DNA from: Meghimatium bilineatum
Taxonomy: Eukaryota; Mollusca; Gastropoda; Stylommatophora; Philomycidae
Length of the DNA stretch: 64,000 bases
Reading direction: 5' to 3'
Assembly: GCA_034231615.1 (NCBI GenBank)
Contig: CM067306.1
Coordinates: 45,638,094 to 45,702,093, forward strand
The translations under genes were made by a program, and so were the position numbers. The notes below the pieces were generated by a model. The model was not told the origin of the DNA and made no database searches. It was given only the letters and a program-made list of their open reading frames with translations. Positions within the stretch are counted from its first letter, which is position 1, and each line of letters opens with the position of its first letter. Below are positions 1 through 64,000 of the stretch, piece after piece.

Positions 1-3
1 TTA

Positions 4-20
4 CTTCGTCAGAACTGGCG
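4..20 (+). promoter_or_regulatory. Variant element CTTCGTCAG (B4 monomers)
   Basis: CTTCGTCAGAACTGGCG keeps the same seven core bases as the TTCG form and differs in the spacer. Seven copies, by start: 4 1165 2005 55330 57167 57497 60153. All lie in the outer zones of the window. Confidence 0.4.
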
Positions 21-32
21 TTACACACGAAT

Positions 33-202
33 TGGGTGTATTGCAGTTTAGTACGTCAGAACTCGTTGTATTCTGGCATATTACTCACAAATTCATTGTA
101 CTGAAGCTTACTACACTAGAATTGAGTATATTCTGGCCCATTACACATGATTTCGTTGTATTGCAGCTTCATACGTCAGAACACTGGCGTATACACACGA
201 AT
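33..202 (+). repeat. Archetype A monomer (170 bp)
   Basis: This monomer splits into five 30-bp sub-repeats (33-62, 63-92, 93-122, 123-152, 153-182) and a 20-bp tail (183-202). Aligned by position, the five sub-repeats agree at ten columns: T1, T5, T7, A8, T10, G14, T20, A21, C22 and A28. It carries a HindIII site (AAGCTT) in the third sub-repeat, as do nearly all A monomers. The tail reads CGTATACAC here. Most other A monomers have CGTATTACAC or CGTATTAAAC, one base longer, which gives 171 bp. Variable sites used to tell subtypes apart include TACGTCAGA, TACGCCAAA and TACACCAAA in sub-repeat 1, and TGGCCC, TGGCCT and TGGTCA in sub-repeat 4. Confidence 0.95.
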
Positions 203-674
203 TGGGTGTATTGCAGTGTAGTACGCCAAAACTCGTTGTATTCTGGAATATTACTCACACATTCATTGTAGTGAAGCTTACTACATTAGAATTGAGTGTA
301 TACTGGCCTATTGCACATGATTTCGTTGTATTGCAGCTTAATACTTCAGAACACTGGCGTATATACAAGAATTGGGTGTACTGCAGTTTAGTACGCCAAA
401 ACTTGTTGTATTCTGGAATATTACTCACAAATTCATTGTACTGAAGCTTACTACACTAGAATTGAGTGTATTCTGGCCTATTACACTTGATTTCGTTGTA
501 GTGCAGCTTAAAACGTCAGAACACTTGCGTATTACACACGAATTGGGTGTATTGCAGTTTAAGTACACCAAAACTCGTTGCATTCTGGCATATTACTCAC
601 TAATTTGGTGTACTGAAGCTTACTACACCACAACTCAGTGTTTGCTTGTCACAAATATGGTATGTTGTAGCTTA

Positions 675-691
675 CTTCGTTAGAACTGGCG
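675..691 (+). promoter_or_regulatory. CENP-B-box-like element, TTCG form
   Basis: CTTCGTTAGAACTGGCG. The mammalian CENP-B box core, TTCGnnnnAnnCGGG, needs nine bases. This has seven of them (TTCG, A and the middle GG). It differs at TGGC for CGGG. Sixty-five copies, by start: 675 3681 4348 4850 5439 6426 7526 8184 9193 9695 11501 12510 13012 13838 14847 15349 17337 18006 18508 20325 21334 21836 22662 23329 23826 24150 24651 25985 26982; 28317 28814 29138 29639 30636 and the same five plus 3655, 7310, 10965; 44277 44775 46781 48446 48944 49439 50108 56156 57822 58488 58983 60475 61314 61812 62307 62976. (The fourth HOR copy's 30636 partner is 41601.) 4348 reads AACAGGCG, 50108 and 62976 end GGCT, and 57822 lacks one A. 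A protein-binding role is inference. Confidence 0.4.
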
Positions 692-1035
692 AATTGAGTG
701 TATTGCAGTTTAGTACGTCAGAACTCGTTGTATTCTGGCATATTACTCACAAATTCATTGTACTGAAGCTTACTACACTAGAATTGAATGTATTCTGGTC
801 AATTACACATGATTTCGTTGTATTGCAGCTTCATACGTCAGAACACTGGCGTATACACAAGAATTGGGTGTATTGCAGTGTAGTACGCCAAAACTCGTTG
901 TATTCTGGAATATTACTCACACATTCATTGTAGTGAAGCTTACTACATTAGAATTGAGTGTATTCTGGCCTATTACACATGATTTCGTTGTATTGCAGCT
1001 TAATACTTCAGAACACTGGCGTATTAAACACGAAG

Positions 1036-1193
1036 TAGGAGTATTGCAGTTTAGTACGCCAAACTCGTTGTATTCTAGGATAGTACTAACAAATTGGGTG
1101 CACTGAAACTTACTACACCACAATTCTGTGTTAGCTGATCACAAATATGGTATCTTGTAGTTTACTTCGTCAGAACTGGCGTTACACACGAAT
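1036..1193 (+). repeat. B4 monomer
   Basis: Diagnostic features are CGAAGTAGGAG at the start, TTCTAGGAT, GAAACTTAC (which removes the HindIII site), AGCTGATCAC with a BclI-type TGATCA, and TATCTTGTAG before CTTCGTCAGAACTGGCG. It is 158 bp. The subtype occurs only near the two ends of the window. Confidence 0.85.
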
Positions 1194-1875
1194 TGGGTGT
1201 ATTGCAGTTTAGTACGTATGAACTCGTTGTATTCTGGCATATTAATCACAAATTCATTGCACTGAAGCTTACTACACTAGAATTGAGTGTATACTGGCCT
1301 ATTGCGCATGATTTCGTTGTATTGCAGCTTAATACGTCAGAAACTGGCGCATCACATACGAATTGGGTGTATTGCAGTTTAGATTGCCTAAACTCGTTGT
1401 ATTCTGGCATATTACTCACAAATTCATTGTACTGACGCTTACTACACTAGAATTGAATGTATTCTGGTCAATTACACATGATTTCGTTGTATTGCAGCTT
1501 CATACGTCAGAACACTGGCGTATACACAAGAATTGGGTGTATTGCAGTGTAGTACCCCAAAACTCGTTGTATTCTGGAATATTACTCACACATTCATTGT
1601 AGTGAAGCTTACTACATTAGAATTGAGTGTATACTGGCCTATTGCACATGATTTCTTTGTATTGCAGCTTAATACGTCAGAACACTGGCGTATCACATAG
1701 GAATTTGGTGTATTCCAGTTTAGTATGCCAAAACTTGTTGTATTCTGGCATATTACTCACAAATTCATTGTACTGAAGCTTACTACACTAGAATTGAGTG
1801 TATTCTGGCCTATTACACATGATTTCGTTGTATTGCAGCTTAATACTTCAGAACACTGGCGTATTAAACACGAAG

Positions 1876-2033
1876 TAGGAGTATTGCAGTTTAGTACGCC
1901 AAACTCGTTGTATTCTAGGATAGTACTAACAAATTGGGTGCACTGAAACTTACTACACCACAATTCAGTGTTAGCTGATCACAAATATGGTATCTTGTAG
2001 TTTACTTCGTCAGAACTGGCGTTACACACGAAT
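1876..2033 (+). repeat. B4 monomer
   Basis: Second copy of the B4 subtype, 158 bp, with the same diagnostic sites as the one 840 bp upstream. The 17-bp element lies at 2,005-2,021. Confidence 0.85.
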
Positions 2034-3014
2034 TGGGTGTATTGCAGTTTAGTACGTATGAACTCGTTGTATTCTGGCATATTACTCACAAATTCATTGT
2101 ACTGAAGCTTACTACACTAGAATTGAATGTATTCTGGTCAATTACACATGATTTCGTTGTATTGCAGCTTCATACGTCAAAACACTGGCGAATACACACG
2201 AATTGGGTGTTCTGCAGTTTAGTACGCCAAAACTCGTTCTATTCTGGCATATTAATCACAAATTCAATGTACTGAAACTTACTATACTAGAATTGAGTGT
2301 ATACTGGCCTATTGCACATGGTTTCGTTGTATTGCAGCTTAATACGTCAGAACACTGGCGTATTACACAAGAATTGGGTGTATTGCAGTGTAGTACGCCA
2401 AAACTCGTTGTATTCTGGAATATTACTCACAAATTCATTGTACTGAAGCTTACTACAGTAGAATTGAATGTATTCTGGTCAATTACACATGATTTCGTAT
2501 TGCAGCTTAATACTTCAGAGCACTGGCGTATTAAACACGAATTGGGAGTGTTGCAGTTTAGTACGCCAAAACTCGTTGTATTCTGGCATATTAATCACAA
2601 ATTCATTGCACTGAAGCTTACTACACTAGAATTGAGTGTATAAAGGCCTATTGCACATGATTTCTTTGTATTGCAGCTTAATACGTCAGAACACTGGCGT
2701 ATCACATAGGAATTTGGTGTATTCCAGTTTAGTACGGCAAACCTCGTTGTATTCTGGCACATTACTCACAAATTCATTGTACTGAAGCTTACTACACTAG
2801 AATTGAGTATATTCTGGCCCATTACACATGATTTCGTTGTATTGCAGCTTAATACGTCAGAACACTGGCGTATTACACACGAATTGGGTGTATTGCAGTT
2901 TAGTACACCAAAACTCGTTGTATTCTGACATATTACTCACTAATTTGGTGTACTGAAGCTTACTACACCATAACTCAGTGTTTGCTTGTCACAAATATGG
3001 TATGTTGTAGCTTA

Positions 3015-3031
3015 CGTCGTTAGAACTGGCG
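3015..3031 (+). promoter_or_regulatory. Altered element, GTCG form (B2 monomers)
   Basis: CGTCGTTAGAACTGGCG. The first T of the TTCG core is G, so only six of the nine core bases remain. Thirty copies, by start: 3015 6101 10361 11176 13513 16015 17012 19003 20000 22337 25483 26657 30311 31477 33966 35132 37621 38787 41276 42273 42942 45446 47111 51116 52637 54158 55000 55831 59823 63984. B2 monomers share GTACACCAAAACTCG, ACACCATAACTCAG and usually a following A with TATGTCAG, so this is an inherited subtype, not repeated mutation. Confidence 0.4.
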
Positions 3032-3214
3032 TTACACACAAATTGAGTGTATTGCAGTTTAGTACGTCAGAACTCGTTGTATTCTGGAATATTACTCACA
3101 TATTCATTGTACTGAAGCTTACTACACTAGAATTGAATGTATTCTGGCCTATTACACTTGATTTGGTTGTTGTGCAGCTTAAAACGTCAGAACACTGGCG
3201 TATTACACACGAAT

Positions 3215-3380
3215 TGGGAGTATTGCAGTTTAGTACACCACAACTCGTTGCATTCTGGCAGATTACTCACTAATTTGGTGTACTGAAGCTTCATACACTA
3301 GAATTGAATGTATTCTGGTCAATTACACATGATTTCATTGTATTGCAGCTTCATACGTCAGAACACTGGAGTACACGAAT
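3215..3380 (+). repeat. Hybrid B/A monomer (166 bp)
   Basis: The 5' part is B1-like (GTTGCATTCTGGCAGATTACTC, ACTAATTTGGTG). From GAAGCTTCATACACTAG it continues as an A monomer with A-type fourth and fifth sub-repeats. The tail is short (CTGGAGTACACG). The switch lies at the HindIII-containing third sub-repeat, where A and B are most alike, as expected from unequal exchange between misaligned monomers. Confidence 0.75.
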
Positions 3381-4222
3381 TGGGTGTACTGCAGTTTAGT
3401 ACACCACAACTCGTTGTATTCTGGCATATTAATCACACATTCATTGTAGTGAAGCTTACTACACTAGAATTGAGTGTATACTGGCCTATTACACTTGATT
3501 TCGTTGTAGTGCAGCTTAAAACGTCAGAACACTGGCGTATTAAACACGAATTGGGTGTATTGCAGTTTAGTACACAAAACTCGTTGCATTCTCGCAGATT
3601 ACTCACTAATTTGTTGTACGGAAGCTTACTACACCACAACTCAGTGTTTTCTTGTCACAAATATGGTATGTTGTAGCTTACTTCGTTAGAACTGGCGTTA
3701 CACACGAATTGGGTGTATTGCAGTTTAGTACGAATGAACTCGTTGTATTCTGGCATATTACTCACAAATTCATTGTACTGAAGCTTACTACACTAGAATT
3801 GAATGTATTCTGGTCAATTACACATGATTTCGTTGTATTGCAGCTTAATACTTCAGAACACAGGTGTATTAAACACGAATTGGGAGTAGTGCAGTTTAGT
3901 ACGCCAAAACTCGTTGTATTCTGGCATATTAATCACAAATTCATTGCACTGAAGCTTACTACACTAGAATTGAGTGTATAGAGGCCTATTGCACATGATT
4001 TCTTTGTATTGCAGCTTAATACGTCAGAACATTGGCGTATTACATAGGAATTTGGTGTATTGCAGTTTAGTACGTATGAACTCGTTGTATTCTGGCATAT
4101 TACTCACAAATTCATTGTACTGAAGCTTACTAGACTAGAATTGAGTGTATACTGGCCCATTACACATGATTTCGTTGTATTGCAGCTTAATACTTCAGAA
4201 CACTGGCGTATTAAACACGAAT

Positions 4223-7200
4223 TGGGAGTATTGCAGTTTACTACACCAACTCGTTGTATTGTGGCATATTACTCACTAATGTGGTGTACTAAAGATTACT
4301 ACACCACAACACAGTTTGCTTGTCACAAATATGTATGTTGTAGCTTACTTCGTTAGAACAGGCGTTACACACGAATTGAGTGTATTGCAGTTTAGTACGT
4401 CAGAACTCGTTGTATTCTGGCATATTACTCACAAATTCATTGTACTGAAGCTTACTACACTAGAATTGAGTATATTCTGGCCCATTACACATGATTTCGT
4501 TGTATTGCAGCTTCATACGTCAGAACACTTGCGTATTACACACGAATTGGGTGTACTGCAGTTTAGTACGCCAAAACTTGTTGTATTCTGGAATATTACT
4601 CACAAATTCATTGTACTGAAGCTTACTACACTAGAATTGAGTGTATTCTGGCCTATTACAGTTGATTTCGTTGTAGTGCAGCTTAAAACGTCAGAACACT
4701 TGCGTATTACACACGAATTGGGTGTATTGCAGTTTAAGTACACCAAAACTCGTTGCATTCTGGCAGATTACTCACTAATTTGGTGTACTGAAGCTTACTA
4801 CACCACAACTCAGTGTTTGCTTGTCACAAATATCGTATGTTGTAGCTTACTTCGTTAGAACTGGCGTTACACACGAATTGAGTGTATTGCAGTTTAGTAC
4901 GTCAGAACTCGTTGTATTCTGGCATATTACTCACAAATTCATTGTACTGAAGCTTACTACACTAGAATTGAATGTATTCTGGTCAATTACACATGATTTC
5001 GTTGTATTGCAGCTTAATACTTCAGAACACTGGTGTATTAAACACGAATTGGGAGTAGTGCAGTTTAGTACGCCAAAACTCGTTGTATTCTGGCATATTA
5101 ATCACAAATTCATTGCACTGAAGCTTACTACACTAGAATTGAGTGTATAGAGTCCTATTGCACATGATTTCTTTGTATTGCAGCTTAATACGTCAGAACA
5201 CTGGCGTATCACATAGGAATTTGGTGTATTCCAGTTTAGTACGGCAAACCTCGTTGTATTCTGGCATATTACTCACAAATTCATTGTACTGAAGCTTACT
5301 ACACTAGAATTGAGTATATTCTGGCCCATTACACATGATTTCGTTGTATTGCAGCTTAATACGTCAGAACACTGGCTTCAGGCTTACTACACCACAACTC
5401 AGTGTTTGCTTGTCACAAATATCGTATGTTGTAGCTTACTTCGTTAGAACTGGCGTTACACACGAATTGAGTGTATTGCAGTTTAGTACGTCAGAATTCT
5501 GGCATATTACTCACAAAATCATTGTACTGAAGCTTACTACACTAGAATTGAATGTATTCTGGTCAATTACACATGATTTCGTTGTATTGCAGCTTAATAC
5601 TTCAGAACACTGGTGTATTAAACACGAATTGGGAGTAGTGCAGTTTAGTACGCCAAAACTCGTTGTATTCTGGCATATTAATCACAAATTCATTGCACTG
5701 AAGCTTACTACACTAGAATTGAGTGTATAGAGGCCTATTGCACATGATTTCTTTGTATTGCAGCTTAATACGTCAGAACACTGGCGTATCACATAGAATT
5801 TGGTGTATTCCAGTTTAGTACGGCAAACCTCGTTGTATTCTGGCATATTACTCACAAATTCATTGTACTGAAGCTTACTACACTAGAATTGAGTATATTC
5901 TGGCCCATTACACATGATTTCGTTGTATTGCAGCTTAATACGTCAGAACACTGGCGTATTACACACGAATTGGGTGTATTGCAGTTTAGTACACCAAAAC
6001 TCGTTGTATTCTGGCATATTACTCACTAATTTGGTGTACTGAAGCTTACTACACCATAACTCAGTGTTTGCTTGTCACAAATATGGTATGTTGTAGCTTA
6101 CGTCGTTAGAACTGGCGTTACACACGAATTGAGTGTATTGCAGTTTAGTATGTCAGAACTCGTTGTATTCTGGCATATTACTCACATATTCATTGTACTG
6201 AAGCTTACTAGACTAGAATTGAGTGTATACTGGCCCATTACACATGATTTCGTTGTATTGCAGCTTAATACTTCAGAACACTGGCGTATTAAACACGAAT
6301 TGGGAGTATTGCAGTTTACTACACCAACTCGTTGTATTGTGGCATATTACTCACTAATGTGGTGTACTAAAGATTACTACACCACAACACAGTTTGCTTG
6401 TCACAAATATGTATGTTGTAGCTTACTTCGTTAGAACTGGCGTTACACACGAATTGAGTGTATTGCAGTTTAGTACGTCAGAACTCGTTGTATTCTGGCA
6501 TATTACTCACAAATTCATTGTACTGAAGCTTACTACACTAGAATTGAGTATATTCTGGCCCATTACACATGATTTCGTTGTATTGCAGCTTCATACGTCA
6601 GAACACTTGCGTATTACACACGAATTGGGTGTACTGCAGTTTAGTACGCCAAAACTTGTTGTATTCTGGAATATTACTCACAAATTCGTTGTACTGAAGC
6701 TTACTACACTAGAATTGAATGTATTCTGGTCAATTACACATGATTTCGTTGTATTGCAGCTTAATACTTCAGAACACGTTTATTAAACACGAATTGGGAG
6801 TAGTGCAGTTTAGTACGCCACAACTCGTTGTATTCTGGCATATTAATCACAAATTCATTGCACTGAAGCTTACTACACTAGAATTGAGTGTATAGAGTCC
6901 TATTGCACATGATTTCTTTGTATTGCAGCTTAATACGTCAGAACACTGGCGTATCACATAGGAATTTGGTGTATTCCAGTTTAGTACGGCAAACCTCGTT
7001 GTATTCTGGCATATTACTCACAAATTCATTGTACTGAAGCTTACTACAATAGAATTGCATGTATTCTGGTCAATTACACATGATTTCGTTGTATTGCAGC
7101 TTAATACTTCAGAACACTGGTGTATTAAACACGAATTGGAAGTAGTGCAGTTTAGTACGCCAAAACTCGTTGTATTCTGGCATATTAATCACAAATTCAT

Positions 7201-8074
7201 TGCACTGAAGCTTACTACACTAGAATTGAGTGTATAGAGGCCTATTGCACATGATTTCTTTGTATTGCAGCTTAATACGTCAGAACACTGGCGTATCACA
7301 TAGGAATTTGGTGTATTCCAGTTTAGTACGGCAAACCTCGTTGTATTCTGGCATATTACTCACAAATTCATTGTACTGAAGCTTACTACACTAGAATTGA
7401 GTATATTCTGGCCCATTACACATGATTTCGTTGTATTGCAGCTTAATACGTCAGAACACTGGCTTCAGGCTTACTACACCACAACTCAGTGTTTGCTTGT
7501 CACAAATATCGTATGTTGTAGCTTACTTCGTTAGAACTGGCGTTACACACGAATTGAGTGTATTGCAGTTTAGTACGTCAGAATTCTGGCATATTACTCA
7601 CAAATTCATTGTACTGAAGCTTACTACACTAGAATTGAATGTATTCTGGTCAATTACACATGATTTCGTTGTATTGCAGCTTAATACTTCAGAACACTGG
7701 TGTATTAAACACGAATTGGGAGTAGTGCAGTTTAGTACGCCAAAACTCGTTGTATTCTGGCATATTACTCACAAATTCATTGTACTGAAGCTTACTACAC
7801 TAGAATTGAATGTATTCTGGTCAATTACACATGATTTCGTTGTATTGCAGCTTAATACTTCAGAACACTGGTGTATTAAACACGAATTGGGATTAGTGCA
7901 GTTTAGTACGCCAAAACTCGTTGTATTCTGGCATATTACTCACAAATTCATTGTACTGAAGCTTACTACACTAGAATTGAGTATATTCTGGCCCATTACA
8001 CATGATTTCGTTGTATTGCAGCTTAATACGTCAGAACACTGGCGTATTACACACGAATTGGGTGTATTGCAGTT
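4223..8074 (+). repeat. Mosaic zone of short segmental duplications
   Basis: Blocks here recur elsewhere at several offsets. The stretch 4,316-5,150 matches 9,161-9,995 at an offset of 4,845 bp. About 5,240-5,740 matches 7,330-7,730 at 2,087 bp. The B elements are at 4348, 4850, 5439, 6101, 6426 and 7526 (starts). A three-monomer cassette recurs: an A with TGTATAGAGGCC or TATAGAGTCC followed by TTTCTTTG, then an A starting TTGGTGTATTCCAG with ACGGCAAACC, then often B2. No single HOR length describes the zone. Confidence 0.8.
5373..5384 (+). repeat. Deletion junction between A tail and B third sub-repeat
   Basis: ACTGGCTTCAGGCTTACTAC joins the tail of an A monomer to the third sub-repeat of a B monomer, so the end of one and the start of the next are missing. 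The same junction occurs at 7,460-7,471. Both copies are followed by the same 9-bp loss in the next A monomer (TCAGAATTCTGG at 5,491 and its copy near 7,578). The event therefore happened once and was copied by the 2,087-bp duplication. Confidence 0.8.
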
Positions 8075-11000
8075 TACTACACCAACTCGTTGTATTGTGG
8101 CATATTACTCACTAATGTGATGTACTAAAGATTACTACACCACAACACAGTTTGCTTGTCACAAATATGTATGTTGTAGCTTACTTCGTTAGAACTGGCG
8201 TTACACACGAATTGAGTGTATTGCAGTTTAGTACGTCAGAACTCGTTGTATTCTGGCATATTACTCACACATTCATTGTACTGAAGCTTACTACACTAGA
8301 ATTGAGTAAATTCTGGCCCATTACACATGATTTCGTTGTATTGCAGCTTCATACGTCAGAACACTTGCGTATTACACACGAATTGGGTGTACTGCAGTTT
8401 AGCACGCCAAAACTTGTTGTATTCTGGAATATTACTCACAAATTCATTGTACTGAAGCTTACTACACTAGAATTGAATGTATTCTGGTCAATTACACATG
8501 ATTTCGTTGTATTGCAGCTTAATACTTCAGAACACGTTTATTAAACACGAATTGGGAGTAGTGCAGTTTAGTACACCACAACTCGTTGTATTCTGGCATA
8601 TTAATCACAAATTCATTGCACTGAAGCTTACTACACTAGAATTGAGTATATTCTGGCCCATTACACATGATTTCGTTGTATTGCAGCTTCATACGTCAGA
8701 ACACTGGTGTATTAAACAAGCATTGGGAGTAGTGCAGTTTAGTACGCCAAAACTCGTTGTATTCTGGCATATTAATCACAAATTCATTGCACTGAAGCTT
8801 ACTACACTAGAATTGAGTGTATAGAGGCCTATTGCACATGATTTCTTTGTATTGCAGCTTAATACGTCAGAACACTGGCGTATCACATAGGAATTTGGTG
8901 TATTCCAGTTTAGTACGGCAAACCTCGTTGTATTCTGGCATATTACTCACAAATTCATTGTACTGAAGCTTACTACACTAGAATTGAGTATATTCTGGCC
9001 CATTACACATGATTTCGTTGTATTGCAGCTTAATACGTCAGAACACTGGCGTATTACACACGAATTGGGTGTATTGCAGTTTAGTACACCAAAACTCATT
9101 GTATTCTGGCATATTACTCACTAATTTAGTGTACTGAAGCTTACTACACCACAACACAGTTTGCTTGTCACAAATATGTATGTTGTAGCTTACTTCGTTA
9201 GAACTGGCGTTACACACGAATTGAGTGTATTGCAGTTTAGTACGTCAGAACTCGTTGTATTCTGGCATATTACTCACAAATTCATTGTACTGAAGCTTAC
9301 TACACTAGAATTGAGTATATTCTGGCCCATTACACATGATTTCGTTGTATTGCAGCTTCATACGTCAGAACACTTGCGTATTACACACGAATTGGGTGTA
9401 CTGCAGTTTAGTACGCCAAAACTTGTTGTATTCTGGAATATTACTCACAAATTCATTGTACTGAAGCTTACTACACTAGAATTGAGTGTATTCTGGCCTA
9501 TTACACTTGATTTCGTTGTAGTGCAGCTTAAAACGTCAGAACACTTGCGTATTACACACGAATTGGGTGTATTGCAGTTTAAGTACACCAAAACTCGTTG
9601 CATTCTGGCAGATTACTCATTAATTTGGTGTACTGAAGCTTACTACACCACAACTCAGTGTTTGCTTGTCACAAATATCGTATGTTGTAGCTTACTTCGT
9701 TAGAACTGGCGTTACACACGAATTGAGTGTATTGCAGTTTAGTACGTCAGAACTCGTTGTATTCTGGCATATTACTCACAAATTCATTGTACTGAAGCTT
9801 ACTACACTAGAATTGAATGTATTCTGGTCAATTACACATGATTTCGTTGTATTGCAGCTTAATACTTCAGAACACTGGTGTATTAAACACGAATTGGGAG
9901 TAGTGCAGTTTAGTACGCCAAAACTCGTTGTATTCTGGCATATTAATCACAAATTCATTGCACTGAAGCTTACTACACTAGAATTGAGTGTATAGAGGCC
10001 TATTGCACATGATTTCTTTGTATTGCAGCTTAATACGTCAGAACACTGGCGTATCACATAGGAATTTGGTGTATTCCAGTTTAGTACGGCAAACCTCGTT
10101 GTATTCTGGCATATTACTCACAAAGTCATTGTACTGAAGCTTACTACACTAGAATTGAGTATATTCTGGCCCATTACACATGATTTCGTTGTATTGCAGC
10201 TTAATACGTCAGAACACTGGCGTATTACACACGAATTGGGTGTATTGCAGTTTAGTACACCAAAACTCGTTGTATTCTGGCATATTACTCACTAATTTGG
10301 TGTACTGAAGCTTACTAAACTCAGTGTTTGCTTGTCACAAATATGGTATGTTGTAGCTTACGTCGTTAGAACTGGCGTTACACACGAATTGAGTGTATTG
10401 CAGTTTAGTATGTCAGAACTCGTTGTATTCTGGCATATTACTCACAAATTCATTGTACTAGACTAGAATTGAGTGTATACTGGCCCATTACACATGATTT
10501 CGTTGTATTGCAGCTTAATACTGAGAACACTGGCGTATTAAACGCGAATTGGGAGTATTGCAGTTTACTACACAAACTCGTTGTATTGTGGCATATTACT
10601 CACTAATGTGGTGTACTGAAGATTGCTACACCACAACACAGTTTGCTTGTCACAAATATGTATGTTGTAGCTTACTTCGTTAGAACTGGCATTACACACG
10701 AATTGAGTGTATTGCAGTTTAGTACGTCAGAACTCGTTGTATTCTGGCATATTACTCACAAATTCATTGTACTGAAGCTTACTACACTAGAATTGAATGT
10801 ATTCTGGTCAATTACACATGATTTCGTTGTATTGCAGCTTAATACTTCAGAACACTGGTGTATTAAACACGAATTGGGAGTAGTGCAGTTTAGTACGCCA
10901 AAACTCGTTGTATTCTGGAATATTACTCACAAATTCATTGTACTGAAGCTTACTACACTAGAATTGAATGTATTCTGGTCAATTACACATGATTTCGTTG

Positions 11001-13728
11001 TAATGCAGCTTAATACTTCAGAACACTGGTGTATTAAACACGAATTGGGAGTAGTGCAGTTTAGTACACCAAAACTCGTTGTATTCTGGCATATTACTCA
11101 CTAATTTGGTGTACTGAAGCTTACTACACCATAACTCAGTGTTTGCTTGTCACAAATATGGTATGTTGTAGCTTACGTCGTTAGAACTGGCGTTACACAC
11201 GAATTGAGTGTATTGCAGTTTAGTATGTCAGAACTCGTTGTATTCTGGCATATTACTCACAAATTCATTGTACTGAAGCTTACTAGACTAGAATTGAGTG
11301 TATACTGGCCCATTACACATGATTTCGTTGTATTGCAGCTTAATACTTCAGAACACTGGCGTATTAAACACGAATTGGGAGTATTGCAGTTTACTACACC
11401 AACTCGTTGTATTGTGGCATATTACTCACTAATGTGATGTACTAAAGATTACTACACCACAACACAGTTTGCTTGTCACAAATATGTATGTTGTAGCTTA
11501 CTTCGTTAGAACTGGCGTTACACACGAATTGAGTGTATTGCAGTTTAGTACGTCAGAACTCGTTGTATTCTGGCATATTACTCACAAATTCATTGTACTG
11601 AAGCTTACTACACTAGAATTGAGTAAATTCTGGCCCATTACACATGATTTCGTTGTATTGCAGCTTCATACGTCAGAACACTTGCGTATTACACACGAAT
11701 TGGGTGTACTGCAGTTTAGCACGCCAAAACTTGTTGTATTCTGGAATATTACTCACAAATTCATTGTACTGAAGCTTACTACACTAGAATTGAATGTATT
11801 CTGGTCAATTACACATGATTTCGTTGTATTGCAGCTTAATACTTCAGAACACGTTTATTAAACACGAATTGGGAGTAGTGCAGTTTAGTACGCCACAACT
11901 CGTTGTATTCTGGCATATTAATCACAAATTCATTGCACTGAAGCTTACTACACTAGAATTGAGTATATTCTGGCCCATTACACATGATTTCGTTGTATTG
12001 CAGCTTCATACGTCAGAACACTGGTGTATTAAACACGCATTGGGAGTAGTGCAGTTTAGTACGCCAAAACTCGTTGTATTCTGGCATATTAATCACAAAT
12101 TCATTGCACTGAAGCTTACTACACTAGAATTGAGTGTATAGAGGCCTATTGCACATGATTTCTTTGTATTGCAGTTTAATACGTCAGAACACTGGCGTAT
12201 CACATAGGAATTTGGTGTATTCCAGTTTAGTACGGCAAACCTCGTTGTATTCTGGCATATTACTCACAAATTCATTGTACTGAAGCTTACTACACTAGAA
12301 TTGAGTATATTCTGGCCCATTACACATGATTTCGTTGTATTGCAGCTTAATACGTCAGAACACTGGCGTATTACACACGAATTGGGTGTATTGCAGTTTA
12401 GTACACCAAAACTCATTGTATTCTGGCATATTACTCACTAATTTAGTGTACTGAAGCTTACTACACCACAACACAGTTTGCTTGTCACAAATATGTATGT
12501 TGTAGCTTACTTCGTTAGAACTGGCGTTACACACGAATTGAGTGTATTGCAGTTTAGTACGTCAGAACTCGTTGTATTCTGGCATATTACTCACAAATTC
12601 ATTGTACTGAAGCTTACTACACTAGAATTGAGTATATTCTGGCCCATTACACATGATTTCGTTGTATTGCAGCTTCATACGTCAGAACACTTGCGTATTA
12701 CACACGAATTGGGTGTACTGCAGTTTAGTACGCCAAAACTTGTTGTATTCTGGAATATTACTCACAAATTCATTGTACTGAAGCTTACTACACTAGAATT
12801 GAGTGTATTCTGGCCTACTACACTTGATTTCGTTGTAGTGCAGCTTAAAACGTCAGAACACTTGCGTATTACACACGAATTGGGTGTATTGCAGTTTAAG
12901 TACACCAAAACTTGTTGCATTCTGGCAGATTACTCACTAATTTGGTGTACTGAAGCTTACTACACCACAACTCAGTGTTTGCTTGTCACAAATATCGTAT
13001 GTTGTAGCTTACTTCGTTAGAACTGGCGTTACACACGAATTGAGTGTATTGCAGTTTAGTACGTCAGAACTCGTTGTATTCTGGCATATTACTCACAAAT
13101 TCATTGTACTGAAGCTTACTACACTAGAATTGAATGTATTCTGGTCAATTACACATGATTTCGTTGTATTGCAGCTTAATACTTCAGAACACTGGTGTAT
13201 TACACACGAATTGAGTGTATTGCAGTTTAGTACGTCAGAACTCGTTGTATTCTGGCATATTACTCACAAATTCATTGTACTGAAGCTTACTACACTAGAA
13301 TTGAATGTATTCTGGTCTATTACACTTGATTTCGTTGTAGTGCAGCTTACTACTTCAGAACACTGGCGTATTACACACGAATTGGGTGTATTGCAGTTTA
13401 GTACATCAAAACTCGTTGTATTCTGGCATATTACTCACTAATTTGGTGTACTGAAGCTTACTACACCATAACTCAGTGTTTGCTTGTCACAAATATGGTA
13501 TGTTGTAGCTTACGTCGTTAGAACTGGCGTTACACACGAATTGAGTGTATTGCAGTTTAGTATGTCAGAACTCGTTGTATTCTGGCATATTACTCACAAA
13601 TTCATTGTACTGAAGCTTACTAGACTAGAATTGAGTGTATACTGGCCCATTACACATGATTTCGTTGTATTGCAGCTTAATACTTGAGAACACTGGCGTA
13701 TTAAACACGAATTGGGAGTATTGCAGTT
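8075..13728 (+). repeat. Large duplication unit, copy 1 (offset 5,654 bp)
   Basis: Landmarks at 8,152, 8,477, 9,161 and 9,666 recur exactly 5,654 bp later. After 10,450 the offset becomes 5,665, because this copy lost 10 bp (CATTGTACTAGACTAG at 10,450) and one base near 10,522. After 11,060 it becomes 5,836, because one 171-bp A monomer is missing here. B elements start at 8184, 9193, 9695, 10361, 10675, 11176, 11501, 12510, 13012 and 13513. The 11,147-13,690 part matches 19,971-22,510 at 8,824 bp. Confidence 0.82.
10675..10691 (+). promoter_or_regulatory. Variant element ending GGCA
   Basis: CTTCGTTAGAACTGGCA, which differs only in the last base, outside the nine-base core. Eight copies, by start: 10675 16340 19328 25153 27649 43609 46113 47778. 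Confidence 0.4.
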
Positions 13729-16700
13729 TACTACACCAACTCGTTGTATTGTGGCATATTACTCACTAATGTGATGTACTAAAGATTACTACACCACAAC
13801 ACAGTTTGCTTTTCACAAATATGTATGTTGTAGCTTACTTCGTTAGAACTGGCGTTACACACGAATTGAGTGTATTGCAGTTTAGTACGTCAGAACTCGT
13901 TGTATTCTGGCATATTACTCACACATTCATTGTACTGAAGCTTACTACACTAGAATTGAGTAAATTCTGGCCCATTACACATGATTTCGTTGTATTGCAG
14001 CTTCATACGTCAGAACACTTGCGTATTACACACGAATTGGGTGTACTGCAGTTTAGCACGCCAAAACTTGTTGTATTCTGGAATATTACTCACAAATTCA
14101 TTGTACTGAAGCTTACTACACTAGAATTGAATGTATTCTGGTCAATTACACATGATTTCGTTGTATTGCAGCTTAATACTTCAGAACACGTTTATTAAAC
14201 ACGAATTGGGAGTAGTGCAGTTTAGTACGCCACAACTCGTTGTATTCTGGCATATTAATCACAAATTCATTGCACTGAAGCTTACTACACTAGAATTGAG
14301 TATATTCTGGCCCATTACACATGATTTCGTTGTATTGCAGCTTCATACGTCAGAACACTGGTGTATTAAACAAGCATTGGGAGTAGTGCAGTTTAGTACG
14401 CCAAAACTCGTTGTATTCTGGCATATTAATCACAAATTCATTGCACTGAAGCTTACTACACTAGAATTGAGTGTATAGAGGCCTATTGCACATGATTTCT
14501 TTGTATTGCAGCTTAATACGTCAGAACACTGGCGTATCACATAGGAATTTGGTGTATTCCAGTTTAGTACGGCAAACCTCGTTGTATTCTGGCATATTAC
14601 TCACAAATTCATTGTACTGAAGCTTACTACACTAGAATTGAGTATATTCTGGCCCATTACACATGATTTCGTTGTATTGCAGCTTAATACGTCAGAACAC
14701 TGGCGTATTACACACGAATTGGGTGTATTGCAGTTTAGTACACCAAAACTCATTGTATTCTGGCATATTACTCACTAATTTAGTGTACTGAAGCTTACTA
14801 CACCACAACACAGTTTGCTTGTCACAAATATGTATGTTGTAGCTTACTTCGTTAGAACTGGCGTTACACACGAATTGAGTGTATTGCAGTTTAGTACGTC
14901 AGAACTCGTTGTATTCTGGCATATTACTCACAAATTCATTGTACTGAAGCTTACTACACTAGAATTGAGTATATTCTGGCCCATTACACATGATTTCGTT
15001 GTATTGCAGCTTCATACGTCAGAACACTTGCGTATTACACACGAATTGGGTGTACTGCAGTTTAGTACGCCAAAACTTGTTGTATTCTGGAATATTACTC
15101 ACAAATTCATTGTACTGAAGCTTACTACACTAGAATTGAGTGTATTCTGGCCTATTACACTTGATTTCGTTGTAGTGCAGCTTAAAACGTCAGAACACTT
15201 GCGTATTACACACGAATTGGGTGTATTGCAGTTTAAGTACACCAAAACTCGTTGCATTCTGGCAGATTACTCATTAATTTGGTGTACTGAAGCTTACTAC
15301 ACCACAACTCAGTGTTTGCTTGTCACAAATATCGTATGTTGTAGCTTACTTCGTTAGAACTGGCGTTACACACGAATTGAGTGTATTGCAGTTTAGTACG
15401 TCAGAACTCGTTGTATTCTGGCATATTACTCACAAATTCATTGTACTGAAGCTTACTACACTAGAATTGAATGTATTCTGGTCAATTACACATGATTTCG
15501 TTGTATTGCAGCTTAATACTTCAGAACACTGGTGTATTAAACACGAATTGGGAGTAGTGCAGTTTAGTACGCCAAAACTCGTTGTATTCTGGCATATTAA
15601 TCACAAATTCATTGCACTGAAGCTTACTACACTAGAATTGAGTGTATAGAGGCCTATTGCACATGATTTCTTTGTATTGCAGCTTAATACGTCAGAACAC
15701 TGGCGTATCACATAGGAATTTGGTGTATTCCAGTTTAGTACGGCAAACCTCGTTGTATTCTGGCATATTACTCACAAAGTCATTGTACTGAAGCTTACTA
15801 CACTAGAATTGAGTATATTCTGGCCCATTACACATGATTTCGTTGTATTGCAGCTTAATACGTCAGAACACTGGCGTATTACACACGAATTGGGTGTATT
15901 GCAGTTTAGTACACCAAAACTCGTTGTATTCTGGCATATTACTCACTAATTTGGTGTACTGAAGCTTACTAAACTCAGTGTTTGCTTGTCACAAATATGG
16001 TATGTTGTAGCTTACGTCGTTAGAACTGGCGTTACACACGAATTGAGTGTATTGCAGTTTAGTATGTCAGAACTCGTTGTATTCTGGCATATTACTCACA
16101 AATTCATTGTACTGAAGCTTACTAGACTAGAATTGAGTGTATACTGGCCCATTACACATGATTTCGTTGTATTGCAGCTTAATACTTGAGAACACTGGCG
16201 TATTAAACGCGAATTGGGAGTATTGCAGTTTACTACACAAACTCGTTGTATTGTGGCATATTACTCACTAATGTGGTGTACTGAAGATTGCTACACCACA
16301 ACACAGTTTGCTTGTCACAAATATGTATGTTGTAGCTTACTTCGTTAGAACTGGCATTACACACGAATTGAGTGTATTGCAGTTTAGTACGTCAGAACTC
16401 GTTGTATTCTGGCATATTACTCACAAATTCATTGTACTGAAGCTTACTACACTAGAATTGAATGTATTCTGGTCAATTACACATGATTTCGTTGTATTGC
16501 AGCTTAATACTTCAGAACACTGGTGTATTAAACACGAATTGGGAGTAGTGCAGTTTAGTACGCCAAAACTCGTTGTATTCTGGAATATTACTCACAAATT
16601 CATTGTACTGAAGCTTACTACACTAGAATTGAATGTATTCTGGTCAATTACACATGATTTCGTTGTAATGCAGCTTAATACTTCAGAACACTGGTGTATT

Positions 16701-18690
16701 AAACACGAATTGGGAGTAGTGCAGTTTAGTACGCCAAAACTCGTTGTATTCTGGCATATTACTCACAAATTCATTGTACTGAAGCTTACTACACTAGAAT
16801 TGAGTATATTCTGGCCCAATACACATGATTTCGTTGTATTGCAGCTTAATACGTCAGAACACTGGCGTATTACACACGAATTGGGTGTATTGCAGTTTAG
16901 TACACCAAAACTCGTTGTATTCTGGCATATTACTCACTAATTTGGTGTACTGAAGCTTACTACACCATAACTCAGTGTTTGCTTGTCACAAATATGGTAT
17001 GTTGTAGCTTACGTCGTTAGAACTGGCGTTACACACGAATTGAGTGTATTGCAGTTTAGTATGTCAGAACTCGTTGTATTCTGGCATATTACTCACAAAT
17101 TCATTGTACTGAAGCTTACTAGACTAGAATTGAGTGTATACTGGCCCATTACACATGATTTCGTTGTATTGCAGCTTAATACTTCAGAACACTGGCGTAT
17201 TAAACACGAATTGGGAGTATTGCAGTTTACTACACCAACTCGTTGTATTGTGGCATATTACTCACTAATGTGATGTACTAAAGATTACTACACCACAACA
17301 CAGTTTGCTTGTCACAAATATGTATGTTGTAGCTTACTTCGTTAGAACTGGCGTTACACACGAATTGAGTGTATTGCAGTTTAGTACGTCAGAACTCGTT
17401 GTATTCTGGCATATTACTCACAAATTCATTGTACTGAAGCTTACTACACTAGAATTGAGTAAATTCTGGACCATTACACATGATTTCGTTGTATTGCAGC
17501 TTCATACGTCAGAACACTTGCGTATTACACACGAATTGGGTGTACTGCAGTTTAGCACGCCAAAACTTGTTGTATTCTGGAATATTACTCACAAATTCAT
17601 TGCACTGAAGCTTACTACACTAGAATTGAGTGTATAGAGGCCTATTGCACATGATTTCTTTGTATTGCAGCTTAATACGTCAGAACACTGGCGTATCACA
17701 TAGGAATTTGGTGTATTCCAGTTTAGTACGGCAAACCTCGTTGTATTCTGGCATATTACTCACAAATTCATTGTACTGAAGCTTACTACACTAGAATTGA
17801 GTATATTCTGGCCCATTACACATGATTTCGTTGTATTGCAGCTTAATACGTCAGAACACTGGCGTATTACACACGAATTGGGTGTATTGCAGTTTAGTAC
17901 ACCAAAACTCATTGTATTCTGGCATATTACTCACTAATTTAGTGTACTGAAGCTTACTACACCACAACACAGTTTGCTTGTCACAAATATGTATGTTGTA
18001 GCTTACTTCGTTAGAACTGGCGTTACACACGAATTGAGTGTATTGCAGTTTAGTACGTCAGAACTCGTTGTATTCTGGCATATTACTCACAAATTCATTG
18101 TACTGAAGCTTACTACACTAGAATTGAGTATATTCTGGCCCATTACACATGATTTCGTTGTATTGCAGCTTCATACGTCAGAACACTTGCGTATTACACA
18201 CGAATTGGGTGTACTGCAGTTTAGTACGCCAAAACTTGTTGTATTCTGGAATATTACTCACAAATTCATTGTAGTGAAGCTTACTACACTAGAATTGAGT
18301 GTATTCTGGACTATTACACTTGATTTCGTTGTAGTGCAGCTTAAAACGTCAGAACACTTGCGTATTACACACGAATTGGGTGTATTGCAGTTTAAGTACA
18401 CCAAAACTCGTTGCATTCTGGCAGATTACTCATTAATTTGGTGTACTGAAGCTTACTACACCACAACTCAGTGTTTGCTTGTCACAAATATCGTATGTTG
18501 TAGCTTACTTCGTTAGAACTGGCGTTACACACGAATTGAGTGTATTGCAGTTTAGTACGTCAGAACTCGTTGTATTCTGGCATATTACTCACAAATTCAT
18601 TGTACTGAAGCTTACTACACTAGAATTGAATGTATTCTGGTCAATTACACATGATTTCGTTGTATTGCAGCTTAATACTTCAGAACACTG
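13729..18690 (+). repeat. Large duplication unit, copy 2 (offset 5,654 bp)
   Basis: This copy matches the preceding unit with a few indels. It retains the 10 bp and the 171-bp monomer missing there, but has lost 340 bp (two A monomers) near 17,590 relative to 11,76x-12,10x. Single-base differences I noticed include TGCTTTTCACAAAT at about 13,808 against TGCTTGTCACAAAT. The region from 15,776 is itself the first member of a 2,988-bp duplication. Confidence 0.8.
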
Positions 18691-18763
18691 GTGTATTAAA
18701 CACGAATTGGGAGTAGTGCAGTTTAGTACGCCAAAACTCGTTGTATTCTGGCATATTACTCAC
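15776..18763 (+). repeat. 2,988-bp duplication, copy 1
   Basis: Starts at the marker CACAAAGTCATTG, which also occurs at 10,12x and 18,76x. Landmarks at 15,986, 16,308, 16,983 and 17,305 recur 2,988 bp later. After 17,590 the offset grows to 3,328 because 340 bp are missing here. Confidence 0.8.
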
Positions 18764-21700
18764 AAAGTCATTGTACTGAAGCTTACTACACTAGAATTGA
18801 GTATATTCTGGCCCATTACACATGATTTCGTTGTATTGCAGCTTAATACGTCAGAACACTGGCGTATTACACACGAATTGGGTGTATTGCAGTTTAGTAC
18901 ACCAAAACTCGTTGTATTCTGGCATATTACTCACTAATTTGGTGTACTGAAGCTTACTAAACTCAGTGTTTGCTTGTCACAAATATGGTATGTTGTAGCT
19001 TACGTCGTTAGAACTGGCGTTACACACGAATTGAGTGTATTGCAGTTTAGTATGTCAGAACTCGTTGTATTCTGGCATATTACTCACAAATTCATTGTAC
19101 TGAAGCTTACTAGACTAGAATTGAGTGTATACTGGCCCATTACACATGATTTCGTTGTATTGCAGCTTAATACTTGAGAACACTGGCGTATTAAACGCGA
19201 ATTGGGAGTATTGCAGTTTACTACACAAACTCGTTGTATTGTGGCATATTACTCACTAATGTGGTGTACTGAAGATTGCTACACCACAACACAGTTTGCT
19301 TGTCACAAATATGTATGTTGTAGCTTACTTCGTTAGAACTGGCATTACACACGAATTGAGTGTATTGCAGTTTAGTACGTCAGAACTCGTTGTATTCTGG
19401 CATATTACTCACAAATTCATTGTACTGAAGCTTACTACACTAGAATTGAATGTATTCTGGTCAATTACACATGATTTCGTTGTATTGCAGCTTAATACTT
19501 CAGAACACTGGTGTATTAAACACGAATTGGGAGTAGTGCAGTTTAGTACGCCAAAACTCGTTGTATTCTGGAATATTACTCACAAATTCATTGTACTGAA
19601 GCTTACTACACTAGAATTGAATGTATTCTGGTCAATTACACATGATTTCGTTGTAATGCAGCTTAATACTTCAGAACACTGGTGTATTAAACACGAATTG
19701 GGAGTAGTGCAGTTTAGTACGCCAAAACTCGTTGTATTCTGGCATATTACTCACAAATTCATTGTACTGAAGCTTACTACACTAGAATTGAGTATATTCT
19801 GGCCCATTACACATGATTTCGTTGTATTGCAGCTTAATACGTCAGAACACTGGCGTATTACACACGAATTGGGTGTATTGCAGTTTAGTACACCAAAACT
19901 CGTTGTATTCTGGCATATTACTCACTAATTTGGTGTACTGAAGCTTACTACACCATAACTCAGTGTTTGCTTGTCACAAATATGGTATGTTGTAGCTTAC
20001 GTCGTTAGAACTGGCGTTACACACGAATTGAGTGTATTGCAGTTTAGTATGTCAGAACTCGTTGTATTCTGGCATATTACTCACAAATTCATTGTACTGA
20101 AGCTTACTAGACTAGAATTGAGTGTATACTGGCCCATTACACATGATTTCGTTGTATTGCAGCTTAATACTTCAGAACACTGGCGTATTAAACACGAATT
20201 GGGAGTATTGCAGTTTACTACACCAACTCGTTGTATTGTGGCATATTACTCACTAATGTGATGTACTAAAGATTACTACACCACAACACAGTTTGCTTGT
20301 CACAAATATGTATGTTGTAGCTTACTTCGTTAGAACTGGCGTTACACACGAATTGAGTGTATTGCAGTTTAGTACGTCAGAACTCGTTGTATTCTGGCAT
20401 ATTACTCACAAATTCATTGTACTGAAGCTTACTACACTAGAATTGAGTAAATTCTGGCCCATTACACATGATTTCGTTGTATTGCAGCTTCATACGTCAG
20501 AACACTTGCGTATTACACACGAATTGGGTGTACTGCAGTTTAGCACGCCAAAACTTGTTGTATTCTGGAATATTACTCACAAATTCATTGTACTGAAGCT
20601 TACTACACTAGAATTGAATGTATTCTGGTCAATTACACATGATTTCGTTGTATTGCAGCTTAATACTTCAGAACACGTTTATTAAACACGAATTGGGAGT
20701 AGTGCAGTTTAGTACGCCACAACTCGTTGTATTCTGGCATATTAATCACAAATTCATTGCACTGAAGCTTACTACACTAGAATTGAGTATATTCTGGCCC
20801 ATTACACATGATTTCGTTGTATTGCAGCTTCATACGTCAGAACACTGGTGTATTAAACACGCATTGGGAGTAGTGCAGTTTAGTACGCCAAAACTCGTTG
20901 TATTCTGGCATATTAATCACAAATTCATTGCACTGAAGCTTACTACACTAGAATTGAGTGTATAGAGGCCTATTGCACATGATTTCTTTGTATTGCAGTT
21001 TAATACGTCAGAACACTGGCGTATCACATAGGAATTTGGTGTATTCCAGTTTAGTACGGCAAACCTCGTTGTATTCTGGCATATTACTCACAAATTCATT
21101 GTACTGAAGCTTACTACACTAGAATTGAGTATATTCTGGCCCATTACACATGATTTCGTTGTATTGCAGCTTAATACGTCAGAACACTGGCGTATTACAC
21201 ACGAATTGGGTGTATTGCAGTTTAGTACACCAAAACTCATTGTATTCTGGCATATTACTCACTAATTTAGTGTACTGAAGCTTACTACACCACAACACAG
21301 TTTGCTTGTCACAAATATGTATGTTGTAGCTTACTTCGTTAGAACTGGCGTTACACACGAATTGAGTGTATTGCAGTTTAGTACGTCAGAACTCGTTGTA
21401 TTCTGGCATATTACTCACAAATTCATTGTACTGAAGCTTACTACACTAGAATTGAGTATATTCTGGCCCATTACACATGATTTCGTTGTATTGCAGCTTC
21501 ATACGTCAGAACACTTGCGTATTACACACGAATTTGGTGTACTGCAGTTTAGTACGCCAAAACTTGTTGTATTCTGGAATATTACTCACAAATTCATTGT
21601 ACTGAAGCTTACTACACTAGAATTGAGTGTATTCTGGCCTACTACACTTGATTTCGTTGTAGTGCAGCTTAAAACGTCAGAACACTTGCGTATTACACAC

Positions 21701-22020
21701 GAATTGGGTGTATTGCAGTTTAAGTACACCAAAACTCGTTGCATTCTGGCAGATTACTCACTAATTTGGTGTACTGAAGCTTACTACACCACAACTCAGT
21801 GTTTGCTTGTCACAAATATCGTATGTTGTAGCTTACTTCGTTAGAACTGGCGTTACACACGAATTGAGTGTATTGCAGTTTAGTACGTCAGAACTCGTTG
21901 TATTCTGGCATATTACTCACAAATTCATTGTACTGAAGCTTACTACACTAGAATTGAATGTATTCTGGTCAATTACACATGATTTCGTTGTATTGCAGCT
22001 TAATACTTCAGAACACTGGT
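18764..22020 (+). repeat. 2,988-bp duplication, copy 2
   Basis: Begins at the same CACAAAGTCATTG marker. It is about 340 bp longer than copy 1 because it keeps two A monomers. The match ends near 22,020, where GTATTACACACGAATTGAG replaces GTATTAAACACG of copy 1. Much of this stretch (19,971 on) also matches 11,147 on at an offset of 8,824 bp, so it is a mosaic of two donors. Confidence 0.78.
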
Positions 22021-25000
22021 GTATTACACACGAATTGAGTGTATTGCAGTTTAGTACGTCAGAACTCGTTGTATTCTGGCATATTACTCACAAATTCATT
22101 GTACTGAAGCTTACTACACTAGAATTGAATGTATTCTGGTCTATTACACTTGATTTCGTTGTAGTGCAGCTTAATACTTCAGAACACTGGCGTATTACAC
22201 ACGAATTGGGTGTATTGCAGTTTAGTACACCAAAACTCGTTGTATTCTGGCATATTACTCACTAATTTGGTGTACTGAAGCTTACTACACCATAACTCAG
22301 TGTTTGCTTGTCACAAATATGGTATGTTGTAGCTTACGTCGTTAGAACTGGCGTTACACACGAATTGAGTGTATTGCAGTTTAGTATGTCAGAACTCGTT
22401 GTATTCTGGCATATTACTCACAAATTCATTGTACTGAAGCTTACTAGACTAGAATTGAGTGTATACTGGCCCATTACACATGATTTCGTTGTATTGCAGC
22501 TTAATACTTGAGAACACTGGCGTATTAAACGCGAATTGGGAGTATTGCAGTTTACTACACAAACTCGTTGTATTGTGGCATATTACTCACTAATGTGGTG
22601 TACTGAAGATTGCTACACCACAACACAGTTTGCTTGTCACAAATATGTATGTTGTAGCTTACTTCGTTAGAACTGGCGTTACACACGAATTGAGTGTATT
22701 GCAGTTTAGTACGTCAGAACTCGTTGTATTCTGGCATATTACTCACAAATTCATTGTACTGAAGCTTACTACACTAGAATTGAGTATATTCTGGGCCATT
22801 ACACATGATTTCGTTGTATTGCAGCTTCATACGTCAGAACACTGGCGTATACACAAGAATTGGGTGTATTTCAGTGTAGTACGCCAACTCTCGTTGTATT
22901 CTGGAATATTATACATTCATTGTAGTGAAGCTTACTACACTAGAATTGAGTGTATACTGGCCTATTGCACATGATTTCGTTGTATTGCAGCTTAATACTT
23001 CAGAACACTGGCGTATACACAAGAATTGGGTGTACTGCAGTTTAGTACGCCAAAACTTGTTGTATTCTGGAATATTACTCACAAATTCATTGTACTGAAG
23101 CTTACTACACTAGAATTGAGTGTATTCTGGCCTATTACACTTGATTTCGTTGTAGTGCAGCTTAAAACGTCAGAATACTTGCGTATTACGCACGAATTGG
23201 GTGTATTACAGTTTAAGTACACCAAAACTCGTTGCATTCTGGCAGATTACTCACTAATTTGGTGTACTGAAGCTTACTACACCACAACTCAGTGTTTGCT
23301 TGTCACAAATATGGTATGTTGTAGCTTACTTCGTTAGAACTGGCGTTACACACGAATTGAGTGTATTGCAGTTTAGTACGTCAGAACTCGTTGTATTCTG
23401 GCATATTACTCACAAATTCATTGTACTGAAGCTTACTACACTAGAATTGAATGTATTCTGGTCAATTACACATGATTTCGTTGTATTGCAGCTTAATACT
23501 TCAGAAACTGGTGTATTAAACACGAATTGGGAGTATTGCAGTTTAGTACGTCAGAACTCGTTGTATTCTGGCATATTACTCACAAATTCATTGTACTGAA
23601 GCTTACTACACTAGAATTGAATGTATTCTGGTCAATTACACATGATTTCGTTGTATTGCAGCTTAATACTTCAGAAACTGGTGTATTAAACACGAATTGG
23701 GAGTATTGCAGTTTACTACACCAACTCGTTGTATTGTGGCATATTACTCACTAATGTGGTGTACTGAAGCTTACTACACCACAACTACGTGTTTGCTTGT
23801 CACAAATATGGTATGTTGTAGCTTACTTCGTTAGAACTGGCGTTACACACGAATTGAGTGTATTGCAGTTTAGTACGTCAGAACTCGTTGTATTCTGGCA
23901 TATTACTCACAAATTCATTGTACTGAAGCTTACTACACTAGAATTGAATGTATTCTGGTCAATTACACATGATTTCGTTGTATTGCAGCTTAATACTTCA
24001 GAAACTGGTGTATTAAACACGAATTGGGAGTATTGCAGTTTACTACACCAACTCGTTGTATTGTGGCATATTACTCACTAATGTGGTGTACTGAAGATTA
24101 CTACACCACAACACAGTTTGCTTGTCACAAATATGTATGTTGTAGCTTACTTCGTTAGAACTGGCGTTACACACGAATTGTGTATTGCAGTTTAGTACGT
24201 CAGAACTTAGTTGTATTCTGGCATATTACTCACACATTCATTGTACTGAAGCTTACTACACGAGAATTGAGTATATTCTGGCCCATTACACATGATTTCG
24301 TTGTATTGCAGCTTCATACGTCAGAACACTTGCGTATTACACACGAATTGGGTGTATTGCAGTTTAGTACGCCAAAACTTGTTGTATTCTGGAATATTAC
24401 TCACAAATTCATTGTACTGAAGCTTACTACACTAGAATTGAGTGTATTCTGGCCTATTACACTTGATTTCGTTGTAGTGCAGCTTAAAACGTCAGAACAC
24501 TTGCGTATTACACACGAATTGGGTGTATTGCAGTTTAAGTACACCAAAACTCGTTGCATTCTGGCAGATTACTCACTAATTTGGTGTACTGAAGCTTACT
24601 ACACCACAACTCAGTGTTTGCTTGTCACAAATATAGTATGTTGTAGCTTACTTCGTTAGAACTGGCGTTACACACGAATTGAGTGTATTGCAGTTTAGTA
24701 CGTCAGAACTCGTTGTATTCTGGCATATTACTCACAAATTCATTGTACTGAAGCTTACTACACTAGAATTGAGTAAATTTTGGCCCATTACACATGATTT
24801 CGTTGTATTGCAGCTTCATACGTCAGAACACTTGCGTATTACACACGAATTGGGTGTACTGCAGTTTAGCACGCCAAAACTTGTTGTATTCTGGAATATT
24901 ACTCACAAATTCATTGTACTGAAGCTTACTACACTAGAATTGAGTGTATTCTGGCCTATTACACTTGATTTCGTTGTAGTGCAGCTTAAAACGTCAGAAT

Positions 25001-28000
25001 ACTTGCGTATTACGCACGAATTGGGTGTATTACAGTTTAAGTACACCAAAACTCGTTGCATTCTGGCAGATTACTCACTAATTTGGTGTACTGAAGCTTA
25101 CTACACCACAACTCAGTGTTTGCTTGTCACAAATATGGTATGTTGTAGCTTACTTCGTTAGAACTGGCATTACACACGAATTGAGTGTATTGCAGTTTAG
25201 TACGTCAGAACTCGTTGTATTCTGGCATATTACTCACAAATTCATTGTACTGAAGCTTACTACACTAGAATTGAATGTATTCTGGTCAATTACACATGAT
25301 TTCGTTGTATTGCAGCTTAATACGTCAGAACACTGGCGTATTACACACGAATTGGGTGTATTGCAGTTTAGTACACCAAAACTCCTTGTATTCTGGCATA
25401 TTACTCACTAATTTGGTGTACTGAAGCTTACTACACCATAACTCAGTGTTTGCTTGTCACAAATATGGTATGTTGTAGCTTACGTCGTTAGAACTGGCGT
25501 TACACACGAATTGAGTGTATTGCAGTTTAGTACGTCAGAACTCGTTGTATTCTGGCATATTACTCACAAATTCATTGTACTGAAGCTTACTACACTAGAA
25601 TTGAGTATATTCTGGCCCATTACACATGATTTCGTTGTATTGCAGCTTCATACGTCAGAACACTTGCGTATTACACACGAATTGGGTGTACTGCAGTTTA
25701 TTTCGCCAAAACTTGTTGTATTCTGGAATATTACTCACAAATTCATTGTACTGAAGCTTACTACACTAGAATTGAGTGTATTCTGGCCTATTACACTTGA
25801 TTTCGTTGTAGTGCAGCTTAAAACGTCAGAACACTTGCGTATTACACACGAATTGGGTGTATTGCAGTTTAAGTACACCACAACTCGTTGCATTCTGGCA
25901 GATTACTCACTAATTTGGTGTACTGAAGCTTACTACACCACAACTCAGTGTTTGCTTGTCACAAATATCGTATGTTGTAGCTTACTTCGTTAGAACTGGC
26001 GTTACACACGAATTGAGTGTATTGCAGTTTAGTACGTCAGAACTCGTTGTATTCTGGCATATTACTCACAAATTCATTGTACTGAAGCTTACTACACTAG
26101 AATTGAATGTATTCTGGTCAATTACACATGATTTCGTTGTATTGCAGCTTAATACTTCAGAACACTGGTGTATTAAACACGAATTGGGAGTAGTGCAGTT
26201 TAGTACGCCAAAACTCGTTGTATTCTGGCATATTAATCACAAATTCATTGCACTGAAGCTTACTACACTAGAATTGAGTGTATAGAGGCCTATTGCACAT
26301 GATTTCTTTGTATTGCAGCTTAATACGTCAGAACACTGGCGTATCACATAGGAATTTGGTGTATTCCAGTTTAGTACGGCAAACCTCGTTGTATTCTGGC
26401 ATATTACTCACAAATTCATTGTACTGAAGCTTACTACACTAGAATTGAGTATATTCTGGCCCATTACACATGATTTCGTTGTATTGCAGCTTAATACGTC
26501 AGAACACTGGCGTATTACACACGAATTGGGTGTATTGCAGTTTAGTACACCAAAACTCATTGTATTCTGGCATATTACTCACTAATTTGGTGTACTGAAG
26601 CTTACTACACCATAACTCAGTGTTTGCTTGTCACAAATATGGTATGTTGTAGCTTACGTCGTTAGAACTGGCGTTACACACGAATTGAGTGTATTGCAGT
26701 TTAGTATGTCAGAACTCGTTGTATTCTGGCATATTACTCACAAATTCATTGTACTGAAGCTTACTAGACTAGAATTGAGTGTATACTGGCCCATTACACA
26801 TGATTTCGTTGTATTGCAGCTTAATACTTGAGAACACTGGCGTATTAAACGCGAATTGGGAGTATTGCAGTTTACTACACAAACTCGTTGTATTGTGGCA
26901 TATTACTCATTAATGTGGTGTACTGAAGATTGCTACACCACAACACAGTTTGCTTGTCACAAATATGTATGTTGTAGCTTACTTCGTTAGAACTGGCGTT
27001 ACACACGAATTGAGTGTATTGCAGTTTAGTACGTCAGAACTCGTTGTATTCTGGCATATTACTCACAAATTCATTGTACTGAAGCTTACTACACTAGAAT
27101 TGAGTATATTCTGGGCCATTACACATGATTTCGTTGTATTGCAGCTTCATACGTCAGAACACTGGCGTATACACAAGAATTGGGTGTATTGCAGTGTAGT
27201 ACGCCAACTCTCGTTGTATTCTGGAATATTATACATTCATTGTAGTGAAGCTTACTACACTAGAATTGAGTGTATACTGGCCTATTGCACATGATTTCGT
27301 TGTATTGCAGCTTAATACTTCAGAACACTGGCGTATACACAAGAATTGGGTGTACTGCAGTTTAGTACGCCAAAACTTGTTGTATTCTGGAATATTACTC
27401 ACAAATTCATTGTACTGAAGCTTACTACACTAGAATTGAGTGTATTCTTGCCTATTACACTTGATTTCGTTGTAGTGCAGCTTAAAACGTCAGAATACTT
27501 GCGTATTACGCACGAATTGGGTGTATTGCAGTTTAAGTACACCAAAACTCGTTGCATTCTGGCAGATTACTCACTAATTTGGTGTACTGAAGCTTACTAC
27601 AAAACAACTCAGTGTTTGCTTGTCACAAATATGGTATGTTGTAGCTTACTTCGTTAGAACTGGCATTACACACGAATTGAGTGTATTGCAGTTTAGTACG
27701 TCAGAACTCGTTGTATTCTGGCATATTACTCACAAATTCATTGTACTGAAGCTTACTACACTAGAATTGAATGTATTCTGGTCAATTACACATGATTTCG
27801 TTGTATTGCCTCTTAATACTTCATAACACTGGCGTATTAAACACGAATTGGGAGTATTGCAGTTTAGTACGTATGAACTCGTTGTATTCTGGCATATTAA
27901 TCACATATTCATTGCACTGAAGCTTACTACACTAGAATTGAGTGTATACTGGCCTATTGCGCATGATTTCGTTGTATTGCAGCTTAATACGTCAGAAAAC

Positions 28001-28019
28001 TGGCGAATCACATACGAAT
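22021..28019 (+). repeat. Transition zone with 4,320- and 4,988-bp offsets
   Basis: About 22,260-23,490 matches 26,580-27,810 at an offset of 4,320 bp. About 23,300-24,770 matches 28,288-29,758 at 4,988 bp, that is, monomers 2-11 of the 22-monomer HOR that follows. The zone therefore carries an incomplete forerunner of the 3,655-bp HOR separated from it by other monomers. B elements start at 22337, 22662, 23329, 23826, 24150, 24651, 25153, 25483, 25985, 26657, 26982 and 27649. Confidence 0.82.
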
Positions 28020-31000
28020 TGGGTGTATTCCAGTTTAGTACGCCTAAACTCGTTGTATTCTGGCATATTACTCACAAATTCATTGTAAAGCTTACTACAC
28101 TAGAATTTAGTATATTCTGGCCCATTATACATGATTTCGTTGTATTGCATCTTCATACGTCAGAACACTGGAGTATACACACAAATTGGGTGTACTGCAG
28201 TTTAGTACACCAAAAATCGTTGTATTCTGGCATATTACTCACTAATTTGGTGTACTGAAGCTTACTACACCACAACTACGTGTTTGCTTGTCACAAATAT
28301 GGTATGTTGTAGCTTACTTCGTTAGAACTGGCGTTACACACGAATTGAGTGTATTGCAGTTTAGTACGTCAGAACTCGTTGTATTCTGGCATATTACTCA
28401 CAAATTCATTGTACTGAAGCTTACTACACTAGAATTGAATGTATTCTGGTCAATTACACATGATTTCGTTGTATTGCAGCTTAATACTTCAGAAACTGGT
28501 GTATTAAACACGAATTGGGAGTATTGCAGTTTAGTACGTCAGAACTCGTTGTATTCTGGCATATTACTCACAAATTCATTGTACTGAAGCTTACTACACT
28601 AGAATTGAATGTATTCTGGTCAATTACACATGATTTCGTTGTATTGCAGCTTAATACTTCAGAAACTGGTGTATTAAACACGAATTGGGAGTATTGCAGT
28701 TTACTACACCAACTCGTTGTATTGTGGCATATTACTCACTAATGTGGTGTACTGAAGCTTACTACACCACAACTACGTGTTTGCTTGTCACAAATATGGT
28801 ATGTTGTAGCTTACTTCGTTAGAACTGGCGTTACACACGAATTGAGTGTATTGCAGTTTAGTACGTCAGAACTCGTTGTATTCTGGCATATTACTCACAA
28901 ATTCATTGTACTGAAGCTTACTACACTAGAATTGAATGTATTCTGGTCAATTACACATGATTTCGTTGTATTGCAGCTTAATACTTCAGAAACTGGTGTA
29001 TTAAACACGAATTGGGAGTATTGCAGTTTACTACACCAACTCGTTGTATTGTGGCATATTACTCACTAATGTGGTGTACTGAAGATTACTACACCACAAC
29101 ACAGTTTGCTTGTCACAAATATGTATGTTGTAGCTTACTTCGTTAGAACTGGCGTTACACACGAATTGTGTATTGCAGTTTAGTACGTCAGAACTTAGTT
29201 GTATTCTGGCATATTACTCACAAATTCATTGTACTGAAGCTTACTACACGAGAATTGAGTATATTCTGGCCCATTACACATGATTTCGTTGTATTGCAGC
29301 TTCATACGTCAGAACACTTGCGTATTACACACGAATTGGGTGTACTGCAGTTTAGTACGCCAAAACTTGTTGTATTCTGGAATATTACTCACAAATTCAT
29401 TGTACTGAAGCTTACTACACTAGAATTGAGTGTATTCTGGCCTATTACACTTGATTTCGTTGTAGTGCAGCTTAAAACGTCAGAACACTTGCGTATTACA
29501 CACGAATTGGGTGTATTGCAGTTTAAGTACACCAAAACTCGTTGCATTCTGGCAGATTACTCACTAATTTGGTGTACTGAAGCTTACTACACCACAACTC
29601 AGTGTTTGCTTGTCACAAATATAGTATGTTGTAGCTTACTTCGTTAGAACTGGCGTTACACACGAATTGAGTGTATTGCAGTTTAGTACGTCAGAACTCG
29701 TTGTATTCTGGCATATTACTCACAAATTCATTGTGCTGAAGCTTACTACACTAGAATTGAATGTATTCTGGTCAATTACACATGATTTCGTTGTATTGCA
29801 GCTTAATACTTCAGAACACTGGTGTATTAAACACGAATTGGGAGTAGTGCAGTTTAGTACGCCAAAACTCGTTGTATTCTGGCATATTAATCACAAATTC
29901 ATTGCACTGAAGCTTACTACACTAGAATTGAGTGTATAGAGGCCTTTTTCACATGATTTCTTTGTATTGCAGCTTAATACGTCAGAACATTGGCGTATCA
30001 CATAGGAATTTGGTGTATTCCAGTTTAGTACGGCAAACCTCGTTGTATTCTGGCATATTACTCACAAATTCATTGTACTGAAGCTTACTACACTAGAATT
30101 GAGTATATTCTGGCCCATTACACATGATTTCGTTGTATTGCAGCTTAATACGTCAGAACACTGGCGTATTACACACGAATTGGGTGTATTGCAGTTTAGT
30201 ACACCATAACTCATTGTATTCTGGCATATTACTCACTAATTTGGTGTACTGAAGCTTACTACACCATAACTCAGTGTTTGCTTGTCACAAATATGGTATG
30301 TTGTAGCTTACGTCGTTAGAACTGGCGTTACACACGAATTGAGTGTATTGCAGTTTAGTATGTCAGAACTCGTTGTATTCTGGCATATTACTCACAAATT
30401 CATTGTACTGAAGCTTACTAGACTAGAATTGAGTGTATACTGGCCCATTACACATGATTTCGTTGTATTGCAGCTTAATACTTCAGAACACTGGCGTATT
30501 AAACACGAATTGGGAGTATTGCAGTTTACTACACCAACTCGTTGTATTGTGGCATATTACTCAATAATGTGGTGTACTAAAGATTACTACACCACAACAC
30601 AGTTTGCTTGTCACAAATATGTATGTTGTAGCTTACTTCGTTAGAACTGGCGTTACACACGAATTGAGTGTATTGCAGTTTAGTACGTCAGAACTCGTTG
30701 TATTCTGGCATATTACTCACAAATTCATTGTACTGAAGCTTACTACACTAGAATTGAGTATATTCTGGCCCATTACACATGATTTCGTTGTATTGGAGCT
30801 TCATACGTCAGAACACTTGCGTATTACACACGAATTGGGTGTACTGCAGTTTAGTACGCCAAAACTTGTTGTATTCTGGAATATTACTCACAAATTCATT
30901 GTACTGAAGCTTACTACACTAGAATTGAATGTATTCTGGTCAATTACACATGATTTCGTTGTATTGCAGCTTAATACTTCAGAACACGTTTATTAAACAC

Positions 31001-31674
31001 GAATTGGGAGTAGTGCAGTTTAGTACGCCACAACTCGTTGTATTCTGGCATATTAATCACAAATTCATTGCACTGAAGCTTACTACACTAGAATTGAGTG
31101 TATAGAGTCCTATTGCACATGATTTCTTTGTATTGCAGCTTAATACGTCAGAACACTGGCGTATCACATAGGAATTTGGTGTATTCCAGTTTAGTACGGC
31201 AAACCTCGTTGTATTCTGGCATATTACTCACAAATTCATTGTACTGAAGCTTACTACACTAGAATTGAGTATATTCTGGCCCATTACACATGATTTCGTT
31301 GTATTGCAGCTTAATACGTCAGAACACTGGCGTATTACACACGAATTGGGTGTATTGCAGTTTAGTACACCAAAACTCGTTGTATTCTGGCATATTACTC
31401 ACTAATTTGGTGTACTGAAGCTTACTACACCATAACTCAGTGTTTTCTTGTCACAAATATGGTATGTTGTAGCTTACGTCGTTAGAACTGGCGTTACACA
31501 CGAATTGTGTATTGCAGTTTAGTATTTCAGAACTCGTTGTATTCTGGCATATTACTCACAAATTCATTGTACTGAAGCTTACTACACTAGAATTGAATGT
31601 ATTCTGGTCAATTACACATGATTTCGTTGTATTGCAGCTTAATACTTCAGAGCACTGGCGTATTAAACACGAAT
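28020..31674 (+). repeat. 22-monomer HOR (3,655 bp), copy 1
   Basis: I stepped through every monomer start: A28020 B28187 A28346 A28516 B28686 A28843 B29013 A29167 A29337 B29508 A29668 A29839 A30010 B30181 A30340 B30511 A30665 A30836 A31005 A31176 B31347 A31506. That is 15 A and 7 B, and the lengths add to 3,655. This copy has private changes: GAATTTAG near 28,106, GGCCTTTTTCAC near 29,941, AACATTGGCG near 29,988 and GTTTTCTTGTC near 31,443. Copies 2 and 3 lack them. Confidence 0.95.
28187..28345 (+). repeat. Archetype B monomer (159 bp)
   Basis: The first three sub-repeats are 30 bp each and match A. The fourth is 28 bp and diverged (TTTGCTTGTCACAAATATGG). The fifth is cut to 24 bp, and the tail is 17 bp. 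The join of the last two parts forms CTTCGTTAGAACTGGCG at 28,317-28,333. B therefore looks like an A monomer that lost about 11 bp in its 3' half and then diverged. Subtypes: B1 has an extra A (TTTAAGTACACC, 160 bp). B2 ends ACGTCGTTAG. B3 is ~154 bp with ACTACACCAACTCG and TATGTATG. B4 has TGATCAC and CTTCGTCAG. B5, shown here, has AACTACGTG. Confidence 0.93.
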
Positions 31675-34600
31675 TGGGACTATTGCAGTTTAGTACGCCT
31701 AAACTCGTTGTATTCTGGCATATTACTCACAAATTCATTGTAAAGCTTACTACACTAGAATTGAGTATATTCTGGCCCATTATACATGATTTCGTTGTAT
31801 TGCATCTTCATACGTCAGAACACTGGAGTATACACACAAATTGGGTGTACTGCAGTTTAGTACACCAAAAATCGTTGTATTCTGGCATATTACTCACTAA
31901 TTTGGTGTACTGAAGCTTACTACACCACAACTACGTGTTTGCTTGTCACAAATATGGTATGTTGTAGCTTACTTCGTTAGAACTGGCGTTACACACGAAT
32001 TGAGTGTATTGCAGTTTAGTACGTCAGAACTCGTTGTATTCTGGCATATTACTCACAAATTCATTGTACTGAAGCTTACTACACTAGAATTGAATGTATT
32101 CTGGTCAATTACACATGATTTCGTTGTATTGCAGCTTAATACTTCAGAAACTGGTGTATTAAACACGAATTGGGAGTATTGCAGTTTAGTACGTCAGAAC
32201 TCGTTGTATTCTGGCATATTACTCACAAATTCATTGTACTGAAGCTTACTACACTAGAATTGAATGTATTCTGGTCAATTACACATGATTTCGTTGTATT
32301 GCAGCTTAATACTTCAGAAACTGGTGTATTAAACACGAATTGGGAGTATTGCAGTTTACTACACCAACTCGTTGTATTGTGGCATATTACTCACTAATGT
32401 GGTGTACTGAAGCTTACTACACCACAACTACGTGTTTGCTTGTCACAAATATGGTATGTTGTAGCTTACTTCGTTAGAACTGGCGTTACACACGAATTGA
32501 GTGTATTGCAGTTTAGTACGTCAGAACTCGTTGTATTCTGGCATATTACTCACAAATTCATTGTACTGAAGCTTACTACACTAGAATTGAATGTATTCTG
32601 GTCAATTACACATGATTTCGTTGTATTGCAGCTTAATACTTCAGAAACTGGTGTATTAAACACGAATTGGGAGTATTGCAGTTTACTACACCAACTCGTT
32701 GTATTGTGGCATATTACTCACTAATGTGGTGTACTGAAGATTACTACACCACAACACAGTTTGCTTGTCACAAATATGTATGTTGTAGCTTACTTCGTTA
32801 GAACTGGCGTTACACACGAATTGTGTATTGCAGTTTAGTACGTCAGAACTTAGTTGTATTCTGGCATATTACTCACAAATTCATTGTACTGAAGCTTACT
32901 ACACGAGAATTGAGTATATTCTGGCCCATTACACATGATTTCGTTGTATTGCAGCTTCATACGTCAGAACACTTGCGTATTACACACGAATTGGGTGTAC
33001 TGCAGTTTAGTACGCCAAAACTTGTTGTATTCTGGAATATTACTCACAAATTCATTGTACTGAAGCTTACTACACTAGAATTGAGTGTATTCTGGCCTAT
33101 TACACTTGATTTCGTTGTAGTGCAGCTTAAAACGTCAGAACACTTGCGTATTACACACGAATTGGGTGTATTGCAGTTTAAGTACACCAAAACTCGTTGC
33201 ATTCTGGCAGATTACTCACTAATTTGGTGTACTGAAGCTTACTACACCACAACTCAGTGTTTGCTTGTCACAAATATAGTATGTTGTAGCTTACTTCGTT
33301 AGAACTGGCGTTACACACGAATTGAGTGTATTGCAGTTTAGTACGTCAGAACTCGTTGTATTCTGGCATATTACTCACAAATTCATTGTGCTGAAGCTTA
33401 CTACACTAGAATTGAATGTATTCTGGTCAATTACACATGATTTCGTTGTATTGCAGCTTAATACTTCAGAACACTGGTGTATTAAACACGAATTGGGAGT
33501 AGTGCAGTTTAGTACGCCAAAACTCGTTGTATTCTGGCATATTAATCACAAATTCATTGCACTGAAGCTTACTACACTAGAATTGAGTGTATAGAGGCCT
33601 ATTGCACATGATTTCTTTGTATTGCAGCTTAATACGTCAGAACACTGGCGTATCACATAGGAATTTGGTGTATTCCAGTTTAGTACGGCAAACCTCGTTG
33701 TATTCTGGCATATTACTCACAAATTCATTGTACTGAAGCTTACTACACTAGAATTGAGTATATTCTGGCCCATTACACATGATTTCGTTGTATTGCAGCT
33801 TAATACGTCAGAACACTGGCGTATTACACACGAATTGGGTGTATTGCAGTTTAGTACACCATAACTCATTGTATTCTGGCATATTACTCACTAATTTGGT
33901 GTACTGAAGCTTACTACACCATAACTCAGTGTTTGCTTGTCACAAATATGGTATGTTGTAGCTTACGTCGTTAGAACTGGCGTTACACACGAATTGAGTG
34001 TATTGCAGTTTAGTATGTCAGAACTCGTTGTATTCTGGCATATTACTCACAAATTCATTGTACTGAAGCTTACTAGACTAGAATTGAGTGTATACTGGCC
34101 CATTACACATGATTTCGTTGTATTGCAGCTTAATACTTCAGAACACTGGCGTATTAAACACGAATTGGGAGTATTGCAGTTTACTACACCAACTCGTTGT
34201 ATTGTGGCATATTACTCAATAATGTGGTGTACTAAAGATTACTACACCACAACACAGTTTGCTTGTCACAAATATGTATGTTGTAGCTTACTTCGTTAGA
34301 ACTGGCGTTACACACGAATTGAGTGTATTGCAGTTTAGTACGTCAGAACTCGTTGTATTCTGGCATATTACTCACAAATTCATTGTACTGAAGCTTACTA
34401 CACTAGAATTGAGTATATTCTGGCCCATTACACATGATTTCGTTGTATTGGAGCTTCATACGTCAGAACACTTGCGTATTACACACGAATTGGGTGTACT
34501 GCAGTTTAGTACGCCAAAACTTGTTGTATTCTGGAATATTACTCACAAATTCATTGTACTGAAGCTTACTACACTAGAATTGAATGTATTCTGGTCAATT

Positions 34601-35329
34601 ACACATGATTTCGTTGTATTGCAGCTTAATACTTCAGAACACGTTTATTAAACACGAATTGGGAGTAGTGCAGTTTAGTACGCCACAACTCGTTGTATTC
34701 TGGCATATTAATCACAAATTCATTGCACTGAAGCTTACTACACTAGAATTGAGTGTATAGAGTCCTATTGCACATGATTTCTTTGTATTGCAGCTTAATA
34801 CGTCAGAACACTGGCGTATCACATAGGAATTTGGTGTATTCCAGTTTAGTACGGCAAACCTCGTTGTATTCTGGCATATTACTCACAAATTCATTGTACT
34901 GAAGCTTACTACACTAGAATTGAGTATATTCTGGCCCATTACACATGATTTCGTTGTATTGCAGCTTAATACGTCAGAACACTGGCGTATTACACACGAA
35001 TTGGGTGTATTGCAGTTTAGTACACCAAAACTCGTTGTATTCTGGCATATTACTCACTAATTTGGTGTACTGAAGCTTACTACACCATAACTCAGTGTTT
35101 GCTTGTCACAAATATGGTATGTTGTAGCTTACGTCGTTAGAACTGGCGTTACACACGAATTGTGTATTGCAGTTTAGTATTTCAGAACTCGTTGTATTCT
35201 GGCATATTACTCACAAATTCATTGTACTGAAGCTTACTACACTAGAATTGAATGTATTCTGGTCAATTACACATGATTTCGTTGTATTGCAGCTTAATAC
35301 TTCAGAGCACTGGCGTATTAAACACGAAT
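31675..35329 (+). repeat. 22-monomer HOR (3,655 bp), copy 2
   Basis: Same monomer order and lengths as copy 1. By eye I found no difference from copy 3. The B elements start at 31972, 32469, 32793, 33294, 33966, 34291 and 35132. Near-identity over 3.6 kb against much larger divergence between neighbouring monomers shows the 22-monomer block, not the monomer, is the current unit of amplification. Confidence 0.95.
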
Positions 35330-38300
35330 TGGGACTATTGCAGTTTAGTACGCCTAAACTCGTTGTATTCTGGCATATTACTCACAAATTCATTGTAAAG
35401 CTTACTACACTAGAATTGAGTATATTCTGGCCCATTATACATGATTTCGTTGTATTGCATCTTCATACGTCAGAACACTGGAGTATACACACAAATTGGG
35501 TGTACTGCAGTTTAGTACACCAAAAATCGTTGTATTCTGGCATATTACTCACTAATTTGGTGTACTGAAGCTTACTACACCACAACTACGTGTTTGCTTG
35601 TCACAAATATGGTATGTTGTAGCTTACTTCGTTAGAACTGGCGTTACACACGAATTGAGTGTATTGCAGTTTAGTACGTCAGAACTCGTTGTATTCTGGC
35701 ATATTACTCACAAATTCATTGTACTGAAGCTTACTACACTAGAATTGAATGTATTCTGGTCAATTACACATGATTTCGTTGTATTGCAGCTTAATACTTC
35801 AGAAACTGGTGTATTAAACACGAATTGGGAGTATTGCAGTTTAGTACGTCAGAACTCGTTGTATTCTGGCATATTACTCACAAATTCATTGTACTGAAGC
35901 TTACTACACTAGAATTGAATGTATTCTGGTCAATTACACATGATTTCGTTGTATTGCAGCTTAATACTTCAGAAACTGGTGTATTAAACACGAATTGGGA
36001 GTATTGCAGTTTACTACACCAACTCGTTGTATTGTGGCATATTACTCACTAATGTGGTGTACTGAAGCTTACTACACCACAACTACGTGTTTGCTTGTCA
36101 CAAATATGGTATGTTGTAGCTTACTTCGTTAGAACTGGCGTTACACACGAATTGAGTGTATTGCAGTTTAGTACGTCAGAACTCGTTGTATTCTGGCATA
36201 TTACTCACAAATTCATTGTACTGAAGCTTACTACACTAGAATTGAATGTATTCTGGTCAATTACACATGATTTCGTTGTATTGCAGCTTAATACTTCAGA
36301 AACTGGTGTATTAAACACGAATTGGGAGTATTGCAGTTTACTACACCAACTCGTTGTATTGTGGCATATTACTCACTAATGTGGTGTACTGAAGATTACT
36401 ACACCACAACACAGTTTGCTTGTCACAAATATGTATGTTGTAGCTTACTTCGTTAGAACTGGCGTTACACACGAATTGTGTATTGCAGTTTAGTACGTCA
36501 GAACTTAGTTGTATTCTGGCATATTACTCACAAATTCATTGTACTGAAGCTTACTACACGAGAATTGAGTATATTCTGGCCCATTACACATGATTTCGTT
36601 GTATTGCAGCTTCATACGTCAGAACACTTGCGTATTACACACGAATTGGGTGTACTGCAGTTTAGTACGCCAAAACTTGTTGTATTCTGGAATATTACTC
36701 ACAAATTCATTGTACTGAAGCTTACTACACTAGAATTGAGTGTATTCTGGCCTATTACACTTGATTTCGTTGTAGTGCAGCTTAAAACGTCAGAACACTT
36801 GCGTATTACACACGAATTGGGTGTATTGCAGTTTAAGTACACCAAAACTCGTTGCATTCTGGCAGATTACTCACTAATTTGGTGTACTGAAGCTTACTAC
36901 ACCACAACTCAGTGTTTGCTTGTCACAAATATAGTATGTTGTAGCTTACTTCGTTAGAACTGGCGTTACACACGAATTGAGTGTATTGCAGTTTAGTACG
37001 TCAGAACTCGTTGTATTCTGGCATATTACTCACAAATTCATTGTGCTGAAGCTTACTACACTAGAATTGAATGTATTCTGGTCAATTACACATGATTTCG
37101 TTGTATTGCAGCTTAATACTTCAGAACACTGGTGTATTAAACACGAATTGGGAGTAGTGCAGTTTAGTACGCCAAAACTCGTTGTATTCTGGCATATTAA
37201 TCACAAATTCATTGCACTGAAGCTTACTACACTAGAATTGAGTGTATAGAGGCCTATTGCACATGATTTCTTTGTATTGCAGCTTAATACGTCAGAACAC
37301 TGGCGTATCACATAGGAATTTGGTGTATTCCAGTTTAGTACGGCAAACCTCGTTGTATTCTGGCATATTACTCACAAATTCATTGTACTGAAGCTTACTA
37401 CACTAGAATTGAGTATATTCTGGCCCATTACACATGATTTCGTTGTATTGCAGCTTAATACGTCAGAACACTGGCGTATTACACACGAATTGGGTGTATT
37501 GCAGTTTAGTACACCATAACTCATTGTATTCTGGCATATTACTCACTAATTTGGTGTACTGAAGCTTACTACACCATAACTCAGTGTTTGCTTGTCACAA
37601 ATATGGTATGTTGTAGCTTACGTCGTTAGAACTGGCGTTACACACGAATTGAGTGTATTGCAGTTTAGTATGTCAGAACTCGTTGTATTCTGGCATATTA
37701 CTCACAAATTCATTGTACTGAAGCTTACTAGACTAGAATTGAGTGTATACTGGCCCATTACACATGATTTCGTTGTATTGCAGCTTAATACTTCAGAACA
37801 CTGGCGTATTAAACACGAATTGGGAGTATTGCAGTTTACTACACCAACTCGTTGTATTGTGGCATATTACTCAATAATGTGGTGTACTAAAGATTACTAC
37901 ACCACAACACAGTTTGCTTGTCACAAATATGTATGTTGTAGCTTACTTCGTTAGAACTGGCGTTACACACGAATTGAGTGTATTGCAGTTTAGTACGTCA
38001 GAACTCGTTGTATTCTGGCATATTACTCACAAATTCATTGTACTGAAGCTTACTACACTAGAATTGAGTATATTCTGGCCCATTACACATGATTTCGTTG
38101 TATTGGAGCTTCATACGTCAGAACACTTGCGTATTACACACGAATTGGGTGTACTGCAGTTTAGTACGCCAAAACTTGTTGTATTCTGGAATATTACTCA
38201 CAAATTCATTGTACTGAAGCTTACTACACTAGAATTGAATGTATTCTGGTCAATTACACATGATTTCGTTGTATTGCAGCTTAATACTTCAGAACACGTT

Positions 38301-38984
38301 TATTAAACACGAATTGGGAGTAGTGCAGTTTAGTACGCCACAACTCGTTGTATTCTGGCATATTAATCACAAATTCATTGCACTGAAGCTTACTACACTA
38401 GAATTGAGTGTATAGAGTCCTATTGCACATGATTTCTTTGTATTGCAGCTTAATACGTCAGAACACTGGCGTATCACATAGGAATTTGGTGTATTCCAGT
38501 TTAGTACGGCAAACCTCGTTGTATTCTGGCATATTACTCACAAATTCATTGTACTGAAGCTTACTACACTAGAATTGAGTATATTCTGGCCCATTACACA
38601 TGATTTCGTTGTATTGCAGCTTAATACGTCAGAACACTGGCGTATTACACACGAATTGGGTGTATTGCAGTTTAGTACACCAAAACTCGTTGTATTCTGG
38701 CATATTACTCACTAATTTGGTGTACTGAAGCTTACTACACCATAACTCAGTGTTTGCTTGTCACAAATATGGTATGTTGTAGCTTACGTCGTTAGAACTG
38801 GCGTTACACACGAATTGTGTATTGCAGTTTAGTATTTCAGAACTCGTTGTATTCTGGCATATTACTCACAAATTCATTGTACTGAAGCTTACTACACTAG
38901 AATTGAATGTATTCTGGTCAATTACACATGATTTCGTTGTATTGCAGCTTAATACTTCAGAGCACTGGCGTATTAAACACGAAT
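35330..38984 (+). repeat. 22-monomer HOR (3,655 bp), copy 3
   Basis: Third copy, with all landmarks exactly 3,655 bp after copy 2. B elements start at 35627, 36124, 36448, 36949, 37621, 37946 and 38787. No private changes were noticed. Confidence 0.95.
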
Positions 38985-41900
38985 TGGGACTATTGCAGTT
39001 TAGTACGCCTAAACTCGTTGTATTCTGGCATATTACTCACAAATTCATTGTAAAGCTTACTACACTAGAATTGAGTATATTCTGGCCCATTATACATGAT
39101 TTCGTTGTATTGCATCTTCATACGTCAGAACACTGGAGTATACACACAAATTGGGTGTACTGCAGTTTAGTACACCAAAAATCGTTGTATTCTGGCATAT
39201 TACTCACTAATTTGGTGTACTGAAGCTTACTACACCACAACTACGTGTTTGCTTGTCACAAATATGGTATGTTGTAGCTTACTTCGTTAGAACTGGCGTT
39301 ACACACGAATTGAGTGTATTGCAGTTTAGTACGTCAGAACTCGTTGTATTCTGGCATATTACTCACAAATTCATTGTACTGAAGCTTACTACACTAGAAT
39401 TGAATGTATTCTGGTCAATTACACATGATTTCGTTGTATTGCAGCTTAATACTTCAGAAACTGGTGTATTAAACACGAATTGGGAGTATTGCAGTTTAGT
39501 ACGTCAGAACTCGTTGTATTCTGGCATATTACTCACAAATTCATTGTACTGAAGCTTACTACACTAGAATTGAATGTATTCTGGTCAATTACACATGATT
39601 TCGTTGTATTGCAGCTTAATACTTCAGAAACTGGTGTATTAAACACGAATTGGGAGTATTGCAGTTTACTACACCAACTCGTTGTATTGTGGCATATTAC
39701 TCACTAATGTGGTGTACTGAAGCTTACTACACCACAACTACGTGTTTGCTTGTCACAAATATGGTATGTTGTAGCTTACTTCGTTAGAACTGGCGTTACA
39801 CACGAATTGAGTGTATTGCAGTTTAGTACGTCAGAACTCGTTGTATTCTGGCATATTACTCACAAATTCATTGTACTGAAGCTTACTACACTAGAATTGA
39901 ATGTATTCTGGTCAATTACACATGATTTCGTTGTATTGCAGCTTAATACTTCAGAAACTGGTGTATTAAACACGAATTGGGAGTATTGCAGTTTACTACA
40001 CCAACTCGTTGTATTGTGGCATATTACTCACTAATGTGGTGTACTGAAGATTACTACACCACAACACAGTTTGCTTGTCACAAATATGTATGTTGTAGCT
40101 TACTTCGTTAGAACTGGCGTTACACACGAATTGTGTATTGCAGTTTAGTACGTCAGAACTTAGTTGTATTCTGGCATATTACTCACAAATTCATTGTACT
40201 GAAGCTTACTACACGAGAATTGAGTATATTCTGGCCCATTACACATGATTTCGTTGTATTGCAGCTTCATACGTCAGAACACTTGCGTATTACACACGAA
40301 TTGGGTGTACTGCAGTTTAGTACGCCAGAACTTGTTGTATTCTGGAATATTACTCACAAATTCATTGTACTGAAGCTTACTACACTAGAATTGAGTGTAT
40401 TCTGGCCTATTACACTTGATTTCGTTGTAGTGCAGCTTAAAACGTCAGAACACTTGCGTATTACACACGAATTGGGTGTATTGCAGTTTAAGTACACCAA
40501 AACTCGTTGCATTCTGGCAGATTACTCACTAATTTGGTGTACTGAAGCTTACTACACCACAACTCAGTGTTTGCTTGTCACAAATATAGTATGTTGTAGC
40601 TTACTTCGTTAGAACTGGCGTTACACACGAATTGAGTGTATTGCAGTTTAGTACGTCAGAACTCGTTGTATTCTGGCATATTACTCACAAATTCATTGTG
40701 CTGAAGCTTACTACACTATAATTGAATGTATTCTGGTCAATTACACATGATTTCGTTGTATTGCAGCTTAATACTTCAGAACACTGGTGTATTAAACACG
40801 AATTGGGAGTAGTGCAGTTTAGTACGCCAAAACTCGTTGTATTCTGGCATATTAATCACAAATTCATTGCACTGAAGCTTACTACACTAGAATTGAGTGT
40901 ATAGAGGCTTATTGCACATGATTTCTTTGTATTGCAGCTTAATACGTCAGAACACTGGCGTATCACATAGGAATTTGGTGTATTCCAGTTTAGTACGGCA
41001 AACCTCGTTGTATTCTGGCATATTACTCACAAATTCATTGTACTGAAGCTTACTACACTAGAATTGAGTATATTCTGGCCCATTACACATGATTTCGTTG
41101 TATTGCAGCTTAATACGTCAGAACACTGGCGTATTACACACGAATTGGGTGTATTGCAGTTTAGTACACCATAACTCATTGTATTCTGGCATATTACTCA
41201 CTAATTTGGTGTACTGAAGCTTACTACACCATAACTCAGTGTTTGCTTGTCACAAATATGGTATGTTGTAGCTTACGTCGTTAGAACTGGCGTTACACAC
41301 GAATTGAGTGTATTGCAGTTTAGTATGTCAGAACTCGTTGTATTCTGGCATATTACTCACAAATTCATTGTACTGAAGCTTACTAGACTAGAATTGAGTG
41401 TATACTGGCCCATTACACATGATTTCGTTGTATTGCAGCTTAATACTTCAGAACACTGGCGTATTAAACACGAATTGGGAGTATTGCAGTTTACTACACC
41501 AACTCGTTGTATTGTGGCATATTACTCAATAATGTGGTGTACTAAAGATTACTACACCACAACACAGTTTGCTTGTCACAAATATGTATGTTGTAGCTTA
41601 CTTCGTTAGAACTGGCGTTACACACGAATTGAGTGTATTGCAGTTTAGTACGTCAGAACTCGTTGTATTCTGGCATATTACTCACAAATTCATTGTACTG
41701 AAGCTTACTACACTAGAATTGAGTATATTCTGGCCCATTACACATGATTTCGTTGTATTGGAGCTTCATACGTCAGAACACTTGCGTATTACACACGAAT
41801 TGGGTGTACTGCAGTTTAGTACGCCAAAACTCGTTGTATTCTGGCATATTAATCACAAATTCATTGCACTGAAGCTTACTACACTAGAATTGAGTGTATA

Positions 41901-42390
41901 GAGTCCTATTGCACATGATTTCTTTGTATTGCAGCTTAATACGTCAGAACACTGGCGTATCACATAGGAATTTGGTGTATTCCAGTTTAGTACGGCAAAC
42001 CTCGTTGTATTCTGGCATATTACTCACAAATTCATTGTACTGAAGCTTACTACACTAGAATTGAGTATATTCTGGCCCATTACACATGATTTCGTTGTAT
42101 TGCAGCTTAATACGTCAGAACACTGGCGTATTACACACGAATTGGGTGTATTGCAGTTTAGTACACCAAAACTCGTTGTATTCTGGCATATTACTCACTA
42201 ATTTGGTGTACTGAAGCTTACTACACCATAACTCAGTGTTTGCTTGTCACAAATATGGTATGTTGTAGCTTACGTCGTTAGAACTGGCGTTACACACGAA
42301 TTGTGTATTGCAGTTTAGTATGTCAGAACTCGTTGTATTCTGGCAAATTACTCACAAATTCATTGTACTGAAGCTTACTACACTAGAATT
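38985..42390 (+). repeat. 22-monomer HOR, copy 4, missing one A monomer
   Basis: Landmarks follow copy 3 at 3,655 bp until 41,801. There monomers 18 and 19 are fused into one, removing 169 bp. Private changes are CGCCAGAACT near 40,324, CACTATAATTG near 40,716 and GGCTTATTG near 40,907. The copy ends inside monomer 22 (start 42,302): TATGTCAG replaces TATTTCAG, and by about 42,390 the sequence has switched to a monomer of the next HOR family. Confidence 0.92.
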
Positions 42391-42970
42391 GAGTATATTC
42401 TGGCCCATTACACATGATTTCGTTGTATTGCAGCTTCATACGTCAGAACACTGGTGTATTAAACACGCATTGGGAGTAGTGCAGTTTAGTACGCCAAAAC
42501 TCGTTGTATTCTGGCATATTAATCACAAATTCATTGCACTGAAGCTTACTACACTAGAATTGAGTGTATAGAGGCCTATTGCACATGATTTCTTTGTATT
42601 GCAGCTTAATACGTCAGAACACTGGTGTATCACATAGGAATTTGGTGTATTCCAGTTTAGTACGCAAACCTCGTTGTATTCTGGCATATTACTCACAAAT
42701 TCATTGTACTGAAGCTTACTACACTAGAATTGAGTATATTCTGGCCCATTACACATGATTTCGTTGTATTGCAGCTTAATACGTCAGAACACTGGCGTAT
42801 TACACACGAATTGGGTGTATTGCAGTTTAGTACACCAAAACTCGTTGTATTCTGGCATATTACTCACTAATTTGGTGTACTGAAGCTTACTACACCATAA
42901 CTCAGTGTTTGCTTGTCACAAATATGGTATTTTGCAGCTTACGTCGTTAGAACTGGCGTTACACACGAAT
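42391..42970 (+). repeat. Partial leading copy of the 15-monomer HOR
   Basis: Monomers at 42,471, 42,642 and 42,812 correspond to monomers 13-15 of the following HOR at exactly 2,504 bp. The join with the 22-monomer HOR lies within the monomer at 42,302, so it was formed by exchange between aligned A monomers, with no filler sequence. Confidence 0.85.
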
Positions 42971-45474
42971 TGAGTGTATTGCAGTTTAGTATGTCAGAAC
43001 TCGTTGTATTCTGGCATATTACTCACAAATTCATTGTACTGAAGCTTACTAGACTAGAATTGAGTGTATACTGGCCCATTACACATGATTTCGTTGTATT
43101 GCAGCTTCATACGTCAGAACACTGGCGTATACACAAGAATTGGGTGTATTGCAGTGTAGTACGCCAACTCTCGTTGTATTCTGGAATATTATACATTCAT
43201 TGTAGTGAAGCTTACTACACTAGAATTGAGTGTATACTGGCCTATTGCACATGATTTCGTTGTATTGCAGCTTAATACTTCAGAACACTGGCGTATACAC
43301 AAGAATTGGGTGTACTGCAGTTTAGTACGCCAAAACTTGTTGTATTCTGGAATATTACTCACAAATTCATTGTACTGAAGCTTACTACACTAGAATTGAG
43401 TGTATTCTGGCCTATTACACTTGATTTCGTTGTAGTGCAGCTTAAAACGTCAGAATACTTGCGTATTACGCACGAATTGGGTGTATTGCAGTTTAAGTAC
43501 ACCAAAACTCGTTGCATTCTGGCAGATTACTCACTAATTTGGTGTACTGAAGCTTACTACACCACAACTCAGTGTTTGCTTGTCACAAATATGGTATGTT
43601 GTAGCTTACTTCGTTAGAACTGGCATTACACACGAATTGAGTGTATTGCAGTTTAGTACGTCAGAACTCGTTGTATTCTGGCATATTACTCACAAATTCA
43701 TTGTACTGAAGCTTACTACACTAGAATTGAATGTATTCTGGTCAATTACACATGATTTCGTTGTATTGCCTCTTAATACTTCAGAACACTGGCGTATTAA
43801 ACACGAATTGGGAGTATTGCAGTTTAGTACGTATGAACTCGTTGTATTCTGGCATATTAATCACATATTCATTGCACTGAAGCTTACTACATTAGAATTG
43901 AGTGTATACTGGCCTATTGCGCATGATTTCGTTGTATTGCAGCTTAATACGTCAGAAAACTGGCGCATCACATACGAATTGGGTGTATTCCAGTTTAGTA
44001 CGCCTAAACTCGTTGTATTCTGGCATATTACTCACAAATTCATTGTAAAGCTTACTACACTAGAATTGAGTATATTCTGGCCCATTATACATGATTTCGT
44101 TGTATTGCATCTTCATACGTCAGAACACTGGAGTATACACACAAATTGGGTGTACTGCAGTTTAGTACACCAAAAATCGTTGTATTCTGGCATATTACTC
44201 ACTAATTTGGTGTACTGAAGCTTACTACACCACAACTACGTGTTTGCTTGTCACAAATATGGTATGTTGTAGCTTACTTCGTTAGAACTGGCGTTACACA
44301 CGAATTGAGTGTATTGCATTTTAGTACGTCAGAACTCGTTGTATTCTGGCATATTACTCACAAATTCATTGTACTGAAGCTTACTACACTAGAATTGAAT
44401 GTATTCTGGTCAATTACACATGATTTCGTTGTATTGCAGCTTAATACTTCAGAAACCGGTGTATTAAACACGAATTGGGAGTATTGCATTTAGTACGCCA
44501 AAACTCGTTGTATTCTGGCATATTAATCACAAATTCATTGTACTGAAGCTTACTACACTAGAATTGAGTGTATACTGGCCTATTGCACATGATTTCGTTG
44601 TATTGCAGCTTAATACTTCAGAACACTGGAGTATACACACAAATTGGGTGTACTGCAGTTTAGTACACCAAAAATCGTTGTATTCTGGCATATTACTCAC
44701 TAATTTGGTGTACTGAAGCTTACTACACCACAACTACGTGTTTGCTTGTCACAAATATGGTATGTTGTAGCTTACTTCGTTAGAACTGGCGTTACACACG
44801 AATTGAGTGTATTGCATTTTAGTACGTCAGAACTCGTTGTATTCTGGCATATTACTCACAAATTCATTGTACTGAAGCTTACTACACTAGAATTGAATGT
44901 ATTCTGGCCCATTACACATGATTTCGTTGTATTGCAGCTTCATACGTCAGAACACTGGTGTATTAAACACGCATTGGGAGTAGTGCAGTTTAGTACGCCA
45001 AAACTCGTTGTATTCTGGCATATTAATCACAAATTCATTGCACTGAAGCTTACTACACTAGAATTGAGTGTATAGAGGCCTATTGCACATGATTTCTTTG
45101 TATTGCAGCTTAATACGTCAGAACACTGGTGTATCACATAGGAATTTGGTGTATTCCAGTTTAGTACGCAAACCTCGTTGTATTCTGGCATATTACTCAC
45201 AAATTCATTGTACTGAAGCTTACTACACTAGAATTGAGTATATTCTGGCCCATTACACATGATTTCGTTGTATTGCAGCTTAATACGTCAGAACACTGGC
45301 GTATTACACACGAATTGGGTGTATTGCAGTTTAGTACACCAAAACTCGTTGTATTCTGGCATATTACTCACTAATTTGGTGTACTGAAGCTTACTACACC
45401 ATAACTCAGTGTTTGCTTGTCACAAATATGGTATTTTGTAGCTTACGTCGTTAGAACTGGCGTTACACACGAAT
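42971..45474 (+). repeat. 15-monomer HOR (2,504 bp), full copy
   Basis: Monomer starts: A42971 A43141 A43307 B43478 A43638 A43809 A43980 B44147 A44306 A44476 B44645 A44804 A44975 A45146 B45316. That is 11 A and 4 B, with lengths adding to 2,504. It includes a 166-bp A variant (43,141), a 167-bp A with a 3-bp loss (ATTGTAAAGC, 43,980) and two B5 monomers. Several of these monomers are also found in the 22-monomer HOR and at 57,9xx-58,7xx. Confidence 0.93.
43141..43306 (+). repeat. 166-bp A variant marking a dispersed module
   Basis: This A monomer has CCAACTCTCGTTG and a contracted GGAATATTATACATTC. The same variant, always 166 bp, is at 22,861-23,026, 27,181-27,346, 45,645-45,810, 47,310-47,475 and 58,020-58,185. 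In each case the next monomers are an A with CAGAATACTTGCG and ATTACGCACG, then a B1. The block thus moved as a module of several monomers. The 58,020 copy lies outside the 15-monomer HOR. Confidence 0.85.
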
Positions 45475-47139
45475 TGAGTGTATTGCAGTTTAGTATGTCA
45501 GAACTCGTTGTATTCTGGCATATTACTCACAAATTCATTGTACTGAAGCTTACTAGACTAGAATTGAGTGTATACTGGCCCATTACACATGATTTCGTTG
45601 TATTGCAGCTTCATACGTCAGAACACTGGCGTATACACAAGAATTGGGTGTATTGCAGTGTAGTACGCCAACTCTCGTTGTATTCTGGAATATTATACAT
45701 TCATTGTAGTGAAGCTTACTACACTAGAATTGAGTGTATACTGGCCTATTGCACATGATTTCGTTGTATTGCAGCTTAATACTTCAGAACACTGGCGTAT
45801 ACACAAGAATTGGGTGTACTGCAGTTTAGTACGCCAAAACTTGTTGTATTCTGGAATATTACTCACAAATTCATTGTACTGAAGCTTACTACACTAGAAT
45901 TGAGTGTATTCTGGCCTATTACACTTGATTTCGTTGTAGTGCAGCTTAAAACGTCAGAATACTTGCGTATTACGCACGAATTGGGTGTATTGCAGTTTAA
46001 GTACACCAAAACTCGTTGCATTCTGGCAGATTACTCACTAATTTGGTGTACTGAAGCTTACTACACCACAACTCAGTGTTTGCTTGTCACAAATATGGTA
46101 TGTTGTAGCTTACTTCGTTAGAACTGGCATTACACACGAATTGAGTGTATTGCAGTTTAGTACGTCAGAACTCGTTGTATTCTGGCATATTACTCACAAA
46201 TTCATTGTACTGAAGCTTACTACACTAGAATTGAATGTATTCTGGTCAATTACACATGATTTCGTTGTATTGCCTCTTAATACTTCAGAACACTGGCGTA
46301 TTAAACACGAATTGGGAGTATTGCAGTTTAGTACGTATGAACTCGTTGTATTCTGGCATATTAATCACATATTCATTGCACTGAAGCTTACTACACTAGA
46401 ATTGAGTGTATACTGGCCTATTGCGCATGATTTCGTTGTATTGCAGCTTAATACGTCAGAAAACTGGCGCATCACATACGAATTGGGTGTATTCCAGTTT
46501 AGTACGCCTAAACTCGTTGTATTCTGGCATATTACTCACAAATTCATTGTAAAGCTTACTACACTAGAATTGAGTATATTCTGGCCCATTATACATGATT
46601 TCGTTGTATTGCATCTTCATACGTCAGAACACTGGAGTATACACACAAATTGGGTGTACTGCAGTTTAGTACACCAAAAATCGTTGTATTCTGGCATATT
46701 ACTCACTAATTTGGTGTACTGAAGCTTACTACACCACAACTACGTGTTTGCTTGTCACAAATATGGTATGTTGTAGCTTACTTCGTTAGAACTGGCGTTA
46801 CAAACGAATTGAGTGTATTGCATTTTAGTACGTCAGAACTCGTTGTATTCTGGCATATTACTCACAAATTCATTGTACTGAAACTTACTACACTAGAATT
46901 GAGTATATTCTGGCCCATTACACATGATTTCGTTGTATTGCAGCTTAATACGTCAGAACACTGGCGTATTACACACGAATTGGGTGTATTGCAGTTTAGT
47001 ACACCAAAACTCGTTGTATTCTGGCATATTACTCACTAATTTGGTGTACTGAAGCTTACTACACCATAACTCAGTGTTTGCTTGTCACAAATATGGTATT
47101 TTGTAGCTTACGTCGTTAGAACTGGCGTTACACACGAAT
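45475..47139 (+). repeat. 10-monomer deletion derivative (1,665 bp) of the 15-mer HOR
   Basis: Monomers 1-8 match the full copy at an offset of 2,504. Then a hybrid of monomers 9 and 14 (46,810-46,980) leads straight to monomer 15 (46,981). The net loss is 839 bp, five monomers' worth. The hybrid starts like monomer 9 (GCATTTTAGTACGTCAG) and ends like monomer 14 (GAGTATATTCTGGCCC). This is the expected product of unequal exchange between two A monomers. Confidence 0.92.
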
Positions 47140-49090
47140 TGAGTGTATTGCAGTTTAGTATGTCAGAACTCGTTGTATTCTGGCATATTACTCACAAATT
47201 CATTGTACTGAAGCTTACTAGACTAGAATTGAGTGTATACTGGCCCATTACACATGATTTCGTTGTATTGCAGCTTCATACGTCAGAACACTGGCGTATA
47301 CACAAGAATTGGGTGTATTGCAGTGTAGTACGCCAACTCTCGTTGTATTCTGGAATATTATACATTCATTGTAGTGAAGCTTACTACACTAGAATTGAGT
47401 GTATACTGGCCTATTGCACATGATTTCGTTGTATTGCAGCTTAATACTTCAGAACACTGGCGTATACACAAGAATTGGGTGTACTGCAGTTTAGTACGCC
47501 AAAACTTGTTGTATTCTGGAATATTACTCACAAATTCATTGTACTGAAGCTTACTACACTAGAATTGAGTGTATTCTGGCCTATTACACTTGATTTCGTT
47601 GTAGTGCAGCTTAAAACGTCAGAATACTTGCGTATTACGCACGAATTGGGTGTATTGCAGTTTAAGTACACCAAAACTCGTTGCATTCTGGCAGATTACT
47701 CACTAATTTGGTGTACTGAAGCTTACTACACCACAACTCAGTGTTTGCTTGTCACAAATATGGTATGTTGTAGCTTACTTCGTTAGAACTGGCATTACAC
47801 ACGAATTGAGTGTATTGCAGTTTAGTACGTCAGAACTCGTTGTATTCTGGCATATTACTCACAAATTCATTGTACTGAAGCTTACTACACTAGAATTGAA
47901 TGTATTCTGGTCAATTACACATGATTTCGTTGTATTGCCTCTTAATACTTCAGAACACTGGCGTATTAAACACGAATTGGGAGTATTGCAGTTTAGTACG
48001 TATGAACTCGTTGTATTCTGGCATATTAATCACATATTCATTGCACTGAAGCTTACTACACTAGAATTGAGTGTATACTGGCCTATTGCGCATGATTTCG
48101 TTGTATTGCAGCTTAATACGTCAGAAAACTGGCGCATCACATACGAATTGGGTGTATTCCAGTTTAGTACGCCTAAACTCGTTGTATTCTGGCATATTAC
48201 TCACAAATTCGTTGTAAAGCTTACTACACTAGAATTGAGTATATTCTGGCCCATTATACATGATTTCGTTGTATTGCATCTTCATACGTCAGAACACTGG
48301 AGTATACACACAAATTGGGTGTACTGCAGTTTAGTACACCAAAAATCGTTGTATTCTGGCATATTACTCACTAATTTGGTGTACTGAAGCTTACTACACC
48401 ACAACTACGTGTTTGCTTGTCACAAATATGGTATGTTGTAGCTTACTTCGTTAGAACTGGCGTTACAAACGAATTGAGTGTATTGCATTTTAGTACGTCA
48501 GAACTCGTTGTATTCTGGCATATTACTCACAAATTCATTGTACTGAAGCTTACTACACTAGAATTGAATGTATTCTGGTCAATTACACATGATTTCGTTG
48601 TATTGCAGCTTAATACTTCAGAAACCGGTGTATTAAACACGAATTGGGAGTATTGCATTTAGTACGCCAAAACTCGTTGTATTCTGGCATATTAATCACA
48701 AATTCATTGTACTGAAGCTTACTACACTAGAATTGAGTGTATACTGGCCTATTGCACATGATTTCGTTGTATTGCAGCTTAATACTTCAGAACACTGGAG
48801 TATACACACAAATTGGGTGTACTGCAGTTTAGTACACCAAAAATCGTTGTATTGTGGCATATTACTCACTAATTTGGTGTACTGAAGCTTACTACACCAC
48901 AACTACGTGTTTGCTTGTCACAAATATGGTATGTTGTAGCTTACTTCGTTAGAACTGGCGTTACACACGAATTGAGTGTATTGCATTTTAGTACGTCAGA
49001 ACTCGTTGTATTCTGGCATATTACTCACAAATTCATTGTACTGAAGCTTACTACACTAGAATTGAATGTATTCTGGTCAATTACACATGA
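47140..49090 (+). repeat. 15-monomer HOR, third copy, partial (monomers 1-12)
   Basis: Matches the full copy at 4,169 bp (2,504 + 1,665) through the monomer starting 48,973. It then leaves the HOR in the fourth sub-repeat, where TGGTCA replaces TGGCCC. Private or shared changes include AAATTCGTTGTAAAGC near 48,210, TTACAAACG near 48,465 (also in the 1,665-bp copy) and TATTGTGGCAT near 48,850. Confidence 0.9.
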
Positions 49091-50306
49091 TTTCGTTGTA
49101 TTGCAGCTTAATACTTCAGAAACTGGTGTATTAAACACGAATTGGGAGTATTGCAGTTTAGTACGCCAAAACTCGTTGTATTCTGGCATATTAATCACAA
49201 ATTCATTGTACTGAAGCTTACTACACTAGAATTGAGTGTATACTGGCCTATTGCACATGATTTCGTTGTATTGCAGCTTAATACTTCAGAACACTGGCGT
49301 ATTAAACACGAATTGGGAGTATTGCAGTTTACTACACCAACTCGTTGTATTGTGGCATATTACTCACTAATGTGGTGTACTGAAGATTACTACACCACAA
49401 CACAGTTTGCTTGTCACAAATATGTATGTTGTAGCTTACTTCGTTAGAACTGGCGTTACACACGAATTGAGTGTATTGCAGTTTAGTACGTCAGAACTTA
49501 GTTGTATTCTGGCATATTACTCACAAATTCATTGTACTGAAGCTTACTACACGAGAATTGAGTATATTCTGGCCCATTACACATGATTTCGTTGTATTGC
49601 AGCTTCATACGTCAGAACACTGGCGTACACACACGAATTGGGTGTTCTGCAGTTTAGTACACCAAAACTCGTTGTATTCTGGTATATTAATCACAAATTC
49701 AATGTACTGAAGCTTACTATACTAGAATTGAGTGTATACTGGCATATTGCACATGACTTCGTTGTATTGCAGCTTAATACGTCAGAACACTGGCGTATTA
49801 CACAAGAATTGGCTGTATTGCAGTGTAGTACGCCAAAACTCGTTGTATTCTGGAATATTACTCACACATACATTGTAGTGAAGCTTACTAGACTAGAATT
49901 GAGTGTATACTGGCCCATTACACATTATTTCGTTGTATTGCAGCTTAATACTTCAGAACACTGGCGTATTAAACACGAATTGGGAGTATTGCAGTTTACT
50001 ACACCAACTCGTTGTATTGTGGCATATTACTCACTAATGTATGGTGTACTGAAAATTACTACACCACAACACAGTTTGCTTGTCACAAATATGTATGTTG
50101 TAGCTTACTTCGTTAGAACTGGCTTTACACACGAATTGAGTGTATTGCAGTTTAGTACGTCAGAACTCGTTGTATTCTGGCATATTACTCACAAATTCAT
50201 TGTACTGAAGCTTACTACACTAGAATTGAGTATATTCTGGCCCATTACACATGATTTCGTTGTATTGCAGCTTCATACGTCAGAACACTGGCGTATACAC
50301 ACGAAT
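49091..50306 (+). repeat. Composite monomers between two HOR families
   Basis: Monomer starts: A49143 A49314 is B3 (49,314-49,467), then A49468 A49639 A49810, B3 49,981-50,136, A50137. The second B3 has two extra bases (AATGTATGGTG), which makes it 156 bp. The whole stretch is repeated at 62,011-63,174 with a few substitutions (offset 12,868). Confidence 0.85.
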
Positions 50307-51827
50307 TGGGTGTTCTGCAGTTTAGTACACCAAAACTCGTTGTATTCTGGCATATTAATCACAAATTCAATGTACTGAAGCTTACTATACTAGAATTGAG
50401 TGTATACTGGCCTATTGCACATGATTTCGTTGTATTGCAGCTTAATACGTCAGAACACTGGCGTATTACACAAGAATTGGGTGTATTGCAGTGTAGTACG
50501 CCAAAACTCGTTGTATTCTGGAATATTACTCACACATTCATTGTAGTGAAGCTTACTACACTAGAATTGAGTGTATACTGGCCTATTGCACATGATTTCG
50601 TTGTATTGCAGCTTAATACTTCAGAACACTGTCGTATACACAAGAATTGGGTGTATTGCAGTTTAGTACGCCAAAACTTGTTGTATTCTGGAATATTACT
50701 CACAAATTCATTGCACTGAAGCTTACTACACTAGAATTGAGTGTATAGAGGCCTATTGCACATGATTTCTTTGTATTGCAGCTTAATAGGTCAGATCACT
50801 GGCGTATCACACAGGAATTTGGTGTATTCCAGTTTAGTACGGCAAACCTCGTTGTATTCTGGCATATTACAAATTCATTGTACTGAAACTTACTACACTA
50901 GAATTGAGTATATTCTGGCCCATTACACATGATTTCGTTGTATTGCAGCTTAATACGTCAGATCACTGGCGTATCACACAGGAATTTGGTGTATTCCAGT
51001 TTAGTACGGCAAACCTCGTTGTATTCTGGCATATTACTCACTAATTTGGTGTACTGAAGCTTACTACACCATAACTCAGTGTTTGCTTGTCACAAATATG
51101 GTATGTTGTAGCTTACGTCGTTAGAACTGGCGTTACACACGAATTGAGTGTATTGCAGTTTAGTATGTCAGAACTCGTTGTATTCTGGCATATTACTCAC
51201 AAATTCATTGTACTGAAGCTTACTAGACTAGAATTGAGTATATTCTGGCCCATTACACATGATTTCGTTGTATTGCAGCTTCATACGTCAGAACACTTGC
51301 GTATTACACACGAATTGGGTGTACTGCAGTTTAGTACGCCAAAACTTGTTGTATTCTGGCATATTAATCACAAATTCATTGCACTGAAGCTTACTACACT
51401 AGAATTGAGTGTATAGAGTCCTATTGCACATGATTTCTTTGTATTGCAGCTTAATACGTCAGAACACTGGCGTATCACATAGGAATTTGGTGTATTCCAG
51501 TTTAGTACGGCAAACCTCGTTGTATTCTGGCATATTACTCACAAATTCATTGTACTGAAGCTTACTACACTAGAATTGAGTATATTCTGGCCCATTACAC
51601 ATGATTTCGTTGTATTGCAGCTTCATACGTCAGAACACTTGCGTATTACACACGAATTGGGTGTACTGCAGTTTAGTACGCCAAAACTTGTTGTATTCTG
51701 GCATATTAATCACAAATTCATTGTACTGAAGCTTACTACACTAGAATTGAGTATATTCTGGCCCATTACACATGATTTCGTTGTATTGCAGATTCATACG
51801 TCAGAACACTGGCGTATACACACGAAT
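50307..51827 (+). repeat. 9-monomer HOR (1,521 bp), copy 1
   Basis: Monomer starts: A50307 A50478 A50648 A50819 B50986 A51145 A51316 A51487 A51658. That is 8 A and 1 B, with lengths 171+170+171+167+159+171+171+171+170 = 1,521. The 167-bp A has a 4-bp loss (CATATTACAAATTC). The single B is the B2 subtype with the altered ACGTCGTTAG element, so this HOR carries no CTTCGTTAG box. Confidence 0.95.
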
Positions 51828-53348
51828 TGGGTGTTCTGCAGTTTAGTACACCAAAACTCGTTGTATTCTGGCATATTAATCACAAATTCAATGTACTGAA
51901 GCTTACTATACTAGAATTGAGTGTATACTGGCCTATTGCACATGATTTCGTTGTATTGCAGCTTAATACGTCAGAACACTGGCGTATTACACAAGAATTG
52001 GGTGTATTGCAGTGTAGTACGCCAAAACTCGTTGTATTCTGGAATATTACTCACACATTCATTGTAGTGAAGCTTACTACACTAGAATTGAGTGTATACT
52101 GGCCTATTGCACATGATTTCGTTGTATTGCAGCTTAATACTTCAGAACACTGTCGTATACACAAGAATTGGGTGTATTGCAGTTTAGTACGCCAAAACTT
52201 GTTGTATTCTGGAATATTACTCACAAATTCATTGCACTGAAGCTTACTACACTAGAATTGAGTGTATAGAGGCCTATTGCACATGATTTCTTTGTATTGC
52301 AGCTTAATAGGTCAGATCACTGGCGTATCACACAGGAATTTGGTGTATTCCAGTTTAGTACGGCAAACCTCGTTGTATTCTGGCATATTACAAATTCATT
52401 GTACTGAAACTTACTACACTAGAATTGAGTATATTCTGGCCCATTACACATGATTTCGTTGTATTGCAGCTTAATACGTCAGATCACTGGCGTATCACAC
52501 AGGAATTTGGTGTATTCCAGTTTAGTACGGCAAACCTCGTTGTATTCTGGCATATTACTCACTAATTTGGTGTACTGAAGCTTACTACACCATAACTCAG
52601 TGTTTGCTTGTCACAAATATGGTATGTTGTAGCTTACGTCGTTAGAACTGGCGTTACACACGAATTGAGTGTATTGCAGTTTAGTATGTCAGAACTCGTT
52701 GTATTCTGGCATATTACTCACAAATTCATTGTACTGAAGCTTACTAGACTAGAATTGAGTATATTCTGGCCCATTACACATGATTTCGTTGTATTGCAGC
52801 TTCATACGTCAGAACACTTGCGTATTACACACGAATTGGGTGTACTGCAGTTTAGTACGCCAAAACTTGTTGTATTCTGGCATATTAATCACAAATTCAT
52901 TGCACTGAAGCTTACTACACTAGAATTGAGTGTATAGAGTCCTATTGCACATGATTTCTTTGTATTGCAGCTTAATACGTCAGAACACTGGCGTATCACA
53001 TAGGAATTTGGTGTATTCCAGTTTAGTACGGCAAACCTCGTTGTATTCTGGCATATTACTCACAAATTCATTGTACTGAAGCTTACTACACTAGAATTGA
53101 GTATATTCTGGCCCATTACACATGATTTCGTTGTATTGCAGCTTCATACGTCAGAACACTTGCGTATTACACACGAATTGGGTGTACTGCAGTTTAGTAC
53201 GCCAAAACTTGTTGTATTCTGGCATATTAATCACAAATTCATTGTACTGAAGCTTACTACACTAGAATTGAGTATATTCTGGCCCATTACACATGATTTC
53301 GTTGTATTGCAGATTCATACGTCAGAACACTGGCGTATACACACGAAT
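51828..53348 (+). repeat. 9-monomer HOR (1,521 bp), copy 2
   Basis: All landmarks lie exactly 1,521 bp after copy 1. I noticed no differences by eye. The single B element starts at 52,637. Confidence 0.95.
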
Positions 53349-54765
53349 TGGGTGTTCTGCAGTTTAGTACACCAAAACTCGTTGTATTCTGGCATATTAA
53401 TCACAAATTCAATGTACTGAAGCTTACTATACTAGAATTGAGTGTATACTGGCCTATTGCACATGATTTCGTTGTATTGCAGCTTAATACGTCAGAACAC
53501 TGGCGTATTACACAAGAATTGGGTGTATTGCAGTGTAGTACGCCAAAACTCGTTGTATTCTGGAATATTACTCACACATTCATTGTAGTGAAGCTTACTA
53601 CACTAGAATTGAGTGTATACTGGCCTATTGCACATGATTTCGTTGTATTGCAGCTTAATACTTCAGAACACTGTCGTATACACAAGAATTGGGTGTATTG
53701 CAGTTTAGTACGCCAAAACTTGTTGTATTCTGGAATATTACTCACAAATTCATTGCACTGAAGCTTACTACACTAGAATTGAGTGTATAGAGGCCTATTG
53801 CACATGATTTCTTTGTATTGCAGCTTAATAGGTCAGATCACTGGCGTATCACACAGGAATTTGGTGTATTCCAGTTTAGTACGGCAAACCTCGTTGTATT
53901 CTGGCATATTACAAATTCATTGTACTGAAACTTACTACACTAGAATTGAGTATATTCTGGCCCATTACACATGATTTCGTTGTATTGCAGCTTAATACGT
54001 CAGATCACTGGCGTATCACACAGGAATTTGGTGTATTCCAGTTTAGTACGGCAAACCTCGTTGTATTCTGGCATATTACTCACTAATTTGGTGTACTGAA
54101 GCTTACTACACCATAACTCAGTGTTTGCTTGTCACAAATATGGTATGTTGTAGCTTACGTCGTTAGAACTGGCGTTACACACGAATTGAGTGTATTGCAG
54201 TTTAGTATGTCAGAACTCGTTGTATTCTGGCATATTACTCACAAATTCATTGTACTGAAGCTTACTAGACTAGAATTGAGTATATTCTGGCCCATTACAC
54301 ATGATTTCGTTGTATTGCAGCTTCATACGTCAGAACACTTGCGTATTACACACGAATTGGGTGTACTGCAGTTTAGTACGCCAAAACTTGTTGTATTCTG
54401 GCATATTAATCACAAATTCATTGCACTGAAGCTTACTACACTAGAATTGAGTGTATAGAGTCCTATTGCACATGATTTCTTTGTATTGCAGCTTAATACG
54501 TCAGAACACTGGCGTATCACATAGGAATTTGGTGTATTCCAGTTTAGTACGGCAACCTCGTTGTATTCTGGCATATTACTCACAAATTCATTGTACTGAA
54601 GCTTACTACACTAGAATTGAGTATATTCTGGCCCATTACACATGATTTCGTTGTATTGCAGCTTCATACGTCAGAACACTTGCGTATTACACACGAATTG
54701 GGTGTACTGCAGTTTAGTACGCCAAAACTTGTTGTATTCTGGCATATTAATCACAAATTCATTGC
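53349..54765 (+). repeat. 9-monomer HOR, copy 3, incomplete
   Basis: Follows copy 2 at 1,521 bp, with a 1-bp loss near 54,553 (ACGGCAACCTCG for ACGGCAAACCTCG). Within the ninth monomer the sequence changes to ATTGCACTGAAG and TGTATAGAGTCC (near 54,762-54,803), so the regular series ends there. B element at 54,158. Confidence 0.92.
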
Positions 54766-55199
54766 ACTGAAGCTTACTACACTAGAATTGAGTGTATAGA
54801 GTCCTATTGCACATGATTTCGTTGTATTGCAGCTTAATACGTCAGAACACTGGCGTATTACACACGAATTGGGTGTATTGCAGTTTAGTACACCAAAACT
54901 CGTTGTATTCTGGCATATTACTCACTAATTTGGTGTACTGAAGCTTACTACACCATAACTCAGTGTTTGCTTGTCACAAATATGGTATGTTGTAGCTTAC
55001 GTCGTTAGAACTGGCGTTACACACGAATTGAGTGTATTGCAGTTTAGTATGTCAGAACTCGTTGTATTCTGGCATATTACTCACAAATTCATTGTACTGA
55101 AGCTTACTACACTAGAATTGAATGTATTCTGGTCAATTACACATGATTTCGTTGTATTGCAGCATAATACTTCAGAGCACTGGCGTATTAAACACGAAT

Positions 55200-55358
55200 T
55201 GGGAGTATTGCAGTTTAGTACGCCAAAACTCGTTGTATTCTAGGATATTACTAACACATTGGGTGCACTGAAACTTACTACACCACAATTCAGTGTTAGC
55301 TGATCACAAATATGGTATCTTGTAGTTTACTTCGTCAGAACTGGCGTTACACACGAAT
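55200..55358 (+). repeat. B4 monomer
   Basis: 159 bp, with TTCTAGGATATTACTAAC, AGCTGATCAC and CTTCGTCAGAACTGGCG (55,330-55,346). It differs from the left-end B4 copies in keeping ATTGGGAG at its start and in ACACATTGGGTG. Confidence 0.85.
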
Positions 55359-57037
55359 TGGGTGTATTGCAGTTTAGTTAGTATGAACTCGTTGTATTCT
55401 GGCATATTACTCACAAATTCATTGTACTGAAGCTTACTAGACTAGAATTGAGTGTATACTGGCCCATTACACATGATTTCGTTGTATTGCAGCTTAATAC
55501 GTCAGAACACTGGCGTATCACATAGGAATTTGGTGTATTCCAGTTTAGTACGGCAAACCTCGTTGTATTCTGGCATATTACTCACAAATTCATTGTACTG
55601 AAGCTTACTACACTAGAATTGAGTATGTTCTGGCCCATTACACATGATTTCGTTGTATTGCAGCTTAATACGTCAGAACACTGGCGTATTACACACGAAT
55701 TGGGTGTATTGCAGTTTAGTACACCAAAACTCGTTGTATTCTGGCATATTACTCACTAATTTGGTGTACTGAAGCTTACTACACCATAACTCAGTGTTTG
55801 CTTGTCACAAATATGGTATGTTGTAGCTTACGTCGTTAGAACTGGCGATACACACGAATTGAGTGTATTGCAGTTTAGTATGTCAGAACTCGTTGTATTC
55901 TGGCATATTACTCACAAATTCATTGTACTGAAGCTTACTAGACTAGAATTGAGTGTATACTGGCCCATTACACATGATTTCGTTGTATTGCAGCTTAATA
56001 CTTCAGAACACTGGCGTATTAAACACGAATTGGGAGTATTGCAGTTTACTACACCAACTCGTTGTATTGTGGCATATTACTCACTAATGTGGTGTACTAA
56101 AGATTACTACACCACAACACAGTTTGCTTGTCACAAATATGTATGTTGTAGCTTACTTCGTTAGAACTGGCGTTACACACGAATTGAGTGTATTGCAGTT
56201 TAGTACGTCAGAACTCGTTGTATTCTGGCATATTACTCACAAATTCATTGTACTGAAGCTTACTACACTAGAGTTGAGTATATTCTGGCCCATTACACAT
56301 GATTTCGTTGTATTGCAGCTTCATACGTCAGAACACTTGCGTATTACACACGAATTGGGAGTAGTGCAGTTTAGTACGCCAAAAATCGTTGTATTCTGGC
56401 ATATTAATCACAAATTCATTGCACTGAAGCTTACTACACTAGAATTGAGTGTATAGAGTCCTATTGCACATGATTTCTTTGTATTGCAGCTTAATACGTC
56501 AGAACACTGGCGTATCACATAGGAATTTGGTGTATTCCAGTTTAGTACGGCAAACCTCGTTGTATTCTGGCATATTACTCACAAATTCATTGTACTGAAG
56601 CTTACTACACTAGAATTGAGTATATTCTGGTCAATTACACATGATTTCGTTGTATTGCAGCTTAATACTTCAGAACACGTGTATTAAACACGAATTGGGA
56701 GTAGTGCAGTTTAGTACGCCAAAAATCGTTGTATTCTGGCATATTAATCACAAATTCATTGCACTGAAGCTTACTACACTAGAATTGAGTGTATAGAGTC
56801 CTATTGCACATGATTTCTTTGTATTGCAGCTTAATACGTCAGAACACTGGCGTATCACATAGGAATTTGGTGTATTCCAGTTTAGTACGGCAAACCTCGT
56901 TGTATTCTGGCATATTACTCACAAATTCATTGTACTGAAGCTTACTACACTAGAATTGAGTATATTCTGGCCCATTACACATGATTTCGTTGTATTGCAG
57001 CTTAATACTTCAGAACACTGGCGTATTAAACACGAAG

Positions 57038-57195
57038 TAGGAGTATTGCAGTTTAGTACTCCAAACTCGTTGTATTCTAGGATATTACTAACAAATTGGG
57101 TGCACTGAAACTTACTACACCACAATTCAGTGTTAGCTGATCACAAATATGGTATCTTGTAGTTTACTTCGTCAGAACTGGCGTTACACACGAAT
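57038..57195 (+). repeat. B4 monomer
   Basis: 158 bp, starting CGAAGTAGGAG with TACTCCAAACTCG. It is the most similar to the copies at 1,036 and 1,876, more than 55 kb away. Element at 57,167-57,183. Confidence 0.85.
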
Positions 57196-57366
57196 TGGGT
57201 GTATTGCAGTTTAGTACGTATGAACTCGTTGTATTCTGGCATATTACTCACAAATTCATTGTACTGAAGCTTACTACACTAGAATTGAATGTATACTGGC
57301 CTATTGCACATGATTTCGTTGTATTGCAGCTTAATACTTCAGAACACTGGCGTATTAAACACGAAG

Positions 57367-57525
57367 TAGGAGTATTGCAGTTTAGTACGCCAAAACTCGT
57401 TGTATTCTAGGATATTACTAACAAATTGGGTGAACTGAAACTTACTACACCACAATTCAGTGTTAGCTGATCACAAATATGGTATATTGTAGTTTACTTC
57501 GTCAGAACTGGCGTTACACACGAAT
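57367..57525 (+). repeat. B4 monomer
   Basis: 159 bp, with GGTATATTGTAG where other B4 copies have GGTATCTTGTAG. It is separated from the preceding B4 by exactly one A monomer (57,196-57,366), giving a B-A-B arrangement with a 329-bp spacing. Element at 57,497-57,513. Confidence 0.85.
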
Positions 57526-58939
57526 TGGGTGTATTGCAGTTTAGTACGTATGAACTCGTTGTATTCTGGCATATTACTCACAAATTCTTTGTACTGAAGC
57601 TTACTAGACTAGAATTGAGTGTATACTGGCCCATTACACATGATTTCGTTGTATTGCAGCTTAATACTTGAGAACACTGGCGTATTAAACACGAATTGGG
57701 AGTATTGCAGTTTACTACACCAACTCGTTGTATTGTGGCATATTACTCACTACTGTGGTGTGCTGAAGATTACTACACCACAACACAGTTTGCTTGTCAC
57801 AAATATGTATGTTGTAGCTTACTTCGTTAGACTGGCGTTACACACGAATTGAGTGTATTGCAGTTTAGTACGTCAGAACTCGTTGTATTCTGGCATATTA
57901 CTCACAAATACATTGTACTGAAGCTTACTACACTAGAATTGAGTATATTCTGGCCCATTACACATGATTTCGTTGTATTGCAGCTTCATACGTCAGAACA
58001 CTGGCGTATACACAAGAATTGGGTGTATTGCAGTGTAGTACGCCAACTCTCGTTGTATTCTGGAATATTATACATTCATTGTAGTGAAGCTTACTACACT
58101 AGAATTGAGTGTATACTGGCGTATTGCACATGATTTCGTTGTATTGCAGCTTAATACTTCAGAACACTGGCGTATACACAAGAATTGGGTGTACTGCAGT
58201 TTAGTACGCCAAAACTTGTTGTATTCTGGAATATTACTCACAAATTCATTGTACTGAAGCTTACTACACTAGAATTGAGTGTATTCTGGCCTATTACACT
58301 TGATTTCGTTGTAGTGCAGCTTAAAACGTCAGAATACTTGCGTATTACGCACGAATTGGGTGTATTGCAGTTTAAGTACACCAAAACTCGTTGCATTCTG
58401 GCAGATTACTCACTAATTTGGTGTACTGAAGCTTACTACACCACAACTCAGTGTTTGCTTGTCACAAATATGGTATGTTGTAGCTTACTTCGTTAGAACT
58501 GGCGTTACACACGAATTGAGTGTATTGCAGTTTAGTACGTCAGAACTCGTTGTATTCTGGCATATTACTCACAAATTCATTGTACTGAAGCTTACTACAC
58601 TAGAATTGAGTGTATACTGGCCTATTGCGCATGATTTCGTTGTATTGCAGCTTAATACGTCAGAAAACTGGCGCATCACATACGAATTGGGTGTATTCCA
58701 GTTTAGTACGCCTAAACTCGTTGTATTCTGGCATATTACTCACAAATTCATTGTAAAGCTTACTACACTAGAATTGAGTGTATACTGGACCATTACACAT
58801 TATTTCGTTGTATTGCAGCTTAATACTTCAGAACACTGGCGTATTAAACACGAATTGGGAGTATTGCAGTTTACTACACCAACTCGTTGTATTCTGGCAT
58901 ATTACTCACTAATGTATGGTGTACTGAAGATTACTACAC

Positions 58940-59670
58940 CACAACACAGTTTGCTTGTCACAAATATGTATGTTGTAGCTTACTTCGTTAGAACTGGCGT
59001 TACACACGAATTGAGTGTATTGCAGTTTAGTACGTCAGAACTCGTTGTATTCTGGCATATTACTCACAAATTCATTGTACTGAAGCTTACTACACTAGAA
59101 TTGAGTATATTCTGGCCCATTACACATGATTTCGTTGTATTGCAGCTTCATACGTCAGAACACTGGCGTATTACACAAGAATTGGGTGTATTGCAGTGTA
59201 GTACGCCAAAACTCGTTGTATTCTGGAATATTACTCACACATTCATTGTAGTGAAGCTTACTACACTAGAATTGAGTGTATACTGGCCTATTGCACATGA
59301 TTTCGTTGTATTGCAGCTTAATACTTCAGAACACTGTCGTATACACAAGAATTGGGTGTATTGCAGTTTAGTACGCCAAAACTTGTTGTATTCTGGAATA
59401 TTACTCACAAATTCATTGCACTGAAGCTTACTACACTATAATTGAGTGTATAGAGTCCTATTGCACATGATTTCTTTGTATTGCAGCTTAATACGTCAGA
59501 TCACTGGCGTATCACACAGGAATTTGGTGTATTCCAGTTTAGTACGGCAAACCTCGTTGTATTCTGGCATATTACTCACAAATTCATTGTACTGAAGCTT
59601 ACTACACTAGAATTGAGTATATTCTGGCCCATTACACATGATTTCGTTGTATTGCAGCAATACGTCAGAA
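58940..59670 (+). repeat. 1,492-bp offset duplication, copy 1
   Basis: Matches 60,432-61,162 at an offset of 1,492. Shared rare changes include CACTATAATTG (59,434 and 60,926) and the CTT loss in GCAGCAATACG, so the two are a recent copy pair. The intervening 59,671-60,431 has no partner here. The unit is therefore present about one and a half times. Confidence 0.8.
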
Positions 59671-60022
59671 CACTGGCGTATTACACACGAATTGGGTGTA
59701 TTCCAGTTTAGTACGGCAAACCTCGTTGTATTCTGGCATATTACTCACTAATTTGGTGTACTGAAGCTTACTACACCATAACTCAGTGTTTGCTTGTCAC
59801 AAATATGGTATGTTGTAGCTTACGTCGTTAGAACTGGCGTTACACACGAATTGAGTGTATTGCAGTTTAGTATGTCAGAACTCGTTGTATTCTGGCATAT
59901 TACTCACAAATTCATTGTACTGAAGCTTACTACACTAGAATTGAATGTATTCTGGTCAATTACACATGATTTCGTTGTATTGCAGCTTAATACTTCAGAG
60001 CACTGGCGTATTAAACACGAAT

Positions 60023-60181
60023 TGGGAGTATTGCAGTTTAGTACGCCAAAACTCGTTGTATTCTAGGATATTACTAACAAATTGGGTGCACTGAAACTTA
60101 CTTCACCACAATTCAGTGTTAGCTGATCACAAATATGGTATCTTGTAGTTTACTTCGTCAGAACTGGCGTTACACACGAAT
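60023..60181 (+). repeat. B4 monomer
   Basis: 159 bp, with TTACTTCACCACAATTC where the others have TTACTACACC. Element at 60,153-60,169. Its context (upstream A monomer with TTCAGAGCACTGG) is the same as that of the B4 at 55,200. Confidence 0.85.
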
Positions 60182-60431
60182 TGGGTGTATTGCAGTTTAG
60201 TACGTATGAACTCGTTGTATTCTGGCATATTACTCACAAATTCATTGTACTGAAGCTTACTAGACTAGAATTGAGTGTATACTGGCCCATTACACATGAT
60301 TTCGATGTATTGCAGCTTAATACTTCAGAACACTGGCGTATTAAACACGAATTGGGAGTATTGCAGTTTACTACAACTCGTTGTATTGTGGCATATTACT
60401 CACTAATGTGGTGTACTAAAGATTACTACAC

Positions 60432-61162
60432 CACAACACAGTTTGCTTGTCACAAATATGTATGTTGTAGCTTACTTCGTTAGAACTGGCGTTACACACG
60501 AATTGAGTGTATTGCAGTTTAGTACGTCAGAACTCGTTGTATTCTGGCATATTACTTACAAATTCATTGTACTGAAGCTTACTACACTAGAATTGAGTAT
60601 ATTCTGGCCCATTACACATGATTTCGTTGTATTGCAGCTTCATACGTCAGAACACTGGCGTATTACACAAGAATTGGGTGTATTGCAGTGTAGTACGCCA
60701 AAACTCGTTGTATTCAGGAATATTACTCACACATTCATTGTAGTGAAGCTTACTACACTAGAATTGAGTGTATACTGGCCTATTGCACATGATTTCGTTG
60801 TATTGCAGCTTAATACTTCAGAACACTGTCGTATACACAAGAATTGGGTGTATTGCAGTTTAGTACGCCAAAACTTGTTGTATTCTGGAATATTACTCAC
60901 AAATTCATTGCACTGAAGCTTACTACACTATAATTGAGTGTATAGAGTCCTATTGCACATGATTTCTTTGTATTGCAGCTTAATACGTCAGATCACTGGC
61001 GTATCACACAGGAATTTGGTGTATTCCAGTTTAGTACGGCAAACCTCGTTGTATTCTGGCATATTACTCACAAATTCATTGTACTGAAGCTTACTACACT
61101 AGAATTGAGTATATTCTGGCCCATTACACATGATTTCGTTGTATTGCAGCAATACGTCAGAA
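60432..61162 (+). repeat. 1,492-bp offset duplication, copy 2
   Basis: Second copy of 58,940-59,670. Private changes include CATATTACTTAC near 60,549 and GTATTCAGGAAT near 60,711. Its right end abuts the 12,868-bp duplication junction. Confidence 0.8.
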
Positions 61163-64000
61163 CACTGGAGTATACACACAAATTGGGTGTACTGCAGTTT
61201 AGTACACCAAAAATCGTTGTATTCTGGCATATTACTCACTAATTTGGTGTACTGAAGCTTACTACACCACAACTACGTGTTTGCTTGTCACAAATATGGT
61301 ATGTTGTAGCTTACTTCGTTAGAACTGGCGTTACACACGAATTGAGTGTATTGCATTTTAGTACGTCAGAACTCGTTGTATTCTGGCATATTACTCACAA
61401 ATTCATTGTACTGAAGCTTACTACACTAGAATTGAATGTATTCTGGTCAATTACACATGATTTCGTTGTATTGCAGCTTAATACTTCAGAAACTGGTGTA
61501 TTAAACACGAATTGGGAGTATTGCATTTAGTACGCCAAAACTCGTTGTATTCTGGCATATTAATCACAAATTCATTGTACTGAAGCTTACTACACTAGAA
61601 TTGAGTGTATACTGGCCTATTGCACATGATTTCGTTGTATTGCAGCTTAATACTTCAGAACACTGGAGTATACACACAAGTTGGGTGTACTGCAGTTTAG
61701 TACACCAAAAATCGTTGTATTCTGGCATATTACTCACTAATTTGGTGTACTGAAGCTTACTACACCACAACTACGTGTTTGCTTGTCACAAATATGGTAT
61801 GTTGTAGCTTACTTCGTTAGAACTGGCGTTACACACGAATTGAGTGTATTGCATTTTAGTACGTCAGAACTCGTTGTATTCTGGCATATTACTCACAAAT
61901 TCATTGTACTGAAGCTTACTACACTAGAATTGAATGTATTCTGGTCAATTACACATGATTTCGTTGTATTGCAGCTTAATACTTCAGAAAATGGTGTATT
62001 AAACACGAATTGGGAGTATTGCAGTTTAGTACGCCAAAACTCGTTGTATTCTGGCATATTAATCACAAATTCATTGTACTGAAGCTTACTACACTAGAAT
62101 TGAGTGTATACTGGCCTATTGCACATGATTTCGTTGTATTGCAGCTTAATACTTCAGAACACTGGCGTATTAAACACGAATTGGGAGTATTGCAGTTTAC
62201 TACACCAACTCGTTGTATTGTGGCATATTACTCACTAATGTGGTGTACTGAAGATTACTACACCACAACACAGTTTGCTTGTCACAAATATGTATGTTGT
62301 AGCTTACTTCGTTAGAACTGGCGTTACACACGAATTGAGTGTATTGCAGTTTAGTACGTCAGAACTTAGTTGTATTCTGGCATATTACTCACAAATTCAT
62401 TGTACTGAAGCTTACTACACGAGAATTGAGTATATTCTGGCCCATTACACATGATTTCGTTGTATTGCAGCTTCATACGTCAGAACACTGGCGTATACAC
62501 ACGAATTGGGTGTTCTGCAGTTTAGTACACCAAAACTCGTTGTATTCTGGTATATTAATCACAAATTCAATGTACTGAAGCTTACTATACTAGAATTGAG
62601 TGTATACTGGCATATTGCACATGACTTCGTTGTATTGCAGCTTAATACGTCAGAACACTGGCGTATTACACAGGAATTGGCTGTATTGCAGTGTAGTACG
62701 CCAAAACTCGTTGTATTCTGGAATATTACTCACACATTCATTGTAGTGAAGCTTACTAGACTAGAATTGAGTGTATACTGGCCCATTACACATTATTTCG
62801 TTGTATTGCAGCTTAATACTTCAGAACACTGGGGTATTAAACACGAATTGGGAGTATTGCAGTTTACTACACCAACTCGTTGTATTGTGGCATATTACTC
62901 ACTAATGTATGGTGTACTGAAAATTACTACACCACAACACAGTTTGCTTGTCACAAATATGTATGTTGTAGCTTACTTCGTTAGAACTGGCTTTACACAC
63001 GAATTGAGTGTATTGCAGTTTAGTACGTCAGAACTCGTTGTATTCTGGCATATTACTCACAAATTCATTGTACTGAAGCTTACTACACTAGAATTGAGTA
63101 TATTCTGGCCCATTACACATGATTTCGTTGTATTGCAGCTTCATACGTCAGAACACTGGCGTATACACACGAATTGGGTGTTCTGCAGTTTAGTACACCA
63201 AAACTCGTTGTATTCTGGCATATTAATCACAAATTCAATGTACTGAAGCTTACTATACTAGAATTGAGTGTATACTGGCCTATTGCACATGATTTCGTTG
63301 TATTGCAGCTTAATACGTCAGAACACTGGCGTATTACACAAGAATTGGGTGTATTGCAGTGTAGTACGCCAAAACTCGTTGTATTCTGGAATATTACTCA
63401 CACATTCATTGTAGTGAAGCTTACTACACTAGAATTGAGTGTATACTGGCCTATTGCACATGATTTCGTTGTATTGCAGCTTAATACTTCAGAACACTGT
63501 CGTATACACAAGAATTGGGTGTATTGCAGTTTAGTACGCCAAAACTTGTTGTATTCTGGAATATTACTCACAAATTCATTGCACTGAAGCTTACTACACT
63601 AGAATTGAGTGTATAGAGGCCTATTGCACATGATTTCTTTGTATTGCAGCTTAATAGGTCAGATCACTGGCGTATCACACAGGAATTTGGTGTATTCCAG
63701 TTTAGTACGGCAAACCTCGTTGTATTCTGGCATATTACAAATTCATTGTACTGAAACTTACTACACTAGAATTGAGTATATTCTGGCCCATTACACATGA
63801 TTTCGTTGTATTGCAGCTTAATACGTCAGATCACTGGCGTATCACACAGGAATTTGGTGTATTCCAGTTTAGTACGGCAAACCTCGTTGTATTCTGGCAT
63901 ATTACTCACTAATTTGGTGTACTGAAGCTTACTACACCATAACTCAGTGTTTGCTTGTCACAAATATGGTATGTTGTAGCTTACGTCGTTAGAACTGGCG
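61152..64000 (+). repeat. Copy of 48,284-51,132 (12,868-bp offset), runs off the window
   Basis: From ATACGTCAGAACACTGGAG onward every landmark lies 12,868 bp after its partner, up to the last base. I noticed about nine substitutions, such as ACAAGTTGGG near 61,678, GAAAATGGTG near 61,987 and TGGGGTATT near 62,831. The left junction joins GCAGCA, from the neighbouring 1,492-bp unit, to ATACGTCAG. The copied block includes the start of another 9-monomer HOR (63,175 on). Confidence 0.92.

What the first reader, a model, noticed from the sequence alone, without database searches (positions are those of the whole stretch)
1..64000. Uncharacterised satellite with three nested levels: 30 bp, 170/159 bp, and 9-, 15- and 22-monomer HORs
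Five 30-bp sub-repeats plus a tail make the A monomer, and a shortened version makes B. Fixed strings of A and B make HORs of 1,521, 2,504 and 3,655 bp, and these lie inside an even larger 12.9-kb repeat. Several HOR families of different size lie next to each other in 64 kb. I do not recognise the sequence as a known family, but I could not search databases.
Basis: partly seen in the sequence, partly recalled or inferred. Interest (0 to 1): 0.75.

Follow-up and report, generated by a model that had tools for sequence, protein, structure and literature searches.

The report
Layered satellite DNA with higher-order repeats
The whole stretch is one repetitive "satellite" DNA built up in layers from a 30-letter unit, as is usual at centromeres and other packed chromosome regions; the layering is real, but such DNA is a well-known kind and the species could not be named here.

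Summary
The observation largely holds: all 64 kb is one satellite on one strand, split into 386 units: 276 full A monomers (mode 171 bp), 107 full B (mode 159 bp) and 3 partial units. The A consensus is five 30-bp sub-repeats plus 21 bp that look like a 30-mer lacking 9 bp; sub-repeats share 19.3/30 bases on average, against 7.8/30 in shuffles. HORs of 22 monomers (3,655 bp, 3.8 copies, middle two identical), 9 (1,521 bp, about 3.1 copies) and 15 (2,504 bp, under 2 copies) are confirmed, and 14- and 10-mers were found.

The "12.9-kb repeat" is only partly seen: a 2,849-bp match at shift 12,868 runs into the window end, and the span encloses the 9-mer but not the 15- or 22-mer.

Best explanation: a eukaryotic, probably (peri)centromeric or heterochromatic satellite evolving by in-register unequal exchange and local duplication. 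Coding, dyad and CENP-B-box readings were tested and not supported. CpG sites show no transition excess, weakly suggesting a genome without dense satellite methylation. No collection searched held a match, but none is a eukaryotic repeat library, so family-level novelty is untested. Known kind; modest interest.

The parts
1..64000 (+). single satellite array, one orientation, 386 monomer units (A about 171 bp, B about 159 bp)
   Evidence: wrap-around alignment to a 171-bp consensus, 92.5% of bases matching; unit split; no minus-strand self-match at 98.5% or more; 30-mer pattern 1290 on +, 0 on -
29..198 (+). example A monomer (here 170 bp): five 30-bp sub-repeats (29-58, 59-88, 89-118, 119-148, 149-178) plus the short sixth unit (179-198)
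   Evidence: sequence; sub-repeat identity test on the A consensus
7915..22850 (+). mosaic zone: segmental duplications at shifts 5654, 3317, 2336, 8824, 6487, 12141, with a 14-mer HOR (10641-15641, about 2.1 copies, 98.7%)
   Evidence: self-blastn; monomer lag 14
28031..41893 (+). 22-mer HOR, 3,655 bp, 3.79 copies; pattern ABAABABAABAAABABAAAABA; copies 2 and 3 identical; 12 variable sites in all
42303..46958 (+). 15-mer HOR, 2,504 bp, about 1.9 copies, 99.3%; pattern AABAAABAAABAABA
45174..48623 (+). 10-mer version, 1,665 bp, about 2.1 copies, 99.6%; 839 bp shorter than the 15-mer, which fits loss of five monomers
50125..54793 (+). 9-mer HOR, 1,521 bp, about 3.1 copies, 99.7%; pattern AAAABAAAA
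48284..51132 (+). left partner of the 12,868-bp shift
   Evidence: matches 61152-64000 at 99.7%; identity at this shift falls to 22% in the 200 bp left of 48284
61152..64000 (+). right partner of the 12,868-bp shift, cut by the window end
5380..5463 (+). 84-bp deleted B monomer; a second copy at 7467-7550

Best explanation
A eukaryotic non-coding satellite array, most likely from a (peri)centromeric or other heterochromatic block. Inferred history: a 30-bp unit doubled to 60 bp; three 60-bp dimers minus 9 bp became the 171-bp A monomer; B arose by replacement or deletion in sub-repeats 4-6. Runs of A and B were then duplicated many times, in register, by unequal exchange or replication-based duplication with gene conversion. 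This left several HORs of different size and age side by side. The nucleosome-sized monomer and A/T-rich steps every 10 bp would favour regular nucleosome packing, a plausible structural role. Shown: the layers, the HORs, in-register duplication and near-identity of recent copies. Inferred: order of events, chromosome location and chromatin role.
For: All 64 kb is the array; no Rfam match at gathering scores and no tRNA with the bacterial code. 30/60/171 peaks and the sub-repeat test. HOR copies are 98.7-99.9% identical (which kept only matches of 98.5% or more), while A monomers differ on average by 15.8 edits and B by 12.0: the defining HOR contrast. Of 204 ungapped self-matches of 300 bp or more, 204 are in monomer register. 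At all 12 variable sites of the 22-mer array the odd copy is an outer one (copy 1 at 5, copy 4 at 7), as unequal exchange predicts, and some sites cluster, as conversion patches would. WW steps: 53% of within-30-mer spectral power is at period 10 (P = 0.0046 for that harmonic, 0.026 for any). Coding is unlikely.
Against: No location or chromatin data, and no flanking sequence; the centromeric label rests on analogy. The genome search on the window's own assembly did not complete (11 tries, the last). The 10-bp phasing is modest once all harmonics are considered. Identical HOR copies could in part be an assembly effect; no reads were at hand. No CENP-B box and no dyad symmetry above chance.
Confidence: 0.8

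Rival explanations
1. Subtelomeric or X-linked heterochromatic satellite of an insect, such as the nucleosome-sized satellites known in aphids, with no centromere role.
For: HindIII (AAGCTT) occurs in 340 of 386 units; of 339 spacings 128 are 171 bp and 57 are 159 bp, so the array would cut as a HindIII-ladder satellite. Aphids have a 169-bp subtelomeric satellite (Myzus persicae) and X-linked satellites (passages of PMC12241859). No CpG transition excess: A monomers 72/1719 at CpG against 332/7724 at other C/G; in nine partly overlapping duplicate pairs, 9 of 57 transitions are at CpG, while CpG bases are 3,552 of 23,913 G+C bases. This fits a genome without dense satellite methylation.
Against: No sequence of any such satellite could be compared. 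The pea-aphid 3,661-bp satellite is close in length to the 22-mer HOR, but its listed A+T (56.2%) differs from 63.0% here.
Confidence: 0.3
2. A repetitive protein-coding gene: frame 0 of A is open for 57 codons and the 30-bp sub-repeat is 10 codons.
For: A consensus frame 0 has no stop. Pooled over all distinct A sequences, stop-making variants are fewer than expected (11 against 77).
Against: With each distinct variant counted once, stop variants are 6 against 8.2 expected (P = 0.21). Sub-repeat identity is equal at the three codon positions (0.64, 0.64, 0.65). 103 of 106 B monomers have an in-frame stop, and only 140 of 277 A monomers are open and a multiple of 3 long. Longest stop-to-stop frame is 335 aa in 64 kb.
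Confidence: 0.02
3. Assembly artefact: HOR copy numbers or the mosaic were created by misassembled repeats.
For: Copies 2 and 3 of the 22-mer are identical over 3,655 bp, a known risk in assembly.
Against: The outer copies carry private differences (12 variable sites) and many different shifts occur across the window.
Confidence: 0.07

Closest known systems
Primate alpha satellite HOR arrays
   Same: 171-bp monomer, A/B monomer types, HORs of many monomers with near-identical copies and divergent monomers (A/B types recalled; 171 bp and HORs also in passages of PMC4053949)
   Different: No exact or one-mismatch CENP-B box; here each monomer is built of 30-bp sub-repeats, and A and B differ mainly over sub-repeats 4-6. 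The letters were not aligned to alpha satellite here.
HOR-bearing satellites of other animals and plants
   Same: HORs reported in 76 of 171 species with Sanger data; switchgrass HORs mix whole and truncated monomers, a little as A and B mix here (passages of PMC4053949)
   Different: Units here are larger than those switchgrass examples (up to 22 monomers, 3,655 bp), and several HOR sizes lie within 64 kb.
Tribolium madens TmSat1/TmSat2
   Same: satellites built from a shorter ancestral unit (about 110 bp) by higher-order repeats (passages of PMC13081366)
   Different: That system has macro-dyad symmetries; this window is on one strand only and shows no dyad excess.
Aphid 169-bp satellite (Myzus persicae)
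   Same: monomer length (169-bp subtelomeric satellite, passage of PMC12241859); here a HindIII site in 340 of 386 units
   Different: no sequence available for comparison; that aphid satellites are HindIII-type is recalled, not from a call

Membership tests
Satellite DNA with higher-order repeats | long head-to-tail array of one monomer family | tested here: met
   386 units filling 64 kb, one strand
Satellite DNA with higher-order repeats | HOR copies far more alike than the monomers inside them | tested here: met
   98.7-99.9% between HOR copies against mean 15.8 edits per about 171 bp between A monomers
Centromeric satellite | bound by CenH3 / lies at the primary constriction | not testable with these tools
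   no chromatin or mapping data
Primate alpha satellite | CENP-B box (NTTCGNNNNANNCGGGN, motif recalled) in B-type monomers | tested here: not met
   0 exact and 0 one-mismatch sites; 378 forward and 3 reverse two-mismatch sites, and a two-mismatch site is reached by 10.5% (A) and 7.7% (B) of 1,000 shuffled monomers each
Primate alpha satellite | sequence similarity to the alpha consensus | not tested
Dyad-type (cruciform-prone) centromeric satellite | dyad symmetry above chance | tested here: not met
   best dyad 8 of 11 in A and B against a shuffle mean of about 7.6; fold z -0.75 and -1.17
Tandemly repeated protein gene | purifying selection on a reading frame | tested here: not met

The most novel reading that the evidence does not exclude
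This is the main centromeric satellite of an organism outside the mammals. It reached a 10/30/60/171-bp layered monomer and human-like HORs of 9 to 22 monomers without a CENP-B box and without strong CpG methylation, which would make it an independent test of how HORs arise.
Probability: 0.3. Interest if true: 0.5.

Novelty: new member of a known kind. Interest (0 to 1): 0.3.

Why it matters
If the array is centromeric in a non-mammal, it shows HORs of primate-like size arising from a short repeat without a CENP-B box. It would also give a compact 64-kb record of steps that models of HOR birth predict: a 15-mer beside a 10-mer, and edge copies diverging while inner copies stay identical. As a bare sequence family it is one more satellite.

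Tried and rejected
Coding reading: rejected by codon-position, stop and frame tests; the pooled stop deficit (11 against 77) was not significant when each distinct variant was counted once (6 against 8.2, P = 0.21).

CENP-B box: the 381 two-mismatch hits against 37 expected look striking, but one motif per monomer is enough to give them; per monomer P is 0.105 (A) and 0.077 (B).

Dyad/cruciform structure: not above shuffles. Inverted repeats in 43000-47000: 6 pairs, arms 71-88% complementary.

Vertebrate or plant origin by CpG decay: no excess of CpG transitions, so not supported. This is weak evidence, because homogenisation hides old mutations. In A, CpG transversions were higher than at other C/G (124/1719 against 332/7724); B gave transitions 12/413 against 66/2769 and transversions 2/413 against 92/2769. 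One search used nine duplicate pairs, some overlapping, 126 differences in all: transitions 9 CpG and 48 other, transversions 9 CpG and 60 other.

Database identity: 0 hits in viral contigs (4 exact patterns) and genome contigs (2 exact patterns); no match in phages, plasmids or E. coli (one 2,501-bp query each); no Rfam match and no tRNA. Text search for 12 k-mers of the consensus: 0 papers for the first six and one paper for the other six. That one, PMC9672859, was seen in the search listing only, concerns transgenic mice and was not read; I took it for a chance 13-mer match. Eight literature searches by repeat length and HOR terms (two gave no paper, and searches listed only part of their hits) showed no paper recognisable from its listing as this satellite.

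Pea-aphid ApiSat02-3661: rejected as the 3,655-bp HOR on A+T content (56.2% against 63.0%).

Correction on checking: string-based typing had put one 154-bp B unit among the A monomers; the effect on counts is one unit, and no BB neighbours appear under either typing.
Full report
What is there. The window is filled end to end by one tandem repeat in one orientation. A wrap-around alignment to a 171-bp consensus, taken from the Tandem Repeats Finder unit and the sequence, matches 92.5% of the bases. It splits into 386 units. Typed by a B-specific string there are 278 A (277 full, mode 171 bp) and 108 B (106 full, mode 159 bp; two are 84-bp deleted forms), with 198 distinct unit sequences. Typed by edit distance, one 154-bp unit moves to B: 276 full A and 107 full B. 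Searches used the first typing. A monomers differ from each other by a mean of 15.8 edits, B by 12.0, and A from B by 43.7. The A and B consensus differ at 1 of the first 60 bases; the difference lies mainly in sub-repeats 4-6. B is never next to B: 0 BB among 262 distinct neighbour pairs, and 0 also after retyping.

Inside the monomer. The A consensus reads as five 30-bp units plus 21 bp. Mean pairwise identity of the five units is 19.3/30, against 7.8 (sd 0.75) in 2,000 dinucleotide shuffles. The 21-bp tail aligns best to the even units 2 and 4, with 9 bp missing, so A can be read as three 60-bp dimers less 9 bp. Same-parity units are more alike (24, 20, 21 for the odd pairs; 21 for the even pair) than opposite-parity units (16 to 19). 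The autocorrelation shows 30, 60 and 171, and smaller peaks at 10 and 20. In the five 30-mers, WW dinucleotides put 53% of the spectral power at 10 bp (P = 0.0046 for that harmonic; 0.026 for any).

Higher orders. Self-alignment and monomer lags give: 22-mer, 3,655 bp, 28031-41893; 15-mer, 2,504 bp, 42303-46958, under two copies; 10-mer, 1,665 bp, 45174-48623, which equals the 15-mer less 839 bp, about five monomers; 9-mer, 1,521 bp, 50125-54793; 14-mer, about 2,337 bp, 10641-15641. Duplications of at least 2 kb at 98.5% or more cover 63% of the window, and those of at least 1 kb cover 81%. Of 204 ungapped self-matches of 300 bp or more, 204 keep monomer register, and no self-match was on the minus strand. 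The 22-mer copies vary at 12 sites; copies 2 and 3 are identical, and the odd one out is copy 1 at five sites and copy 4 (partial, 2,898 bp) at seven. Some sites cluster as conversion would leave them. The 12,868-bp shift joins 48284-51132 to 61152-64000 and is cut by the window end; to the left it stops at once (identity 22% in the 200 bp before 48284).

What it is not. The tests speak against coding. There is no known RNA at Rfam's gathering scores and no tRNA with the bacterial code, and no dyad or fold excess. There is no CENP-B box closer than two mismatches, and two mismatches per monomer is near chance.

How it most likely works. A non-coding satellite with a nucleosome-length monomer and 10-bp phased A/T steps is suited to regular nucleosome packing; in many eukaryotes such arrays form centromeric or pericentromeric heterochromatin (general knowledge). 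The HOR mosaic follows from unequal exchange or replication-based duplication in register, with conversion. Steps shown: layers, register, near-identity of copies, edge divergence. Steps inferred: order of events, location and chromatin role.

Organism. Not identified. CpG o/e is 0.80, and CpG sites show no excess of transitions, either among monomers (72/1719 against 332/7724 in A; 12/413 against 66/2769 in B) or between copies in nine partly overlapping duplicate pairs (9 of 57 transitions). This points away from heavy CpG methylation as in vertebrate or plant satellites and towards an invertebrate, but weakly.

Compared with what is known. HORs were seen in 76 of 171 species with Sanger data, and switchgrass HORs include truncated monomers (passages of PMC4053949). 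A beetle satellite built from a shorter ancestral unit by HORs is described in PMC13081366 (passages). Nucleosome-sized satellites occur in aphids (passages of PMC12241859). PMC12692304 was searched for HOR terms and its passages held nothing useful. All other papers were seen only as search listings. The find is a member of a known kind, with several HOR sizes in 64 kb; whether the family is already named could not be tested.

Noticed in passing
window 5380-5463 and 7467-7550: Two 84-bp deleted B monomers, 2,087 bp apart, that have lost about 75 bp of the 5' part; a shared deletion that marks a duplication.
   Followed up: partly
window 28031-41893: Four differences of the last 22-mer copy fall within about 35 bp (offsets 2836, 2849, 2856, 2871), as a conversion tract from another monomer would leave them.
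   Followed up: no
window 1-64000: A HindIII site occurs in 340 of 386 units, so the repeat would give a clear HindIII ladder on a gel.
   Followed up: partly
window 1-64000, A monomers: Frame 0 of the A consensus is open for all 57 codons and reads as 10-residue repeats, although codon tests show no selection.
   Followed up: yes
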